Assembly (NCBI GenBank): GCA_026390595.1
Contig: JAPLFQ010000021.1
Span: forward strand, 62,001-126,000
Length of the DNA stretch: 64,000 nucleotides
Direction: 5' to 3'
DNA from: Ignavibacteriales bacterium
Lineage (GTDB): Bacteria; Bacteroidota; Ignavibacteria; UBA10030
The position numbers and the translations under genes are program-made. Positions 1-64,000 of this stretch are shown piece after piece. The first letter of the stretch is position 1. Each line of letters starts with the position of its first letter. The notes below the pieces were generated by a model. That model did no database searches. It had not been told where the DNA came from and worked only from the letters and a program-made list of their open reading frames with translations.

Positions 1-185
1 CCGCGCAGCAGAATATGGGATAGTGCGAGCAGCCCCACTGCCTGCCAGAACGTGAGCGCCGGCCCCCTGAACAGATCCGGGATCAGCGCGTTCCAGAGCA
101 GCATGACAACGAGCCCCAGCACTGCTCCACCGAACACAACAAACGCCACCATCGTTCCAACTTTTTTTATCCACCATGGTCTCAT
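1..185 (-). CDS. small membrane protein of unknown function (3' end beyond the left edge)
   Basis: The gene starts with ATG and remains open to the window edge. The visible 61 residues begin MRPWWIKKVGTMVAF and contain two hydrophobic stretches (about residues 11-32 and 45-60) separated by a short polar loop, so it should be an inner-membrane protein. A good Shine-Dalgarno (AAGGAG) lies 8 bases before the start. It follows the ECF sigma factor gene after only 11 bases and is presumably co-transcribed with it. A membrane protein in this position could be the regulator of the sigma factor, but it lacks any recognisable zinc-type anti-sigma motif in the part seen. I do not recognise a named family. 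Confidence 0.7.
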   Translation of the reverse strand, partial: MRPWWIKKVGTMVAFVVFGGAVLGLVVMLLWNALIPDLFRGPALTFWQAVGLLALSHILLR

Positions 186-196
186 AGCAATACTCC

Positions 197-778
197 TTAT
201 GTGGTTGTTTCGAATTCATCATAGAGATCCTGCAGCCGCTCGCGCAGAGCCAGGACCGCGTATCGCTTGCGGGACAACAGCGTGTTGACGGCTTCGCCTG
301 TCTCCGCCGCAATCTCCTTGAAACTCTTTCCTTCCAATTCATGCATCACGAACGCTTCGCGTTGCTCCTCGGGGAGGTCTTCGAGGGCATCAGATAATTC
401 ACTCCACACGACCGACCTCGCATACAGGCTGTCCGGACTCATGGAATTGTCATAGAGAATGTCTTCGAGGTTGATCGGCTCGCCGGGATTCGCTTCATCC
501 CGGGGGAGCGAATCGGGCCTCTTTTTCCTGTACCAATCGATAATCTTGTTGCGTGCAACACGGAACAACCAAGCAGTCAGTTTCTCAATCGGCTCCGTCA
601 CACTGTAGCTGGCAACGAACTGAAAGAGCACATCCTGCAGGATGTCTTCGGCGTCCTCCGTTGTTCGGACTCTCCTTCGGATGAAATCGAAAAGATGACG
701 GTGTTCGGCGCCGACCGCGTCTTCGAGCGATTTGATATCCTGGACCGGTATGCTCTGTATTCCTATCAAGAATCCCAT
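197..778 (-). CDS. ECF-type RNA polymerase sigma factor
   Basis: This 193-residue protein is a sigma-70 family member of the extracytoplasmic-function type and would redirect RNA polymerase to a small regulon. Region 2 is seen in the stretch DFIRRRVRTTEDAEDILQDV and in the following LTAWLFRVARNKIIDWYRKK. Region 4 is seen in LEDLPEEQREAFVMHELEGK followed by SFKEIAAETGEAVNTLLSRK, the helix-turn-helix that reads the -35 box. The ATG chosen gives a normal ECF length. A GTG at 865 would add 29 basic residues with no counterpart in the family. The next gene downstream is a small membrane protein, a common partner arrangement. The signal it responds to cannot be told from the sequence. Confidence 0.9.
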   Translation of the reverse strand: MGFLIGIQSIPVQDIKSLEDAVGAEHRHLFDFIRRRVRTTEDAEDILQDVLFQFVASYSVTEPIEKLTAWLFRVARNKIIDWYRKKRPDSLPRDEANPGEPINLEDILYDNSMSPDSLYARSVVWSELSDALEDLPEEQREAFVMHELEGKSFKEIAAETGEAVNTLLSRKRYAVLALRERLQDLYDEFETTT

Positions 779-891
779 TCTCTTAGTATGACGAATGACC
801 AACCGAAATATTGTCCGGCGCAGCAGCCTTCTGAGAACACGAACCGCCCGTGATCCGCTGCTCACGAGGGCGTGTGCGGAAAGGCCTTTGG

Positions 892-897
892 ATTATA
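892..897 (-). promoter_or_regulatory. possible -10 element for the sigma factor operon
   Basis: A perfect TATAAT lies on the minus strand 114 bases before the sigma factor ATG. The -35 position at 17-base spacing (GCTTTT) is poor, so the promoter might be activated or read by an alternative sigma factor. Confidence 0.35.
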
Positions 898-986
898 TGT
901 TTCGGTTTGGGCGAAAAAGCTGTACTATTCAACATTGAGCGCTATTCAATAATTCCCTTACAAATACCTATAGAAAGGGTGCATCG

Positions 987-1673
987 TTGAAATCACATCT
1001 CAAGATCATAGGGATATTCCTTCTCGTGCCTGCGCTACTCTCCTCGCAGGGAAAAGAACCAATCAAGTCTCAGAAAGACAAAGTGAGCTACAGTATCGGC
1101 CTCGACTTTGGAAAGAACATGAAGAGCCAGTCGGTGGAACTCAATCTGGATCTCCTTCTCCGCGGCATACGTGACGGGCTTGCCGAAGCGGCCCCGGCTT
1201 TGACGGATGCGGAGATGAGGGAAGCTATGACTACATTCCAGAAGGAGATGATGGCGAAGATGCAGGAAAAGCAGAAAGTCTCGGGCGAAAAGAACAAGAA
1301 AGAAGGCGAGGCATTTCTTGCCGAGAACAAGAAAAAACCCGGCATCGTGACGCTCCCAAGCGGACTGCAATACAAGATTCTGAAAGACGGGATCGGAAAG
1401 TCACCGAAGGCGACTGACACGGTTACGGTGCACTACCGCGGCACGCTGGTCAGCGGGAAGGAATTTGAAAGTTCATACAAGGGGGGCGCACCCACGACGT
1501 ACCCGTTGAAGGGCTTTATTCCGGGCTGGGTTGAGGCTCTTCAGAAAATGAAGGTCGGCTCGAAATGGCAGTTATTCGTCCCCTCGAACCTTGCCTATGG
1601 TGAAAACGGCCCAGGAGATATCGGACCGAATGCGACATTGATCTTTGAAGTGGAGCTTCTCGGAGCGAAATAG
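987..1673 (+). CDS. FKBP-type peptidyl-prolyl cis-trans isomerase, exported
   Basis: The protein (228 residues) would catalyse cis-trans isomerisation of X-Pro bonds in exported proteins. It has a signal peptide (residues 1-20, hydrophobic IIGIFLLVPALLSS), an N-terminal helical dimerisation region (about 30-110, rich in Lys and Glu, typical of FkpA/Mip proteins) and a C-terminal FKBP domain (about 118-228) with VTVHYRGTLVSGKEFESS and the closing GPNATLIFEVELL. Length and order match FkpA-like chaperones. The start is TTG, preceded by an AGAAAGGG Shine-Dalgarno; no in-frame ATG lies before the signal peptide. It is divergent from the sigma factor gene, so both may respond to envelope stress, which is inference. 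Confidence 0.9.
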   Translation: MKSHLKIIGIFLLVPALLSSQGKEPIKSQKDKVSYSIGLDFGKNMKSQSVELNLDLLLRGIRDGLAEAAPALTDAEMREAMTTFQKEMMAKMQEKQKVSGEKNKKEGEAFLAENKKKPGIVTLPSGLQYKILKDGIGKSPKATDTVTVHYRGTLVSGKEFESSYKGGAPTTYPLKGFIPGWVEALQKMKVGSKWQLFVPSNLAYGENGPGDIGPNATLIFEVELLGAK

Positions 1674-1688
1674 AGATGGGTCATTGGG

Positions 1689-1806
1689 AGGCTGTCCAAA
1701 GAGTACTTGCAGCAGGCAGAAAGATAGAGGAAAGACTTTGAACTCAGGTCATTGGTGAATCTCAGTCAGGTCTGAATATCATTTCGTCCTGCATTTTGGA
1801 CAGCCT
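1689..1806. repeat. MITE-like element bounded by 12-bp perfect inverted repeats
   Basis: AGGCTGTCCAAA at 1689-1700 is matched by its exact reverse complement at 1795-1806, enclosing 94 bases without a coding frame. The end sequence resembles the GGCTGTCC-type termini of several insertion-sequence families. No transposase and no clear target duplication are visible, so this is either a small non-autonomous element or the trace of one. It sits between the convergent FKBP and histidine kinase genes. Confidence 0.45.
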
Positions 1807-1829
1807 TCATAATTGGCATAAGAAATTCG

Positions 1830-3194
1830 TCAACCGGCCTGTGGTGTCGAACGCAGGGAGAAATCGACGGCAAACGTCGAGCCTTTCCCCAACTCGCTCG
1901 TTGTGCGGAGACTGTAACCCATCAACTTGCACAAAGCCCTCGAAATCGTCAATCCCAGTCCTGTTCCCTCGATGTACTGACCAACGGCTTGTTCTCCTCT
2001 TTCAAAAGCTTCAAAAACCGCTTCGAGCTTCTCTTCTGATATCCCCATCCCGTTATCCTGGACGTCGATTCGTGTCGGCCTGAGGAACTCATCCATGACC
2101 ACGGAAACCGTGATGGATCCCTGCTGCGTGAATTTCCGCGCGTTCGCCAGGAGATTGATCAAGACTTGTTTCAGCTTTTGTCTGTCCGTTACGACCGGGA
2201 GCACACCCTCCGGAATTTCTGTGCGCATCTCCAGTGCTCCGCCCCGAGCGTCAACACCGATTTCTCCAATCGTCTCCCGTATCAAGTCACCAAGGTCAAC
2301 CTCCGAAAGCACCATCGTGACCTTCCCCGTCTCGATGACTGACAGGTTGAGCATGTCACTCACCACGCCAAGCAAGTGCGTCGCATTTCCGATGATCCGC
2401 TGGACATAAAAGAGGTCTTGTTCACTGAAACGTGATTCTTGTTTGTTGGAGAGGAGATTTGCGAACCCAACAATGGAATTCAGCGGCGTGCGAAATTCAT
2501 GACTTACTTGAGCGAAGAACTGGCTGCCGGGTGATGTTAGGCCAGCTTCGCGTTCCCCTGTCATCTCTTGTGATGTGGTCGGGGTTGCGAGGCCAACGCC
2601 GAGCAGACCAGTAACGATGCCATCGCGGTCCCGGAGGGGCGATAGAGTCGTCACAAGCGTTCGGTCCCCGATGCGCTCCGTCCAGCTGACAACAGTCCCA
2701 TCGAGCGCGTGGGCCAGGCGCTGGCGGTTTTCATGGCTCTCGGGATAAAATTCGAAGAAGGAGCGTCCGACCGACTGCCGCTGCACTGGCGTGAACTCTG
2801 CCAGCCCTTTTCCTTCGAGCATCAGCAGATTTGCCTGTCGATCGAGTGCAAAGAGAAGAACGGGGAGTGACGAAAGGAGAGCGCGTAGCTGCTCGCGATC
2901 GCTGATGATGATGTTTGGAGATGGAGGAGCGAACGGAAGTGGGATTTGCGACAGCGGCTTCACCCGTTTGGAGGCCCGCCGTGAAGAGGCATCATCGACG
3001 CCGGACTGGGGCGTGAGTTCCTCACTATCGTCTGGCAGTTGCGACGTGTCCGCCACACCCTTCCTCACATTGTTCTTGGTTACAAGGCGCAGGACAGAAA
3101 TTCCCGAGCTATGGATGCAGCCGCGCGTCGATGCAGGGACCGGGACAGCGACAAGACTGAAATCTGACTTCGTGCCCGCCCGGCTCCTTCTCAC
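1830..3194 (-). CDS. PAS-domain sensor histidine kinase
   Basis: This 454-residue kinase has no membrane segment, so it should sense a cytoplasmic cue. The order is a disordered N-terminus (1-95), a PAS domain (about 100-204, LLSSLPVLLFALDRQANLL to GIVTGLLGVGL), a HisKA domain with the phospho-acceptor H232 in VSHEFRTPLNSIVGF, and a HATPase domain with the N box (LINLLANARKF), DNGMGI and GTGLGLTISRAL. It starts with GTG inside the stop codon of the upstream receiver-kinase gene (GTGA overlap), so the two are translationally coupled and very probably act in one pathway. No separate DNA-binding response regulator is present, so the output is unknown. Confidence 0.9.
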   Translation of the reverse strand: MRRSRAGTKSDFSLVAVPVPASTRGCIHSSGISVLRLVTKNNVRKGVADTSQLPDDSEELTPQSGVDDASSRRASKRVKPLSQIPLPFAPPSPNIIISDREQLRALLSSLPVLLFALDRQANLLMLEGKGLAEFTPVQRQSVGRSFFEFYPESHENRQRLAHALDGTVVSWTERIGDRTLVTTLSPLRDRDGIVTGLLGVGLATPTTSQEMTGEREAGLTSPGSQFFAQVSHEFRTPLNSIVGFANLLSNKQESRFSEQDLFYVQRIIGNATHLLGVVSDMLNLSVIETGKVTMVLSEVDLGDLIRETIGEIGVDARGGALEMRTEIPEGVLPVVTDRQKLKQVLINLLANARKFTQQGSITVSVVMDEFLRPTRIDVQDNGMGISEEKLEAVFEAFERGEQAVGQYIEGTGLGLTISRALCKLMGYSLRTTSELGKGSTFAVDFSLRSTPQAG

Positions 3195-4327
3195 TTCTCT
3201 GCGGATTGCTGATCCGGCGGTGCGGCCTCATCGTCGCGGGAGGCCGGCAGCGTTACCGAAACGGTCGTCCCTTTTCCGTATTCGCTTTCAAGTTTAAGGA
3301 ACCCGCCGTGGATTTCGGTGAGCCTTCTGGCAACCGTCAGACCCAGGCCGGAGCCCTGCTGTTCATACACTTTGCGTTCAAACTGCATGTAAGCACCGAC
3401 GTTGTGCAACTGTTCTACAGACATTCCACGCCCGTGGTCGCGAATCGTCAGGACAAACTCGTCGCCACGCATCTCCGTTTCGACAATGATCGGCGATCCT
3501 TTTTTCGAGTACCGGATAGCGTTGTCAAAAAGTTCTTCAAAAGTCTTCGAGAAGTAGTCGGGTGACATGGCCACACTCCCGGGAGCCAGCCTCAAAGTCA
3601 GATCTCCCGCCCGCTCAGATTCGTACGCCCGCTGACAGGCCGCAGTGTCCACGATCTTTTGCGCATCGGGAGCTTTGTTCTTCCGGAGCTGCTCGATCTT
3701 GTGGTAATCCATCTTGAGAATTTCGATCTGCGCATAGATCAGAAAATTCTCGACCAAGCGATTCAGCCGTTTGCCGTTCTTGTAGATCCGCTCCGCCATC
3801 TGAGAAACTTCGCGCGGCTCGAGATCGGAAAACTGCTTCCGCAGGATGTCCGCGTATCCGAGGATACCGTTGAGTGGAGTTCGCAGTTCGTGCGGCAAGG
3901 CCGTGCTCAGGTGCTGGCGCAGGAGCTCGAGTTTCGTCTCGGCCTCCTGAATCAACAAACGATGCTTCTCGAGCCTGGCACTGACTGCCGAGAGCAGCTG
4001 CGCCGGGGTAAATGGCTTCGGGAGAAAATCATCCGCGCCCAGTTCCATCCCCTGCCTCATGCGCTCCACACTTGCCATGGACGTAACAAGGATGAACGGG
4101 ATGGAAGCGGTCGAGGGATTATTGCGGATCGCTGCGAGCACTTCGTAACCGTCGACGAGCACCATGCGAACGTCACAGACGATCAATCCGGGGAGCTGCT
4201 TGCGGGCGAGCTCAAGTCCCTCTGCGCCGTTCGTCGCTTTGAACACTTCATATCCGGCTTTTCGAAGAGTGATGGCAATAACCTCGCGGATTGCCATGTC
4301 ATCATCGATCACAAGTACTTTTGTCAT
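3191..4327 (-). CDS. hybrid protein: N-terminal receiver domain fused to histidine kinase
   Basis: The 378-residue protein begins directly with a receiver domain (MTKVLVIDDD, acidic pocket D8-D9, phospho-acceptor D52 in IVCDVRM, conserved K104 in FLPKPF). It continues through a coiled linker into HisKA (H146 in ALPHELRTPLNGILG) and HATPase (NAIRYSKKGS, DHGRGM, GSGLGLTVARRL). Such receiver-first kinases are usually controlled by phosphorylation from another kinase, here plausibly the coupled PAS kinase downstream. The ATG chosen begins the receiver exactly. A TTG at 4402 lies within a good promoter and is therefore unlikely. It is cytoplasmic. Confidence 0.9.
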   Translation of the reverse strand: MTKVLVIDDDMAIREVIAITLRKAGYEVFKATNGAEGLELARKQLPGLIVCDVRMVLVDGYEVLAAIRNNPSTASIPFILVTSMASVERMRQGMELGADDFLPKPFTPAQLLSAVSARLEKHRLLIQEAETKLELLRQHLSTALPHELRTPLNGILGYADILRKQFSDLEPREVSQMAERIYKNGKRLNRLVENFLIYAQIEILKMDYHKIEQLRKNKAPDAQKIVDTAACQRAYESERAGDLTLRLAPGSVAMSPDYFSKTFEELFDNAIRYSKKGSPIIVETEMRGDEFVLTIRDHGRGMSVEQLHNVGAYMQFERKVYEQQGSGLGLTVARRLTEIHGGFLKLESEYGKGTTVSVTLPASRDDEAAPPDQQSAEK

Positions 4328-4373
4328 GACGCGGGACGGCCAGTCGTTACAGGAATCTGGGGTTTCAGGTAGT

Positions 4374-4402
4374 AAGATAATAGAAGAGGACACGGAATAC
4401 AA
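4374..4402 (-). promoter_or_regulatory. sigma-70-like promoter of the two-kinase operon
   Basis: On the minus strand TTGTAT and TATCTT are separated by exactly 17 bases. Transcription would begin near 4367, about 40 bases before the chosen ATG of the receiver-kinase gene. This also argues against a start codon at 4402. Confidence 0.55.
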
Positions 4403-4842
4403 CTCCCGGCGTCCATTGTTGTGAGGATTTGGAATAAAAACGGGAAGAATACGAAAAGACCCAGAAGAGCAAAAGAAACCCCGGCTGCGTACCTCCCCCT
4501 CAAGCTCTTTGTCTACGCAGTCGGGAGCTTCCTCTATGGAATTCGGTGATGCCCCAACACCGCCTCAGGTGGCCTCAGAAAACACGGAATTGAATCGCTC
4601 TGCTTCACTCTTGGTTCATGACATCACAAACAGTACCAAACCACTCGTGCCGGAACTGGGATTGGCCGCGTCTGCAAATGTCTGCCAGCCACGGAATTAC
4701 GAAGTCCAAAATCATGCCATTGAATCAGGTCGCGTTCGGAGTTCTGAAGATTGTACAATTTACCGTCTGAGGGGGCAAGGCGCCGGAGTTGGGGTGTGGG
4801 CGATCGGTAGGATTCGACTATGCGGCATCGCGCCAGCGCCAA
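4403..4842. other. intergenic stretch without a supported gene
   Basis: This 440-base region lies between the kinase-pair promoter and the end of the lipid kinase gene. Open frames exist on both strands but lack a ribosome-binding site, a recognisable domain and an untangled position: the longest rightward frame runs 110 bases into the end of the lipid kinase. I see no RNA gene, repeat or terminator in it. Confidence 0.5.
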
Positions 4843-5778
4843 TCAGTGCGGAGATTTCAGCTGGAGTGATTGAGGGAGGACGTCGATCATGCACGGAAGG
4901 TATCCGAGGAACTCGCCGTCGGATTCAACAGGGACATGCTCCTCCGATGTGACCGAGACGTGTCTCCCGCGAAAATGGCTTACCCAGGAAAGGTTGATGT
5001 GGCTTCCGAAGTAGATACGGGGGAAATTGACGAGCCGCGATGGGATGCTCTGCTGGTGAATAAGAATGACATCGAACAATCCGTCATTCACCACGGCACC
5101 CGGTGCGAAGTTCATTCCCCCTCCGGCATATCCGCCATTGGAGACAACCACGCCGAGCAAGAGATCAGAAGATACGAGTTTTCCATCGATTTCGACTGAC
5201 ATCATCTGTGCACGATGGCGAGCTGCAGTGGAGACCGCCGTGAGGCCGAAACCCAGAAAACCCCCGAGCCACTTGTGGTGCGACTGAAAGCGTTGAACGA
5301 CAACGGCGGCGATACCTTGCTGGCATTCATTGAGGAAGAAATGTTCGCAGAAGGCACCCTGGGAATCGACCACGTTGACTTTTCCGATATCTACTGCACG
5401 GCTCCCGTCACCGCACGCCACAGCGATTTGTTCATTCATTTTGGCCGGCAGGCCGAAACTGCGGATGACATCCTGTGCGGTGCCGCTTCCAATGATGCCG
5501 AGCTGGCACCTGGGGTTGAGAAGAACTCCACGATCCGCGAAGCCGTTGACAACTTCGTGCATCGTGCCGTCTCCCCCCACAGCAATAACGAGATCCGCCC
5601 CCGCCCTGATTGCTTCACGGGTACTCTCAGTCGCTTCGAGCGGCTTCGAAGTGACATGGACAATCGGGCTCACTCCCAGCCGTCTTGCGATTTCTGCGAT
5701 GATCGCCGGTTGGCGGCGCGCCGTCTTCCCTCCTGAGGAGAACGGATTGACTATGATATGGGCCTGGACTGTTCTCAC
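4843..5778 (-). CDS. diacylglycerol/lipid kinase family protein (YegS/DgkB type)
   Basis: The 311-residue protein belongs to the DAGK catalytic-domain family, which phosphorylates diacylglycerol or related lipids with ATP at the cytoplasmic face of the membrane. The signature nucleotide-binding motif is clear in LVIAVGGDGTMHEVVNGF (about residues 64-81), and the N-terminal strand HIIVNPFSSGGK is typical. The usual GTANDFAR loop is changed to GSGTAQDVIRSFG. The C-terminal half (YAGGGMNFAPGAVVNDGLFDV) matches the second domain of YegS. The start is GTG, supported by a promoter about 45 bases upstream. Length is normal for the family. The lipid substrate cannot be read from the sequence. Confidence 0.88.
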   Translation of the reverse strand: MRTVQAHIIVNPFSSGGKTARRQPAIIAEIARRLGVSPIVHVTSKPLEATESTREAIRAGADLVIAVGGDGTMHEVVNGFADRGVLLNPRCQLGIIGSGTAQDVIRSFGLPAKMNEQIAVACGDGSRAVDIGKVNVVDSQGAFCEHFFLNECQQGIAAVVVQRFQSHHKWLGGFLGFGLTAVSTAARHRAQMMSVEIDGKLVSSDLLLGVVVSNGGYAGGGMNFAPGAVVNDGLFDVILIHQQSIPSRLVNFPRIYFGSHINLSWVSHFRGRHVSVTSEEHVPVESDGEFLGYLPCMIDVLPQSLQLKSPH

Positions 5779-5825
5779 GCCGAGGATGTGTGGTTTGTCG
5801 TGACAGAGTAGAATTCAGTGCGTGG

Positions 5826-5854
5826 AAAGTAGCAAGTTCCATAGGAATAATCAA
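5826..5854 (-). promoter_or_regulatory. sigma-70-like promoter of the lipid kinase gene
   Basis: TTGATT and TACTTT on the minus strand are separated by 17 bases. The distance to the GTG start allows a short untranslated leader of about 40 bases. Confidence 0.5.
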
Positions 5855-6011
5855 ATTTTTCCAGTAATAACAAATGCAATTCGCCCGGAGCCAATCGTCC
5901 TTCCAGAGAGCAGCTGATATGCCGGGATCCCAACGCCGGCGTTCCTGCCCCGGGGCAAATCAGTTTCACATATGAATCGATGTATCGTGAGTAAAAAACA
6001 CCTTCCGGCGC

Positions 6012-6040
6012 TTGAGTTTTTTCAATGAATGGTGTATACT
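6012..6040 (+). promoter_or_regulatory. sigma-70-like promoter of the corrinoid operon
   Basis: TTGAGT and TATACT are separated by exactly 17 bases. Transcription would start near 6047, giving a leader of about 70 bases before the corrinoid protein ATG. I looked in 5855-6116 for the conserved B12-box of a cobalamin riboswitch and saw none. Confidence 0.6.
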
Positions 6041-6116
6041 TGAGTCAGGGAACGATCCGACTCACCGAACCGTCGGCAGCCTTCAACATTCACTACTACT
6101 ATCCCAGGGAAGAACG

Positions 6117-6791
6117 ATGAACGAGATCCTTGAATCTCTTACCCGCTGCGTCGAGCGCGGAAAAGTCAACAGCAAATCCCCCTACCCGCCGGATCTCAAG
6201 GGACAGGACGGAGCAGACGAGTTCGCCCGGAAAGCACTCGAAGCGGGACTACCGCCTCAGGAAATTCTTTCGAACGGACTGATCATCGGCATGCAGCGCG
6301 TCGGCGTACGATTCCGGAACAAGGAGATCTTCGTGCCGGATGTTCTGATGGCTGCGAAGGCCATGGCCGCCGCCATGGAACACCTCAAACCCTTCTTCAA
6401 ATCGGATGCGCTGAAGCACAAGGGCACAATCGTTATTGGAACCGTTCTGGGCGATCTCCACGATATCGGTAAGAAGCTCGTGTCGATGGTCATCGAGGGC
6501 TCAGGATGGGAGGTCGTCGATCTCGGGACGGACGTGTCGCCGGAGAAATTCCTCAAAGCAGCCGACGAACACCCGGGCTGCGTGATCGGACTAAGTGCGC
6601 TGCTGACCACGACGATGGTGAACATGGAAACGACGGTCAAGCACGTCAAAGCAAAACACCCGAACATCAAAGTCATTATCGGCGGAGCTCCGGTCACGGA
6701 GGAGTTCGCCCTCAAGATCGGCGCTGACGGGTATTCGTCCGATCCGCAGGGAGCGGTCGAGTTTTTGAACAGCCGGTGCGCGACGAACTAG
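6117..6791 (+). CDS. corrinoid (cobalamin-binding) methyl-carrier protein, MtaC/MetH type
   Basis: This 224-residue protein would carry a methyl group on the cobalt of a corrinoid between two methyltransferases. An N-terminal helical cap domain (about 1-95, GLIIGMQRVGVRFRNKEIFV) precedes a Rossmann-like B12-binding domain with the base-off signature DLHDIG at 113-118 (H115 would be the lower cobalt ligand), a SAL motif at 160-162 and GG at 189-190. Size and order match MtaC, MtbC and the O-demethylase corrinoid proteins. It is the first gene of an operon with a MetH-type reactivation protein and a UroD-like methyltransferase. The ATG follows AGGGAAG. Which methyl donor it serves is not known; a role in demethylating sugars is my inference. 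Confidence 0.92.
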   Translation: MNEILESLTRCVERGKVNSKSPYPPDLKGQDGADEFARKALEAGLPPQEILSNGLIIGMQRVGVRFRNKEIFVPDVLMAAKAMAAAMEHLKPFFKSDALKHKGTIVIGTVLGDLHDIGKKLVSMVIEGSGWEVVDLGTDVSPEKFLKAADEHPGCVIGLSALLTTTMVNMETTVKHVKAKHPNIKVIIGGAPVTEEFALKIGADGYSSDPQGAVEFLNSRCATN

Positions 6792-6793
6792 AA

Positions 6794-7525
6794 ATGCCCG
6801 TGTCGCCAGCAATCGACGTCGCCACATTCACTCCCCCGCTTCGCGACCTGGGAGTGAACAGAAATCTTGTCCTGTCAGATCTGGGATATCGTGACGGTGA
6901 AGCCCCCGAGATGATCGGGGATCTCATCGACGAGATCCTTCCTCTCATCCCGCTCCATATTTCTCTTCAATGCGGATATGGCATTCTTCCCGCCGGGTCG
7001 GTCAGCCTTTCCGATTCGGCAGTTGCGTGCTACGGCGTTGAATTCAACACCGGGCCCATTATCACAAACCAGTTGAAGCGATCCACCTCCGTTGCTCTGT
7101 TCGTCTCCACCACCGGTCCGCGGCTGGAACATTGGTCGGGCGAACTGATGGCTGGAGGAGATATGATGCGGGGATACATCGTCGATGCGATTGCTTCGGA
7201 GTACGTGGAGCAGGCCTCCATCTGGCTGGAGAAGCAGATCGCAGGACACGTGCAATCCCGCGGGTGGAAGATCACCAACAGGTACAGCCCGGGTTACTGC
7301 GACTGGCCTGTCACCGAACAGCACAAACTCTTCTCACTCCTCCCGCCAAAATTCTGCGGTATCACACTCACCGAAAGTGCATTGATGGTGCCTATCAAAT
7401 CGCTGAGCGGCATCATCGGACTTGGACCTGACGTCAAGCGGGGCGCTTTTCAGTGCTCCATCTGCGACCTCAAAGACTGTTTTCGAAGAAGGGAAGAGCC
7501 GGAACCGGCATCGGAGAGAGAATGA
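6794..7525 (+). CDS. stand-alone MetH-type reactivation (activation-region) protein
   Basis: The 243-residue protein corresponds to the C-terminal activation module of cobalamin-dependent methionine synthase, which uses S-adenosylmethionine to re-methylate oxidised cobalamin. The diagnostic part is RYSPGYCDWP (163-172) followed by ITLTESALMVPIKSLSG (190-206), equivalent to the RxxPGY and LTESxxMxPxxSVSG segments of MetH. Thermotoga has a comparable separate activation protein. Unlike the E. coli module it ends with a cysteine cluster, CSICDLKDC (C221, C224, C229), which could bind iron-sulphur or zinc. The start is uncertain: an ATG just after the corrinoid stop was preferred over a GTG at 6776, and neither has a clear Shine-Dalgarno. 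It serves the corrinoid protein encoded immediately upstream. Confidence 0.85.
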   Translation: MPVSPAIDVATFTPPLRDLGVNRNLVLSDLGYRDGEAPEMIGDLIDEILPLIPLHISLQCGYGILPAGSVSLSDSAVACYGVEFNTGPIITNQLKRSTSVALFVSTTGPRLEHWSGELMAGGDMMRGYIVDAIASEYVEQASIWLEKQIAGHVQSRGWKITNRYSPGYCDWPVTEQHKLFSLLPPKFCGITLTESALMVPIKSLSGIIGLGPDVKRGAFQCSICDLKDCFRRREEPEPASERE

Positions 7526-8469
7526 AACCGAACATCGTTGTCGTTGGGAGCTCAAACACCGACCTTGTGGTGAAGCTTCCTCGCCTCCCCGGAAAGGGAG
7601 AAACGGTTATCGGTGGAACATTCTCGCTGGCTGCCGGAGGAAAAGGGGCGAACCAGGCCGTCGCCGCTTCGAGGGCCGGGGGCAGCGTTGCGTTTGTATC
7701 GAAAGTCGGTGACGACCATTTCGGCAGACAAGCTCTCGACGCGTTCAAGAACGACGCTCTCGATACCCGGTTCGTGGGCGTCCATACAACGACCGCATCC
7801 GGGATTGCGCTCATCTTTGTTGACGGGCATGGCGAAAACTGCATCGGCGTGGCGTCCGGTGCAAATAGTGAGTTTCTCCCCGCCGACGTTGAGAAGGCGC
7901 GCGAGCTCATCATATCAGCCGACGTTCTCCTCCTGCAACTCGAGATACCGCTTTCCACAGTAGAAGCTACCATCCGCATCGCGTCTGACGCCGGAGTTCC
8001 CGTTCTGCTCAACCCTGCTCCGGCTTTTCCACTCGAGCCGTCACTGCTTAGACATGTCTCAATCATCACTCCCAATGAAAGCGAAGTCGAGATCCTGACC
8101 GGAATGCGTATTTCTGATGATGCAACCATTGTGGCGGCTTCATTGATCCTCAGGAACATGGGTATTCCTGCCGTTGTCATCACCCTCGGAGCCCGGGGCG
8201 CATACCTTAGTGAAGAATCAGGCGATCAGTTCGTTGCTCCATTCACGGTTGATCCAGTCGATACGACGGCAGCGGGGGATGTCTTCAGCGGCGCTCTTGC
8301 GGTCTCGATTGGTGAAGGGACTGCATTGAGAGATGCTGTTCGCTTCGCAAGTGCAGCGGCCGCCCTCTCGGTGACAAAACTCGGGGCACAACCTTCAGCA
8401 CCTCAGCGGGCGGAAATCGAGACCTTGCTGAATGGTACAAACTCCCGATCAGCATCGTATGCGGGTTGA
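7522..8469 (+). CDS. rbsK: ribokinase (PfkB family sugar kinase)
   Basis: The 315-residue protein is a PfkB-family kinase that transfers phosphate from ATP to the C5 hydroxyl of ribose or a similar sugar. It has the first signature GGKGANQAV (39-47), the NPAP strand (164-167), TPNESE (183-188) and the second signature DTTAAGDVFSGAL (247-259) with catalytic base D253. The ATG overlaps the stop of the reactivation gene (ATGA) and is preceded by GGAGAGAGA, so translation is coupled. A kinase inside a corrinoid operon suggests that the demethylated product is a sugar, but the true substrate could be another pentose or hexose. Confidence 0.88.
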   Translation: MKPNIVVVGSSNTDLVVKLPRLPGKGETVIGGTFSLAAGGKGANQAVAASRAGGSVAFVSKVGDDHFGRQALDAFKNDALDTRFVGVHTTTASGIALIFVDGHGENCIGVASGANSEFLPADVEKARELIISADVLLLQLEIPLSTVEATIRIASDAGVPVLLNPAPAFPLEPSLLRHVSIITPNESEVEILTGMRISDDATIVAASLILRNMGIPAVVITLGARGAYLSEESGDQFVAPFTVDPVDTTAAGDVFSGALAVSIGEGTALRDAVRFASAAAALSVTKLGAQPSAPQRAEIETLLNGTNSRSASYAG

Positions 8470-8522
8470 GACAAGGGAAACAATTGGCTATCTTGGTTTG
8501 AACTATCGACGACAGGAAGAAC

Positions 8523-9065
8523 ATGAAAAGAGATGAAGTGGAACGACTCCGGGCAGAAACCGCCGAGTTTTTGAAGAAGGCCTCGATTACAATCACCGAG
8601 AAGGAACGAGCATCGATTGAAGTGGCAGACTTCGGCCTGAATGACATCAGGAATATCGGGCTGGAGATCGTAGTCTACGAAAACAACGACAGGTATTGTG
8701 CGAAGGAACTGGTCCTTTTTCCCCGGCAGATGTGCCCGCAGCACCGCCATCCGAGAGTTGATCCAGTCAACCCCGGGAAACAAGAGACGTTCCGATGCCG
8801 CTGGGGGGAAGTGTATCTTTACGTTGAAGGGATGGCCACGCCGAACCCGAAGGCCGTCGTGAGCGAAAGACACAAAAAACACTTGTCCGTCTGGCAGGAA
8901 ATAGTCATGCGACCAGGAGACCAGTACACCATCAAATCGGACACGCTTCACTGGTTTCAGGCAGGCGACAACGGAGCGATCGTCGCTGAATTCTCATCAA
9001 CCAACACGGATGAGCTTGACGTGTTTTCCGACCCGAACATTAAAAGGATGCCCGAAATCGAATAG
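8523..9065 (+). CDS. D-lyxose/D-mannose ketol-isomerase (cupin family)
   Basis: The 180-residue cupin resembles the YdaE-type D-lyxose ketol-isomerases, enzymes that interconvert D-lyxose with D-xylulose and, in characterised members, D-mannose with D-fructose. Metal-binding residues are visible in MCPQHRHP (about 76-83), KQETFRCRWG with its glutamate (about 90), and DTLHWFQAG near 140. Length and motif order fit the family. The ATG has an AGGAAG ribosome-binding site. It lies between ribokinase and a UroD-like methyltransferase and would feed mannose released by the alpha-mannosidases of this window into fructose metabolism, which is inference. Confidence 0.8.
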   Translation: MKRDEVERLRAETAEFLKKASITITEKERASIEVADFGLNDIRNIGLEIVVYENNDRYCAKELVLFPRQMCPQHRHPRVDPVNPGKQETFRCRWGEVYLYVEGMATPNPKAVVSERHKKHLSVWQEIVMRPGDQYTIKSDTLHWFQAGDNGAIVAEFSSTNTDELDVFSDPNIKRMPEIE

Positions 9066-9169
9066 TATTCATCCTCAAATACGACTCACACCCGCCTGCC
9101 CCCTGTAACTCCCATGGGCGGCAAGGCAATGAGCAGAAACGCTGCGCTCAGAAGACCCAGGACAACAGC

Positions 9170-10324
9170 TTGACTCCGAAACAGCGATTTATCGCGGCGC
9201 TCACGCGCCAGAAAGCTGACCGGCTTCCGGTCACGACACATCATGTGATGCCGTATTTCCTGAAGAAGTATATGAACGGCATTACAAACGACGAATTCTT
9301 TGACACCATCGGGCTCGACCCGATCCGCTGGCTGATAGCCTACAAGCCGGACGAAGCCAACGGTGAGTTCTACGATCCGATTCATACACCGGGATACCTC
9401 GAGGCTCACAGGATTGTCTCGGACAATTGGCGCATTGAACATGAACCGCTTGCCGATCCTCGTTATGAGACAGTCCGGTACAAGTTCATCACCCCAAAAA
9501 AGACCCTCACAACAGTTCTCCAGAGCAACGACCATACCTCCTGGGTGAGCGAGCGACTGATCAAGGAAAAATCTGATATCGACATCATAGGCGAATTTGC
9601 CGTGAAGCCAACGTGCGATGTGGCGATGGTCAACCGGGAGGCGGACACGTTTGGAGAGCGGGGCATGATACGGGGCTTTGTGAATTCGTTCGACGTGTAT
9701 GGACAACCGGGGTGCTGGCAGGATGCATCGGTTTTGTACGGCATCGAAGATTTGATCATGGCTTCATTCGAAGATCCCGATTGGGTACATGCCTTCATGA
9801 AGGTGATGTTGGAAAGAAAACAAGTGTTCATCCAATCGCTCAAAGGGGCGAAGTACGACGTCATCGAGCTTGGCGGCGGTGATGCGTCTTCAACGGTGAT
9901 TTCTCCCGACATCTTCGACCAATTCGTTGCACCCTATGATGTGCCGTTGATTGACCTCGCCCATGCGGTGGGTCAGCGCGTCGTGTATCATACTTGCGGG
10001 GGAATGATGCCATTCCTCGAACGCCTCGCCGAAATGATGCCGGACGCGATGGAGACGTTCACCCCCTCTTCAATGGGAGGAGACACTCTCCTCGCCGAGG
10101 CCAGGGAACGAATTGGGGACAAAGTATGCATGATTGGAGGGTTCGATCAATTCCATTACTTCAAGGATTGCACTCCCGAGGAGACGCGAAAAGCTGTGAG
10201 GAAGTGCTTCGATGAAGCCGGTCGGGACGGCGGTTACATTCTGTGCCCGTCGGATCACTTTTTCGATGCTGATATGGAACTGCTGAAAGCCTTCGCAGAT
10301 GAAGCGCGGAAATGCACCTATTGA
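9170..10324 (+). CDS. UroD/MtaA-superfamily protein, candidate corrinoid methyltransferase (paralogue 1)
   Basis: The 384-residue protein has the uroporphyrinogen-decarboxylase fold shared by haem-pathway HemE and by the zinc methyltransferases MtaA, MtbA and CmuA. It opens with MTPKQRFIAALTRQKADRLP, typical of the non-HemE branch. A zinc-type H-x-C motif is present at H274-C276 (YHTCGG) with a distal cysteine at C359 (ILCPSD), the arrangement used in MtaA-like enzymes to activate a thiol or methyl acceptor. The start is TTG; no ATG precedes it. Its place as last gene of the corrinoid operon argues for methyl transfer rather than porphyrin decarboxylation. The donor or acceptor is unknown. 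Its stop lies two bases from the end of the opposing GH78 gene. Confidence 0.85.
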   Translation: MTPKQRFIAALTRQKADRLPVTTHHVMPYFLKKYMNGITNDEFFDTIGLDPIRWLIAYKPDEANGEFYDPIHTPGYLEAHRIVSDNWRIEHEPLADPRYETVRYKFITPKKTLTTVLQSNDHTSWVSERLIKEKSDIDIIGEFAVKPTCDVAMVNREADTFGERGMIRGFVNSFDVYGQPGCWQDASVLYGIEDLIMASFEDPDWVHAFMKVMLERKQVFIQSLKGAKYDVIELGGGDASSTVISPDIFDQFVAPYDVPLIDLAHAVGQRVVYHTCGGMMPFLERLAEMMPDAMETFTPSSMGGDTLLAEARERIGDKVCMIGGFDQFHYFKDCTPEETRKAVRKCFDEAGRDGGYILCPSDHFFDADMELLKAFADEARKCTY

Positions 10325-10326
10325 TG

Positions 10327-12996
10327 CTATGTGTGAGTCAGATTTAAGGTCACCCTCTCGCCGGCGGGGAGCTGGTAGCGTACCCGGCCAAACTGCCCCA
10401 TACCCCGCAGACGCTTCAGAGCAACATCCTCACGCTTGTCGATTGCGATCTCCCCTGCTCCTTCCGGCGGAGTCTCGATGATGAGTTGCCTCCCACCGAC
10501 GGCCCCATCCCATTTCACTCGAATCGGTCCACGGACTGTATGAGCGGTAAGATCCATCGAACGGATGTCCGCGCACTGCGGGACGATTTCGTACGTCCGG
10601 TATCCAGGCGTCAGGGGCCGGATGCCGGCGATATTCATGTACAACACGAAAAGGGGAACAACCGCACAGTGGCTCCATTGATCTGTAGAATCTAACCTTG
10701 CTGTCCAGAACTCCTGCAGCGTGTTGTTCAGTCGCACCGAATCCATGGGAGCCCAGCGAGTGCGAAGATCATTGACAATCGCGTCGGCTCGCCCTCCCTT
10801 GGAGAGGGCCCAGAGTCTCCACCCGGCGTTTGCCGGATAGGAGAATCCCATCTCCGGCGGACACGCGGCCAGCATCTCAACTGCGGGCTGCTGTTTTGCC
10901 CCCGGGCATTGATCGAACAAGACCGACGTCGCGAGTGTCCTGTCTGAGAACCGGAGCCCGTTTTCCTTTTCGGACCAGGGAAGATTGTCAACGAAAAGAT
11001 TCCGTTTCTTGTCCCAGAATAGTCGCACGGTCGACTTCAGAAGCTCAGTTCCGAACTCCCTTGCTTCTTCCCCCCAACGCCGATCACCGAACGCATCACA
11101 CAGCGGCGCCAAAGCGTGCAGCGACATCGCTGACGCATAGAGGTTGAAAGAACATTGTTTGTGTTTTTGCTGCTTGAATGCACTGTGATCGATATAGAGC
11201 GATGGAACGCCAAGATTTTCGACCGGGAGCAGCCCATCGGATCCTTTGATGGACCGCAGGTAGTTGAAAAACCGGAGAAGCCGCGGGTACGGTTCCCGCA
11301 CAGATTCGAGGTCTCCGGTGTAGAGATAGTGATGCCAGCAATCGAAGTTGAACCCAACCCCGTGGTCAAGGAGCGGCCCCCAGAAGGTCATCTGCAGCTG
11401 GCGTTCCTGCAGGCGCGCAAGCCGGTCATACGCAGGCCAGCAATCGAGAAAATATCCGTCAATCGTGATTCCCTGACTAAACGTCTCGAGATACCGAGCT
11501 GTCTGTCTTGTTTCTCCGAACGCGTAGTAGATCGCGTGCAGCTGGTGTCCCCCGTCGCCGCTGTACTGCTGGCGCTCGCGTGCCATGCCGTCCACGATGG
11601 TCTCCTGTGCACAATTGTTGAGCGTATTCACCGAAGCATCAAACAGACTCTGCAGTCCGGGTTCAGAGCAAACGATTGCGGGCTGATGCAGCCAGGGAAA
11701 CACACGCCGGCGCAGACCGACGTTCCGGATGACCACATCTCCGGCTACACCCCTGATGTGGAGCTGCATCCAGCGGCAGCTTTCAAAATCGAACGTTTCA
11801 AATTCGTTCACTCCCTTTCGACAGATAAACCTTGTCCACGAGTAGAACTGCGTATTCAGGAGTGCGGGCCCGCCGACCTCGTGGGACTCCTGAACCATCA
11901 GTTCTACGATCGTTCCCTCCGGGGCCTCGATGACAAAGGAAGGCCAGCCAACGATCTGTTCTTCGAATTCAAAAGTCAGTGCAGCGGCGCGGGATCCATC
12001 GAGAGAGACCTTCCATGTACCTGGGGCAACCTGCGCTGCGCTTGAAGCGCGGATCGCGTCGAAGCAGTCGGGAGTCATGTTGTCAAAGTACTCATCCGGC
12101 GTTCGCTTCCAGCGGATCCACAGTGATTCGCTCAGCTGCTTGACCGGGACAAGTTGTTCCGATAGCATCGGAATGCTCCGGCGTCTGAGCTCTGATACGT
12201 CCTTGGTGCCGCGGATCTCCATTGCGTATTCGGGATACGATGAACACCCGCTTGGCTTGTCTGCCGGGCATCTGAGGTTCATCGGCGGCAGCCAGTTCGC
12301 GTCGGTTTTGAAATCCGATTGCAGCCATCCGTAGGGATACAGACGCGCATCGAATTCCTCCTGCAGCGATCGCAGATACCATCGTTTGTACCGGCCGGGT
12401 TTCCAGCTCCATGCAAGGCGCGTGAGCCATGAAGGATCGGATACAACCTTGACGAGGCTTCCGTCCTGCAGTTCTATCTCGAGATTGAACAGAAATCCGG
12501 TCTTGCCAATAGGCCACGTGCCATCACCAAGGCCGAAGTACAGGACTTCTGCCCCGATGACATTTTCTCCTTCCTTCAGACTCGCAGTAAGATCAAGCGG
12601 ATCCGCTTCGACCCACCGAGGATCACATGGCGCAGGCCCCCACTGAATTCGCTTGCCGTTCACGAACAACCGGTAGCGGCTGTCCGCAACAATCCAACCG
12701 GAAGCTCTTTTGACGGGCGCCGCAAGACTGAGCGTACGGCGAAACAGAACCACCGTATTGCACAGGGTTCTTCCCGACGGATACCAAATCCACTCTGCCG
12801 GACTCAGATTGAGGTATCGCGGCGAGGGAAGAGAATTGTCTGGTATGCGCAACGACACGGGCGCAGTCTGCACAGGCTTCTCTTTCTTGCTTTGAGGAGT
12901 GAACGAAAGGAAGGAAAGCCCCACACCGCCGAGGGCTGTCTTCCGGAAGAAATCTCGCCGATTGATATTCTTAGGTGTTCGTTTTCGGGACTTCAT
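10327..12996 (-). CDS. alpha-L-rhamnosidase-like glycoside hydrolase (GH78), Tat-exported
   Basis: The 889-residue protein carries a twin-arginine signal (NRRDFFRKTALGGVGLSFLS), so it is exported folded. An N-terminal beta-sandwich region (about 60-420, with VADSRYRLFVNGKRIQWGPA) precedes an (alpha/alpha)6 barrel. The barrel contains VDGMARERQQYSGDGG, which corresponds to the GH78 motif that carries the acidic catalytic residue, and a closing PLFVLYMNIAGIRPLTPGY. A C-terminal beta domain ends the protein. GH78 enzymes release terminal L-rhamnose; the acid motif is diverged, so another sugar is possible. The ATG has an AAGGGGAT ribosome-binding site; a GTG seven codons upstream is less likely. 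A perfect palindrome lies 26 bases upstream. Confidence 0.8.
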   Translation of the reverse strand: MKSRKRTPKNINRRDFFRKTALGGVGLSFLSFTPQSKKEKPVQTAPVSLRIPDNSLPSPRYLNLSPAEWIWYPSGRTLCNTVVLFRRTLSLAAPVKRASGWIVADSRYRLFVNGKRIQWGPAPCDPRWVEADPLDLTASLKEGENVIGAEVLYFGLGDGTWPIGKTGFLFNLEIELQDGSLVKVVSDPSWLTRLAWSWKPGRYKRWYLRSLQEEFDARLYPYGWLQSDFKTDANWLPPMNLRCPADKPSGCSSYPEYAMEIRGTKDVSELRRRSIPMLSEQLVPVKQLSESLWIRWKRTPDEYFDNMTPDCFDAIRASSAAQVAPGTWKVSLDGSRAAALTFEFEEQIVGWPSFVIEAPEGTIVELMVQESHEVGGPALLNTQFYSWTRFICRKGVNEFETFDFESCRWMQLHIRGVAGDVVIRNVGLRRRVFPWLHQPAIVCSEPGLQSLFDASVNTLNNCAQETIVDGMARERQQYSGDGGHQLHAIYYAFGETRQTARYLETFSQGITIDGYFLDCWPAYDRLARLQERQLQMTFWGPLLDHGVGFNFDCWHHYLYTGDLESVREPYPRLLRFFNYLRSIKGSDGLLPVENLGVPSLYIDHSAFKQQKHKQCSFNLYASAMSLHALAPLCDAFGDRRWGEEAREFGTELLKSTVRLFWDKKRNLFVDNLPWSEKENGLRFSDRTLATSVLFDQCPGAKQQPAVEMLAACPPEMGFSYPANAGWRLWALSKGGRADAIVNDLRTRWAPMDSVRLNNTLQEFWTARLDSTDQWSHCAVVPLFVLYMNIAGIRPLTPGYRTYEIVPQCADIRSMDLTAHTVRGPIRVKWDGAVGGRQLIIETPPEGAGEIAIDKREDVALKRLRGMGQFGRVRYQLPAGERVTLNLTHT

Positions 12997-13021
12997 GCAA
13001 TCCCCTTTCGGTTGCACGGTG

Positions 13022-13039
13022 AGTGTGAAGCTTCACACT
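13022..13039. promoter_or_regulatory. 18-bp perfect palindrome, candidate operator for the GH78 gene
   Basis: AGTGTGAAGCTTCACACT is perfectly self-complementary and lies just upstream of the GH78 ribosome-binding site. Its TGTnA...TnACA half-sites resemble the operators of LacI-family repressors, and a related but imperfect site occurs at the symporter promoter. The window encodes one LacI-family protein. Confidence 0.5.
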
Positions 13040-13072
13040 ACTCGTGACGCTGGTCTTAGGAATTCAGCACAC

Positions 13073-14083
13073 CTACGGTCCAGCATTGAATTCACTCAAT
13101 GCCGCAAAGAAAGCATCGATGTTTTCGAGAGGGACGTGGGGCGGAACATCGCAGCCTGATGAGAGAACGAAATTGGAAAAACCCTTCGTGGCCTGCAACA
13201 ATTGCAGCGTTGCCGAGCGGACTGATTTTGGTGATCCCGATTTGAAAACAGCAACGGGATCGATATTGCCAAATACGAGTGTGTCTCCGGGAATCTGCTC
13301 GAGTGCTTTCACGATGTTGCAGCGATTACCGAAATGCAGTCCTCCCGCACCGGTCGAGAGCATCGATGAAACGAGCGTGTCCGTATCCCCACAATTGTGC
13401 AGGATCACCAGAAAGCTATCGTCCTGCACGGCTTCCACAATTCTCTTGATGAAATTCGACGAGAACTCCGTGCAGTGGTCAGCAGAGAGCACACCGGCTA
13501 CTGGCTCCGCGATCAGCACTCCGTTGGCCCCGGCCGCCTTGAATGCCTTCACATATGCCATCAGAAACTGAGTGCACTTTTCGAGCAAAGCAAGAACACT
13601 GTCGGGTTCCGTGAGAATCGCCGTCATCACTTCCGTGACATCGAAGAGACGCCCTGCGAGCGAAAAAGGCCCGATGCAACCGGCAAAGACCGGCCTGTCC
13701 GAAATCGAATTCGCCGCAAGCCTTGATGCTTCAAGCCATTGACCAACCCGCGCTTGTGTAAGACCGGGGATTGCCAGCTGCTCGATCGAGTCGGCGTCAT
13801 GGACACATCGCGCCGTCACCGAAGGAACTTCGTCGTCGGCAAACCGGATGGTCGCGCCAAACGCCTCGGCTTCGACGGAGAGGTCCATGATCATCGTCGA
13901 AGCACCGGTCGGATACTGTTGAGCGACGGCCTGCACCGCTTCAAAATGAAACCTGGGATTCGTTACAGTTGCCAGGACAGTGTTGCCCCGCAGCGCCATG
14001 CCAGGATGCGTCATCACGGGCACAGCCAGGCGTTTCTTCGAATCCAGGACCGATTGTTTCCACTTCATCATATCACGGTGCAT
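13073..14083 (-). CDS. MtaA/MtbA-like corrinoid methyltransferase (UroD superfamily, paralogue 2)
   Basis: The 336-residue protein is the most MtaA-like of the three UroD-fold paralogues. It has FAGCIGPFSLAGRLFD (about 133-148), typical of methylcobamide methyltransferases, a zinc motif H229-N-C231 (ILHNCGD), the segment FGNIDP (about 271-276) and a distal C311 in LSSGCDVPPHVPLENIDAF. In MtaA and MtbA these residues bind the zinc that activates the thiol acceptor. I chose the ATG following GGAG over a GTG two codons earlier. It lies between GH3 and GH78 genes on the same strand, so a link to glycan breakdown is likely. Whether it transfers methyl to or from the corrinoid protein at 6.1 kb is inference. 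Confidence 0.85.
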   Translation of the reverse strand: MHRDMMKWKQSVLDSKKRLAVPVMTHPGMALRGNTVLATVTNPRFHFEAVQAVAQQYPTGASTMIMDLSVEAEAFGATIRFADDEVPSVTARCVHDADSIEQLAIPGLTQARVGQWLEASRLAANSISDRPVFAGCIGPFSLAGRLFDVTEVMTAILTEPDSVLALLEKCTQFLMAYVKAFKAAGANGVLIAEPVAGVLSADHCTEFSSNFIKRIVEAVQDDSFLVILHNCGDTDTLVSSMLSTGAGGLHFGNRCNIVKALEQIPGDTLVFGNIDPVAVFKSGSPKSVRSATLQLLQATKGFSNFVLSSGCDVPPHVPLENIDAFFAALSEFNAGP

Positions 14084-14143
14084 TTCCACTCCAGAGCGCT
14101 ATGTTGTTGCTGATTCACCCCCCACACCCAACTCCACCTGGTC

Positions 14144-16786
14144 TTATTTCACTACTTCAATCTCTGATTTCACGCGGATATCATCTGACGAGCTTCCCAC
14201 CATAACCTCGATAGTACCGGGCTCGACGACAAACTTCAAAGCATCGTCCAGGAATCCCATTTCCTCTTTGGAAAGAGCGAACACGATGGCTTTCTTTTCT
14301 CCGGGGGCGAGGGAGATTCGCTTGAAACCTCTCAGCTCCTTGACGGGCCGCGTGACGCTCGCAACAGGATCGTGCAAATACAGTTGGACAACCTCGTCCC
14401 CTGCCCGACGTCCGGTGTTCTCAACATCAACGGAGATCTGAACTTTCCCGTCCGGGTTTATTCGCTGAGGGGACACCTGCAAATTTGAGTACTTGAATTT
14501 TGTATAGCTTAGCCCAAAACCGAATGGAAATAGCGGTTTGCCGCTGAGATCTGTGTAGTCATCTCCCCGCCCCGTGGGTTTGTGATTGTAGTACAAGGGA
14601 ACCTGGCCGACGGCCTGGGGAAATGTGATGGGCAACTTGCCGCCGGGATTGAAGTCACCGAAGAGCACATCCGCCACTGCATTGCCCCCTTCTTCACCCG
14701 GATACCACACCTCGACGATTGCTGAAACCTTGTTCACCCATTTCCTCATCGTGACAGCGCTGCCATTGATCAGGACGACAATGGTCGGTGTCTTCGTCTC
14801 GACCACTGCTTGAATCAGCTGCTCCTGCTCGCCCGGAAGATCGAGATTTGATCGGTCGTATCCCTCCCCCTCGATAATTCCAACGGCGACAATGGCCACG
14901 TCGGATTTCTTCGCCGCGTCTGCGGCCGCCTGTATGCGCGGATCAACGGGACGCTTCATGTCCCACACGAAGCTCGCATAGGCCCATCCTTCGTTCTCAT
15001 AGTATTCGATCTTGACATCATACTCTCGACCTGCCTCGAGCTTCATCGTGACGACGTCAAGCGTGGCACCGCGGTCGAACCAGCTGTCGATGAGCAGTTT
15101 CCCGTCTATGTACAAACGGACTCCGTCATCCGAGCTGAACCCCACACTGTAGGTTCCCGATTCCTTCGGAATCAGCTTGCCGGTCCAACGCGCCGAGAAA
15201 TGGTCAGGAGCGATGTTCGGCTCAGGGGATCCCATCGCCCACTCGAAGTTGATGACCTTGTCGGTTCGGACGAGTGCAGGCGGCCCCTGCAGATCTTTGT
15301 TCTTGAAGTACTCGCCGCGCAGACCGTGCTCACCCGGCTTGGCATCTGCAGGCACTAGAAATTCCGATGATATCGGCGGCAGCGCCGTGAAGCCGACATC
15401 GCAACCCTTCTCGTACACTATCTTCGCCGCGGGAACCTTGCTCTTGATTCCATCGAGCAGCGTCACGACTTTTGTGCCGAAACCGCTGTACCCGCCAAGC
15501 CTGGCCGCCTCAGCTTCGGGACCGATCACCGCGATGGATTTGACCTCTTTCTTCAATGGAAGCGTATTCTCTTCGTTCCTCAGAAGCACGATTGCCTTGC
15601 GGGCGGCGTCCCGCGCAAGCGCCCGATGGTCGGGCGAATCATTTACTGAAGCGGCGCTCTCGGGATCGACGTACGGATTCTCAAATAACCCAAGCCGAAA
15701 CTTTGCGCGCAGGACGTTCCGCGCGGCCTCGTCGATAGCTTTCATCGAAGCGGATCCGTCCCTGGCAGCCTGAAGGAGAGGCTCGCCATAAAAATAGATG
15801 TCCGGCAATTCCACGTCGAGCCCCGCCTCCACAGCTTTCGCGGCCCCTTCTTTCGGCGTAGCGGCTACGTGGTGCTTATCCATAATGCCAGATACAGAGC
15901 CGTAATCGGACACGACAAATCCTTTGAATCCCCATTCTTTCCTCAGAACCTCCGTGAGGAGCCATTTGCTTGACGTGCTCGGGATGCCATCGATCGCATT
16001 ATAAGCGGACATGACAGATGAGGCATTTGCCTCCTGGAACGCAGCTTTGAACGGGGGGAAATACACTTCCCTCAACTCCCGCTCCGAGAAGTGAATCGGA
16101 TAACTGTCTCTCCCGCCGTCGCCGACATTTGCCACGAAGTGTTTGGGGGTCGTGATAACACCTGCATCTTCAATGTTCTTGCAGAATTCGATAGCGAGGC
16201 GGGATTGCAGATAGGGATCTTCACCGTACGTTTCTTCGACTCGTCCCCAGCGGACGTCTCTGGCAATATTGATGACGGGGGAGAGCACCTGACGGATACC
16301 GCGGCTGCGCGTTTCTTTCGCAATTGCAGTCGCAACATTCGCCATCAGATCGGTATCCCAACTCGCCGCCAGACCGATCGCCTGCGGGAAACTCGTCGCA
16401 CCATTGGCAATGAGGCCGTGCAGCGCTTCGTCATGAATAATGATCGGGATTCCCAGCCTCGTTTTCTCGCGTGCCATCTTCTGGTACTCGTTTGCCTTCT
16501 CAGCCGCCTCCTTCGCAACAGACCATCGGAGCAGCGGCCCGATGCCTCCGAGTCCGTTCACCGTGAAGTTCTTGCCCCACTCGATCTTCTTCAAGGTAGA
16601 TTGAAGCTGTGCGACTCTCTCCTCAACAGTCATCCTGGAGAGAAGATCTGTCACGCGGTCTTCGATGGCCACTTTCGGGTCGAGGTATTTTGCCCTTGTC
16701 TTCTGTTGCTGCCCGCGCGCAAAAGGGACTGCCAGGGCGAGAGCACAGCCCAGTAGAAGATATCGAACGATGACCTTCGTTTTCAT
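14144..16786 (-). CDS. GH3 beta-glycosidase with inserted PA14 domain, exported
   Basis: The 880-residue protein is a retaining glycoside hydrolase of family 3, likely a beta-glucosidase or beta-xylosidase. It has a Sec signal peptide (1-25), an N-terminal TIM-barrel domain with KHFVAN (215-220) and the nucleophile D294 in FKGFVVSDYGSV, the second alpha/beta domain interrupted by a PA14 domain (about 490-635, SGTYSVGFSSDDGVRLYIDG), and a C-terminal fibronectin-like domain (ENTGRRAGDEVVQLYLHD). The PA14 insertion is common in GH3 enzymes and shapes substrate binding. It lies between two UroD-superfamily genes on the same strand. The exact sugar specificity is not evident. Confidence 0.92.
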   Translation of the reverse strand: MKTKVIVRYLLLGCALALAVPFARGQQQKTRAKYLDPKVAIEDRVTDLLSRMTVEERVAQLQSTLKKIEWGKNFTVNGLGGIGPLLRWSVAKEAAEKANEYQKMAREKTRLGIPIIIHDEALHGLIANGATSFPQAIGLAASWDTDLMANVATAIAKETRSRGIRQVLSPVINIARDVRWGRVEETYGEDPYLQSRLAIEFCKNIEDAGVITTPKHFVANVGDGGRDSYPIHFSERELREVYFPPFKAAFQEANASSVMSAYNAIDGIPSTSSKWLLTEVLRKEWGFKGFVVSDYGSVSGIMDKHHVAATPKEGAAKAVEAGLDVELPDIYFYGEPLLQAARDGSASMKAIDEAARNVLRAKFRLGLFENPYVDPESAASVNDSPDHRALARDAARKAIVLLRNEENTLPLKKEVKSIAVIGPEAEAARLGGYSGFGTKVVTLLDGIKSKVPAAKIVYEKGCDVGFTALPPISSEFLVPADAKPGEHGLRGEYFKNKDLQGPPALVRTDKVINFEWAMGSPEPNIAPDHFSARWTGKLIPKESGTYSVGFSSDDGVRLYIDGKLLIDSWFDRGATLDVVTMKLEAGREYDVKIEYYENEGWAYASFVWDMKRPVDPRIQAAADAAKKSDVAIVAVGIIEGEGYDRSNLDLPGEQEQLIQAVVETKTPTIVVLINGSAVTMRKWVNKVSAIVEVWYPGEEGGNAVADVLFGDFNPGGKLPITFPQAVGQVPLYYNHKPTGRGDDYTDLSGKPLFPFGFGLSYTKFKYSNLQVSPQRINPDGKVQISVDVENTGRRAGDEVVQLYLHDPVASVTRPVKELRGFKRISLAPGEKKAIVFALSKEEMGFLDDALKFVVEPGTIEVMVGSSSDDIRVKSEIEVVK

Positions 16787-16867
16787 TACTCAACCCTCCT
16801 TCGGGAAGCTCAAGAAATACCATTCAGTCGTGTATTTCACTTCGGATTCGCTCTCTGATCATGGAAC

Positions 16868-17890
16868 TCACCCGCCGAATTCACGGGACGCCTCAAGGAG
16901 AGCCAGATAATTATCATAGAGAACATATTCCGGGATGCTGTTCCCTGAGCCAATGCAATAGCCACCGTTCTGTCCAACCTTTTCGACATTTGCTTTCACG
17001 ATTCTCCGAATATCCTCACGCGTGCCCCTGGCAAGTGTATCCACATCGACATTGCCGAGCAGGCACAATCTGTCACCGTAGCGCAGCTTGACTTCAGCGA
17101 TCTCCATGGCCTTGGGTTCGATCGGGTGAATCGCATCGACCCCGCAGCCGATGATGTCCTCGAAAACATCCCAGAGCACTCCATCGGTGTGGTAGAGCAA
17201 TGGTTTGTTCGAGTTACGGGCGAGTTCTCCGATACGCATGAGCCATGGGAAGAAATATGAATGGAGCGTATCGGGAGACACTAAGAGCCCCTCTGTGAAG
17301 GCTATATCGTCGCTGTACCAGATGGCATCGACCGCATCCGACTGGGCAAAATACTCGAACATGCTTATGACGAGCTCGCCGATTCTGTTGTTGAGCGCCT
17401 TGACGAGATCCGGATTCTCGAAAATAGCGAGCGAGAATGATTCAAATCCCATCATCTCCCAGGTCATCGTGAAGATGTCACCGTACTGAGCGATCACGCC
17501 CATGCCTTCGGGCAGCAGGGAGCGCACTTGTTCGAACTTTTTGTAGTCGAAGTCGGCTTTCGAGGGCCACGTGTATTTCTCGAGATCCCCGAAATCGGCG
17601 ATGACCCCCTTGTTCTCTGACGCCCATTTCCGAAACAGCGTCCCATCTTGATTGTACGTGAGATGCTCCGAGAGACCAATCTTCGCAGGATTGAAATCCG
17701 CCACAGGCTGGATCTTCACGTAGTCGTATCCGGCTGTTCGCCAGAAATCGATGTCGTCCTGCAGCGACTTTACTTCCCTTCCCAGAAAACGCTCTTTGAT
17801 TTTCGGATGCACCCCAAGTTCGATCATGGGGATGTGCGTCCCTTTGCCCCTCCGTAATGTCTTGATCAGTTGCGTGATGTCTGGTCTCAT
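16868..17890 (-). CDS. UroD-superfamily protein lacking the zinc cysteine (paralogue 3)
   Basis: The 340-residue protein has the UroD fold pattern (DAIWYSDDIAFTEGLLVSP at about 188-206; GDRLCLLGNVDVDTLARG) but differs from the other two paralogues where zinc is bound. The H-x-C motif is HTD (H234-T-D236 in LYHTDGVLW), and the distal segment reads YCIGSGNSIPEY. It may therefore use another metal ligand set, or act on a substrate rather than on a thiol acceptor. The gene starts 7 bases after the stop of the cytosolic GH38 mannosidase, so the two are one operon. This tight link suggests a substrate related to mannose or a methylated derivative, which is inference. Confidence 0.8.
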   Translation of the reverse strand: MRPDITQLIKTLRRGKGTHIPMIELGVHPKIKERFLGREVKSLQDDIDFWRTAGYDYVKIQPVADFNPAKIGLSEHLTYNQDGTLFRKWASENKGVIADFGDLEKYTWPSKADFDYKKFEQVRSLLPEGMGVIAQYGDIFTMTWEMMGFESFSLAIFENPDLVKALNNRIGELVISMFEYFAQSDAVDAIWYSDDIAFTEGLLVSPDTLHSYFFPWLMRIGELARNSNKPLLYHTDGVLWDVFEDIIGCGVDAIHPIEPKAMEIAEVKLRYGDRLCLLGNVDVDTLARGTREDIRRIVKANVEKVGQNGGYCIGSGNSIPEYVLYDNYLALLEASREFGG

Positions 17891-17897
17891 GAACTCC

Positions 17898-20309
17898 CTA
17901 ACGTTCGCTGATCAATCCGACTTCCCGACACTTACCGGATTTCTCAAATCGGATCGTTTTGATTTCAAATGGTTTGAATAAAAGAGGCGGGATTGGCTTC
18001 TTCGTCCCAATCGAGAGCCTTGCTTTCGAGGCAAGCCCCACCGTCTCCTGCATCCGGAGAATGAGCGCCTTCCCATCTTCGGATTGCTTCGAGGCAAGCA
18101 GTCGGACATGCCGGGGCTGAAGTCGCACGAACTCGTCCGACGGACTCATCGCCGATCCAATCGGAAGATGAGAATACACAATTGGCGGCGCACTCAGCCA
18201 GTCGGCCAGGCCGGAAAGTGATGTGAGGATCTCCTCCGCATTTCCCGCCGTCACAAGCAGCCGGACTTCGTGAACCCCCTGATCCATGTATTTTCTTGCC
18301 GTCGGCCCGCTGATTTTGAATCCCTGATCGTGACAGTACGCAGCGCTGCGCAGGACCGAGAGCCGGATCTCACCGTTATAGAAATCAAATCCATGCTGGC
18401 CGCTGTTGACGATTGCCAATGCAGTCTTTTGTCCCCGGATGCTGCCTTCAAGCATACACCAGCGACCGTGAACATGTTCTTCGCCATCGGCAGGCCTGAG
18501 GATTGCACCTCCGGGAACTTCGCAATAGATCGCTTCATTCCTGAACGCGGTAGGAATCGAGAGCTTGAGCCGCTTGGCCGACTCTGCCCAGTTGATCCTG
18601 AGCAGGAATTCCACGACCGGCCAGGATGAGTACGCAATCATCCGCATCTCAATTGAGCTGCGAGCATACTGAAAAACCGATTGTGTGATGGTTCGAATCG
18701 GGCCTTTCTCCAGGACCACATGCTTGTCAGGTCTTGCCTGGAACAGACCTGCAACCTCCCGATAGCACCATCGATCGGCTCCCCACGAATCTCCGTCATC
18801 TTCCACCACAATCGGCTGGAGCAATGGTCCGGACAGACACTCTCTCCCTCCTCCGGCGTCAAGGCTTGTGATCAATCCTTTCCGCGGATCCAATGTATGG
18901 CTGAGCAATGCGGGAGCATTCTTGTCAATCTTCCTGCCTTCGTGAATTCGCAGCTCATACCTTGCGGCACCCACCTGCGGCAGACCTGCCATGAACGAAA
19001 TCCTCTTGCGCCAGTTGAAAGGCATGAGGGACTCAGGTTGTTCTTCCTGGCAGGGGATTTCCTCACCATCGAGCGAGTGGAGACGAAGGTGCCAATCACC
19101 GGTCCACCGCGGGCGGAGATCGATCATGCACTCCAGCTCAATCGGGACGAATGCAGTCGCAGTGTTTGTGTTCCAGACTGAAACCGGAATGTACAGCTTG
19201 CGGTGTTTCCCGGCATTGAATGCGCTGACTGCCGAGAGCCGCAGGCGGCGTACACTCTCCGAGATCTTTCCATATTGATCCAACGCGTCCAGCTCGGCCG
19301 TTTCGACGCCCGAACCGGGCAGGATGTCGTGAAAGTCATTAAACAAATGATCGGCCCACACTTCTCCGAGATCTTTCACTGGATATCGATCCTTTGCCAG
19401 CCACCATGCCCAGGAACAGAGAGCTTCCCCCTGCACGATGTCGCCAAGGCTGCGTTGAGCTCGACGCTTCACACGCGAGAGCGAGGTATAGCAGCCTGTA
19501 AACACGCGTTGAAGATCGCCCTGGAAGAGAGGAGCCGATGCAGCGTGTTTCCTGAGTGCCATGTAGAGATTTTCAGTCGTACTGTGAACGATCCTGACCC
19601 GTCGTTCCTTTTTCATGAACGCGTCGATCTGTTCGAGCGCTTCACGACTTGCACCTCCTCCATGGTTGCCGATTCCCCAGAAGACGGGGACATCGCGATT
19701 CATCTTCAGGGCAGCCTCAACACCCCCGCGGAGTTTTTCTTCGATGTTGTCACGCTCCGAGTGGTAATACCCGACTGAGATTCGATGAGTGAGGATTTCT
19801 GTTCCATCGACACCGCGCCATCGATAGAGATCCGCGGGGAGCTTCAGGTCGGGATGCTGCGGGCGCATGTGGATATACATCTTGTACCCGGCCTGTCGGA
19901 GAATCTGCGGGAGCCCGCCGCTATGTCCGAATGAATCGAAATTATAAGCCACCAACGGTTCGGCGCCAAAATGCTCTCGGAAGAATTTCCGTCCGACAAG
20001 AATCTGCCTTATCAGGGATTCAATACCGGGGATATTGACGTCCGGCTGCAGATACCATCCTCCGCTGATGCACCATCGTTTCGCCTTTACGAGCTTCTGG
20101 ATCTGCCTGAAAAGTGCTGGATCGTATCGCTGCACCCAACGATAGAGCACTGCCTCATTATGGTTGAAGACAAGGTCTTTGTGAGAGTGCAGAAGTTCGA
20201 CGGTATTGCCGAATGTCGCAATCGCTTCGGCACATCCCTCTTCCCACCTCCACTGCCACACAGGATCGAGATGTGCGTTACAAATGAGATGAACGGTAGG
20301 CTTGCCCAT
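17898..20309 (-). CDS. GH38 alpha-mannosidase, cytoplasmic
   Basis: The 803-residue protein is a zinc-dependent retaining alpha-mannosidase of family 38. Zinc ligands are seen in CNAHLDPVWQWRWEEG (H13, D15), the nucleophile in AYNFDSFGHSGG (D125), and a further ligand histidine in FNDFHDILPGSG. C-terminal beta domains follow. There is no signal peptide with the chosen ATG, so it acts on imported oligosaccharides. Upstream in-frame codons would only add a polar tail. It follows the homocysteine methyltransferase by 54 bases and is 7 bases ahead of a UroD-like gene. A second, secreted GH38-like enzyme lies near the right end of the window. Confidence 0.9.
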   Translation of the reverse strand: MGKPTVHLICNAHLDPVWQWRWEEGCAEAIATFGNTVELLHSHKDLVFNHNEAVLYRWVQRYDPALFRQIQKLVKAKRWCISGGWYLQPDVNIPGIESLIRQILVGRKFFREHFGAEPLVAYNFDSFGHSGGLPQILRQAGYKMYIHMRPQHPDLKLPADLYRWRGVDGTEILTHRISVGYYHSERDNIEEKLRGGVEAALKMNRDVPVFWGIGNHGGGASREALEQIDAFMKKERRVRIVHSTTENLYMALRKHAASAPLFQGDLQRVFTGCYTSLSRVKRRAQRSLGDIVQGEALCSWAWWLAKDRYPVKDLGEVWADHLFNDFHDILPGSGVETAELDALDQYGKISESVRRLRLSAVSAFNAGKHRKLYIPVSVWNTNTATAFVPIELECMIDLRPRWTGDWHLRLHSLDGEEIPCQEEQPESLMPFNWRKRISFMAGLPQVGAARYELRIHEGRKIDKNAPALLSHTLDPRKGLITSLDAGGGRECLSGPLLQPIVVEDDGDSWGADRWCYREVAGLFQARPDKHVVLEKGPIRTITQSVFQYARSSIEMRMIAYSSWPVVEFLLRINWAESAKRLKLSIPTAFRNEAIYCEVPGGAILRPADGEEHVHGRWCMLEGSIRGQKTALAIVNSGQHGFDFYNGEIRLSVLRSAAYCHDQGFKISGPTARKYMDQGVHEVRLLVTAGNAEEILTSLSGLADWLSAPPIVYSHLPIGSAMSPSDEFVRLQPRHVRLLASKQSEDGKALILRMQETVGLASKARLSIGTKKPIPPLLFKPFEIKTIRFEKSGKCREVGLISER

Positions 20310-20363
20310 ACGGGTCTCTGGTTTCTCCTGCGGATGAGTGTTCCGGGACGACAACGCCTGATG

Positions 20364-21239
20364 CTATTTGCCCGAAAGCGTTCGCTTGAGTAGACTGATA
20401 AACGCCGGACTAGTACCGCAGCATCCGCCGATAAAGTCCGCACCGGCCGCCACGACTTCTGATGCGTGCGCTGCAAAATGGGCAGGATCGATATTGTAGA
20501 CAACCTTTCCCTCGATCACCTCTGGCAAACCGGCGTTTGGCTTGATCCAGACAGGGCGGTCTGTTGCCGCACGGAGGCGCTTCGTAACAGTCAGAATGAA
20601 CTCGATGCCCATGCCGCAGTTCGCGCCGATGACATCCGCTCCCTCGTTGTGCAACTCATGGGCCGCTTCTTCGGGCGTTGTCCCCATCATCGTACGATCG
20701 AATTCCTTCCCCGAATCATACACCATGGACACCACCACCGGCAACCCCGTTTTTCGCGCAGCTTTGAGAGCGATCTTCGCTTCATCGAGTTCGCTGATGG
20801 TCTCGATAACTATTCCTTGTGCGCCCCCTTCGGCCAGCGCCATCGCCTGCTCTTCGAACGCGTCGCTCAGTTCTTTCTCTGCAATTTCGCCGGTGAAGTA
20901 GAGTTTCCCTGTAGGGCCGATCGACCCGAACACAAACGCTTTGTTCGCGGCCGCCTTGCGTGAAATCTCCGCCCCAGCGCGATTAATCGCCGCCGCTTTG
21001 TCTGACAAACCGTGGCGTTCGAGCATGATCCGGCTCGCGCCGAAGGTATTGGTCAGTATGATCCGGCTTCCGGCATCGACGTACGCTGTTGCGACCTTCT
21101 CGATTGCAGAAGGGTTTTCGAGGTTCCATAGATCGGGACAGGCGCCTGCCGCGAGGCCCAGACTTTGGATCTGCGTTCCCCACGCACCATCAGTGATGAT
21201 AGGTTGTTCGGTGAGAAGCTTCGTAAGAAAGGCGTTCAT
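20364..21239 (-). CDS. homocysteine S-methyltransferase, MetH N-terminal-domain type
   Basis: The 291-residue protein is the homocysteine-binding barrel of methionine synthase as a separate polypeptide. It begins with ITDGAWGTQIQSLGL and DLWNLENP, and keeps the three zinc cysteines: C208 in GANCGMG and C273-C274 in GGCCGTSP. Their numbering is almost the same as in the Thermotoga MetH barrel. It would transfer a methyl group from the corrinoid protein to homocysteine, giving methionine. The pterin-binding and cobalamin domains of MetH are absent here, but cobalamin and reactivation proteins are encoded at 6.1-7.5 kb. The ATG is preceded by GGGAG. It sits between the LacI regulator and the GH38 mannosidase, an unusual setting for methionine synthesis. 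Confidence 0.9.
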   Translation of the reverse strand: MNAFLTKLLTEQPIITDGAWGTQIQSLGLAAGACPDLWNLENPSAIEKVATAYVDAGSRIILTNTFGASRIMLERHGLSDKAAAINRAGAEISRKAAANKAFVFGSIGPTGKLYFTGEIAEKELSDAFEEQAMALAEGGAQGIVIETISELDEAKIALKAARKTGLPVVVSMVYDSGKEFDRTMMGTTPEEAAHELHNEGADVIGANCGMGIEFILTVTKRLRAATDRPVWIKPNAGLPEVIEGKVVYNIDPAHFAAHASEVVAAGADFIGGCCGTSPAFISLLKRTLSGK

Positions 21240-21319
21240 AGATCTCCCGTAGATTTTTGTTTTCGTCAATACTGTGCCGGACAACGCAAGAACCCGGGCC
21301 TGCGCTGCACCGACCGGGT

Positions 21320-22486
21320 TTACTTAGCATTCGCTTCTTCACCAACCGGAATGTCAGATTGAACTTCCAACTCCGGTTGCGCACAACGCCGGTGTCCCGG
21401 ACCACATGACTCTCTGAGAACTTCCTCTCCCCGAAGCACAATATTCTCAATTTCCGGAGATTCTCCCTCAATAATTCCTATCAATTTCTGGATGGCTCTC
21501 TTCCCCACCTCATACGCCGGCTGACGTATAGTCGTCAACGGCGTCGGCATGAGCTCGGCTCTGATGTCATCCGAAAAACCGACAAGAGCGATATCCTCTG
21601 GAATCCGCAATCCACATTCTTTGACAGCTTTGAACGCCCCGAACGCGGCCGGGTCATTGACGGCCACCACCGCGCGCGGCCGGCGGTCGGGCGAAAGCGC
21701 CAGCAGTGCTTTCATGGCGACATAGCCATCCTCTTCCTGGAATCCGGACCCGACGATCCACTCGTCACGACACTGCAATCCGCGTTCGCTCAAAGCGCGT
21801 TTGAACCCGCGCAGCCGCTCACGACCGATCGACACTTTCTGCGGCCCCGAGAGGTGAGCGATGCGCGTGTATCCGTGATCGATGACGTGGTTCGTGATTC
21901 TGAATGCGCTGTCGTCGTCATCCAGACTGACACAACTGGCGCCGATCCCCTGGACGCAGCGGTCGAAGAACACTATCGGCACTCCCAGCCGAATGACCTG
22001 CCGGTACGGCTGGTAGTCTTCGACAGTCTGGGCCATGGAAATCAGAATCCCATCCACTCTTTCCGATTCAAGCGTGAGGATGGCATCCCTTTCCCGCTCG
22101 GCGCTTTCGGCCGAATGCATCAGGATCAGCCGGAAGTGCGCTTGATACGCGACTTCTTCCATGCCCCGTATCGCTTCGGGGAAAAAGGAATGCGTGATCT
22201 CCGGGACAACAACGCCGAGTGAATTTGTCCGCCGGAGGACGAGGCTTTTCGCGATGCGATTGGGACTGTACCCCAGTTCCCGCGCCGCTTCAAGGACAAG
22301 CGTGCGCGTCTGCTCGCCGACGTTTGAGCGTTTGTTCATGACTCTCGAAACGGTCATGGACGAGATGCCGAGTTTCGCGGCAACATCTTTCGCCATTACG
22401 CGCCCATCCGGATTCTTCGCCGAGTTCCCGTCTTCCCGCTTTGGTTTGCTCATCGTCCAATCATGCAGTTCTTCGATCAACAGCAT
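21320..22486 (-). CDS. LacI-family transcriptional regulator
   Basis: The 388-residue protein has a helix-turn-helix (MAKDVAAKLGISSMTVSRVM, about 31-50) with the family hinge helix YSPNRIAKSL, followed by a periplasmic-binding-protein-like sensor domain (SLGVVVPEITHSFFPEAIRG onward; GFSDDIRAELMPTPLTTIRQP near the end). Such proteins release DNA on binding a sugar. It lies directly upstream of the homocysteine methyltransferase/GH38/UroD genes and 9 bases after the FGE-like fusion gene. Candidate operators are at 28746-28759 and 13022-13039. The start could be an internal ATG at 22453; both lack a strong ribosome-binding site. A C-terminal tail of about 30 residues extends beyond the usual end. 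Confidence 0.92.
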   Translation of the reverse strand: MLLIEELHDWTMSKPKREDGNSAKNPDGRVMAKDVAAKLGISSMTVSRVMNKRSNVGEQTRTLVLEAARELGYSPNRIAKSLVLRRTNSLGVVVPEITHSFFPEAIRGMEEVAYQAHFRLILMHSAESAERERDAILTLESERVDGILISMAQTVEDYQPYRQVIRLGVPIVFFDRCVQGIGASCVSLDDDDSAFRITNHVIDHGYTRIAHLSGPQKVSIGRERLRGFKRALSERGLQCRDEWIVGSGFQEEDGYVAMKALLALSPDRRPRAVVAVNDPAAFGAFKAVKECGLRIPEDIALVGFSDDIRAELMPTPLTTIRQPAYEVGKRAIQKLIGIIEGESPEIENIVLRGEEVLRESCGPGHRRCAQPELEVQSDIPVGEEANAK

Positions 22487-22495
22487 GCTGCCGCT

Positions 22496-25294
22496 TCACT
22501 GAGTTTGAGCTGCATCCTTGACACATCGAAAACCAACCGTAGCGTTGCGGTCCAGCGCGGGTGAAACCATCAATAGAATTTGGGGATTGTCCACCGGTTG
22601 AGGTCCCCCTTTGATATACCATACGCTGGAACTCGGGTTGTAGAAGGAACCGCCGCGCACGATACCGAAATAGTTGCTGCCATTGTCATACACATCGTTC
22701 GTCAGCTGCCAGACATTTCCGATAAGGTCTTCCACTCCGAACGGACTTTTTCCGGAGGGGAACATGCCAACTGGAGTCGATTTCCCCAGACTGTTGTTGC
22801 ACCGCGTCGAGTCAAAGGTATTTCCCCATGGATATTTCCGTCCATCCGTCCCCTGCGCCGCGTACTGCCATTCGATTTCAGTGGGAAGACGCTTACCGCT
22901 CCACTGCGCGTACGCCCTTGCGTCTTCCACGCTCACATAGACAACGGGATGATTCTCAAGTCCCTTTGGCGGGCTCCCTGCAGCCCAGTGCCTCAGGAAA
23001 TTCGTCGTGTCTTCTGGCTTGTAGCGACTCGCCTTCAGGAACATTTTGAACTGCGAGTTGGTGACCGGATACCTGTCCATATAAAGTCGTTGAACGCCAA
23101 CGATACGGCCATCGGCATAATCAGGATAGGGAATCGCCTCGTTGGGGCTTAGAAAACTTCTGGATGTTTTAAACTTGAAGGTTCCTGATGATAATTCAAC
23201 CATTCCCTCCGGATGGATAGATGCCGGAGTTGTTCGCTGAACGTGTGAGACCAATCTTGGAGTGGCCAGCGGTACGTTCACCACGCGTTCGTCAAGGAGT
23301 TCCCTCTCCCGGAAGAGTTGCACCACAAATTTTTCCTCGTGAGTCCCGAGGCGCTCACGCAGAGAGATCGTTCGTGATCCTATCGGAAATTCAACCGAGC
23401 GGCAGCCGTACGCCGGCAATCCGGCCCAGACGACAACTTTCGTTCCCTGTGAAGCTTCGAATCGAAGCGAGTCCTGATCGACATTCACTCTCAGCAGATT
23501 TGGAAGCAACGCTATGCAATCGACATTTCCTTCCCGTCGTGTATCCAGCCAGGCCCGGCTGAAGCCATCAACCGTCGCCGGAACGAACGATGTGCCGTTC
23601 ACCACTTTGAGCGTGAGCTCTTCGTGATTCCAGAGGCTGACGTAGTGTGAATCCTTCGGCGGATTCACTTCAAACAGCGGCCCGGTGAATCCTTCCGGAC
23701 GCAAACCGTAGACCGTGAAGAGCGTTTTCGACGGCGTGGGCCATCGATTGACCCATATGCTGTCCATCCTCGTTTGCAGCAATGGAGTCCAGGACTGACT
23801 GAGGAACGCAGAGGAGTTCTCGCGCAAGATCTTCGTCGTCCTTCCCAGGTACGCGAATTCTTCGCCTATCCAGTCGGGCCGCCCCGGTCTCATGATATTG
23901 AGTTCCACCCCATATCCATTGAAGAACGACACTGCTGTCTCCCGATGGATCCTGCCTTCGGCCAGTTGAATCACACGGAAGATTGCCATGTCGGGCTTGA
24001 TGAGCTTGTTGAGATTCAGCGGCGGCGGCAGGTAGATGGCATCGTGAACGCGGCCTGCGACGATGCCGGGCATGTCTTTTGGAACGGCCATCCCTTCGCT
24101 GTAGAGAATAATCCCCGGTTTCACGCGATCAGCTGCTGCTTGAAATTCCCTGCTCGATTCTCCCCAGGTATCGAGCACGACGCCGTCAGCATCGATCTCC
24201 TTCAGGAGCATTTCCATGCCCTTGATGTGATCTTCATGGCGGGTGCTCTCATCCCATGGGTTGTAGGAAATGAAAAATCTCTCGCCGCGTTTGTGCATGA
24301 CCGCGGATTGACGCCGCAGCTCCTTCAGCCCACCCGGCAGATCCCTGTACATATCCCATTGATTTCGCTGGTCAAGACCGAGGCGGGGCCACGTAGGCCA
24401 AATCATGAATGCCTCATAACCGCCGAGCACCTTGTCCTGCTCGGCGATGAAGCGATCAAAGAGAGACTTACCCTGAGCGGCGTCGTAGTACTGTTGATCC
24501 CACGCGAATTGGAGGAGGAGAAGATAGCTTTGACGAATCCAGCCGAGGTCTGTGCGCTCGAACAGCGTGTTGTCAAATCTGCCGAGGTCATACAACCATC
24601 GCTCCTGGAACATCATCCTCAATCCATTTCGCCAATCGCCTTCGTGCTGGTCAACAAAACACGCGTACTGCACGGAACCACCCGGCTCCAGAATGGTCCT
24701 GAACCGGCGTACGTCCGCTTTGCCTGATTCCGTCCGCCGAGCAAGAGACGTGAGCGAACGGGAGTCAGAAATCGCGACGTCACAAAACCCGAGCTCCCAC
24801 GCGTTGTCCGGGAGAACTACGCCAATCGGTCCGACTCCAGGCCTGAACAACTGGGAGCGACTCAGACGATGGGCAACGTCAGCAGGTCCTGCAGAAATGA
24901 TGGTGACGTGATCAGGCGCGACACCGAGGGGAACGACGTTCGAGATCTGCAGTTTCCGTGCGGACGCATTCCGAAAGGTGAGGAGCGCTTTCCAACCGAG
25001 GGAGAAGTCTCCCTGGATTCTGACCGAGCCTTCGATCCCCGAACCATGTGTCCACCGGATGCTGTCCTTCTCCTGCACAGCCGAGACCGCGAAGGAACTC
25101 ACCACGGTGTCATTCAATTCAAATGTGAACAGAGGCAGTGTATCGTCGCACCCGTAATGCGCGCCGGTTCCGGAACGGAACCCGGTGACCGCGAGTCCCC
25201 AAGCCGTGCTGATATCGAGGGTCTTAAGGGATTGGCCCTGAAGCAGTGAAAAGGAAAAAAGAAATGTGAGGATGAACCTGAATGTTCGCGTCAT
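22496..25294 (-). CDS. secreted TIM-barrel-like protein fused to a C-terminal FGE/SUMF1-like domain
   Basis: The 932-residue protein has a Sec signal peptide (RTFRFILTFLFSFSLLQG). A central region resembles a glycosidase-type barrel (MIWPTWPRLGLDQRNQWDMY, then DADGVVLDTWGESSREF and FNGYGVELNIM), but I cannot assign a CAZy family. The last 230 residues form a formylglycine-generating-enzyme-like domain (HPVVYVSVEDARAYAQWSGK, RLPTEIEWQYAAQG, ending ATVGFRCVKDA). Catalytic FGEs carry a cysteine pair in the segment after VRGGS; here that stretch (VRGGSFYNPSSSVWYIKGG) has none, so the domain is probably not catalytic and may bind carbohydrate. No sulfatase is encoded nearby. The ATG follows GGGA. 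It precedes the LacI gene by 9 bases. Confidence 0.75.
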   Translation of the reverse strand: MTRTFRFILTFLFSFSLLQGQSLKTLDISTAWGLAVTGFRSGTGAHYGCDDTLPLFTFELNDTVVSSFAVSAVQEKDSIRWTHGSGIEGSVRIQGDFSLGWKALLTFRNASARKLQISNVVPLGVAPDHVTIISAGPADVAHRLSRSQLFRPGVGPIGVVLPDNAWELGFCDVAISDSRSLTSLARRTESGKADVRRFRTILEPGGSVQYACFVDQHEGDWRNGLRMMFQERWLYDLGRFDNTLFERTDLGWIRQSYLLLLQFAWDQQYYDAAQGKSLFDRFIAEQDKVLGGYEAFMIWPTWPRLGLDQRNQWDMYRDLPGGLKELRRQSAVMHKRGERFFISYNPWDESTRHEDHIKGMEMLLKEIDADGVVLDTWGESSREFQAAADRVKPGIILYSEGMAVPKDMPGIVAGRVHDAIYLPPPLNLNKLIKPDMAIFRVIQLAEGRIHRETAVSFFNGYGVELNIMRPGRPDWIGEEFAYLGRTTKILRENSSAFLSQSWTPLLQTRMDSIWVNRWPTPSKTLFTVYGLRPEGFTGPLFEVNPPKDSHYVSLWNHEELTLKVVNGTSFVPATVDGFSRAWLDTRREGNVDCIALLPNLLRVNVDQDSLRFEASQGTKVVVWAGLPAYGCRSVEFPIGSRTISLRERLGTHEEKFVVQLFRERELLDERVVNVPLATPRLVSHVQRTTPASIHPEGMVELSSGTFKFKTSRSFLSPNEAIPYPDYADGRIVGVQRLYMDRYPVTNSQFKMFLKASRYKPEDTTNFLRHWAAGSPPKGLENHPVVYVSVEDARAYAQWSGKRLPTEIEWQYAAQGTDGRKYPWGNTFDSTRCNNSLGKSTPVGMFPSGKSPFGVEDLIGNVWQLTNDVYDNGSNYFGIVRGGSFYNPSSSVWYIKGGPQPVDNPQILLMVSPALDRNATVGFRCVKDAAQTQ

Positions 25295-25419
25295 ATCGAT
25301 TCCCGTTCGTCCGTCTTTCCGGTCAGAGCATTCAGAACACGATGAGGGATACACCTGATGAGTTCAACGGAGGGCTTCAGTAAACCCTCTCCTCCACAAT
25401 GGTCAACATCGTGAGGCAC

Positions 25420-25462
25420 GCTGAGCAGCATGCTCCCGATGCAGTATGTGCAGCAGCTCAGC
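25420..25462 (-). terminator. imperfect stem-loop after galactokinase
   Basis: GCTGAGC and GCTCAGC arms (25420-25426 and 25456-25462), extended by an interrupted second stem, begin one base after the galactokinase stop. There is no following U tract, so it may be a weak or factor-assisted terminator, or a transcript-stabilising hairpin. Confidence 0.3.
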
Positions 25463-25463
25463 C

Positions 25464-26633
25464 TCAGAGTGCCGAAACCAGGCCTGTGCCCGACTCAATC
25501 CGGGTCACGTACACGTTGTTTGCTGTGCCCGAACGCTTGCGGCACCGCTCATGAATCGTGTCTACGAATTCCTGAACTCTGGCCTGTTCGACAAGGTTAA
25601 TCGTGCATCCTCCGAATCCTGCTCCCATCATGCGAGCCCCGAGCACTCCGTTGATGGATGAAGCCGCATCGACGAGGAAATCGAGATCGGGACTGCTGAC
25701 CTGGTATCCGCGGCTTAACCCATCGTGTGACTGGTACATCTTTTCACCGAAGGAACGGAAGTCGTTTCGCTGAAGGGCTTCACATGCGGCAAGGACTCTC
25801 TGGTTCTCCTGCACAACGTACTCGCATCTCTGATAGATTACCGGTTCCATCTCGGCCCGATGTTCCAGCAGAAAATCCGTGGTCACATCACGCAGGCTTG
25901 AAATTTCCTTGTTATGGCGCCGAAGGATTGTGACGCCAGCCTCGCACTGCTGACGCCGGATGTTGTATTCAGACGAGGCGAGAGATCGTTTCGATTCCGT
26001 TTCACAGAGGACGATATTGAGGTCCGGCCGCTCGAAGGGAAAATACTCGAAGTCGAGCGTTCGGCAATCGATCTTCAACACCTTGCGATCCTGACCGAAG
26101 ATGTTGACAAACTGATCCATGATGCCGCATTGCACACCGACGAACTTGTTTTCAGCCCTCTGGCCAAGCTTCACGAGGTCGAGCTTGCCGAGATCGAGTC
26201 GAAAAAGCTCATTCAGGGCGAACGCAAGGCCGCATTCGATGGCGGCCGAAGAGGACATGCCGGCGCCGATAGGGATGTCGGCACCGAATACCACGTCGCA
26301 GCCTAGGAGGCGTTTCCCGGACCTGGTCAGCTCGTCGATGACGCCAAGAAGGTAGTTCGGCCAGCTCTTTGAGGATTTCTGAATCGCTGCGATAGATCCG
26401 CTGAAATCGTCGTTCAGATCAGCAGCATGGAAGTGAAGTTGGTCATCTTTGCGAGGCGCGACGACAAAAATCATGGCTTTGTCCACCGAGGCGGGTAGGA
26501 CAAAGCCTTCATTGTAGTCGGTGTGTTCGCCGATCAGGTTGACCCTTCCGGGCGATCGCACGATGATCCGGTCGTCCCTTATTCCGAATCTCTTCTGAAA
26601 GAGGGCATCGAGCTTGCTTGCAAGATGGTTCAA
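25464..26633 (-). CDS. galK: galactokinase
   Basis: The 389-residue GHMP kinase phosphorylates D-galactose at C1 with ATP, the first step of the Leloir pathway in the cytoplasm. The galactokinase signature GRVNLIGEHTDYNEGFVLPA is at residues 29-48, the ATP loop GAGMSSSAAIECG at about 121, and the closing MMGAGFGGCTINLV near 340. Length is normal. It follows the SSS symporter and a small membrane protein in the same direction with a 15-base gap, so the transported sugar may well be galactose, possibly that released by the GH36 enzyme. No galT or galE is present in the window. Confidence 0.95.
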   Translation of the reverse strand: MNHLASKLDALFQKRFGIRDDRIIVRSPGRVNLIGEHTDYNEGFVLPASVDKAMIFVVAPRKDDQLHFHAADLNDDFSGSIAAIQKSSKSWPNYLLGVIDELTRSGKRLLGCDVVFGADIPIGAGMSSSAAIECGLAFALNELFRLDLGKLDLVKLGQRAENKFVGVQCGIMDQFVNIFGQDRKVLKIDCRTLDFEYFPFERPDLNIVLCETESKRSLASSEYNIRRQQCEAGVTILRRHNKEISSLRDVTTDFLLEHRAEMEPVIYQRCEYVVQENQRVLAACEALQRNDFRSFGEKMYQSHDGLSRGYQVSSPDLDFLVDAASSINGVLGARMMGAGFGGCTINLVEQARVQEFVDTIHERCRKRSGTANNVYVTRIESGTGLVSAL

Positions 26634-26648
26634 TGTCAGCGGTCCCGG

Positions 26649-26873
26649 TTATTGAACCTTCGGTTTTCGATTCGGAAGGAAGAAAATGAGTCCGGCGACT
26701 ATCATCACCGCACCCCACCACAAAGCGGGATGGAGCTCCGCCAAAACGGTTTTCGAGGTCCCCTCTCCCAGGTAATCGATCACTCCCGAGATGAGAACGA
26801 CGGCTCCCATCGCGGTCAGCATCAGGCCGACGAAATACCAGATCGGCTTCATTTGTTTGGGTTCCTGTTCCAT
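26649..26873 (-). CDS. small two-helix membrane protein
   Basis: This 74-residue protein has two hydrophobic segments (about 11-33, WYFVGLMLTAMGAVVLISGV; and 51-66, WWGAVMIVAGLIFFL) and a basic C-terminus (PNRKPKVQ), so it is probably an inner-membrane protein with both ends in the cytoplasm. It starts 13 bases after the symporter stop and ends 15 bases before galactokinase. Its tight placement suggests an accessory subunit of the symporter, which is inference; I do not recognise the family. Confidence 0.75.
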   Translation of the reverse strand: MEQEPKQMKPIWYFVGLMLTAMGAVVLISGVIDYLGEGTSKTVLAELHPALWWGAVMIVAGLIFFLPNRKPKVQ

Positions 26874-26886
26874 TGCACGCTCCAGT

Positions 26887-28563
26887 TTACCAGAAGTAGA
26901 TGTTCAGGGCGACGAGCACGATGACCGATATGATCGCGAACGTTTCGGGTTTTTGGTACCACGGAATTCCTTCGGAGCTGACGTCCGGAGTGAGACCCTT
27001 CACGAGACCGACCAGCTCGCTTTCCGGTTTGCGCTCGGTGAAGAGGCTGATGACGATGGTGACGAAGAAGCAGATCAGCCAGGCCCACCATGCGCGCCAA
27101 AAATTCGCAGCCATATCACTCGCAGTGCCTGAAAGTGTCAGGTACTTCACCGCAAACCAATTGAATTTCACCGCAAGGAAAAGTGTGAAGGAAGACCCCA
27201 TGCCTGCCAACAGTCCCCAGAACGCACCATTTGGGGTAATCCATCGGACAAACATGCCAAGGAGCATGGTCGCGAACAATGGAGCATTCACCCACGAGAA
27301 GATGGCCTGCATATAATCCATGATGCTCGGAAAACTCTTTGCCCAGTATGCGGTTCCTACGCTGATCAGGATTCCGACGATTGTCGCGACGCGCCCCATC
27401 CAGAGCAGATGAGCGTCGGATGCCTTCCTGTTCAGAACTGAATGGTAAATATCGTACGTCCATACCGTATTGAAAGCACTGATGTTGCCGGCCTGGCCGG
27501 CCATGAATCCGGCAAGAAGAGCGGTCACTCCAAGGCCGACAAGTCCGGGAGGATAGTATCGTGCAATAAGGAGAGGCAGAGCAGAATCATAATTGACTTG
27601 CCCTCCATCTTTTATGAGAGCGAATCCGCTCTTGGCATCGTTGGCGAGCACTATTGCGATGAGGCCCGTGAGGATGACAATGAACGGGACTGCCATCTTG
27701 AAGAAGGAGGCCAGAATCGGAGTCATACGTGCGGCACGAAGGTCCTTGGCGGAGAAGGCGCGCTGCACGACGAGGAAGTCAGTGGTCCAATACCCGAACG
27801 AAAGAACAAAACCGAGTCCCAGGATGATGCCCCCCCATGTGATGAGCATGCCGTTCAGATTGGGATCACCGCTTGTCGACCAGAGCGTCGTGTATGACAC
27901 GGTCTTGTAGAGTTCATCGACGCGATGGAATATGTCGCTCACGCTGCCAATCTCGATGATACCGAGGACGGAGACAAGAAACAGACCGAACCAGATGAGA
28001 AAGAACTGCATGATCTCCGTGAAGATTGCAGACAAGAGTCCGCTGAGGGTTACATAGCCAGCGACCGTCGCCGCCGAGATCCACATGCTTATGTTCCAGT
28101 CCCACCCAAGGAATGTGTGGAGGACCAGAGCCATGGCATAGAGGTTAATGCCCGAGACAAGGAGCGTCATAACTGCGAAGGCAATGCCGTTGAGGACCCG
28201 GGTCTTTTCATCAAACCGGAGCTTGAGATATCCGGGAACGGACTTGATGCGGGCACTGTAATAGAACGGCATCATGTAGAGTCCGAGGAAAAGCATAGCC
28301 GGAATCGCCCCTATCCAGTAGAAATGGGCGACATACATTCCGTACTTGAATGTATTGCCCGTCATGCCCAGCAACTCGAGTGCGCCGAGGTTCGCTGAGA
28401 GGAAAGCGAGGCCCGCGACCCATGCGCTGTTCTTCCTGCCCGCGAGGAAGAAGTCGTTTTCGTTTTTCGTGAACCGTTTGAGATAGAAGCCTATCCCGAG
28501 AACAAAACCAAAATAGATGGCGATAATTAGCCAGTCGGAGAATGCAAGATGGATGGATTGCAT
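26887..28563 (-). CDS. sodium:solute symporter (SSS/SGLT family), probable sugar transporter
   Basis: The 558-residue membrane protein has about 14 hydrophobic segments and the SSS features FLAGRKNSAWVAGLAFLSANLGALELLG (split at about 39-66) and GLGVTALLAGFMAGQAGNIS. SGLT-type members co-transport sugars with sodium across the inner membrane. The chosen ATG begins just before the first helix and has an AAGGA site; a longer N-terminus at 28665 would be basic and unrelated. It leads the galactokinase operon, has a strong promoter, and its putative start site overlaps a LacI-type operator. Galactose, glucose or N-acetylated sugars are all plausible substrates. Confidence 0.9.
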   Translation of the reverse strand: MQSIHLAFSDWLIIAIYFGFVLGIGFYLKRFTKNENDFFLAGRKNSAWVAGLAFLSANLGALELLGMTGNTFKYGMYVAHFYWIGAIPAMLFLGLYMMPFYYSARIKSVPGYLKLRFDEKTRVLNGIAFAVMTLLVSGINLYAMALVLHTFLGWDWNISMWISAATVAGYVTLSGLLSAIFTEIMQFFLIWFGLFLVSVLGIIEIGSVSDIFHRVDELYKTVSYTTLWSTSGDPNLNGMLITWGGIILGLGFVLSFGYWTTDFLVVQRAFSAKDLRAARMTPILASFFKMAVPFIVILTGLIAIVLANDAKSGFALIKDGGQVNYDSALPLLIARYYPPGLVGLGVTALLAGFMAGQAGNISAFNTVWTYDIYHSVLNRKASDAHLLWMGRVATIVGILISVGTAYWAKSFPSIMDYMQAIFSWVNAPLFATMLLGMFVRWITPNGAFWGLLAGMGSSFTLFLAVKFNWFAVKYLTLSGTASDMAANFWRAWWAWLICFFVTIVISLFTERKPESELVGLVKGLTPDVSSEGIPWYQKPETFAIISVIVLVALNIYFW

Positions 28564-28745
28564 CGGCGCCAGTCCTTGCGAGTGGAGGAGCAGTGATTTA
28601 TAGGGATTCAGACGATGCCGGGGCCCGAGCGCCCGGTGGAGGGGCTGCGATGTCGGGACCGGCATACATCAGCGGCGAGCGAGAGAAACGCCAATCCTGT
28701 TGATCCAAGAGAGAAATCAAGACGGGATCTTCATGGTCGTGCTGA

Positions 28746-28759
28746 TGTTATCGCTCACA
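28746..28759. promoter_or_regulatory. LacI-type operator at the symporter transcription start
   Basis: TGTTATCGCTCACA is a near-palindrome with a central CG, the hallmark of LacI-family sites; on the minus strand it reads TGTGAGCGATAACA, strikingly like the core of the lac operator. It begins about ten bases downstream of the -10 box, where a bound repressor would block transcription. The LacI-family protein encoded at 21.3-22.5 kb is the obvious candidate. Confidence 0.55.
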
Positions 28760-28769
28760 TTCAGTGGTA

Positions 28770-28798
28770 AGCATACCATTTCTGAACTGAAAAGTCAA
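28770..28798 (-). promoter_or_regulatory. strong sigma-70-like promoter of the symporter/galactokinase operon
   Basis: TTGACT and TATGCT on the minus strand are separated by 17 bases. The predicted start near 28763 leaves a leader of about 200 bases before the symporter ATG, long enough for further regulation. Confidence 0.65.
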
Positions 28799-28858
28799 GA
28801 AAAGCCCAGTGATATGCTTGGGAATCGGTGAGTGGAAATCAGATCCCAGACCGGGAAG

Positions 28859-29593
28859 TCACCTGGGAGAATTCGAAGAGAGCCCTTGAAGAAGGTCAAC
28901 CATTCGCCTCACCTTTTCGCGGTCGACTATCCTGCCATTGACCCTCGAACGATTCGATACATCTGCTCCAGAAGGCTCATCAAGCAGAACTGCAGAGAGC
29001 GTATGGACCTCGTGGACTCTCGATCTTTTCACAAGTTCCCTCACGTTCTCGAATTGCACTCCCCCACCCGCCATTACCTTCACCGCTCTGTCCGATCTGC
29101 GAACAATGTCCCCAAGCAATCTCGAGTTTCCAAGAATATCTCCTTTGCCGCCCGATGTCAGGAGGCGGTCGACTCCGAGAGCTTTCAGGTCATCCATCCC
29201 CTGCAAGAGGTCCAAGGTCTCGTCAAACGCCCGGTGAAAAGTCACCGAGAGCGGTCTTGCCAACTCGAGCAGGCGGCCGGATCGTTCAAGATCGACTCTT
29301 CCTTTCGGTGTGAGAATACCGAATACCACTCCATCAGCTCCAAGTCTCCTGGCCAGCTCTGTCTCCCGTTTCATCGCATCGTACTCAAGGTCGGAATAAC
29401 AGAAATCTCCAGGTCTTGGTCTTATCATCACGTGCAGAGCAATCGAAATGCTCTCGCGAACGGACTTCATCACGCCTGCATCTGGCGTCGTGCCACCGAC
29501 ATCCAGGTCAGCACAGAGCTCGACTCTTCCTGCTCCCCCTTCCTGAGCAGCAAGCGCAGATGCAACCGAATCGATACAGACTTCGAGGATCAC
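28859..29593 (-). CDS. cutC: CutC family protein
   Basis: The 244-residue TIM-barrel protein has the CutC hallmarks ILEVCIDSVASALAAQEGGA at the N-terminus, MIRPRPGDFCYSDLEYDAM (about 56-74) and VTFHRAFDETLD (about 117-128). CutC was first linked to copper homeostasis, but its biochemical role is unsettled. In saccharolytic bacteria it often lies beside glycosylasparaginase and hexosaminidase genes, as here, so a role in sugar or amino-sugar metabolism is equally possible. The start is GTG with GGAG about ten bases upstream. It is the last gene of the leftward N-glycan block and is separated from the asparaginase gene by a strong hairpin. Confidence 0.88.
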   Translation of the reverse strand: MILEVCIDSVASALAAQEGGAGRVELCADLDVGGTTPDAGVMKSVRESISIALHVMIRPRPGDFCYSDLEYDAMKRETELARRLGADGVVFGILTPKGRVDLERSGRLLELARPLSVTFHRAFDETLDLLQGMDDLKALGVDRLLTSGGKGDILGNSRLLGDIVRRSDRAVKVMAGGGVQFENVRELVKRSRVHEVHTLSAVLLDEPSGADVSNRSRVNGRIVDREKVRRMVDLLQGLSSNSPR

Positions 29594-29656
29594 GGGGAGA
29601 ACTCCATTGGGTTTTTGCGTCTATCTGGTCACCTTGCGGGTGTGACCGATCTTGAA

Positions 29657-29684
29657 GGGGGGACGTGACAGAGCACGTCCCCCC
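29657..29684 (-). terminator. perfect 11-bp stem-loop between glycosylasparaginase and cutC
   Basis: GGGGGGACGTG pairs exactly with CACGTCCCCCC around a 6-base loop, starting five bases after the asparaginase stop. The stem is very GC-rich, but only two U residues follow, so it may be a partial terminator that lowers cutC expression or a barrier to 3' exonucleases. Confidence 0.55.
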
Positions 29685-29689
29685 AGATT

Positions 29690-30685
29690 CTATTTCACCA
29701 TGTACTCTGCATCGACGATGCTCACAACCCCGTCCTTGTGAAGCGAATACTGCAAGCCTTTGCGATAGCTCATTGCTCCGATTTCGCCATCCTTCGTCAT
29801 TGCGATGAATCCGGCGAGGAAATCACCCCTCTCTGCATAGTGCGGCTGCTTGTGCACGATCCGCTCCAAAGCGATCTTGCACGCCTCCTGCGGTGATTTG
29901 CCGTTGCGCATCAATTCCACGATGAGGAAGCTCCCGGCCACTTTTATTACCGCCTCACCCAATCCAGTGGAAGTCGCGCCACCGACATCGCTGTCGACAT
30001 AGAGTCCCGCCCCGATGATCGGTGAATCGCCCACTCGTCCGCGTATTTTCCATGCCATCCCGCTCGTCGTACACGCACCCGCCATCTTCCCCTTGCCGTC
30101 CATTGCCAGAAGACCGATGGTATCATGATTGTGCTCATCGACTTTTGGAGGGAGGTACTTGCTGGTCTTCAACCATTCCTTGTAAGCGTTCTCTGCCTCC
30201 TTTGTCAGGAGATTCTCCTTTTTAAATCCGTTCTCCAACGCGAATTGCAGAGCTCCCTCTCCCACCAACACCACATGCTGCGTTTTTTCCATCACGAGCC
30301 GGGCAACGGAGACAGGATGCATAATGTGTTCGAGGCACATGACCGATCCACAGTTCCCGTTACCGTCCATGATGCACGCATCGAGCGTGACTCTGCCATC
30401 ACGGTCCGGATAGCCGCCATACCCGACGCTTGTCACTTTCGGATCGGCTTCGGGAATCATCACGGCTTTCTCGACTGCGTCGATGAGAGTTCCGCCATTC
30501 ATCAGTGTTCGATAGGCGGTCTCAGGAACCGCCTTGCCGAAATCCCAGGTAGAGAGAATGACCGATCCCTTCGCTCCCCCGGTAGTATGCGAGATTGCAG
30601 CAGGCATCCCGGAAGGGGCTTCGTGAGATATCAACGTTGCCGCGCTTGCCAGCGAGGCCGTCTTGATGAATGTCCTTCTTTTCAT
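29690..30685 (-). CDS. glycosylasparaginase (N4-(beta-N-acetylglucosaminyl)-L-asparaginase), exported
   Basis: The 331-residue protein is an N-terminal-nucleophile hydrolase that cleaves the amide bond between asparagine and the first GlcNAc of an N-glycan. The self-cleavage site is clear in NHDTIGLLA, where T189 becomes the nucleophile of the beta subunit. Substrate residues lie in GRVGDSPIIGAGLYVD and ATSTGLGE. An export signal with a KRRTFIKTASLASAATL start indicates Sec or Tat export. Its operon partners GH92 and GH20 make it the last step in full dismantling of N-glycopeptides. This enzyme is the strongest single indicator that the block targets N-linked glycans rather than plant polysaccharides. 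Confidence 0.92.
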   Translation of the reverse strand: MKRRTFIKTASLASAATLISHEAPSGMPAAISHTTGGAKGSVILSTWDFGKAVPETAYRTLMNGGTLIDAVEKAVMIPEADPKVTSVGYGGYPDRDGRVTLDACIMDGNGNCGSVMCLEHIMHPVSVARLVMEKTQHVVLVGEGALQFALENGFKKENLLTKEAENAYKEWLKTSKYLPPKVDEHNHDTIGLLAMDGKGKMAGACTTSGMAWKIRGRVGDSPIIGAGLYVDSDVGGATSTGLGEAVIKVAGSFLIVELMRNGKSPQEACKIALERIVHKQPHYAERGDFLAGFIAMTKDGEIGAMSYRKGLQYSLHKDGVVSIVDAEYMVK

Positions 30686-30753
30686 GATCCTATCTCTCCA
30701 ATCTTGACGAGGAACGAATGAATGCAGGAGTGAACTGAATTTTCATGGGCGGA

Positions 30754-33741
30754 CTATTGCGCGATCAGGTTGATTTCGTCTACGAAGAGCCACGCCCTGC
30801 TGCCGGCGCCCTTGTGCCATTCAGGGCACAGGCCGACATTTTTGGCTCTGATCCGGACGTACCGTGCACTCGCTGAGCGGGTGTCGGTCGAGAACTCCTT
30901 CAGACGAACCCCTTCATCTTTCTGGCTGACGTTGTTGGCGACCACAACAGGATTTCCAAAGGAGACTCCATCCGACGAAAGAGAGAATTCGACGCTTGTC
31001 GGGAAGAAGATCCACGAATTGTTGTCCTGCAAACAGCCAAGCGCGATGCGAGAAACACGCTTGATGCTCCCAAGATCAAGCACAGCGTCCAGGTCATTCC
31101 CTTCGTACCCTTGCCAGGCACCGAGGCGGAAGTCCGTATTTCCGCGCCGCCCGTCAATCAGCGCCGGATCTCCGCCTCCGGTATACTGAGGACTGTAGGA
31201 AGTGCTGAGGGTGATTGTCCCGGGTGGTGTGAATTTCGTAAACGAAGCCCTGATCGTTTTGCTCCTTCCGGCGTTCTCTTTTTGTGCATAGAACGAGATG
31301 GCAGTACCTTCCCGTAGAACAAGCGGAGCGTCATACTTGCGGAATGTCGCATCTCTCATGTTTCCCGCCAAAGAGTAGTAGATAGAAGTCCCGGGCGTGG
31401 TGCAACTCATACTGATTTCAAGAGAATCGGTGAAGACAGCAGATGAAGCCTTCAACACCGGCGCTGAGACCGCGGCAACCGTTGGAGAGACTGCAGGAGC
31501 ATCAGCGGGACCGGAGCCCCATTGTTCGTTTGGCCGCGGACCCATGACAAAATCGAGAATTCCTCCGCGCATGATCTCTTCGTGACCGATGTATGTGCGC
31601 GTAGAAGGGATCGTGTTCAAACGGGCAGATTGAATGAAGCGATTCGCTCCCGAGTTCGCGTCCGCCAGGATGACGAACTGCTTTCCATTTTCCAGGTTGA
31701 GGGTGACGCGATCAAATATCGGGCTCCCGATTGAATAGTATGGCAGGCCCGGTGTCACGGGATAAAACCCCATCGCGCCGAATACATACCAGGCGGACAT
31801 TTGTCCGCAATCGTCATTGCCGCACAAACCGTCCGGTTCCGGGGTGTACAATGAATCGAGTATGCGTCTTACGATTTGTTGAGTTTTCCAGGGCGCGCCG
31901 GCATAGTCATACAGATACGCCACGTGATGACTCGGTTCATTCCCCTGAGCGTACTGACCAATCATTCCGCTGATATCGAGCTGGTTACGGCCCGTCAGGT
32001 CTTCCTTCGCCGAGAAAAGCTGATCGAGTTTGCTGACGAAGCTCTCTCTTCCTCCGTTCAACTCAATCAGGCCGGCAATATCCTGCGGGGCAAAGAAGCT
32101 GTATTGCCACGCGTTTGCCTCGGTATAATGCACCGTCACGGACCTCGGATCGAACGGCTCCACCCAAGCCGCATTCTCCTTGGCTCTCATGAAGCCGGTT
32201 GAAGGGTCGAACAGGTTCCGGAAGTGCGCTCCCCGCTCACCGAATTCCGCCGCCTCCCTCTTCCTCCCAAGCCATGATGCAAACTGTGCAATGCACCAAT
32301 CGTCGTACGAGTATTCGAGAGTTTTCGATACGGATTCAGATTCCACTTCCGCTGCGACGTATCCGTTCTCTCGGTACGATTTCAAGCCGTAATGGTCGAG
32401 GTTGGCGCTGTGTTTCATCGCAACCAGCGCCCGCTCTGCATCAAATGAACGTATCCCCTTCACATAGGCATCGAGGATCACAGGCACAGCGTGATACCCG
32501 ATCATACACCATGTTTCGTTTGCTGCCAGCTCCCATACGGGCAGGATGCCTGATTCCTCATACTTCTGCAGCAGGGACAGGACGAAATCGCTCGCACGTT
32601 TTCGGTCGATGATGGTGAACAGCGGATGCTCCGCCCGGAACGTATCCCAGAGCGAAAACACGGAGTACATCTCGAATCCGTTCGCCTGGCGCGCCGTGCC
32701 ATCCATGCCGCGATACAGGCCGTCCACGTCGCTGAACGTATTCGGCGCGAGCATCGCGTGATACAATGCAGTATAAAACGTGCGACGTTGAGTCTCCGAG
32801 CCCCCGTCAACCCATATCCGGTTCAGCTCCGTGTTCCAAGCACGCTCCGCCCCGGCTTTCACGCTCTCAAAATCCCAACCGGGGACCTCAGCTATCGAGT
32901 TCTTCCGGGCTCCTTTGATGCTTACCGACGACAGACCGACCTTAACCAGAATCGTCTCGTTGGCCTGCGTCTTGAAGCGGATAAACCCCTTCACATTTTC
33001 CCCCGACGCCTCCCGGCGCTGGGATCGTATGACATCGTCAAGTGCAATTCCAAATGACTTGAACGGCCTGGAGAACTTCGCCGCGAAATACACGACCTGG
33101 TCCTTCGCCCACCCCTCCGATCTCCGGAACCCAACAATTTCATCGTCCCCAATAATCTGTATGCTCGCTTCTTTCACTTTGTCGAGCCCGAGTCCATGGT
33201 TCAGATCGATTACAATGTTTGCGCTATCGGCCTTGGGGAATGTGTATTTGTGGACACCGACTCGCTTCGTCGCGGACAACTCTGCCTGTATGCCATAGTC
33301 TTCAAGTTTCACCCGGTAGTATCCGGGCGAAGCCGATTCTTCTGCGTGGCGGAACTTCGACCAGTACCCCCGCACGCCACGTACAGGATCCCCCTGCATG
33401 ACGCGGAGTGGTCCGACCGTCGGCATGATGAGAATGTCGCCGTAGTCGGCAACGCCGGTGCCGCTCAGATGCACATGGCTGAACCCGAGGATGCTGGAAT
33501 CTGAGTAGTGATATCCGGAGCATGCATCCCACCCTTCAGTGCGGGTATCGGGACTCAACTGTACCATCCCAAACGGTACCGTTGCCCCGGGATACGTATG
33601 GCCGTTCTTCGCCGTACCAACAAACGGATTGACGAGGCGGGTCAGGTTTCGCTGCGCAAGAGCCGTCGAAATGGCGCAGCACGCGAGGAGGCCTCCGACA
33701 AAAGCAGACCTGGCGAATAGACGGGCGGAGAGTACGCTCAA
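30754..33741 (-). CDS. GH92 alpha-mannosidase with chitobiase-type and F5/8 C-terminal domains, exported
   Basis: The 995-residue protein belongs to the calcium-dependent inverting exo-alpha-mannosidases. After a signal peptide (SAFVGGLLACCAISTALAQ) comes the GH92 core, with NPFVGTAKNGHTYPGATVPF, the catalytic region GNEPSHHVAYLYDYAG and GNDDCGQMSAWYVFGAMGFY. A chitobiase/hexosaminidase C-terminal-like domain (CTTPGTSIYYSLAG) and an F5/8-type carbohydrate-binding domain (LDAVLDLGSIKRVSRIALG) follow. The start is taken as TTG, ten bases after AGGAG and just before the signal peptide; longer frames run into the GH20 gene. It starts 13 bases after the GH20 stop and is one operon with GH20 and glycosylasparaginase. 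GH92 enzymes trim alpha-1,2, -1,3 or -1,6 mannose from N-glycans. Confidence 0.92.
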   Translation of the reverse strand: MSVLSARLFARSAFVGGLLACCAISTALAQRNLTRLVNPFVGTAKNGHTYPGATVPFGMVQLSPDTRTEGWDACSGYHYSDSSILGFSHVHLSGTGVADYGDILIMPTVGPLRVMQGDPVRGVRGYWSKFRHAEESASPGYYRVKLEDYGIQAELSATKRVGVHKYTFPKADSANIVIDLNHGLGLDKVKEASIQIIGDDEIVGFRRSEGWAKDQVVYFAAKFSRPFKSFGIALDDVIRSQRREASGENVKGFIRFKTQANETILVKVGLSSVSIKGARKNSIAEVPGWDFESVKAGAERAWNTELNRIWVDGGSETQRRTFYTALYHAMLAPNTFSDVDGLYRGMDGTARQANGFEMYSVFSLWDTFRAEHPLFTIIDRKRASDFVLSLLQKYEESGILPVWELAANETWCMIGYHAVPVILDAYVKGIRSFDAERALVAMKHSANLDHYGLKSYRENGYVAAEVESESVSKTLEYSYDDWCIAQFASWLGRKREAAEFGERGAHFRNLFDPSTGFMRAKENAAWVEPFDPRSVTVHYTEANAWQYSFFAPQDIAGLIELNGGRESFVSKLDQLFSAKEDLTGRNQLDISGMIGQYAQGNEPSHHVAYLYDYAGAPWKTQQIVRRILDSLYTPEPDGLCGNDDCGQMSAWYVFGAMGFYPVTPGLPYYSIGSPIFDRVTLNLENGKQFVILADANSGANRFIQSARLNTIPSTRTYIGHEEIMRGGILDFVMGPRPNEQWGSGPADAPAVSPTVAAVSAPVLKASSAVFTDSLEISMSCTTPGTSIYYSLAGNMRDATFRKYDAPLVLREGTAISFYAQKENAGRSKTIRASFTKFTPPGTITLSTSYSPQYTGGGDPALIDGRRGNTDFRLGAWQGYEGNDLDAVLDLGSIKRVSRIALGCLQDNNSWIFFPTSVEFSLSSDGVSFGNPVVVANNVSQKDEGVRLKEFSTDTRSASARYVRIRAKNVGLCPEWHKGAGSRAWLFVDEINLIAQ

Positions 33742-33754
33742 GAGAGTCCGGCTC

Positions 33755-36043
33755 CTAGTGGATGGACAGCAATCTGGGGGGTAATGGCTGCTTCGGCAAG
33801 CCGGGCCCCTCGATCGAGACGTTGAGATCCTGCGCTCCCCCCTGTTGAAAATAGCGAACTTCGAGTTTGTGTTTGCCGCTGGTGAGTGTGGTTTTCGACG
33901 ATGCCTCAACCATGCCATGAGCACCATCGTTATTGATAAGCTCTTTGTCGTCAAGAAACAGCTTGCTGCCATCGTCAGAAGCAAGATAGAATGCATACTC
34001 GCCGGCGCTCGGTATTGTGACGGTGCACTTGAACTGGAGCCCATAGTTGTCCCAACGCTTGGGGACGCTCCCTAGTCCGATATCGAACACCACCCCTGAC
34101 TGTGCCGGCTTCATTGCGTTCATGTCCGGGACCATCACCCATTCTCCCTGGAAATAATTGAACGCCACACCATTGAAGTTCGGATCAACCATCATGAAGT
34201 TTGTCGTGACGGTGCTGCTCGTCTTTCCGTCCGGAAGAACGAGGATGGTTTTCAGCGTCACGTCCCCCTTGATCGGAATAGGTTTAAAATACTGAGGTGA
34301 GTTGCGTGTTGGCTCATCGCCGTTCATCGTAAAGCAGAGTATGGCATCCTGTACCGGACTCGTTATGACAGCGATCGTGTCACGGAAGATGATCTTTCGT
34401 CCACCGATGCCGAGCGGACCCGGGACGCGGTAGTTGATGTCACGATATCCCAACCGCTTGTACTGCGGAGTCATGCGATGCATGAAGTCTTTGAAGTTTC
34501 GATGCGATTGGGCGGACCAGACGACCTCACTCAGAGCCATCATGCGTGTCGCCGCCATGTATTCGGCCTGCCGGTAGTTGGGGATCCACTCACTCCACAC
34601 ATTCCCCTGAGCGCCCAGCACGTGTTTCGCCTGATCGGCAGTCAGTTCAGTCGGAATCGGTTCATAAGCATACACCGTGTCAATCGGGAGAAAGCCGCCA
34701 ATAGCTTTTGGTTCACCGGCGGCTGCCTGGTAATAGTCGAAATAGCAGTATGATGTGGGCGTCATAACGACATCGTGCCCTGATTTGGCCGCTTCGATTC
34801 CACCGACGATCCCGCGCCACGACATGACGGTTGCTCGCGGAGCAATTCCCCCTTCGAGGATTTCATCCCATCCGACAAGGCGTTTTCCTTGAGCTTCCAG
34901 CATCTTCTCGATCCTCTTCACGAAATAGCTCTGAAGTTCCTGCTCGTTCTTCAGGCCGTTTGCCGCCATGCGATCCTGGCATCGTTTACAGTTGTTCCAG
35001 CGAAGTTTTGGACATTCATCGCCGCCGATATGGAAGAACTGACCCGGAAACAGTGCGGCGACCTCGGCTATCACGTCTTCGAGAAACTGGAATGTCTTTT
35101 CATTCCCCGCACAGTAGACGTCATTGACGACGCCCCACTCCGTTCCCACTTTGAATGGTCCTCCGGAGCAGGACAGCTCGGGATAGGCAGCCAAGGCCGC
35201 TAGTGAATGGCCCGGCATTTCAATTTCGGGGACGACCGTGATGAATCGCTCGCGCGCATACGCGACGATCTCGCGCACTTCGTCCTGCGTATAAAACCCG
35301 CCATGAGGCGTGCAGTCCATCATCGTCTCACGTCTCCATGCGCCGACAGTCGTCAGGCGGGGATACTTCTTGATTTCGATCCGCCACCCCTGGTCTTCGG
35401 TCAGATGCCAGTGGAAGGTATTCATCTTGTATGAAGCGATCATGTCGATGTAACGTTTGACAGAATCCTTGGAAAAGAAATGTCTTCCGACGTCGAGATG
35501 CATCCCCCGCCAGGTAAACCGCGGTTTGTCCTCAATGCGCACACACGGAGCCGACCACGCAACGCCTGAGGTCACGGTGCTTTTGTCTATCTCTGCCGGC
35601 AGGAGTTGGAACAATGTCTGCACCCCATAGAACAATCCGGCGGCTGCCGAGCCCTCGATGCGGACCGCTTTCTTCGTCACACTGACCCGGTAACCTTCGG
35701 GACCGAGATTCACGTCATCAACCAGTGCGAGAACGATTGCGTCGGAAGGCACCTTTCCCTCTTTCTGAAGCGTGGCGGCGACCGCGAATCCGGTGGGCGC
35801 CGAAAGCCTTGCCGCGAGACGTTCTGCGATCATGCGCACGTCTTTTGAATCGTCAACAAACCTGATACTTGTATTCCTGGTGAGAAGAAACGTGCCGTCA
35901 TCCAACTTCATCGAGAGGGGCTTGGGAATAATGGAGATTGCTGGTCCCTTCTTGTCCATTGTTACAGCATTCCCCTCGATTGCTGTGAAGGTCGTGAGAA
36001 CGATGAGGAAAAGGCATCGCAGAAAAGCGATCAGGGTTTTCAT
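33755..36043 (-). CDS. GH20 beta-N-acetylhexosaminidase with C-terminal PA14 domain, exported
   Basis: The 762-residue protein removes terminal beta-GlcNAc or beta-GalNAc by substrate-assisted catalysis. It has a signal peptide (1-25), a GH20b domain (about 35-170), the catalytic barrel (about 175-520) with HWHLTEDQGWRIEI and the D342-E343 pair in FHIGGDECPKLRW, then a chitobiase-type linker domain and a PA14 domain (about 650-750, AGEYAFYLASDDGSKLFLDD). The tail starting at YFQGEW closely resembles that of the GH29 fucosidase in this window. It lies between the RbsC-like permease and GH92 genes, all on the same strand, supporting a joint role in N-glycan breakdown. Confidence 0.93.
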   Translation of the reverse strand: MKTLIAFLRCLFLIVLTTFTAIEGNAVTMDKKGPAISIIPKPLSMKLDDGTFLLTRNTSIRFVDDSKDVRMIAERLAARLSAPTGFAVAATLQKEGKVPSDAIVLALVDDVNLGPEGYRVSVTKKAVRIEGSAAAGLFYGVQTLFQLLPAEIDKSTVTSGVAWSAPCVRIEDKPRFTWRGMHLDVGRHFFSKDSVKRYIDMIASYKMNTFHWHLTEDQGWRIEIKKYPRLTTVGAWRRETMMDCTPHGGFYTQDEVREIVAYARERFITVVPEIEMPGHSLAALAAYPELSCSGGPFKVGTEWGVVNDVYCAGNEKTFQFLEDVIAEVAALFPGQFFHIGGDECPKLRWNNCKRCQDRMAANGLKNEQELQSYFVKRIEKMLEAQGKRLVGWDEILEGGIAPRATVMSWRGIVGGIEAAKSGHDVVMTPTSYCYFDYYQAAAGEPKAIGGFLPIDTVYAYEPIPTELTADQAKHVLGAQGNVWSEWIPNYRQAEYMAATRMMALSEVVWSAQSHRNFKDFMHRMTPQYKRLGYRDINYRVPGPLGIGGRKIIFRDTIAVITSPVQDAILCFTMNGDEPTRNSPQYFKPIPIKGDVTLKTILVLPDGKTSSTVTTNFMMVDPNFNGVAFNYFQGEWVMVPDMNAMKPAQSGVVFDIGLGSVPKRWDNYGLQFKCTVTIPSAGEYAFYLASDDGSKLFLDDKELINNDGAHGMVEASSKTTLTSGKHKLEVRYFQQGGAQDLNVSIEGPGLPKQPLPPRLLSIH

Positions 36044-36087
36044 TGGAGGAACGGAATAGTGAATGTGATCGGGAGAAAGAGAATTGG

Positions 36088-37035
36088 CTACTGACGGGTG
36101 CGGTGGCGGAACCGATCGAGAGCCACGGCGATTACAATAATGGCACCGGCGACGATTTCCTGTACCCAGTTTGGGAACTCCATCTTTGTACAACCGTTTC
36201 CGACTGTCGTCATGATCAGCGCTCCCACGAGACTGCCAAGGATAGTTCCCTCGCCGCCAGCAAGGCTTCCTCCACCGATGACGACAGCAGCGATGATGTC
36301 CAACTCCATGCCGGAGGCCGTGGTCGGATCACCGACGGTCAGATACGAAAACTGGAGAACTCCAGCCAGCGCAGCGAACCCGGACCCGAGGATGTATACC
36401 AGGAGTTTCGTCCGCTCGACGGGGACTCCGCAAATCCTGGCGGCTGCCTCGTTCGATCCCACAGCGAACATATACCGCCCCGGCTTCGTGTACTTCAGCA
36501 CAACGCCGATAACGACAGCAAGAAACAGCATCATCCAGACGCCGGGAGGAAGGAGCATCCAGGCCTGTTCTTCCGTGAGAGTGTTCAGGAGTCTGGTGAG
36601 CCAGGTGCCGGGAGTAACGACAATCTGTTCGTTTGCCAGTCCCTTTGCGGTGCCGCGAAGGGCGCCCCACATGCCGAGTGTGACGATGAAGGGTGCAAGC
36701 CGGAAACGAGTAATGAGGAGGCCGATCATGGAACCGCAAATCATCCCCGCCACAACACCGCCAGCGGCTGCAAGCAATGGCGGGGCACCGATGTTGAGGA
36801 GCAGAGCAACCACGACAGTTGTCAGGGCAATAACAGATCCGACAGAGAGGTCAATCCCTCCGCTGATGATGATCATCGTCATCCCCAAAGCGGCAGTGCC
36901 GACGACGGCGGTCTGCATCAGCATCAGTTGGAGGTTGCTGACGGACGCAAATTTCCCCGGCGTCAGCAACGTGAAGAGCGCGAAAACGAAAGCCAGACCA
37001 ACGAGAGGTCCGAGCTTCTTGAGCCAGACTTTCAT
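36088..37035 (-). CDS. RbsC-like ABC transporter permease
   Basis: The 315-residue integral membrane protein is of the ribose/xylose/galactose ABC permease family. It has about ten hydrophobic segments, the family motif GMTMIIISGGIDLSVGSVIA (about 51-70), and VIGGGSLAGGEGTILGSLVG near the C-terminus, where the ATPase docks. It would form a homodimeric channel. The binding protein of the same system is encoded two genes upstream. No ATPase (RbsA) gene is in the window, so the system would have to borrow one from elsewhere. The block leads into GH20 and GH92, so an amino sugar, mannose or small oligosaccharide is a likely cargo. Confidence 0.92.
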   Translation of the reverse strand: MKVWLKKLGPLVGLAFVFALFTLLTPGKFASVSNLQLMLMQTAVVGTAALGMTMIIISGGIDLSVGSVIALTTVVVALLLNIGAPPLLAAAGGVVAGMICGSMIGLLITRFRLAPFIVTLGMWGALRGTAKGLANEQIVVTPGTWLTRLLNTLTEEQAWMLLPPGVWMMLFLAVVIGVVLKYTKPGRYMFAVGSNEAAARICGVPVERTKLLVYILGSGFAALAGVLQFSYLTVGDPTTASGMELDIIAAVVIGGGSLAGGEGTILGSLVGALIMTTVGNGCTKMEFPNWVQEIVAGAIIVIAVALDRFRHRTRQ

Positions 37036-37058
37036 TCGGTTCGACGAAAGTAGTAGGT

Positions 37059-38279
37059 TTACTTCTTCAATCCGTTCTTGATTTGATCGAGTCCAACACC
37101 CAGGGTTGCGCGCGCGATTGCGTCGAGCTCAGGCTCCGGGCCTTGAAGGTGCATTGTCCGGCTCACGTGAGTTCCGCTCGCATTCGGTTTCAATGCCAGC
37201 GCCTGCGAAGAGGTCTCGAGCTCGTAGAATCTCCCCAGCTGGGCCGCGCCGGGTTTCGGAGGACCGTCGTTGTAGCTGTTGACGACATCGCCGCCGAAGG
37301 GTTTCTTCTGAACCTCCCACATCGAATTCACGTAGTCCACCGCACCCTTCGGGAATGTGAACTGGACGAGCGTGAGGACTTTGTTGACGGCGTCGTAGCT
37401 TCCCAGCATGGGCTTCGTACGGAGCGGAGGAATGCCGATCTTGCTCCGGTAGTTTGCATCAGCGGCGAAGTAGATCATTCCGTCTTTCACGACCAGGCGA
37501 TCCGCAGGCACCTTTCCGAAATAGGAGTCGTTCACAACGGGACCCAGTTTGGTTTCATCCCCCTTCACATATGGGATTGCTATGGTCGTGGCCGGTGAAG
37601 CGTTAAACATACCCAGAATCCAGATGGAAAGAAGTCCCCCTTCTTTGGTCCACAGATTTGTGCCGGTGTTTCTGACCGAGTTCACGGATTCATACGCGAC
37701 GACTCTTACGCCGGGTTTAAGAGAAACGCCAAGGTACTTCTGAGCTGACTTTGTGTCCAGGAGACTGATTTCGCGATTCACTACCAGATCGAACGTCGTA
37801 CCCGAGTAGTTCGTCAGCTGGATTGACTTGCGGCAAACGACACGATCAGAGCTCTTGCTCACCAACTCGAACGGCTCCGTATCGATGGAGGCGGGAGTGA
37901 ACCAGTGCTCAAGGTCAAAGGCGTCCCCCTTCTTGAAAAAGACGGAAAACTGCCCCCCTTCCGGACCGATCCAGAAGCGGTCTTCACCGCCAAAGACATT
38001 AATGTGAGGTTGCGTCTTGCCTGATGAAATGAGATCACGATTCACCCATCCATAGCTGAGGCCATCAGAGCCCCCTGTAGTGCTCGTCATCACTCTGCAT
38101 TGATATGACGGGATCACAGCGACTTGTGTCGACGATGACTTGTCGGAAAGAACGATGACGTCAACATGCTTCTTGAGGAACGCGACATCATCGCCGAATT
38201 TCGGGGCACCTGCGCCCTGAGCAAGGACAGCTTGAGTAACCATGACAAAAACCAGTATTGTGAGTCTGATGGATTTCAT
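37059..38279 (-). CDS. secreted protein of unknown function (DUF6786-like)
   Basis: The 406-residue protein has a Sec signal peptide (LTILVFVMVTQAVLAQG) and is predominantly beta-stranded. The stretch GGEDRFWIGPEGGQFSVFFK and the repeated aromatic strands recall a galactose-mutarotase-like sandwich; from memory it resembles the family named DUF6786, a weak recognition. It lies between the genes for the RbsB-like binding protein and the RbsC-like permease with gaps of only 19 and 23 bases, so it is very likely to act on the same sugar, perhaps in anomer conversion or capture in the periplasm. No catalytic residues can be named. Confidence 0.7.
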   Translation of the reverse strand: MKSIRLTILVFVMVTQAVLAQGAGAPKFGDDVAFLKKHVDVIVLSDKSSSTQVAVIPSYQCRVMTSTTGGSDGLSYGWVNRDLISSGKTQPHINVFGGEDRFWIGPEGGQFSVFFKKGDAFDLEHWFTPASIDTEPFELVSKSSDRVVCRKSIQLTNYSGTTFDLVVNREISLLDTKSAQKYLGVSLKPGVRVVAYESVNSVRNTGTNLWTKEGGLLSIWILGMFNASPATTIAIPYVKGDETKLGPVVNDSYFGKVPADRLVVKDGMIYFAADANYRSKIGIPPLRTKPMLGSYDAVNKVLTLVQFTFPKGAVDYVNSMWEVQKKPFGGDVVNSYNDGPPKPGAAQLGRFYELETSSQALALKPNASGTHVSRTMHLQGPEPELDAIARATLGVGLDQIKNGLKK

Positions 38280-38298
38280 TGGTTGACTCCTGCATAGC

Positions 38299-39249
38299 TT
38301 ATTGGATGCCGAGAAGTTTTTTGATTTCAGGGGTGTTAAGGTTTTCCCGTGTTATCACGCGCTCGCCGGTGTCGATCGTCGCAGAGACCTGTTTGCCTCT
38401 GATGGACGCAACGACGGTCTTGACCCCTTCATATCCCATCTTCGTCGGATCTTGCGCGACGAGAGCGTCAATCTCACCTCTTTGCAATGCTTCGATGAGC
38501 GGCGGGGAAGTGTCGAACCCGACGAATTTGATCTTGCCTGCAAGGTTGTTCTGTCGGAGCGCCAGGAGCATCCCGAATGTGGAAGATTCGTTCGGTGCAA
38601 AAACGCCATCCGCCTCTTTCAGCTTGTCGATAATATTCATTGCCGCGGTCTTCGCTTCTCCGGCAGTGGCTCCGGCATAGCGATTGTCCACAGTCATTTT
38701 GAGCCCCGGACTCTTTGCAAGAGCAGAGACAAATCCATCCTCGCGTTCTTGCGTGCTGGCAGATCCCACCTGATAGCGCAGGAGGACGATCTTTCCTTTT
38801 CCATTCAGCAGCTTGCTGAGATACTCTCCTCCCAGGGATCCCCCCTTTTTGTTATTCGTCGCTACAAAACTGACGAAATCCTTGCCAGGCTCTCCTTTCA
38901 GGGCGCTATCGAAAATGACGACAGGAATTTTTTTGCTCACGGCCGTCGCGACAGGACGCTGCAATGCAGTGTTGTCCAGTGGAGCGAGAACGATGCCCGA
39001 GACCCCCTCCTGAACAAACTGTTCCACGATTGCAATCTGCTGAGCCCGATCGTTTTCCTTGAGCGGTCCCTTCCAGATGATTTCAACTCCCAATTCTTTC
39101 CCCGCCGCCTGTGCCCCGGCCTCTACCGATTTCCAGAAGATATGCGTCGTCCCCTTGGGTATCACGGCAATCTTGATTTTCGACTGTGCCAGCGCAACGC
39201 ACGACATGAGGCTGATCATCATAATGCCGACAAAAATGCGCATTCTCAT
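38299..39249 (-). CDS. RbsB-like periplasmic sugar-binding protein
   Basis: The 316-residue protein has a signal peptide (IFVGIMMISLMSCVALA) and the two-lobed type I binding-protein fold: IKIAVIPKGTTHIFWKSVEA at the mature N-terminus, GVSGIVLAPLDNTALQRPV, and KFVGFDTSPPLIEALQRGEID, where the aspartate normally contacts sugar hydroxyls. It would deliver a monosaccharide to the permease encoded 1.3 kb downstream. It is the first gene of the leftward block that continues into GH20, GH92 and glycosylasparaginase. The ligand cannot be determined from the sequence. Confidence 0.92.
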   Translation of the reverse strand: MRMRIFVGIMMISLMSCVALAQSKIKIAVIPKGTTHIFWKSVEAGAQAAGKELGVEIIWKGPLKENDRAQQIAIVEQFVQEGVSGIVLAPLDNTALQRPVATAVSKKIPVVIFDSALKGEPGKDFVSFVATNNKKGGSLGGEYLSKLLNGKGKIVLLRYQVGSASTQEREDGFVSALAKSPGLKMTVDNRYAGATAGEAKTAAMNIIDKLKEADGVFAPNESSTFGMLLALRQNNLAGKIKFVGFDTSPPLIEALQRGEIDALVAQDPTKMGYEGVKTVVASIRGKQVSATIDTGERVITRENLNTPEIKKLLGIQ

Positions 39250-39332
39250 AGTTGAGTCCCCATTGAATTGATCAAATTCCTGTTTCTTTTGGGTTCGTCA
39301 CAAGACCCGAACCCGGGGTTCCGGCAATGTTT

Positions 39333-40259
39333 CTATGATGAGAACATCTTCCGCACAACAAACCAGACATTAGCAGGCCGTTCAGCAAGCCGGCGGATAT
39401 ACCAGGGGAACCAGAAGCTCCCGTAACTGATCAGCACGCGAACAGAATATCCTTCACGGGCAAGACGCTGTTGCTCGTTCGCCTGTATCCCATAGAGAAG
39501 ATGAAACTCGTAGTCAGACCTCTGTGCTCCCACCCGTTCTGCTTCCACTTGTATCCTGCGAATCAACTGCATGTCATGAGTTCCGGCAACAAGTTTCGCT
39601 CCGTTCCCAACCTGGCCAAGCAATGCTTTGCTGAGCTTGAAGAAATTCTCGTCAACATCGGATTTCTTTTTGAATGCAACCGACGGGGGTTCTTTGTATG
39701 CCCCCTTCACGAATCTAATTGTAGGTTTCTGAGGAAAGAGGTCTTCGAGATCTTTCTCCGTCCTGTAGAGGTAGGCCTGCAGACAGAGCCCGACATTTGG
39801 ATAGTCTTTGCGGACCTTTTTGTACACATCGATGGTGCGGTCAACATATTGGCTTTGCTCCATGTCAATCCAGACCATGTTGTTCAGCGCTTTGGCCTCG
39901 GCGACTATCGCCAAAAGGTTGTTGACGCAAAGATCTTCATTGAGATCGAGGCCAAGGTGAGTCAACTTCACAGAGACGTGAGTGTCCAGGCCGCGCGTGC
40001 TGATCTGGCGCAGCATAGCGACGTAGTGTGTGACCTCCTGCTTCGCTTCCCGTTCGTCGGCTACGTTCTCCCCGAGCAGCGTGAAGACCGAAGAGATAGA
40101 CAGCGGCTTCAGTCTCTCCGCCGCCCGAAGGGCGTCTTCAAGCAGTTCCCCCGGCATAAACCGAGAGACCGCCCGCCGGATGAACCTGTACTTCGGCAAG
40201 GCCTGTCGGAGTTTTCGGTTTTCCGATATCCACAGTAACGTATTTCGCGCCACTCCCAT
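39333..40259 (-). CDS. proline dehydrogenase
   Basis: The 308-residue protein has the FAD-binding barrel of proline dehydrogenase, which oxidises L-proline to delta-1-pyrroline-5-carboxylate. It shows HVSVKLTHLGLDLNEDLC, the acidic strand MVWIDMEQSQYVDRTI, NVGLCLQAYLYRTEKDL, RFVKGAYKEP and EFHLLYGIQ, all in the family's order. It is the monofunctional short form; the P5C dehydrogenase is not in the window. It lies 24 bases after an ORF6N-domain gene on the same strand. It does not belong clearly to the surrounding glycan genes and is probably general amino-acid catabolism. Confidence 0.9.
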   Translation of the reverse strand: MGVARNTLLWISENRKLRQALPKYRFIRRAVSRFMPGELLEDALRAAERLKPLSISSVFTLLGENVADEREAKQEVTHYVAMLRQISTRGLDTHVSVKLTHLGLDLNEDLCVNNLLAIVAEAKALNNMVWIDMEQSQYVDRTIDVYKKVRKDYPNVGLCLQAYLYRTEKDLEDLFPQKPTIRFVKGAYKEPPSVAFKKKSDVDENFFKLSKALLGQVGNGAKLVAGTHDMQLIRRIQVEAERVGAQRSDYEFHLLYGIQANEQQRLAREGYSVRVLISYGSFWFPWYIRRLAERPANVWFVVRKMFSS

Positions 40260-40283
40260 CAGAAATTCTCCAGCGAACGTAGA

Positions 40284-40835
40284 TTACCGTTTCGTTCTTC
40301 CTCGGTATGGGGTCTTTGGCTCCTCAATCCTGAATCCAATCTTTCGATCTGACTTCGCCGGCGGTTCCAATAGCTGCTTGATTGCTTCAAAGACTATCTG
40401 AAATCGTCGGTCGTATTTCTTTTCCATTTCATCCAGCTTCCTGGAGACATCCTTGTGGGGTTCAAAAATCTTTCGAAGCGCTACAAAGGTTCTCATGATC
40501 TGGATATTGACCAACACCGCCCGCTTGCTTTTTAGAACGCTGGAGAGCATCGCAACTCCCAATTCTGTGAAGGCGTAAGGGAGTTTCCGAGTGCCTCCCC
40601 AACTTGATGTTCCAAAATGGAACATCAAATCTCTGAATTCACCAGCAGTCAACTGAAACAAAAAATCTGGCGGGAAACGATCGAAATTGCGCCCAACCGC
40701 CTTATTGAGATCACGAGTTTGAACGCCATAGAGCGCAGCAAGATCTTTGTCGAGAATGACCTTATGGGTTCTGATTGACAAGATTGAGCGCTCTATTCGC
40801 TCAGTGGGGATGAGAGACGTGTCTGCTCGTTTCAT
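40284..40835 (-). CDS. ORF6N-domain DNA-binding protein
   Basis: The 183-residue protein has an N-terminal ORF6N domain (RIERSILSIRTHKVILDKDL, AALYGVQTRDLNKAVGRN, FQLTAGEFRDL, KLPYAFTELGVAML; about 10-110) followed by a charged coiled region and a basic tail. ORF6N domains are found in phage antirepressor-like proteins and in many chromosomal copies in Bacteroidota-related bacteria. The protein probably binds DNA, but its targets are unknown. The gene lies between the aldolase/dehydrogenase fusion and proline dehydrogenase with no other phage genes nearby, so it looks like an isolated acquisition. Confidence 0.85.
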   Translation of the reverse strand: MKRADTSLIPTERIERSILSIRTHKVILDKDLAALYGVQTRDLNKAVGRNFDRFPPDFLFQLTAGEFRDLMFHFGTSSWGGTRKLPYAFTELGVAMLSSVLKSKRAVLVNIQIMRTFVALRKIFEPHKDVSRKLDEMEKKYDRRFQIVFEAIKQLLEPPAKSDRKIGFRIEEPKTPYRGRTKR

Positions 40836-40900
40836 GGACTGATCCTTACGCCGTTAGAGAGGGCTCACATCGATGGGGACGATGATCCATCCATCGCCTT

Positions 40901-43090
40901 TCACCTCAAGAACGCCTCGTGCAACCCGCCATCGATGCTAAGAATCTGGCCCGTAGTCTTCGCCAATCGACTACTGAGGAGCAGAAACACTGCTTCTGCC
41001 TGATCGGCCGGCGTGACCGCCTGCTTCAACATCGTCCGCTCCGCATAGAACTGGGCCAGCCTCGACCGCAGCGTATCATCGCTGTCGGTCTCGGAATAGA
41101 CAATCTTGTACTTCGCGAGGGACGCGATGACTCTATCACGAGGAAACATCGCGCTGCCTTCAACTACCGTGGCAGGGGCGACGCCATTCACACGAACCAG
41201 GGGCGCCAGTTCAAGCGCCAGTTCCCGCACCAGGTGGTTTGCTGCTGCCTTGCTGCTGTCGTACGCAAGGCTCCCCTTCTTGGCGACAACCGCATTCGCG
41301 CTGGTGGTAACGATAAGACTTCCCTTCAGCCCCTGTTCTTTCCAGATCTTCCACGCTTCATCTGCAACCAGGTAGACACCCGTGACATTGACCGCGAACG
41401 TCTGCGCCCATTTGTCATCCGGAATGTGGCCGCTCATATCAGGAGGAACGAACACACCTGCCGTGACTACGACGCCATCGATGCCTCCATAGGCAAGCGT
41501 GATGTCCTCGAGCATCGTTTTGATGGCGTTCCTGTTCGTTGTGTCCGTCAGGAGGCCGATCGCCGGACCGCAGTTCGAGATACCGGTTCCCGCTACACCG
41601 ATGCCGAGCCCGAACTTATCGGTTATCTCCTTCGCGGTCGCTTTCGCTGCATCGGCGTTGACATCAGCGCACACCGCGTGCGCTCCTTCTCTCACGACGC
41701 GATGAGCGATTTCTTTTCCGATCCCGCTTCCAGCACCAATCACTGCCACAATCTGGCGTGCGAGTTCTTTCTCAGGAGGCATGCGTTTGAGCTTTGCCTC
41801 CTCGAGGAGCCAGTATTCGATATCGAATGCCTCTTGCTGGGGGAGCGGAATGTATTCATCCATCGCTTCTGCACCCCGCATCACATCGATCGCACAATTG
41901 TAGAACTCCGCGGTTACGCGTGATTCGCTTTTGTCTTTCCCCCACGCGATCATACCAAGGCCCGGGATTAGCATCACAGTTGGATTGGCATCGCGCATGG
42001 CAGGTGAGTCGGAGTGCTTGCAGCGGTTGTAGTAGCTTGCATAGTCTCTCCGGTATTGGGCCAATCCGTCGGCCAGCTTCTTCTTCAACTGATCGAGATT
42101 CTCCTCACCCGGGTTCCAATCGACGTAGAGCGGCTTGATTTTCGTCCGGAGGAAATGGTCGGGGCAGGACGTTCCGAGGTCAGCCAGCCGCGGAGCATCG
42201 ACGCTGTTCACGAATCGCAGCATCGTGTCGTCGTCCTGGACTGTTCCTATGAAGCGTTTCTGCTGACTCACCTGTCCACGGAGCCACGGAAGAATCTGGA
42301 CGAACACTTCACGCCGTTTCTGAGGATCGAGCGAACGATATTTCTCTCCGCCGAATGTCTTCTCTCTCTTGTCGCGTGTATCGATGAACGCTGCAGCTTT
42401 TTCGATCAGATCGAGCGTCAGGTCATAGCATGCACGGCTCTCATTGGCCCAATTGATGATCCCATGCTGACCGAGGAGGACACCCCTGGCTTTCGGATAC
42501 TGCGTGCAGATTTCCTGCAGCTTCAGTCCGAGATCGAATCCCGGTCGCTGCCATCCTATCCAGACGATATCGTCACCGAAAATCTCCCGTGTCAATCTCT
42601 CGGAGTTCTTCGACGCTGCGATCGCGATCACCGCGTTGGGATGCATGTGATCAACGTGCGTGAACGGTACAAATGAGTGGAGCGGGGTATCGATCGATGT
42701 CGCCCTGGGGTTCAGGTTGAACGTGCAGTGAGGATACGCTCCGACCATGGAATCCTCGATCTCACTTTTCGGCCCCTTCTTCCCTGCCCTCAGATACTTC
42801 GGCTGCAATGCGAGAAGTCTCTCCTGATAGAGAGAGGAGAAGTTCTCTTTCGTCGAAGTCCGCAGGTCTCCGCCTGAGCCCTTGACCCAAAGGACCTCTG
42901 CCAGGAGTCCGGTCATCGGATCGATTTCCTTCACCTTCGCCGAAGTGTTTCCTCCGCCCGTATTTGTGATGCGCTGATCGGTTCCCAGCAGATTGGAGCG
43001 GTAGATCAGCTGTCCCACGGGATCGAGCTTTGCAGCGACGGCATCATCCCAAAGATAGTTTACAAAGCGGTACGATTTTCGCGTTTCCAA
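40901..43090 (-). CDS. bifunctional rhamnulose-1-phosphate aldolase/short-chain alcohol dehydrogenase
   Basis: The 729-residue fusion has a class II aldolase domain (about 1-400; zinc histidines in THVDHMHPNAVIAI and LLGQHGIINW) and a C-terminal SDR domain (about 450-729) with GAGSGIGKE, VTTSANAVV (catalytic Ser) and AYDSSKAAANH (Tyr and Lys). Such fusions split L-rhamnulose-1-phosphate (or a related 6-deoxyketose phosphate) into dihydroxyacetone phosphate and lactaldehyde and then convert the lactaldehyde. The start is TTG with a good GGGAG site; no ATG is near. It follows a second class II aldolase gene by 18 bases. Isomerase and kinase for the upstream steps are absent from the window. Confidence 0.9.
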   Translation of the reverse strand: METRKSYRFVNYLWDDAVAAKLDPVGQLIYRSNLLGTDQRITNTGGGNTSAKVKEIDPMTGLLAEVLWVKGSGGDLRTSTKENFSSLYQERLLALQPKYLRAGKKGPKSEIEDSMVGAYPHCTFNLNPRATSIDTPLHSFVPFTHVDHMHPNAVIAIAASKNSERLTREIFGDDIVWIGWQRPGFDLGLKLQEICTQYPKARGVLLGQHGIINWANESRACYDLTLDLIEKAAAFIDTRDKREKTFGGEKYRSLDPQKRREVFVQILPWLRGQVSQQKRFIGTVQDDDTMLRFVNSVDAPRLADLGTSCPDHFLRTKIKPLYVDWNPGEENLDQLKKKLADGLAQYRRDYASYYNRCKHSDSPAMRDANPTVMLIPGLGMIAWGKDKSESRVTAEFYNCAIDVMRGAEAMDEYIPLPQQEAFDIEYWLLEEAKLKRMPPEKELARQIVAVIGAGSGIGKEIAHRVVREGAHAVCADVNADAAKATAKEITDKFGLGIGVAGTGISNCGPAIGLLTDTTNRNAIKTMLEDITLAYGGIDGVVVTAGVFVPPDMSGHIPDDKWAQTFAVNVTGVYLVADEAWKIWKEQGLKGSLIVTTSANAVVAKKGSLAYDSSKAAANHLVRELALELAPLVRVNGVAPATVVEGSAMFPRDRVIASLAKYKIVYSETDSDDTLRSRLAQFYAERTMLKQAVTPADQAEAVFLLLSSRLAKTTGQILSIDGGLHEAFLR

Positions 43091-43108
43091 GATTTTCTCC
43101 CTTTGACC

Positions 43109-43873
43109 TCAAATTCCCATCGCACGACGACGAACCTCTTCGTCCTGTCTGGTAGCAATCCGGTCGACCTGTTGCTTCGTCATAAATACAGGTCCACCCA
43201 AAGCGACTGCCCCCACCCAGATCGTTGCAGCCTTTTCTGCCATCATCATCGCGGCAAGCACGGCTTGCGTCGTTCCGCCGATCGTGATAATGCCATGGTT
43301 CTGAAGCACGATGACCCGAGGATAGATTCTCTTTCGTTTATGGTATGATTCAGTGGTCTTCTTGATAGCTTGTGCAAGTTTCAGACCAGGGTCCGTGTAC
43401 GGAATGAAGACCGATTCGGTTCCGCAACAAATAGCCTCGTCCGGAAATATTCTCTTCACTGCAAATTCCCTCGCTCGGCGCGAGCAGAGCACCTGGTTTA
43501 CCGCCGGAGCATGCGTATGACCTACGAACGCAATACCCGGCAAGCTCAGGAGATAAGCGTGGAAAACCGCTTCAACTGATGGCTTCTTCGTATCCTCTCC
43601 CACTCTACATGCATAGAGAGCGGAATCGACCTCCTGGTCTGTCGCACTCCGTCTGTCCATGAGACTCAGTAACTGCAGCGATTTGCATTGCACGAGTTCT
43701 TCCTTACGCAGCGTTCCGAGGCTGCTACCGCTCGCCTTCACAAGAAAGCTCTCAGTGTCAACGCGAGCTGACGCGTTTCCTTCGCCCAGGATCGCCCATC
43801 CGCGATCCTCACGCCCCAGCTCATGGGATAGTTTCAACAAGGCTTCACGCCGATCAGTCAACTGCTCGCTCAT
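43109..43873 (-). CDS. class II aldolase/adducin family protein
   Basis: The 254-residue protein is a zinc-dependent class II aldolase of the fuculose-/rhamnulose-phosphate family. Metal ligands are in AFVGHTHAPAVNQVL (H-x-H) and QNHGIITIGG. The N-terminal LGEGNASARV and KASGSSLG bind phosphate in family members. The ATG was chosen over a GTG two codons earlier because it lies closer to an AGGTG site. It sits 22 bases after the GH36 gene and 18 bases before the aldolase/SDR fusion, so it is probably part of deoxysugar (fucose or rhamnose) breakdown. Exact substrate unknown. Confidence 0.85.
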   Translation of the reverse strand: MSEQLTDRREALLKLSHELGREDRGWAILGEGNASARVDTESFLVKASGSSLGTLRKEELVQCKSLQLLSLMDRRSATDQEVDSALYACRVGEDTKKPSVEAVFHAYLLSLPGIAFVGHTHAPAVNQVLCSRRAREFAVKRIFPDEAICCGTESVFIPYTDPGLKLAQAIKKTTESYHKRKRIYPRVIVLQNHGIITIGGTTQAVLAAMMMAEKAATIWVGAVALGGPVFMTKQQVDRIATRQDEEVRRRAMGI

Positions 43874-43895
43874 ACGCACCTGTTATCGGTTCACA

Positions 43896-46688
43896 CTACT
43901 TCAATTTCGCTGCGGAAAGCTTCACCTCTCCCAATTTCAAGTTCTTCCGCACTTCACCGCTTTGCCAGACGATCGGTGGGAGTGATCGCTCCAGCGGAGA
44001 CTGCTTAAGAGCTATTTCCAAAACCTTCGTGTTCTGCCGCTGCTTCGCGACAAACCAGGCTGTCGCCTTCCCCTGCCAGGAGAGGCTGTCTTTCGTCGGC
44101 GCAATCTTCAGGGTCAAACTATGCCTTCCAGGCGTCACAGCGACTGTGTACCATTGCGACTTTCCCTCCTGGTATTCCGTCGATACCTTTGTGTCTTGTC
44201 CGTCAACCTGCGCCGTCACTTTCAATGTTGTTTTTGCCTTGGTGGAATTGTCCTGCGCAAGGAGGACGGCCATCATTGCATCCGCTGCATTCTCTGCGGC
44301 GGTGAACGTGACAGCGACCACGCCGGTCGAACTCTGGGACCCGTCGATCTTCACGTCACCGACGACGGCGGCCGATCGGCCTCCGGTGAGCCCCATCTGC
44401 AAATCGCGGATTGTATTCGAAGCATCTGCTTCTGATCTGAGAACTGACGGATTGAGTATCCTGAAATCCGGAGTTACCGAATGAACCACGGATTTCCATG
44501 CGACATGATCGTTGCCGACGACATCGTACACTGCTCCGGCAAGAAGCGGTTCAGTAGCATCTTGTATCGGAAAGAGCTCGTAGACCGCAGTTTCGAAGCC
44601 ATCAAGCGGAAGGGTGATCTTGTCTCCTGCCTTGTAGAGCTTCGGGGAAGTCCAGCGAGTCGGATAGAGCCGCTGCAATACCAAAGAAGAGGCTTTCGGG
44701 TCGAGCCCCTGTGAGACTGCCAGTTCCACATCCACCTTGGAGGCTTCCATGACGGGATTGCGGGCAGCTATGATTCCTTTCGCTCCCTTGTAGTGCACAT
44801 AGGCGTACGTCTCCCCCTTCATCGGGTTTCCGCCAACCAGCTCTGTATTCATCAGAACATCAAAATTTTTCCGCGCCCAAGCCATCGAGCGGGAGATCGA
44901 GGTCCATTCACCATCGGAGAGGATATCGGGCGAAATGTAGAGCTCATACATTGCCACCCCGCGTGCGAAGTACAAAAGCACATCGTCGGTGAATTTGTCA
45001 AGCGGCTCGGCCGCATTCCCGACGGAGAAGTTCTTTCCCTTGATAATACCGTGCGTCATCAGGTTCGAGATGGGAAACCAGAGCCCCTTAAGCTTCCAGT
45101 CTTCATACAGGACAAAGTCGCGGTACGTAATGGAACCGTCGCGTGAGCTTATCGACGGGACATCGGCAAATCCATAGTCTGCACCCTGCATCCAGATTGT
45201 GTTGGCGTATGTGACCCACCACGGGCTCATCCAGGTGCCGGAGGTGATATTCAGGAACATGTTGGGGTTCCTGTCGCGTGCAGCCTTGGACATCGATGCA
45301 ACCGAGTTCAGCACAGCTCTCCTCGAATACACATCGACGGGATGGCCGTGATTCGGTTCGCTGCAGGAGAACTGGATGCCATCCCATTTGAAATATCCGA
45401 CACCGTCATTCTGCACAAAGTCCGAAACCCGGCCACGCAAGAGCGCGGCATAGTTCTTTCCGGCAACGCACATCATGTCGCCAACGGTCTCATACCCATG
45501 TTCCTTCATCCAATTGAACCGCTGCGAATGGAACGAATAGCCGCCCGTGGGACCGATCCAGACACCAAGGCTCGTGTTTGTCTTGCCGAGTTCGTCTGCC
45601 AAAGGCTTCAACCCGTTAGGCCACTGCTCTTTTCTCAGCACCCAATCGCTCTTGTACACGTCCCACCCGTCGTCAAGGACAAACGCGTCCAGCTGGATGT
45701 GATGCTTCTCAATCATGTTCCGCCGCAGGATATCGACCATCTTCAAGGACGTCTCGATGCCCATCACATTGTCCTTCGACCAACGCGGGTATTCCGGCGA
45801 TCGCAGATCGTACCATGTGTTGTACAGTGAAAACGATCGCAGCGGCGCCACACGAATATTGTCCACATACCTGGAGAACCAGAGCTTCACGTACGGATCC
45901 GGAGTGATACCCTCCACCGACCAATCGCTTGCGAGCAACGTCCTCCCGATGCGCTCGCCCATCTCTGCCCCGCACTTGATCAGGTACTTCCCGTTTGAGA
46001 GTGCGGACAGACGATTGTCTGACGCCGGGTACTCGTCTCCGAAAAACGCTCCTCCCCGTTTCAGGAGAACAGCGACGGGTTGGCCAAAACCACCATCCTT
46101 GATCACTTTTGTTACACCCAGTACTTCTCCCGAGCGCGGCCAGATGAAGCGCACAAAATGCCGGTTCAATGTCGTATCGACAAGCGCAATGTTCCTCTTT
46201 ACATAAAACGTCTTCGGTTCAAGACGATACGTCATGACGAGCTGGATGGAGTGCCCCAATCCACCGAAGTAGAGCACAAGCTCCCTCGCGCCGTCTGATG
46301 TTTCACGAGTCTCCTGGCGCTGGTAGAGAAATGAACTTTTTGTAAATGTGATCAAATTGTCGGCGTTGTTTGCTTTCCCCGGTGCGTCCCAATCGGTGTA
46401 CATCAGGTCGATTGCGAAATCGGCGTCAGTTTCGATGCTCGTCGCGCTTCCTCCGAGACTCGATGCCCACGCAGGCAATGCTTCGAGGCCGTCGGAGACC
46501 AGCTTTGCCCCGTCGAGCTGGACTGTGCATCGCACCTGCTGGTTTTCAATCGTCAGAGCTTTTTGTATCGATGGTTGTGACTTCTGCTCTCGCTGAGGCC
46601 GACCAAAGGAAAAGGAGTACGCGACAACAAGAAGAATGGCCAGCGGGCGCAAGCAGAGGAACGACAGACGATTCTTGTATGGTCTCAT
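43896..46688 (-). CDS. GH36-like alpha-galactosidase, exported
   Basis: The 930-residue protein has an N-terminal signal or anchor (LSFLCLRPLAILLVVAYSFSFG), a beta-sandwich domain, and a barrel with IQLDAFVLDDGWDVY and GVGYFKWDGIQFS, where the aspartate in KWD would be the nucleophile of clan GH-D enzymes. A C-terminal beta region of roughly 250 residues contains a carbohydrate-binding-like segment (VAVTFTAAENAADAMMAVLL, QWYTVAVTPGRHSLTLKI). It probably removes terminal alpha-galactose, though alpha-N-acetylgalactosaminidase is possible. The ATG follows AAAGGTG; a longer frame to 46871 lacks a signal. It leads an operon with two aldolase genes and fits with the galactokinase elsewhere in the window. 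Confidence 0.82.
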   Translation of the reverse strand: MRPYKNRLSFLCLRPLAILLVVAYSFSFGRPQREQKSQPSIQKALTIENQQVRCTVQLDGAKLVSDGLEALPAWASSLGGSATSIETDADFAIDLMYTDWDAPGKANNADNLITFTKSSFLYQRQETRETSDGARELVLYFGGLGHSIQLVMTYRLEPKTFYVKRNIALVDTTLNRHFVRFIWPRSGEVLGVTKVIKDGGFGQPVAVLLKRGGAFFGDEYPASDNRLSALSNGKYLIKCGAEMGERIGRTLLASDWSVEGITPDPYVKLWFSRYVDNIRVAPLRSFSLYNTWYDLRSPEYPRWSKDNVMGIETSLKMVDILRRNMIEKHHIQLDAFVLDDGWDVYKSDWVLRKEQWPNGLKPLADELGKTNTSLGVWIGPTGGYSFHSQRFNWMKEHGYETVGDMMCVAGKNYAALLRGRVSDFVQNDGVGYFKWDGIQFSCSEPNHGHPVDVYSRRAVLNSVASMSKAARDRNPNMFLNITSGTWMSPWWVTYANTIWMQGADYGFADVPSISSRDGSITYRDFVLYEDWKLKGLWFPISNLMTHGIIKGKNFSVGNAAEPLDKFTDDVLLYFARGVAMYELYISPDILSDGEWTSISRSMAWARKNFDVLMNTELVGGNPMKGETYAYVHYKGAKGIIAARNPVMEASKVDVELAVSQGLDPKASSLVLQRLYPTRWTSPKLYKAGDKITLPLDGFETAVYELFPIQDATEPLLAGAVYDVVGNDHVAWKSVVHSVTPDFRILNPSVLRSEADASNTIRDLQMGLTGGRSAAVVGDVKIDGSQSSTGVVAVTFTAAENAADAMMAVLLAQDNSTKAKTTLKVTAQVDGQDTKVSTEYQEGKSQWYTVAVTPGRHSLTLKIAPTKDSLSWQGKATAWFVAKQRQNTKVLEIALKQSPLERSLPPIVWQSGEVRKNLKLGEVKLSAAKLK

Positions 46689-47033
46689 ACGCGTGACACC
46701 TTTCAGATACTGCGAGGCATTTTCATTTGATATGAGTCGAGGAGAGCGGTAATAACAGCCCGTCCGCGGTGTAGCGAAACATGAAGAATAGAGCAGATAC
46801 GGCTGGCAACTGAAGGTACGGCGTAAGTATCGAATTATCCAGCGATTGTAGGCTCTCCTCCAGATTTCCATCGATGCTCATCACTACATGAACGTGCTCG
46901 TGCACGCATCGAGTTCCGACAAGAAATCGAAGATCAATCAGTTCGGAGCGCACCTGCCGGGCGAGGTGATACTCCGCTCAGCGGCTCAGACACGGTTCAT
47001 CGTCGTTTTGGTGACCCAAAACAACGGAAACAG
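46689..47033. other. intergenic stretch upstream of the GH36 operon
   Basis: This 345-base stretch separates the M24 peptidase and GH36 genes, both leftward. I see no supported gene. A 7-bp perfect hairpin (GTTTTGG and CCAAAAC, 47005-47022) lies just after the peptidase stop, but has no U tract on the relevant strand. The GH36 promoter must be here; no convincing -35/-10 pair was recognised. Confidence 0.45.
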
Positions 47034-48293
47034 CTACGCTTCGCCAAAGGGCTTGTCGATTGCTGTTGCTTCCATTCCACCAAAGAAACGGCCCCCATCT
47101 TCGGTAACCACGAAGCAATCCTCGATCCTGATGCCGAATTCGCCGTAGATGTAGATTCCCGGCTCATCACTGAACGTCATGCCAGTCTGCAGTTTGAGCT
47201 TGTTCTCTTTCACGAGGTAGGGGAATTCATGACCGTCCATGCCGATTCCGTGCCCGAGACGGTGGGCAAAGTATTTGTACCCCGGACCGTATCCTGCATC
47301 TTCAATCACCTTCCGGGCGGCACGGTCGACCTCTTCACACGGGACGCCCGGTCGGGCCGCTTTCAGGGCAGCTGACTGAGCTTTCTTCACGATATCCCAA
47401 ACTGCTTTTTGCTTGTCGGTGGGCTTTCCAAATACGACCGTCCGGGTGACATCCGATTGGAATCCCTCGACGCTGCATCCACCGTCCACCATAACAACGT
47501 CTCCGTCATGGAGCGTACGTTGAGCCCGCGATCCATGGGGGAACGCGGTGCTCAAACCGAACTGAGGTCCGCCGCTCCCTCTGACACCCATCTGCTGATG
47601 AGCAGAACTGATGGCGCCCGAAAGATCGCGCGGGGACATGCCTTCCTTGATTTGTTTGAAGCCTTCAGCATATGCGAGCTTGGTGATCTTGTTCGCAAGT
47701 TCCATATACGCAAGTTCTTTCGGAGACTTGATGCCCCTGCACCCTTCGCTGATGACCGCTCCATTGACGAGTTCCAGTCCCGGAACTTCCTTCTTGAGTC
47801 CGAAGCCAACGAAACTCCGCGTCGCAGGAGCAATGCCGAGCCTTCCTGATGCGGCACCAAGATCCTTCATCACTCCGCCGATCAACTGAAACGGATTCTC
47901 ATGTTCCTCCCAGGTGCGAAGCTCCTGTTCCTTCGGTATCATTTCCCTGGCGCTCTCTGCCTCGAAGGCAGGCCAAACCCAGATTGTCTTTCCTTTGCGA
48001 TTGATGATCCCTCCGAACGTCCTTTCGCTGAGGAACCAGTTGACGTTCGTGAAGTAGCCAAGATCAGATCCGCCACTCACGAACAATGCATCCATGTTCG
48101 TTTTCGCCATCAGTTTCCGGGCCTGCTCCAAACGCTCTTCATAGTCTTCCGGCGTCAGGGGTTTCACACCCGATACCATGTTCTGAAGCTTGGCCTCCTG
48201 CGAAGACGAGGTGTTTGCGAACAGGCTGCTGGCAAATCCGGCTGCCGAGATGGACAAGCCTCCGACTTTCAGAAAACTCCGGCGTGAGATCAT
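47034..48293 (-). CDS. M24-family Xaa-Pro-type metallopeptidase, Tat-exported
   Basis: The 419-residue protein starts with a twin-arginine signal (SRRSFLKVGGLSISAAGF). It has a creatinase-like N-terminal domain and the pita-bread catalytic domain with all five metal ligands: VMVDGGCSVEGFQSDVTRT (two Asp), HRLGHGIGMDGHE (His), SDEPGIYIYGEFG (Glu) and RIEDCFVV (Glu). Enzymes of this type release N-terminal residues before proline. Here it may clear peptides remaining after deglycosylation of glycoproteins, which is inference. An AGAAGGAG ribosome-binding site precedes the ATG. It follows the GH43 gene in the same direction. Confidence 0.9.
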   Translation of the reverse strand: MISRRSFLKVGGLSISAAGFASSLFANTSSSQEAKLQNMVSGVKPLTPEDYEERLEQARKLMAKTNMDALFVSGGSDLGYFTNVNWFLSERTFGGIINRKGKTIWVWPAFEAESAREMIPKEQELRTWEEHENPFQLIGGVMKDLGAASGRLGIAPATRSFVGFGLKKEVPGLELVNGAVISEGCRGIKSPKELAYMELANKITKLAYAEGFKQIKEGMSPRDLSGAISSAHQQMGVRGSGGPQFGLSTAFPHGSRAQRTLHDGDVVMVDGGCSVEGFQSDVTRTVVFGKPTDKQKAVWDIVKKAQSAALKAARPGVPCEEVDRAARKVIEDAGYGPGYKYFAHRLGHGIGMDGHEFPYLVKENKLKLQTGMTFSDEPGIYIYGEFGIRIEDCFVVTEDGGRFFGGMEATAIDKPFGEA

Positions 48294-48353
48294 GCTCTGT
48301 GCTCCTTCTTATTACCCTGGTGGAAAATGATAGTTCAAATCTGTATGCCCATC

Positions 48354-49691
48354 TCAGTTGAACTTGAGCCAATCGATCGAGAACATCTGGCTGCCCTTCC
48401 CAAAGAACTGAAGCCACAGCGCGTGTACCCCCGCAACAGGTTCAACATCAAACGTCAGAGTCTGCCACTCTTTCGTTCCCTTCGTCCCGGGAATAGTGAT
48501 ATTGGCCAGTCTCTTGTGCCACGGCTGGTCGATGGCAACGACAATCCGTCCCCCGTTTTCACCCGGAGCGACGCGAAGAGAAATGCTCTTCACACCCGCC
48601 TTGAAGTCCACATATTTGAAAACCGCCTTGTCACCGTTCCCCATTCCTGCAAGCTCTTCGTTATCGGATGCGAACGCCTGGATTCTGACGTTGCCATACA
48701 AAAGGCACGCTCGTTCAGCATCGATCGTGGAAGTGGCAGGCAGGGGATCGCCGGCTCCCTGGGAGGTCATTTCAACTTCCGGGATCGATCCGTCTGGATT
48801 GAACCGGATCGGTTCGATACATGCTTTCCTCATCGTGTTGCAGCCGTGCGTGGAGCGATGATAGAGAACGTACCACTTCTCCCTGAATTTCACAATGGAG
48901 CCATGGTTATTCCAATTGCCCGGGTCGCAATGGTCGTTGTCGACGATGACTCCGCCGTACTTATATGGACCGAACGGTGACGTGCTGGTTGCATAACCGA
49001 TACACGTCGGCATTTCGGACCGGCTGATGTCGGAATAGATCAGATAGTAGATGCCGTTTCGTTTGGCAAGGAATGCACCTTCGTGAAAAAAATGTTCTCC
49101 TTCCGTCAGCACGCTATCTTTGATTGTCGACAGATCCAGTTCGCGCATGGTGGGCTTCATTTTCGCCATTTTCATGGTGAATTGTCCCCACAGATAGTAC
49201 GCCTGGCCGTCATCGTCGATGAACAGCGACGGATCGATCTGGTTTTGTCCGCCCAGATCGAGCGCCTGACCATGTTCGAAGGGACCCGTTGGGCTCGTGG
49301 ATGTCGCAACCCCTTCCGGCACCTTGCGACTTGGCTGGCAATAGTAGAGATAGAAAGTGTCTTTCTTCACCGCACAATCAGGGGCGAAGAGAAGATCGTC
49401 GTTGTATGAGACGGCGTCTCCGTCTCCCTTCGAGGAGAAGGCATTCCGGTAGATTTTCCAGGTCTTTAGATCATCCGTCACAAGGACGTGATGTTTCCAC
49501 GAACAGTAGTACTGCGGGCTTTCATCCAACGAACCGTAGATATACATCTTGCCGTCCGGCCAAACGTGTGCCGAAGGATCTGCAATGTAGACGCCGGATG
49601 GCGTGATCGGATTTTGAGAAAACAACCCACCGCTCATCAATACGAAGAGAGAAGCGATGATTCTCAGCAGCCTGTCTCGCAGAGTGTTCAT
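48354..49691 (-). CDS. GH43-family glycosidase with C-terminal CBM6-like domain, exported
   Basis: The 445-residue protein has a signal peptide (RIIASLFVLMSGGLFS) and a five-bladed propeller with the three GH43 acidic positions: VYIADPSAHVW (general base Asp), NQIDPSLFIDDDGQ (Asp) and FHEGAFLAKRNG (general acid Glu). The last 130 residues form a beta-sandwich resembling a family 6 carbohydrate-binding module (GVKSISLRVAPGENGGRIVV, ending FSIDWLKF). GH43 members act on arabinofuranosides, xylosides or galactans. Substrate here is uncertain. It follows a small secreted protein gene by 44 bases and precedes the M24 peptidase by 60. Confidence 0.9.
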   Translation of the reverse strand: MNTLRDRLLRIIASLFVLMSGGLFSQNPITPSGVYIADPSAHVWPDGKMYIYGSLDESPQYYCSWKHHVLVTDDLKTWKIYRNAFSSKGDGDAVSYNDDLLFAPDCAVKKDTFYLYYCQPSRKVPEGVATSTSPTGPFEHGQALDLGGQNQIDPSLFIDDDGQAYYLWGQFTMKMAKMKPTMRELDLSTIKDSVLTEGEHFFHEGAFLAKRNGIYYLIYSDISRSEMPTCIGYATSTSPFGPYKYGGVIVDNDHCDPGNWNNHGSIVKFREKWYVLYHRSTHGCNTMRKACIEPIRFNPDGSIPEVEMTSQGAGDPLPATSTIDAERACLLYGNVRIQAFASDNEELAGMGNGDKAVFKYVDFKAGVKSISLRVAPGENGGRIVVAIDQPWHKRLANITIPGTKGTKEWQTLTFDVEPVAGVHALWLQFFGKGSQMFSIDWLKFN

Positions 49692-49735
49692 AGAGAAATT
49701 CCAACGCTGGAGATCACAGTGAGCACACGAAGTCA

Positions 49736-50248
49736 CTACTTAGAGGGATCCGCTCTCTTCAGAACGACTCGCTGGAGATTGTTCACCGAGTAATTAGTGA
49801 CCCCTCCCCCTGTCGGGGGCTCCTTCTTGCCCGATGTCACTTCAAAAATCAGCTCATTGCCAATCAGATCGTAGGTGGCAGTGAGCATCGTGTTCTGTAC
49901 TTCAAAGACGTTATACATCTTGTTCCCAACGAGATAGGTGGTTAGTTCAACGCCTTCCCCCTCATCGGTGACGTACATTCCCTTGGCGGCATCGATAGTT
50001 CGCAGCGTATAGTCCTTTATCATCGGTTGTTTCGCAGAGTGATACTCTGTTCTCCAGATGTAGCTCCCCTGCCTGGCCGAGGGTTTGATCGTCATCGTGA
50101 CGGATACGCTGTCAACAGTCTTGCCCAGCCTGTAGATCTGCATCATGCCCTTCCAATCGCCAATCCAGCGCGCGTCCAGTTGGGCATAGGAAGATGACGT
50201 GAGTGTCACGATGGCTGCAAGGAGGCAAACGAGATCGTTCTTTCTCAT
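49736..50248 (-). CDS. small secreted protein of unknown function
   Basis: The 170-residue protein has a clear signal peptide (LVCLLAAIVTLTSSSYAQ) and a mature part of mainly beta strands, beginning LDARWIGDWKGMMQIYRLGK and ending NLQRVVLKRADPSK. The pattern of WxGxWxG followed by alternating strands recalls lipocalin-like barrels, but no family can be assigned. It is encoded directly before GH43 in the same direction, so co-expression is likely. Confidence 0.7.
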   Translation of the reverse strand: MRKNDLVCLLAAIVTLTSSSYAQLDARWIGDWKGMMQIYRLGKTVDSVSVTMTIKPSARQGSYIWRTEYHSAKQPMIKDYTLRTIDAAKGMYVTDEGEGVELTTYLVGNKMYNVFEVQNTMLTATYDLIGNELIFEVTSGKKEPPTGGGVTNYSVNNLQRVVLKRADPSK

Positions 50249-50457
50249 CTTAGGTCGGATTGGAGAGTCCGTGCATATTTCGCATCAGATTTGTCCTCAT
50301 TCAAGCCTTCACCGCATCTGACAAAGAACTCATATTCACCGTCAGAATCCACACGAATATTCTCAGTGGACCGGCAGAACCATGAGCATGAGCAATTTGA
50401 GAGGGGACGTCGGTCTCACCATATTGTTCATACGTGCTGAGCCCATGAAAGGCAAGT

Positions 50458-51849
50458 TCAACTCATTTTTACAGCCATCGTCTTTCCTCCATGACGGCTT
50501 TCCTCAGCTTTGAACGCCATCAGATGGCTTTCCATGGATTCCTGGATCGTGGACGTAAGCACTTTCGCATCCTTCGTGCTCACTGCGTGAATGAAATCAT
50601 GCAGCAAGCCATAGTCGCCGCCTCCGTGACCGGATTGGACTTTGATCGCCGCGCTGGCGTCCCAGGTTTTCGTTTTGCGAGTGCTGAAGTCGAACACGGT
50701 CAAGATGTTCTCATCACCCACGATGTCCCCTTTCGTACCCATGACGCGAGTGCGCCGCCCGGCGTAGGAGGTCAGAGCCTCCATCGAGAATGCTGCAGTG
50801 ATATTTCCCCCGAATTCGAGATTCGTGATCTGATGATCGACGACGTCGTTGTCGCAATGGAACACGCAGCGGCCGTACGGGCCTTCTGTGAGGTGTTTCA
50901 TGATTGCCGGCCCCTGATCTCCTTCTGCGGGAAGATCCAGGTGTGTGAGCCACGTGCGATTGCGGTAATAGATCTTCAGCGCCGAGAACGGGCAGGTTGA
51001 CTCCACTTTGCAGCCGCCCGTACAACGCATGGTGGATCCTTCCGGCGCGTGCGCCTTGTTGAAGAATGTGAGCGACCCAAACGAAGATACTCTCGTGCAC
51101 TGCTTGCCGATCATCCAGCGCAGAATGTCGAGATCGTGGCATGATTTGGCGAGAATCATGGGATTCGATTCTTTTGTGTTTCTCCAATTGCCCCGGACGA
51201 ACGAGTGCGACATGTGGACATGCTCAACCGGCTCCAGGTGCTGGATGCTGACAACTTCCCCGATCTCGCCGGAATTCATGATCTCTTTGAGTTTTCTGAA
51301 ATACGGAGTATAGCGCAGCACATGGCATATTGCGACAATCCTCTGCGCCTTCTCGGTGAGCTTCATGATGTCGTTGCACTCTCTCCACGACTGGGAAATC
51401 GGTTTCTCAAGCACCATATCATATCCCATTTTGAGTCCGCCCATGGCCGGGCCGTAGTGCAGGTGGTCCGGCGTTGTGATGATCAGCGCATCGGCGAACT
51501 TCGGCACTTTCAGCGCGTGTTCCCACGTCACCCACTGATGCTGCTCCGGTATTTGATACTTCTTCGCAAATCTGTTCCTCCTGAACTCGTTAGGCTCTGC
51601 CACGCCGACGATCTTCAACTCGTCGGGGAATTTCAGACTGTACCCGGAGTACACATTGCCCCGGTTCCCGGCGCCAAGGACGATGGCCGTCAGCGGCCGA
51701 TCCGGTTTCCACGAATCCATGTCCTGTGGAATGGAGAGCATTTCCGGCTCAGATGCGCTTGCTTCTTTGGCGTGCAAGAACGGAGCTCCCAGCGCGAGGA
51801 GAGACCCTTTCTTCAACAAATCTCTTCTACTGATTCGATGGTCTTTCAT
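50458..51849 (-). CDS. Gfo/Idh/MocA-family oxidoreductase, Tat-exported
   Basis: The 463-residue protein carries a twin-arginine signal (SRRDLLKKGSLLALGAPFLH) and a Rossmann fold (AIVLGAGNRGNVYSGYSLKF). The family motif EKPISQSWREC (Lys involved in catalysis) and CHDLDILRWMIGKQ follow. A cysteine-bearing insert (MRCTGGCKVESTCPFSALKIYY) is typical of a subgroup of secreted family members. Related exported oxidoreductases hydrolyse or epimerise glycosides by transient oxidation with tightly bound NAD, for example GH109-type N-acetylgalactosaminidases. Substrate here is unknown. An excellent GGAGG site supports the start. It follows RhaM by 35 bases. Confidence 0.9.
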   Translation of the reverse strand: MKDHRISRRDLLKKGSLLALGAPFLHAKEASASEPEMLSIPQDMDSWKPDRPLTAIVLGAGNRGNVYSGYSLKFPDELKIVGVAEPNEFRRNRFAKKYQIPEQHQWVTWEHALKVPKFADALIITTPDHLHYGPAMGGLKMGYDMVLEKPISQSWRECNDIMKLTEKAQRIVAICHVLRYTPYFRKLKEIMNSGEIGEVVSIQHLEPVEHVHMSHSFVRGNWRNTKESNPMILAKSCHDLDILRWMIGKQCTRVSSFGSLTFFNKAHAPEGSTMRCTGGCKVESTCPFSALKIYYRNRTWLTHLDLPAEGDQGPAIMKHLTEGPYGRCVFHCDNDVVDHQITNLEFGGNITAAFSMEALTSYAGRRTRVMGTKGDIVGDENILTVFDFSTRKTKTWDASAAIKVQSGHGGGDYGLLHDFIHAVSTKDAKVLTSTIQESMESHLMAFKAEESRHGGKTMAVKMS

Positions 51850-51884
51850 GCAACCTCCATTGAGCAATGGTGACGAGAAGATGA

Positions 51885-52226
51885 TTACGGCAACTTGAAA
51901 ACTCTTTCCATCGGGAGCCACTTTTCACCCGGCTTCGCATCCGGGAGCGGCTCCTGAAACTTGGCCACGAATGTTTCCCATTCTTTCTGGCGCGGCAAGG
52001 TGCCAAGCCGCTTCATCGCAGCATCGAAATCTACGCTTGCTCCGGCCTCGACAATCATGAACATCCTCGTGCCGCGCAGGTAGATCTGCATATCCTCAAG
52101 ACCTACGTCCCGGATTCCACGCGTTATCTCCGGCCAGATGTTTTTGTCTTCATGCCAGTATTTGTATTGGCGAATCAGCTCCGGGTCGTTCTTCAGGTCG
52201 AGCGTCAGGCAATAGCGTTTGGTCAT
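51885..52226 (-). CDS. L-rhamnose mutarotase-like protein (RhaM family)
   Basis: The 113-residue protein belongs to the RhaM family of small ferredoxin-like anomerases, which speed conversion between alpha and beta L-rhamnose. It begins MTKRYCLTLDLKNDPELIRQ and has the conserved HEDKNIWPEITRGIRD and YLRGTRMFMIVEA. The preferred ATG follows GGGAG and lies just after the stop of the nucleotidyltransferase-kinase fusion. Neighbouring alpha-L-fucosidase genes suggest that L-fucose, the 6-deoxy analogue, may be the actual substrate, which is inference. Confidence 0.85.
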   Translation of the reverse strand: MTKRYCLTLDLKNDPELIRQYKYWHEDKNIWPEITRGIRDVGLEDMQIYLRGTRMFMIVEAGASVDFDAAMKRLGTLPRQKEWETFVAKFQEPLPDAKPGEKWLPMERVFKLP

Positions 52227-52227
52227 G

Positions 52228-53382
52228 TCAGTCACTCCCTTGTTTTCGGCGGATCTTGACTTGAATCGTGTTCTCGATTTTGTTCTCTGCGATGAGGATC
52301 AGATATCCTCCCCCGCCGGCCCCCGAGAGCTTCCACCCGAGCGCATGTGATTTGTAGCGATCGATCACTGACATGATCGCGTCATCAACCATATGGGGAA
52401 ACATCGCCACCTGAGCGTCAAACGAGTGAGTGAAGTATTTGCCAAACTGCACCAAGTCCCTCGCCAGGATCGCGTCCCAGCATTGATCTGTTGCTTCCGC
52501 GAGCCGCCGTGCTCCGCCCGCATCGATCTTCGTCCCTTCCAGCACGGAGAAGGTGCTCACCCGGGGCTCAAGCGTCAGCAGGAACAGATGGTCCTCAACG
52601 AACCCGAGGATAGGCTCATCATGAACCGATTCGATGCTCTGGGGCCAATAGCGGCCGTCATAATGCAGTTTGTTGAGGCCGGGCATCACGATGCCGAGGG
52701 CATCCTGGGAACCGGACACGATTTCTGTTCCCGGTGGATTCTCATACGCGAAGAGCGTCTTGGCAAGCTTCTCCTTGTCCCCTGCCGGAATATCAGTATG
52801 CCAGAGATCGATCGCGCGATGGCGGGTGCTCGAAGCCATGCCGCTCCGATCGTTGAACTCGATGGTTGGCTCGATCGAGATCGTGACGACGGCCCCCGGA
52901 TGATGCTTCGCCACATACGGCTGATCAAGCCAGCCTCCGGCAAGATCGATCCGGAACGGGACGTTGCATTCCCGTTTCAACGCAGTTGTTGAACGCGGAG
53001 GGAGATCGCCATGCGGAATCCTCTTGCTGATGACGTACTGGAGGTTGTTCTTCCGGCAGAATTCCTCTTTTTCGGGAGTATGACCGTCCTCATTCACGAA
53101 CAAAATATCCGCCGACAGCACATCTTCGTTCCCGACGAAGTCCATGATTCCCGAGCCGGCGTTCACTGTGCACCGGGTGACACACCGCAGCGCCTCGAGC
53201 ATGTACTTTCGCTCATCCTGGTTGTTAATCGGATATCTTCCCTTGAGTCTGCCTACCGTCTCGTCCGACCCGATTCCAACGTGCACATCGCCATGTTCCG
53301 CCGCTTCGTTGAGAAACGCGACGTGACCGCTGTGCAGCATATCGAAACAACCTGTGACAAAAACCTTTTTTCTTCTTTCCAT
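52228..53382 (-). CDS. fusion of cytidylyltransferase-like and GHMP sugar-kinase domains
   Basis: The 384-residue protein joins two catalytic domains. Residues 1-130 form a nucleotidyltransferase of the RfaE/TagD type, with the H-x-G-H motif in GCFDMLHSGHVAFLNEA (H17, H20). From about 138 it is a GHMP kinase, with VPFRIDLAGGWLDQP, the nucleotide loop VSGSQDALGIV and the final LSGAGGGGYL. The pairing recalls heptose and fucose activation enzymes, which first phosphorylate a sugar and then link it to a nucleotide, but the domain types and size differ from the FKP fucokinase/guanylyltransferase. Placed between fucosidase and RhaM genes, it may phosphorylate or activate a deoxysugar. Its real reaction is unknown. 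Confidence 0.85.
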   Translation of the reverse strand: MERRKKVFVTGCFDMLHSGHVAFLNEAAEHGDVHVGIGSDETVGRLKGRYPINNQDERKYMLEALRCVTRCTVNAGSGIMDFVGNEDVLSADILFVNEDGHTPEKEEFCRKNNLQYVISKRIPHGDLPPRSTTALKRECNVPFRIDLAGGWLDQPYVAKHHPGAVVTISIEPTIEFNDRSGMASSTRHRAIDLWHTDIPAGDKEKLAKTLFAYENPPGTEIVSGSQDALGIVMPGLNKLHYDGRYWPQSIESVHDEPILGFVEDHLFLLTLEPRVSTFSVLEGTKIDAGGARRLAEATDQCWDAILARDLVQFGKYFTHSFDAQVAMFPHMVDDAIMSVIDRYKSHALGWKLSGAGGGGYLILIAENKIENTIQVKIRRKQGSD

Positions 53383-53506
53383 CGTCGTCCGAATTGAAAG
53401 ATATTTCAGTATTCGATCTAACAGAAACTACATTGTGGAGCCTGGCTGAAACTCTAAACCATCTGTTCGGCATCAGCTCGATGCCGACGTCCGGTCGTCG
53501 CAAACT

Positions 53507-55843
53507 TCATTTCCGGGCATGGAACTCAATCGTCCCTCCTGTCTTCGCGTCGAACTCGAGGAATCCGGCCTTCTCACTGACAGGTCCAACCCCTTTCGAA
53601 GTCGTCTTGAAAGATCTCCGCACGAACGGATTCACCATCTTCACCCTTCCGCCTTTTTCGGCAACGACTCTCACAATGCTGACATTCCCCTCTGTCTGGT
53701 GTGCCGAGACAAGGAGCGCACCTTCTGCGCGGAGACTGGTAAAGGAAACGTTCTTCCAGGAATCAGGGATCGCAGGAAAGAGCCTGACTGTTCCGTTCTG
53801 GCTCTGGAGAAGCATCTCCTGAATTCCCTGAGCACAGGCGAAATTGCCCTCGAGCGTGAATGGTCGGTACGTGAATTTGGATTTTCCGGTTCCCGATTGA
53901 TCTCCGTTCACATGAAAACTATTGGGAAGACAGAAGCAGGTCGCAAATGTCCTGAGCGCCTCCGCCGCCTTCTCACCGTTTCGCGCACGTGCCCACATGC
54001 TTCCGAGCCACGAGTACGAGTATCCACACCACCAATCCGTACCGAGCCGCTCGAGATCTGCAAGCGAAGCGGAGATGCTCTGACGATCGCGCTCTCCGTT
54101 ATCCCAATCAAGCAACCCAAGCGGATGAATTGCCATCAGGTGCGAGAAGTGGCGATGCGACTCCTTGAGCTCAATGCCGGGAGCGACGAGAAGCTTTCCG
54201 TTCGCAGGCGAGCGAGCCAGTTCAGGCCATTCGGACTGGATCTGTCTCCACCGCGCCGATTCTTCAGCATCTCCAAGCTCCAGAGCCAGTTCCGATGCCG
54301 CCCCGAACAGCCAGCGGATGAGCGCCAGATCGTAGTTCGTCGTGGAGCGGAACCACGCATCCACTCGGTTGTCGTTTATTTCCGGTGACGAACTCAGCGG
54401 GAGTTGCCTCCTCCCAAGGCTGTCCCGAACAGAAAGTTCTTCGAGATGAACGCCGACCCCCCGAATCCAGGGATATGCCCGCGTACGAAGAAACTCCCGG
54501 TCGAGGCTGTATTTCCAATGGAGATAGAAATGCTGGGAAAGCCACGCGGAGACCGTCGGAGAAAGCGAATACTGGATCCACCCGCCCATCGGTTCACCGG
54601 CAAGCGTCGAGACACCCGGGACGTTGAGCCCCGTCGTACCGAAATACTGCTTCGTGTACTGCTCGGCAACCGGCTTACACCACCAGAGCCAGTCCAGAAA
54701 TGCGAGGCCTTCAGTGAGATGGTTGGAACTATACGCTGGCCAATAGCTCAGCTGCGTGTTGAGATCGTGGTGATAATCTCCTTTCCAGGGGGGCAGGCGG
54801 CTGTTGTCGGCTGTCCAGACAGCTTGCAGCGTAATCGGAGGCGCACCACGGCGTGAGGCGCTGCCGAACTTGTACATTTCCCGGTACCATTGGCTCTCGA
54901 GTATTGAATCGGGCAACTGGATGGCAGACTGACGCCAGTAACGATGCCACCACACCTTGTGTGTCCTGAGGTCCTCATCAAAGGAGATCTTGCCAGCCAA
55001 CCGGACCATGCCCGTTGCCTTCCGCCCCTCATTCAATGAGAACGGATGGTTCGGCTGAATCTCCCATTCTCCTGTCAGGACGTTGTCCCTGATATCCGAC
55101 CAACTGACGTGCACCGTGTACGAGAAACCGCCATAGCACTCCTGACGATAGAAGAGGTTCTTATCGCTCTCAATGACTTTTTCGGGCGGATATCCAAGCC
55201 GGCGCAGATCATTGCCGCCGGGACCACTGTTGCCGGAGTCCTTTGCAGTGTCCGGCAATGCGTACGGCGGGGGGATGAGTCGCGGTTTGATATTTCCTCT
55301 GAGACCAGTGATCCGGAACCAGCCGCGTTGCGCCGTGGCGTGGACGAAGGTCTGCAATTCAATGCCGGACTTCCATCTGATGACGCAGACGGCGTCATCG
55401 AGCCGGAGTTGAACGGCCACGACGTCATTGATGCCCGGAATCGGGAGTTCCAGGGCTGCACCCGGCAGTTTCGTCGGTGCTGCGTCCCGATCATAAGGCA
55501 CGTCTCCCATCTCCTGCGCTTTTTTGTAATCCCCTTTCGTCGCCTGCTCGACCACCCACGCATACCTAAACTCGGGGCTTTCAAATTCCTTGATCTTCCG
55601 AAGATCCCACAAGTCGGCCCGGTCGAGCGACATTCGCAGGACGCTGTCCCTCTGCCAGACGAGCGCACCGATCATTCCATTCCCCAACGGTACGCCCTCA
55701 TCCCAGGACTTGGCGAGCGACGTGAACCGCAGATCATGAGATCGGGAAGGCTTCTGCTTCTCCAGAGCAAACCCGGACTCGAGAAGCAGTATCAGCACCA
55801 CAACTATGGAGCAGAATCCACGGCTATTCATGGGCGATCTCAT
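53507..55843 (-). CDS. GH95-like alpha-L-fucosidase, exported
   Basis: The 778-residue protein has a signal peptide (FCSIVVVLILLLESGFA), an N-terminal beta domain (AKSWDEGVPLGNGMIGALVW) and an (alpha/alpha)6 barrel. The GH95 active-site segment is recognisable in LQAVWTADNSRLPPWKGDYH followed by DLNTQLSYWPAY, which holds the asparagine and aspartate that activate water, and SSSPEINDNR with the general acid Glu. GH95 enzymes invert and mostly remove alpha-1,2-linked L-fucose, sometimes L-galactose. The start could be four codons later. It follows the GH29 gene by 40 bases, so the two fucosidases are co-transcribed. Confidence 0.83.
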   Translation of the reverse strand: MRSPMNSRGFCSIVVVLILLLESGFALEKQKPSRSHDLRFTSLAKSWDEGVPLGNGMIGALVWQRDSVLRMSLDRADLWDLRKIKEFESPEFRYAWVVEQATKGDYKKAQEMGDVPYDRDAAPTKLPGAALELPIPGINDVVAVQLRLDDAVCVIRWKSGIELQTFVHATAQRGWFRITGLRGNIKPRLIPPPYALPDTAKDSGNSGPGGNDLRRLGYPPEKVIESDKNLFYRQECYGGFSYTVHVSWSDIRDNVLTGEWEIQPNHPFSLNEGRKATGMVRLAGKISFDEDLRTHKVWWHRYWRQSAIQLPDSILESQWYREMYKFGSASRRGAPPITLQAVWTADNSRLPPWKGDYHHDLNTQLSYWPAYSSNHLTEGLAFLDWLWWCKPVAEQYTKQYFGTTGLNVPGVSTLAGEPMGGWIQYSLSPTVSAWLSQHFYLHWKYSLDREFLRTRAYPWIRGVGVHLEELSVRDSLGRRQLPLSSSPEINDNRVDAWFRSTTNYDLALIRWLFGAASELALELGDAEESARWRQIQSEWPELARSPANGKLLVAPGIELKESHRHFSHLMAIHPLGLLDWDNGERDRQSISASLADLERLGTDWWCGYSYSWLGSMWARARNGEKAAEALRTFATCFCLPNSFHVNGDQSGTGKSKFTYRPFTLEGNFACAQGIQEMLLQSQNGTVRLFPAIPDSWKNVSFTSLRAEGALLVSAHQTEGNVSIVRVVAEKGGRVKMVNPFVRRSFKTTSKGVGPVSEKAGFLEFDAKTGGTIEFHARK

Positions 55844-55883
55844 TTCCCGAAAAAATGTGATCGAGGCAAGGCTCAGCGTTCAT

Positions 55884-57947
55884 TTACTTCTGCTGATAGA
55901 ACAGCATCGAAGCCGGAATCACCAGCTTTTCACCTTTGGGACCTTCGACGAAGACCTTCAAATCGCGTCCCCCTCCTTTTTGGAAATACTGGACACGAAT
56001 CCCATGCAGACCGACGGCAAGTGCGACAACCCCCTTCACTTCACGATTGCCGTGCAAGCCATCATTGTCTGCTATCATCTTCCCGTCGACAAAGAGCCGG
56101 CTTCCGTCATCCGATTCTGTGGAGAATGCGTAGACTCCGTTTTCCGGAACTCTGATGAACCCGTTGAAGTCGAGACCGAAATACTCAGGTTGAGCCCCTA
56201 GAGAGATATCAAAGACTGATGTCACGCCTTCTTTCACCGGTTTGAGTTTGCCGAAATCCGGCAGGACGTTCCAATCTCCCTGATAGCACGAGTATTGTAT
56301 CCCGGCCGCGAGACCTGCGATGTTCACAGCGGGATTTGGAGAGACCTTCGTGAACGTGGCAGACCCCGGGCCGCTCACCGGACTTCCGTCACAGAAACAC
56401 CGTGCGGTCACAGTCGTTGTTTCCGTCACCCTGATTGGACCAGCCACCAGTTTGGAATTCGCTGTAGGAAGGCTCCCGTCAAGCGAGTACCGGATTTCAA
56501 CTTTCTCCCGCTCCGATCCAACGCTGACATCCAGCCCATCGATGAACACTTCGAACTTCGCCCCGATTTTTGGCGGACTCGTCACATCGATATTTCCACG
56601 CACATCCAGCACGATGACACTGTTGATCGGATCGGGCGCCTTCCCCGGAACGTTGATCACGATGGCATCCTCCTGTCTGCGCACCAGAAGATGCTGTCGT
56701 TCCCGGTCGGCAAGGAGGTACGCGATCTTTGGCTCATTCAGGATTCCCGGTACCACCAGTTTTCCACTGGCAGGCCATTTGAAAACATGGAGATAGAGCC
56801 GTACGCCGCCATCGATGGTCTTCTGTGTGCAACGACCCCACTCGAGATTCTTGAAAGGACTTGCTTTGGTCTCATAGATCGCCTCACCGTTGACTTTCAT
56901 CCAGTCACCAAGCTGCCCGAGGCGATCGATAGCAGGCTGAGGAAACACGCCTTCGGATGTCGGACCGATATTGAGGAGGAAGTTGCCCCCCTTGGAAGCA
57001 ATGTCGGCCAGCTTCTGAACCAGGTCATCCGTTGATTTCCAGCGGTCATCGTGTTTGTTGAAGCCCCAATTGTCGTTCATTGTCATGCAGGTTTCCCATG
57101 AGACTCCCGACAACCCGGTCGCCGGGATTTCCTGTTCCGGCGTGCCGAAATCGCCAGCGAACTCACCGGCCTTGGTGAATCCTTCCATCCCCGATCGTCC
57201 GGCTCCGACGCGGTTGTTGATGATGATGTTTGGCTGCAGACTTCTCACATAGTTATAGAGTTCAGTCCCGTACTTCGTGTTCCAGGTTGACTCCCATTCC
57301 CCGTCGAACCAGAGCACGCCGATCTCACCGTAATTCGTCAACAGCTCCTTGAGCTGGTTCTTGAGATGCTGAAAATAGCGGTCGAACTCAGCTCCCGCGG
57401 CCGAACGATCCTTCTCCCATTCGCGCCGTGGAAGGTAATCGGGGTGATGCCAATCCATGATCGAATGATACCAGCAGATTTTGATTCCCTCCTTGTGGCA
57501 CGCGTCTGCCAGCTCTTTCATGATATCGCGCTTGAACGGCGTCGACATGACATCGAACTCCGTGTACTTCGAGTCGAAGAGGCAGAAGCCATCGTGGTGC
57601 TTCGATGTGATGGTGATATATTTCATCCCTGCGTTCTTTGCCATCCGCACCCACTCAACGGCGTTGAACTTGACGGGATTGAATTGTCCGACGAACTTGT
57701 CGTACTCCGTGAGCGGGATCTGCGCCGTCGTCCGGATCCACTCGGCGTGGTTTGTGCTCCCCTTCCATTCACCTGCGGGGATGGAGTACAACCCCCAGTG
57801 AATGAACATGCCGAACCTTGCCTCACTCCACCATTGCATGCGCGCTTCGCGCTGCGCCTTCGTTTCCTGGAGATAGTCCCTCTGTTGTGGTTGTTGGGAA
57901 CGCGCGACACAGATGACGGCGAAGAAGAGCGAAAAGAGGAGTCTCAT
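55884..57947 (-). CDS. GH29 alpha-L-fucosidase with C-terminal PA14 domain, exported
   Basis: The 687-residue protein has a signal peptide (1-17) and a GH29 barrel (about 30-350). ARFGMFIHWGLYSIPAGEW and TSKHHDGFCLFDS line the fucose site, and the nucleophile is D215 in IGVLWFDGEW. A beta domain, a chitobiase-type domain (EIRYSLDGSLPTANSKLV) and a PA14 domain (about 570-680, SDDGSRLFVDGK) follow. The YxCYQGDW-to-end tail matches that of the GH20 enzyme in this window. It would release alpha-1,3/4/6-linked fucose, including core fucose of N-glycans. It has its own strong promoter, divergent from the SDR gene. Confidence 0.93.
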   Translation of the reverse strand: MRLLFSLFFAVICVARSQQPQQRDYLQETKAQREARMQWWSEARFGMFIHWGLYSIPAGEWKGSTNHAEWIRTTAQIPLTEYDKFVGQFNPVKFNAVEWVRMAKNAGMKYITITSKHHDGFCLFDSKYTEFDVMSTPFKRDIMKELADACHKEGIKICWYHSIMDWHHPDYLPRREWEKDRSAAGAEFDRYFQHLKNQLKELLTNYGEIGVLWFDGEWESTWNTKYGTELYNYVRSLQPNIIINNRVGAGRSGMEGFTKAGEFAGDFGTPEQEIPATGLSGVSWETCMTMNDNWGFNKHDDRWKSTDDLVQKLADIASKGGNFLLNIGPTSEGVFPQPAIDRLGQLGDWMKVNGEAIYETKASPFKNLEWGRCTQKTIDGGVRLYLHVFKWPASGKLVVPGILNEPKIAYLLADRERQHLLVRRQEDAIVINVPGKAPDPINSVIVLDVRGNIDVTSPPKIGAKFEVFIDGLDVSVGSEREKVEIRYSLDGSLPTANSKLVAGPIRVTETTTVTARCFCDGSPVSGPGSATFTKVSPNPAVNIAGLAAGIQYSCYQGDWNVLPDFGKLKPVKEGVTSVFDISLGAQPEYFGLDFNGFIRVPENGVYAFSTESDDGSRLFVDGKMIADNDGLHGNREVKGVVALAVGLHGIRVQYFQKGGGRDLKVFVEGPKGEKLVIPASMLFYQQK

Positions 57948-58072
57948 GGGCGTGCCTTTCTTTTCTCATTGTGGCTCGCTGAATGAGCCGGGGCAAAAGA
58001 CGTTTTGAAGACAAAGCAGAGAGGGTCTCGCTCCCGCCATGGAACGAATGGGAGCAGTTTCACTACGACCGC

Positions 58073-58089
58073 ACTTGCGTGAGGCAAGT
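58073..58089. promoter_or_regulatory. inverted repeat at the GH29 transcription start, candidate operator
   Basis: ACTTGC and GCAAGT are perfect 6-bp arms around 5 bases. The site lies immediately downstream of the GH29 -10 box and overlaps the -35 of the divergent SDR promoter, so one bound protein could control both. It differs from the TGTnA-type sites elsewhere in the window. Confidence 0.4.
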
Positions 58090-58103
58090 TGTGGCGCTAT
58101 ATT
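58075..58103 (+). promoter_or_regulatory. promoter of the SDR gene
   Basis: TTGCGT and TATATT are separated by 17 bases, with a predicted leader of about 38 bases before the ATG. Its -10 overlaps that of the divergent GH29 promoter. Confidence 0.45.
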
Positions 58104-58127
58104 AGGCAAGAAAACCCAGTTAGTCAA
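58099..58127 (-). promoter_or_regulatory. strong sigma-70-like promoter of the GH29/GH95 operon
   Basis: TTGACT and TAATAT on the minus strand are separated by 17 bases. The predicted start near 58092 gives a leader of about 145 bases. Confidence 0.65.
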
Positions 58128-58147
58128 CAAAGTACAGGAGGGACCGA

Positions 58148-58987
58148 ATGACCGACGGCAAGATATGCCTCATCACCGGCGCGACGTCCGGAATTGGCGA
58201 GGTCACAGCTCATTCTCTGGCCCGCCAGGGGGCAACAACTCTGATAGTTTCTCGAAACAAGGAGAAGGGAGAGAGAGTGCGGGCCGAGATTATTGAGAAA
58301 ACAAGAAACGCGGATGTGCATGTCTACATCGCTGATCTCTCGTCACAGAGGGACATTCGAAAACTGGCGGGGCAAATCAAAACGGATCATCCGAGAATCG
58401 ATGTCCTCGTCAACAATGCCGGCGGGATATTCGACAGGAGGATTCTGACGGTCGATGGCATCGAATTGACCCTGGCTCTGAATCACCTGGGGTATTTTCT
58501 TCTGACCAACCTTCTGCTCGAGATGCTTCGTGCCGCCCCTTCGGCCCGAATCGTGAATGTCAGCTCCCAGGCGCATCAATTCGGAACGATGAAATTCAGC
58601 GACATACAGTACGAACACGGCTATAACCCTATGAAATCGTATGCCCGATCGAAGGCTGCAAACATTCTGTTCACCTACGAACTTGCGCGCCGGACGCCCG
58701 GCACCACTATCACGGTCAACACCTTGCACCCCGGTTCGGTGCGGACGAACTTCGGAAAGCAACTCTCGGGGGTTGCAGGCTTCGTTTTCAAGCACCTCGA
58801 TATCTTCATGAGAAGCGCAGAGAAAGGAGCCGAGACGGTCATCTGGCTCGCGTCGTCTCCGGAAGTGGAGGGAGTAACAGGCAAGTACTTCCTCGACGAG
58901 AAAGAGATCCGGTCGTCCAGGATTTCATATGACGAAAGCGTCGCTCATCGCCTGTGGGAAGTCAGTGCACAGATGACAGGGCTCTAG
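58148..58987 (+). CDS. short-chain dehydrogenase/reductase (retinol-dehydrogenase-like)
   Basis: The 279-residue protein is an NAD(P)-dependent oxidoreductase of the classical SDR family. It has the cofactor motif TGATSGIGE (about 10-18), LVNNAGG (about 90-96), the catalytic Ser in VNVSSQAHQF, and YARSKAAN with catalytic Tyr and Lys. SLARQGATTLIVSRNKEKGE resembles the retinol-dehydrogenase-like subgroup often found in bacteria, usually of unknown substrate. A near-perfect GGAGGG site precedes the ATG. It is the only rightward gene in the right half of the window and faces the large GH38-like gene. Confidence 0.92.
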   Translation: MTDGKICLITGATSGIGEVTAHSLARQGATTLIVSRNKEKGERVRAEIIEKTRNADVHVYIADLSSQRDIRKLAGQIKTDHPRIDVLVNNAGGIFDRRILTVDGIELTLALNHLGYFLLTNLLLEMLRAAPSARIVNVSSQAHQFGTMKFSDIQYEHGYNPMKSYARSKAANILFTYELARRTPGTTITVNTLHPGSVRTNFGKQLSGVAGFVFKHLDIFMRSAEKGAETVIWLASSPEVEGVTGKYFLDEKEIRSSRISYDESVAHRLWEVSAQMTGL

Positions 58988-58991
58988 GTAC

Positions 58992-59076
58992 GTGCCACGC
59001 ACCTTCACGGTAGAAGTCCGATTTCTTGCTGGTTTCGCTGGGCAGAAGTCGGCCTTCTCAACTGGGTGCGTGGCAC
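58992..59076. repeat. 85-bp element with 12-bp perfect terminal inverted repeats
   Basis: GTGCCACGCACC (58992-59003) is the exact reverse complement of GGTGCGTGGCAC (59065-59076). The interior also holds two AGAAGTC copies. It lies between the converging SDR and GH38-like genes, starting five bases after the SDR stop. It may be a small repeated element or a bidirectional transcription barrier. Confidence 0.4.
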
Positions 59077-59088
59077 CTCACCTGCTTT

Positions 59089-62000
59089 CTACTTCGGATT
59101 CACTCGCACAAACACACTTCCATAAGCCGGAACTTCGATTCCCCCTTCGATTTGCCCGCCCGTAATCTCGAACGCATCACTCGCATGGATTGACACCGGC
59201 ATGCTCTTGTTCCAGCGCAGCTTTGCCGACCGCTTCTGATCAGTCGGATTGTAGATGGTCAGAATCCAACCCGCGTTGTCAGGTATTGGCTTCGTCGAAA
59301 GAACGATGAGTCCCGCAGGCTCTATCTCATAGAGCGGCACTTCGGTCTTTCCATCTCCGCTTGCAGGCAATACGACGAGCCGCTGACGGCGCTCGATGCC
59401 GAACCTTGCTGCCTCAAGCTGGCTGTAGGCCCCGTGCGGCCTGACCGAGTATCGGAACACCATCTCCCCTTCCTGGTCTGCCTTGTAGTTTGTGTGCCAG
59501 TAGTTGTTCATTGCGTACGAATAGAAATTCTGTGCCGTGCTGATATCCCTCATCCAGGGCTTCTCCGCCGTGATGTCGCCGATCTCAATGAGCGGCACAT
59601 CTGGCGTTGCCCACGTAACACCCCGCTGATCATTCGAGATGTCCACCCAACTCACAACCGAGAAGAAGTTCTTACACGCTCCCGCGAGTTGATCAACCTC
59701 AGGCCGCACGATGCCGTGCGCCACGTCGTACCGCAGGACTCCCTCGGGGAGGTCAAACGGGAAACCGATGTGGACCCCTTCCTTCGACCTGACCGCCAAT
59801 TTGTCCAAACGATTGATGATATCGATCCGGTCGATGCCATCGATCACCCGAACCTCGTAGGAGTACTTCCTGCAGCCGGGCGCATCTGCCTCGACCATGA
59901 GTGACGAAACCAGCTTCCCCTTTTCCTTCACACCCACCTTTGCATTCGAAATCCGTCTGGCATCTGAGGGATCCTTGCCGGGGACATACAAAAACTCGTT
60001 CAGCCCTCTACCACGGTTGAGGTCGACAATCCGCAGGCCATTCCTTTTCCATTGGAAATCGTCGAGGGCGCCGGTCGTCTTGTTCACAGAGACCGAGAGG
60101 ATATCGTTTTCGACGAGAGCACCAGAGGCATTGACGCTCCCCTCTGAAGCGGCAGTCCCCTTCTTCAGGGTGATCCGCGCTGAGCTCATGGGGCGCATGT
60201 TCTTCATGAGCACAGCCAGCTCACCTGTGGAAAGTCTTTGAGACGGTATTGGCTTCCCTTCTGCGTTCACGACTCGATCACCGATCGCGCTCTGATCCGG
60301 CGTGAAATAGAGGATGTCCGTTCTCGCCCACGATTGCGTGTTATAGACATCGAACACTCCATCCCTCTTCTGCTGATCCTGCGGCATTGGCTGTTGCTCG
60401 AGTACTTTCGAAAGACTATCAGCATCAAGGGCGAAGCGCCGCTTGATCTCCCACTGTCCCTTGACGAACGGTAGGTCAGGTTCCGAAATGCTGTTGTGCG
60501 CACCCCAGGTGTGTTCGTCGTAGAGAATCACATTCCGCCACGCCGACGCGAAGTCCTGCCGGGGGAACACTGCGGGTGCGCGCATCGACCAGAGGGCCTC
60601 ATCCTGTATCAGCCTGTCTGCCGCGCGGCGATTGACGGCTGTCTCATACGCTGAGGAAGCCGCCCCATCTTCCCAGTAGGGAGTGAAGTCGCCGGAAAAT
60701 GTCCGAAGCGTCGGGCCGTAGCGGCGCTCGAATTCCTCAAACAACTGGCGATGCGTTGCGATGATGAGGCGGGGCGAGGCGTACCGTTCGTTCCATTTCT
60801 GGACGTAGTCGGAGAGCTTGGGGTCCGGAGGCCCGTTGTCTCCACCTACCGTGTAGGGAAGTTGGACGATTTCATACGGATATTTCCGATCGTCAAGCTT
60901 CCTCAGGAGTTTGAATATCTTGTCGTCTCCGAGCTTGCTCAAATCCCCCTCATGAAAGCTGGCGTAGCTTTCGCCGGCAACCCAGGTGAGAACCTTCTCC
61001 TTGCCCGATTGCGACTGCCAGTAGAAGGGTTTGTCCCCCCACTCCTCTATCGTGAACCCGATGCGGTCCCCCGGATTCGGTGAAATGGAAAAGTACTTCA
61101 CGCCTGATTGGGCGAGCGCCGGCACGATACCCCATGTGAAGCCGGGGATGTCGGACACGAGCGCTGTTGTGATAGGTACTGAATACTCAGACTGGAGAGT
61201 TCGTGCCCGCTCTGTGAAGTGATTCATCTCCACCGCGTTCGCCAACCCTGTCAGAATATTCGCATACAGTGCGTTGAGCCCGATGCTCCCGCTCCTGACC
61301 GCATCCATCACCTCCTTGCGCCTCGAGTCGGATGCCTGCTTCAGATATCCGTCAAGCGCCCAGACGACTTCCATGTTCCACTTGAACCGGGCATCCGGCG
61401 GGTAGTCCTTTGTCAGGGCTATCAGCCGTAACGCTTCATCGAGATTTCTCCATTGCTTTTTCTCGATGTTCGACTGCAGGTCGGTATAGCCGATGTCGTT
61501 GTGTGAGTACGAGAGAAAATAGATGTCGCGCTTGTTCACCGGCCGGATGGTGACAAACTTCCTGCTGACCGGATTGTCATTCACGTTGAAGGATACCGAG
61601 ATCTCTCTTGATGACTGGACAGCTGGCACCGGAACAAAGAAAACGTTTGACCCGACACGCAGCGGCTCAGTGATCGAGCCTCCCCCCGCGGGGAGGAAGA
61701 TCTGAATATCCCTTCCTGACCGCAGGTTGTCAAGACTCAACCTCAGGACCTGTGACCGACCCGTTTGCTCGCGCAACACGACCGGCTCCATTCGGATGCG
61801 TGGCTCGAAGCTGAAGCTGTATTGAAACGTCATGAACCAGTCGTCGCTCCGGTCATCCTCGCCGAGCACTTGCAGAACCAGGGGCTTTCCGGGAACGACA
61901 AGCTTCTTGGGGATGTCCAGATGCATTGTCCCGAAGAGGTCACCAACCCTATCGACTGTCACGGTCTCAAAAGACAGTTGAGCCCCATTCGCGGCTTTCA

Positions 62001-62448
62001 CGTTCCATGATTTCGCTGTTGAGTCCTTCAGGTTTTTGAACGTAAACCAACGCTCACCGTTGACGCTAAGGTGGAACAGATGCGGCCCCTCCGCGTTTTG
62101 AAACCCGGCGTGTTCCAGACCTGCAATCCAGATAAATCGATAGTGGTCACCGGCATAGATATCAGGAATCGTATCCGTCTCCCACGAAATGGAGCGGACT
62201 TCCTTACGAGCCCGTACCAGAAGAGCGACGTCGGCGTCGGGATGAGACGAACGATACGAGATGAGCTGGCCGGAGAGCGTCTTACGATAGCCGTTGAGAA
62301 ACGTGCCCGCATCGATCGGGTTCAGCGAATCGACAACCTGCCGGATGTTGATCCGGATTTCCTGCGCGGACTGTTGAGGATTGGCCTGAAGAAGAGACGG
62401 TACGATCGCAAACGCGAACAGTGTGATTCGGATTCGGTGCGTACTCAT
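59089..62448 (-). CDS. large secreted GH38-like alpha-mannosidase
   Basis: The 1119-residue protein has a signal peptide (ITLFAFAIVPSLLQA), an N-terminal beta-rich region of about 320 residues, then a GH38-type catalytic domain. Zinc ligands appear in SYSHNDIGYTDL (H-x-D), the nucleophile region in VSDIPGFTWGIVPAL and a histidine motif in YDEHTWGAHNS. C-terminal beta domains follow (VENDILSVSVNKTTGALDDF, GVHIGFPFDLP). The nucleophile segment diverges from the usual DxFGHS, so specificity may be unusual. The ATG has GGAG at 8 bases. It is the exported counterpart of the cytosolic GH38 at 18-20 kb and stands alone between an SDR and a secretion ATPase. Confidence 0.82.
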   Translation of the reverse strand: MSTHRIRITLFAFAIVPSLLQANPQQSAQEIRINIRQVVDSLNPIDAGTFLNGYRKTLSGQLISYRSSHPDADVALLVRARKEVRSISWETDTIPDIYAGDHYRFIWIAGLEHAGFQNAEGPHLFHLSVNGERWFTFKNLKDSTAKSWNVKAANGAQLSFETVTVDRVGDLFGTMHLDIPKKLVVPGKPLVLQVLGEDDRSDDWFMTFQYSFSFEPRIRMEPVVLREQTGRSQVLRLSLDNLRSGRDIQIFLPAGGGSITEPLRVGSNVFFVPVPAVQSSREISVSFNVNDNPVSRKFVTIRPVNKRDIYFLSYSHNDIGYTDLQSNIEKKQWRNLDEALRLIALTKDYPPDARFKWNMEVVWALDGYLKQASDSRRKEVMDAVRSGSIGLNALYANILTGLANAVEMNHFTERARTLQSEYSVPITTALVSDIPGFTWGIVPALAQSGVKYFSISPNPGDRIGFTIEEWGDKPFYWQSQSGKEKVLTWVAGESYASFHEGDLSKLGDDKIFKLLRKLDDRKYPYEIVQLPYTVGGDNGPPDPKLSDYVQKWNERYASPRLIIATHRQLFEEFERRYGPTLRTFSGDFTPYWEDGAASSAYETAVNRRAADRLIQDEALWSMRAPAVFPRQDFASAWRNVILYDEHTWGAHNSISEPDLPFVKGQWEIKRRFALDADSLSKVLEQQPMPQDQQKRDGVFDVYNTQSWARTDILYFTPDQSAIGDRVVNAEGKPIPSQRLSTGELAVLMKNMRPMSSARITLKKGTAASEGSVNASGALVENDILSVSVNKTTGALDDFQWKRNGLRIVDLNRGRGLNEFLYVPGKDPSDARRISNAKVGVKEKGKLVSSLMVEADAPGCRKYSYEVRVIDGIDRIDIINRLDKLAVRSKEGVHIGFPFDLPEGVLRYDVAHGIVRPEVDQLAGACKNFFSVVSWVDISNDQRGVTWATPDVPLIEIGDITAEKPWMRDISTAQNFYSYAMNNYWHTNYKADQEGEMVFRYSVRPHGAYSQLEAARFGIERRQRLVVLPASGDGKTEVPLYEIEPAGLIVLSTKPIPDNAGWILTIYNPTDQKRSAKLRWNKSMPVSIHASDAFEITGGQIEGGIEVPAYGSVFVRVNPK

Positions 62449-62622
62449 GGTAAAGCTCCACGTGTGGGACATCGCCTGGTGCGGCCTGAACTCTTGATAT
62501 GGAATTTAGCGGATGCTGAGAAGCGCGGTGTGCTGCACATCAACGGTGTATCTGGCGGAGTGAAAACAGGGGGCTCGATCGGCCGCACAGGATTCGTCGC
62601 GGGTCAACCTGCGTGATCACCA

Positions 62623-64000
62623 TCAGTTGCGGCGTGTCACGCGCAGCACTTCTTCGAGCGACGTGATGCCCGCAAGGGCCTTCTGCAATCCATCAAAGTA
62701 CATCTCCCGGAACCCACCCTTGACCGCAAGGGCCCTGAGTTTTGTCGTCGTAACCTCACTGGAGATCAGGTCGCGCATGTCATCGGTTACGGCAAGAACT
62801 TCGTGCATTGCCACACGGCCTTTGTAGCCGATGCCGTTGCAGGAACTGCATCCCCGGGGCCGGAACAGGGTTGTGCCGAGCGGGAGGTTGAGTAATCCTG
62901 AAGATTCAAGTTTAGTACTTTCAGGCTCGTACTCTTCGTAGCATCGGACGCAGAGTTTCCTCACCAACCGCTGCGCCAACACACCGATGATGGACGCGCT
63001 GACCCAAAAGGGTTCCACACCAAGGTTGATCATACGCGGGATCGCTCCAATGGCGTCGTTGGTGTGCATGGTGCTGAGGACAAGATGTCCCGTCAGCGCT
63101 GCTTCGGTGGCAATCGTTCCGGTTTCAGCATCGCGGATCTCGCCGATGAGAACAACGTTTGGATCCTGGCGGAGGATCGCCCTGAGTGCCGCGGCAAAAG
63201 TCAGACCACGCTCGGCGACAACCTGCACCTGGTTGATGAGATCGAGCTTGTATTCCACCGGATTCTCGACCGTCGTGATGTTCCGGCCGACGTTTTTCAT
63301 CTCATTCAATCCGGCGTACAACGTCGTCGTCTTGCCGCTGCCCGTCGGACCCGTGACAAGCACGATGCCGTTCGGAACCGTCAGCAAGGAACGAAACTTG
63401 ACGAGATTCTCCTTCGAGAAGCCGAGGTTGTCGAGACTCAGGATCATCGATGTCTTGCTCAGGAGCCGCAGCACCATCTTCTCCCCATACAACAGAGGGA
63501 GCGTGTTGATTCGGACATCGAACACCCGATCGGCGAACGTGAGCGTGATTCTTCCGTCAAGCGGTATCGTCCGCTCGAACATATCCATACCTGCCCGCGC
63601 TTTGATGACTGCGATGAGTCCCTGGTGATATGACATCGGCAGTGAGACGATCCGCTGAAGAACGCCGTCAACCCTGAAGCGGATCATCAATTCCTCTTCT
63701 CCCGGCTCAATATGAATGTCACTCGAACCTGACTTCGCCGCGCGAAGAAGCAATTCGTCCACCATCTTTGACATCGACGCTTCGGTCTCGAGGTCCATGC
63801 CGCGCACTGACGTGCCTGTACCACGATTACGCATATCGTATTTCGACAGGTCGAGCGATGAGCCAATCCGTTCAAGCTTGTCCAGGGCACCGCCATATTT
63901 CTGGAACGCTGCCTCGAAGTCGGAGATTGTGGTCACCACGGGGAGGACGCGCCCACCTGTGATTCTTTGAAGCTCATTGCGGTCGGTTGGTGAAAGCGGA
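62623..64000 (-). CDS. GspE/PilB-type secretion or pilus assembly ATPase (5' end beyond the right edge)
   Basis: The frame stays open to the window edge, so the start is not visible; 458 residues are seen. The part beyond 63939 reads LQRITGGRVLPVVTTISDFE, the end of a GspE/MshE N-terminal domain, so the gene is not a short protein starting there. The catalytic domain has the Walker A box GPTGSGKTTTLYAGL, Asp box, LIGEIRDAETGTIA and the His box. A four-cysteine zinc motif (CVRCYEEYE... CSSCNGIGYKGR) is as in PilB and GspE. It powers type IV pilus extension or type II secretion. No other pilus or secretion genes are in view. Confidence 0.93.
   Translation of the reverse strand, partial: PLSPTDRNELQRITGGRVLPVVTTISDFEAAFQKYGGALDKLERIGSSLDLSKYDMRNRGTGTSVRGMDLETEASMSKMVDELLLRAAKSGSSDIHIEPGEEELMIRFRVDGVLQRIVSLPMSYHQGLIAVIKARAGMDMFERTIPLDGRITLTFADRVFDVRINTLPLLYGEKMVLRLLSKTSMILSLDNLGFSKENLVKFRSLLTVPNGIVLVTGPTGSGKTTTLYAGLNEMKNVGRNITTVENPVEYKLDLINQVQVVAERGLTFAAALRAILRQDPNVVLIGEIRDAETGTIATEAALTGHLVLSTMHTNDAIGAIPRMINLGVEPFWVSASIIGVLAQRLVRKLCVRCYEEYEPESTKLESSGLLNLPLGTTLFRPRGCSSCNGIGYKGRVAMHEVLAVTDDMRDLISSEVTTTKLRALAVKGGFREMYFDGLQKALAGITSLEEVLRVTRRN

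Follow-up and report, generated by a model that had tools for sequence, protein, structure and literature searches.

The window analysed here, a 64,000-nucleotide stretch of an Ignavibacteriales genome, looks like a common hub for corrinoid-based methyl transfer, with most of the system's UroD-fold proteins encoded elsewhere in the genome. Its genes and their conserved context suggest that the system probably performs corrinoid-dependent O-demethylation of methylated sugars, the methyl groups ending up in methionine or, at other loci, in methyl-folate. On balance, we favor an oxygen-free sugar O-demethylation network with one corrinoid hub, a MetH-type activator, methionine or methyl-folate as exits and sugar-specific UroD proteins (for 4-O-methyl-glucuronate, methyl-rhamnose, methyl-fucose and others) in Ignavibacteria-like bacteria, Bacteroidales, Calditrichota and other groups. 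Pfam searches confirmed the coordinates of the six methyl-transfer proteins that a sequence-only reading had picked out, as well as their sugar-gene neighbors (ribokinase, lyxose isomerase, GH78, GH3 and GH38). The genes are as follows.

6117–6791, plus strand: putative stand-alone corrinoid carrier (methyl shuttle); Pfam B12-binding_2 and B12-binding.
6794–7525, plus strand: stand-alone MetH-type reactivation protein (reactivator); Met_synt_B12, 38 bits, profile positions 121–253 of 273.
7522–8469, plus strand: PfkB/ribokinase-type sugar kinase; Pfam, scanned as frame 7453–8469; start codon (7522) picked by eye, the gene overlapping the end of the reactivator gene.
8523–9065, plus strand: D-lyxose-isomerase-like cupin; PF07385.
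9170–10324, plus strand: UroD1, putative methyl-sugar:corrinoid methyltransferase with UroD fold; URO-D, 77 bits.
10327–13017, minus strand: divergent GH78-like alpha-L-rhamnosidase; catalytic-domain match covering positions 6–140 of 339; a 77% identical copy lies in locus L127.
13073–14083, minus strand: UroD2, MtaA-like; URO-D, 193 bits.
14144–16786, minus strand: GH3 with PA14 domain; Pfam.
16868–17890, minus strand: UroD3, UroD-fold putative O-methyltransferase; URO-D, 79 bits.
17898–20354, minus strand: GH38 alpha-mannosidase family; Pfam.
20364–21239, minus strand: HCY, homocysteine S-methyltransferase barrel without pterin domain (putative methyl acceptor side); S-methyl_trans, 235 bits.
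21320–22486, minus strand: LacI-family regulator, upstream of the minus-strand run; Pfam.

The window contains the parts of a three-component corrinoid system. The D-x-H-x-x-G motif of the corrinoid protein is present in the carrier and invariant in an alignment of 21 sequences including that of the window, and the carrier profile matches the corrinoid proteins 1y80, 7xcn and 3ezx, plus MetH. The reactivator gene starts 2 nt past the carrier gene. Its product has four cysteines invariant in 21 sequences (C169, C221, C224 and C229) and a C-terminal CxxCx4C, and its profile matches 1j6r (E = 7e-21) and, weakly, 1msk (E = 0.002), whose R-x-x-P-G-Y aligns with the reactivator. The NC and GGCC motifs of HCY are invariant in 11 sequences, and its profile matches T. 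maritima MetH 1q7m; by sequence, HCY and the MetH-type reactivator correspond to methyltransferase II and the reductive activator. Methyltransferase I is represented by proteins with URO-D matches, an MtaA-like fold and adjacency to the carrier in many loci.

We infer the reactions, and that the hub is shared in trans, as follows. The carrier, the reactivator and HCY would form the common hub, and UroD-fold proteins, in the window and elsewhere beside glycoside hydrolases or sugar isomerases, would act as methyltransferase I. Local hydrolases would release an O-methylated sugar to be bound by the matching UroD, which would hand the sugar methyl to the carrier's Co(I). HCY would then make methionine by passing the Co(III)-bound methyl to homocysteine, and the MetH-type protein would restore oxidized cobalt, using S-adenosylmethionine plus a source of electrons. 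The demethylated sugar would enter ordinary catabolism.

The conserved co-occurrence on which the sequence-only reading depended was borne out by a survey of 101 reactivator loci, or 97 after removal of four duplicates, with L093–L095 (weak reactivator matches) excluded. A carrier was present in 86 of the 97 loci, HCY in 40 and a UroD of the three clusters in 50; in several loci (for example, L068, L070, L135, L137, L162 and L204), the UroD lay inside the carrier-HCY-reactivator run. A methyl-THF:corrinoid methyltransferase (pterin MT2) took the place of HCY in 25 loci, only two of which had a UroD, and none of the 97 held both enzymes. Strict mutual exclusion fails, as L221 and L222, outside the 97-locus survey, hold both. 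The proposed path from sugar methyl through UroD, carrier and HCY to methionine is well backed in its core by conserved gene context, but the 25 pterin-MT2 loci mean that methionine is not the sole exit. UroD3 orthologues occurred in 11 of 395 genomes (ten with a reactivator) and UroD1 orthologues in six (five with a reactivator), against a base rate of 24 of 395 (24 rather than 25, with G009 excluded for a match inside a 1235-aa frame); our Fisher tests, here and below, count related genomes more than once. G014, G228 and G120 have such UroDs without a stand-alone reactivator and with RACo in its place, so the reactivator is not obligatory. G014, with UroD1, UroD3 and the HND-type UroD described below, is an apparent contradiction that is explained in part: its RACo lies some 3 kb from a carrier.

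All three hub proteins resemble MetH domains, and they might be pieces of a split methionine synthase that draws on methyl-THF and on a pterin protein encoded elsewhere, with the UroDs playing no part in it. Such a protein is encoded at C5, where pterin MT2 occurs with MTHFR and a carrier, and the replacement of HCY by pterin MT2 and the two loci with both enzymes point the same way. However, the domain set with which MetH uses methyl-THF (HCY, pterin, B12 and activation) is incomplete in the window: no pterin domain was matched in HCY or anywhere else in it, and a direct tblastn search of the 40 HCY loci, the whole window included, gave no pterin methyltransferase match. UroD3, UroD1 and the HND-type UroD also track the set across families, and some UroDs lie within its run of genes. 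The sequence-only reading had named a complete MetH using these parts as a threat; the genome does encode a complete MetH (C19, a single 1203-aa frame that combines HCY, B12 and activation domains), but this protein is self-contained and therefore has no need of the window's parts. A further HCY domain, at C23, belongs to a 648-aa frame matching an HCY-MTHFR fusion. With a complete MetH present and the pterin part absent, we rejected a plain split MetH and consider this explanation as a whole quite unlikely.

The three UroDs of the window, all initially read as sugar demethylases, differ in their metal sites. UroD1 has the motif HTC..(C/S)PSDH, a profile match to MtaA 4ay7 (E = 4e-5) and orthologues that are 67–82% identical. 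A lyxose-isomerase-like cupin is linked to UroD1 in six of the nine distinct survey loci with UroD1 and adjoins it in G014; O-methyl-mannose or a similar sugar is a tentative candidate substrate. UroD3 has the motif H-[TS]-D, with Cys absent at the ligand positions; its sequence gave no PDB match, but a fold search with its model (pLDDT 79.5) did, with MtaA 4ay7/4ay8 as the best match (TM 0.69–0.74). UroD2 has the thiol-type His-Cys...Cys pattern, a match to 4ay7 (E = 1e-20) and, in a PDB-chain sequence comparison, a match to CdmB 9rui (E = 2e-6). With the His-Cys-Cys of thiol methyltransferases, UroD2 is possibly not a sugar demethylase. Of the genome's 20 URO-D matches, 17 lie outside the window, a hub-like arrangement.

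We compared metal sites among survey-cluster UroDs of at least 300 aa. In O-methyltransferases of this fold, the Cys residues are swapped for Asp/Glu or the ligands are lost (PMC10418091), a rule that UroD3 and the HND sites fit; neither has the Cys-Cys pattern. The metal pattern is nevertheless weak evidence, because CdmB and the Moorella O-demethylase function without zinc (PMC13222342). A methyl-sulfur, methyl-selenium or methanol system like the mlp clusters, with sugar genes as chance neighbors, would account for the His-Cys-Cys of UroD2 and C5a and for the MtaB-type methanol methyltransferase at C4, which adjoins both a UroD and a carrier. It would not account for the missing Cys-Cys pattern in UroD3 and HND or for the close GH115 association described below, and, HCY aside, sulfur-metabolism families were not found among the neighbors scanned; we regard such a system as very unlikely. 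We rejected chance neighborhood of methyl-transfer and sugar genes on the basis of the co-occurrence counts and the GH115 association.

The clearest sugar-specific spoke of the proposed demethylation network is a UroD clade with the motif HND/SCGG in glucuronoxylan loci (GH10, GH115, GH43 and UxuA). The clade comprises 14 rows, including the C9 copy of the window's own genome, with support of 100/100 in a tree that excluded C10a, duplicate rows and survey-cluster UroDs shorter than 300 aa. Gene order is GH115-GH43-carrier-HCY-reactivator-HND-UroD-UxuA-SDR-XylB-XylA in L072 and GH115-GH43-carrier-HCY-HND-GH88-UroD-UxuA-SDR in L219. In the survey HND loci L151, L157 and L206, the references searched gave no xylan hydrolase match. 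Bacteroidales neighbors once taken for rhamnose isomerase and rhamnulokinase proved to be xylose isomerase and a xylulokinase-like kinase that scores under the family cut-off. GH115 was present in 54 of 395 genomes and in 10 of the 11 genomes with the HND clade or its sister. We observed the same co-occurrence at class level, all ten GH115 genomes found in the window's class carrying the HND clade or its sister (Fisher test, 2e-11, with 72 genomes in the class, an assumed number on which we do not rely). At the threshold used, the clade was not found in the 44 GH115 genomes outside the class, so GH115 is possible without the pathway. A carrier lay within the same stretch (≤20 kb) in 7 of the 11 HND-or-sister genomes; the other four, the window's own included, had no carrier in the stretch around that UroD, and for these we assume sharing in trans. 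This gene context makes 4-O-methyl-D-glucuronate the likely substrate of the HND clade. The mannose, rhamnose, fucose and galactose ethers first suggested gave way to 4-O-methyl-glucuronate as the best-supported substrate, through a UroD outside the window.

Feruloyl groups occur in xylan, and the HND loci are xylan loci. UroDs might therefore demethylate lignin-type aromatic methyl ethers during lignocellulose breakdown, rather than sugars, as the UroD-fold O-demethylases MtvB, OdmB and VdmB use methoxylated aromatics (PMC13222342). We consider this unlikely: the neighbors belong to uronate and sugar catabolism (UxuA, SDR, GH88, XylA, XylB and RhaA), aromatic ring-cleavage families were not found among the selected neighbors scanned, and nothing links the fucosidase and rhamnosidase spokes to lignin.

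Several other UroDs of the window's genome also stand in a sugar context, which agrees with sugar demethylation: GH115-GH43-SDR-UroD-GH88 (L085), GH78-UroD-RhaA on one strand, in a run shared with a RACo-type corrinoid activator (L079), UroD-GH29 (L081 and L086) and sugar ABC genes-UroD-UroD (L078). Methyl-rhamnose has about an even chance of being the substrate of the GH78/RhaA spoke, and methyl-fucose is a similarly balanced proposal for the GH29 spoke. Carbohydrate genes made up 9 of 28 flanks of non-hub UroDs versus 0 of 20 for random own-genome ORFs (p = 0.004), in a tally scored by eye and unblinded that covered 16 of 17 non-hub UroDs (L087 left out) and in which paired genes share flanks. 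Flank genes were named by Pfam, except RbsC of L078 and the carrier of L077 (tblastn). Direct carbohydrate-gene neighbors were absent for each of the two UroDs of L080, for one of L082, for the second of L079 and for those of L084, L088 and L090. The genome has only one stand-alone reactivator.

Among the closest known systems, compared here through fold and PDB-chain sequence matches, are the acetogen aryl-ether O-demethylases (MtvABC, Odm and Vdm) and CdmBCA, which likewise have a UroD-fold methyltransferase I, a separate corrinoid protein and a methyltransferase II; in CdmB-type systems, Co(I) attacks the methyl (PMC13222342). Unlike the aryl-ether O-demethylases, the system described here has a sugar-catabolic context, HCY as the acceptor enzyme in 40 of 97 loci and a hub activator that is MetH-type, not RACo. 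Type 1 mlp clusters also bring several UroD-fold proteins together with an activator and a corrinoid protein, in many cases without a folate methyltransferase (PMC10418091, Kountz and Balskus). However, their UroDs are His-Cys-Cys except for several Mlps1, whereas here only UroD2 fits, and UroD1 and UroD3 differ; their activator is Ram/RACE, which is not in the window (the genome's sole RACo match lies outside it, at C20); and they accompany sulfur or selenium genes (PMC10418091). The searched text of that paper contained neither "sugar" nor "glycoside". MetH and T. maritima 1j6r (reactivation) and 1q7m (HCY-pterin) share the HCY barrel, carrier fold and reactivation fold with the window, which, unlike MetH, lacks a pterin domain and has three separate genes plus putative UroD methyl donors, in a genome that also encodes a complete MetH. 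The porphyran P450 acting on 6-O-methyl-galactose, the only described removal of a sugar methyl ether found in the open-licence literature searched, likewise works within a polysaccharide locus; it is oxidative and yields formaldehyde (PMC10033563), whereas the proposed route would be oxygen-free and retain the methyl. Corrinoid demethylation of sugars was not found among the matches listed in the open-licence PMC literature, which, given that scope, is weak evidence of absence.

Many glycans of algae and microbes carry methylated rhamnose, fucose and mannose. A corrinoid route would account for the oxygen-free use of methylated sugars, would make plant and algal glycans a methyl source for methionine or the folate pool, and would assign functions to genes now filed as uroporphyrinogen decarboxylase. 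In hardwood xylan, 4-O-methyl-glucuronic acid is abundant as a side group (PMC11636049). If our reading is true, the missing step in the use of this wood-xylan sugar by anaerobes would be supplied, and the HND clade with 4-O-methyl-glucuronate offers a directly testable enzyme.

Sequence and gene context point to corrinoid-dependent O-demethylation of methylated sugars. The window holds two convergent gene runs, which meet at 10324/10327, and Pfam and NCBIfam profiles assigned the following parts.

6117-6791, plus strand: corrinoid carrier
6794-7525, plus strand: stand-alone MetH-type reactivation protein (reactivator)
7522-8469, plus strand: PfkB-type kinase, overlapping the neighbouring gene
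8523-9065, plus strand: lyxose-isomerase-like cupin
9170-10324, plus strand: UroD1
Minus-strand run, in order from a LacI regulator: HCY (pterin-free homocysteine S-methyltransferase barrel), GH38, UroD3, GH3, UroD2, GH78

The D-x-H-x-x-G motif was present in all 21 aligned carrier sequences. HCY matched Thermotoga maritima MetH (1q7m), and in the alignment it retained the NC and GGCC pattern. In MetH this pattern binds zinc. The reactivator profile matched 1j6r, a reactivation protein of T. maritima, and gave a weak match to Escherichia coli MetH (1msk), whose R-x-x-P-G-Y stretch falls within the alignment; a C-terminal CxxCx4C motif, invariant in 21/21 aligned sequences, lies outside the region aligned to 1j6r and 1msk. 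Judging from its fold, the MetH-type protein would carry out SAM-driven reactivation. The window also encodes a 952-aa protein (22496-25354) with a C-terminal FGE-sulfatase (SUMF1-like) domain and a long N-terminal part without assignment.

The window set might be read as a broken MetH. This was ruled out because the 4.77-Mb genome (36 contigs) encodes a complete MetH in one 1203-aa frame at site C19, together with a 648-aa frame with an HCY domain and an MTHFR match at C23. The window carries the only stand-alone reactivator of this genome and 3 of its 20 URO-D matches.

Of 395 genomes sampled from the phylum, 25 had the reactivator, or 24 when omitting G009, whose match sits inside a 1235-aa frame. 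The reactivator was present in 10 of the 11 genomes with UroD3 orthologues (Fisher p 9e-13) and in 5 of the 6 with UroD1 orthologues (p 3e-6), with related genomes counted repeatedly in both tests. In a scan of the named genome collection, a relative was encoded in at least 574 stretches, the best 80 of which came from Bacteroidetes and Ignavibacteria-like MAGs, Bacteroidales, Cytophagales, Calditrichota, KSB1, Hydrogenedentota, Opitutaceae, Spirochaetales and others. The closest of these 80, L127 from Bacteroidetes MAG B4_bin.17, was 93% identical to the window in the carrier, 64% in the reactivator, 67% in the kinase, 77% in the isomerase, 81% in UroD1, 77% in GH78 and 78% in GH3. Its gene order matched except for UroD2, which was not found between GH78 and GH3.

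The survey comprised 97 distinct loci, left after 4 duplicates were removed from the window, the 80 scan loci and 20 loci of the phylum search; all were retrieved via the reactivator, whose presence is therefore by construction. Of the 97, 86 had the carrier, 50 a UroD from one of the three clusters, 40 HCY and 25 a methyl-THF:corrinoid methyltransferase (pterin MT2), which was accompanied by MTHFR in 20. HCY and pterin MT2 occurred together in none of the 97 loci; thus, there are likely two methyl exits, homocysteine or folate. At eight loci (L135, L136, L137, L138, L162, L204, L069 and L147), a CobW-type GTPase was encoded within or close to carrier-HCY-reactivator runs and could serve in loading metal or cobalamin.

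Elsewhere in the window's own genome, UroD and corrinoid genes were arranged as follows.

L085: GH115-GH43-SDR-UroD(HND)-GH88-MFS
L079 (C20), 1865-13540, minus strand, single strand run: RACo-type activator, unscanned gene, GH78 (alpha-L-rhamnosidase), UroD, L-rhamnose isomerase, unscanned gene, gene without Pfam match, UroD
L081 and L086: UroD adjoining GH29
L082: one UroD adjoining a frame with GH2 domains
L078: two binding proteins, ABC genes, UroD, UroD
L089: UroD adjoining a solute-binding protein
L077 (C4:25500-45499), 8195-12275: PfkB kinase-UroD-carrier-MtaB (methanol methyltransferase-like)
L083 (C5), 7110-10113: pterin MT2-MTHFR (split)-carrier

Neither carrier nor reactivator was matched within each 20 kb at L078-L082 and L084-L090 (tblastn, E 1e-8), which argues for the window's carrier, reactivator and HCY as a hub serving UroD spokes elsewhere. 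Carbohydrate genes made up 9/28 ORFs directly flanking UroDs versus 0/20 random own-genome ORFs (p 0.004, scored by eye); no carbohydrate gene directly adjoined the second UroD of L079, one UroD of L082 or those at L080, L084, L088 and L090. The L083 group, which has no reactivator, would be a second methyl exit within this genome. At L077, the UroD-family protein lacks the His site and the MtaB-like protein matches L205 at 51%; methanol use in this lineage is possible. The GH2 frame of L082 (13298-17110, 1271 aa) has a thymidylate-synthase-like stretch at residues 128-253, which a misread start or a fusion might explain. A second UroD clade (H[ST]CG and FN[TA]VHN motifs; 8 rows, support 100/100) comprises L170, L194, L202, L162, L137, L140, L068 and the genome's own C21 copy (L081, adjoining GH29), and is a candidate methyl-fucose enzyme. 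Pyruvate:ferredoxin oxidoreductase and a glycyl-radical PFL-like enzyme (L241:3286-6894 and L089:11104-13350) hint at anaerobic or facultative life.

A further clade, HND, differs from UroD2 at the ligand positions, with HNDAPC and SCGGGMPP in place of His-Cys...Cys; its branch (14 rows, including the own-genome C9 copy) had 100/100 support. Its loci included the following.

L072: GH115-GH43-carrier-HCY-reactivator-UroD(HND)-UroD-UxuA-SDR-XylB-XylA
L156: GPH-GH115-GH10-carrier-HCY-reactivator-UroD(HND)-UroD-MFS-UxuA-SDR
L219: GH115-GH43-carrier-HCY-UroD(HND)-GH88-UroD-UxuA-SDR
L218: GH10-GH115-UroD(HND)-XylB
L223: GH43-SDR-GH10-GH10-UroD(HND)-GH88-MFS-UxuA

Unlabelled neighbour clusters of the survey, named by Pfam and NCBIfam from one representative each, were GH115, GH43, GH10, SusD, GH3, mannonate dehydratase UxuA, sugar transporters, xylose isomerase (above the cut-off) and a xylulokinase-like kinase. 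GH115 enzymes are described as alpha-glucuronidases releasing (4-O-methyl-)glucuronic acid from xylan. Together, these neighbour families fit the use of glucuronoxylan. Among survey clusters, GH115, GH10 or UxuA occurred in 7/13 HND loci versus 4/84 other loci (p 3e-5). A further search added GH10 at L131, L152 and L196 and, with the references used, found no xylan hydrolase at L151, L157 or L206.

At E 1e-60, HND or its sister occurred in 11/395 genomes: HND in eight (61-79% identical) and the sister in G228, G120 and G200 (33-35% identical, with HNDA retained and SCGG changed to SVGG). GH115 was present in 54/395 genomes and in 10 of these 11; the other, G377, has UxuA. All 10 GH115 genomes of the window's class have HND or its sister, and the 44 outside it had neither at this threshold. 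The stretch fetched around the UroD contained a carrier in 7 of the 11 genomes and none in G000, G014, G200 or G259. G228 and G120 have carrier, HCY, MTHFR and pterin MT2 directly after the UroD.

PMC10418091 describes His-Cys-Cys sites in S-methyltransferases of the superfamily, with Cys replaced by Asp/Glu or ligands lost in O-methyltransferases. UroD2, which aligns with MtaA (4ay7), has the S-type pattern, UroD3 (H-[TS]-D) and HND (H-N-D) have the O-type pattern, and UroD1 is intermediate. According to PMC13222342, CdmB and the Moorella O-demethylase lack zinc, so this metal is not a strict requirement. Models of UroD3 (pLDDT 79.5, alignment of 8 sequences) and an HND protein (79.3, 10 sequences) matched MtaA and UroD structures at a TM of about 0.7; MtaA ranked first for UroD3 and 21st, behind UroD entries, for HND.

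For activation, G014, G228 and G120 have such UroDs and RACo, the other corrinoid activator type, with the stand-alone reactivator absent; in G051 and G188 the reactivator is present and RACo gave no match, and the window's genome has both. The two activators may be interchangeable. RACo is directly adjoined by a reactivator-like protein of weak similarity (28-33%) at L094 (G097) and L095 (G200); this protein may be a partner subunit of RACo, not an alternative.

The cupin accompanies UroD1 in 6/9 survey loci and also in G014. GH92 (30754-34044, matching GH92 alpha-mannosidases in the PDB) and GH20 (33755-36193) lie downstream in the window. Given these two genes and GH38, O-methyl-mannose from a glycoprotein glycan is a possible substrate, as a guess. 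The architecture of the system is of a known kind. Within the open-licence papers searched, no description was found of its sugar context, of HCY as the acceptor module or of a MetH-type activator in systems of this kind.
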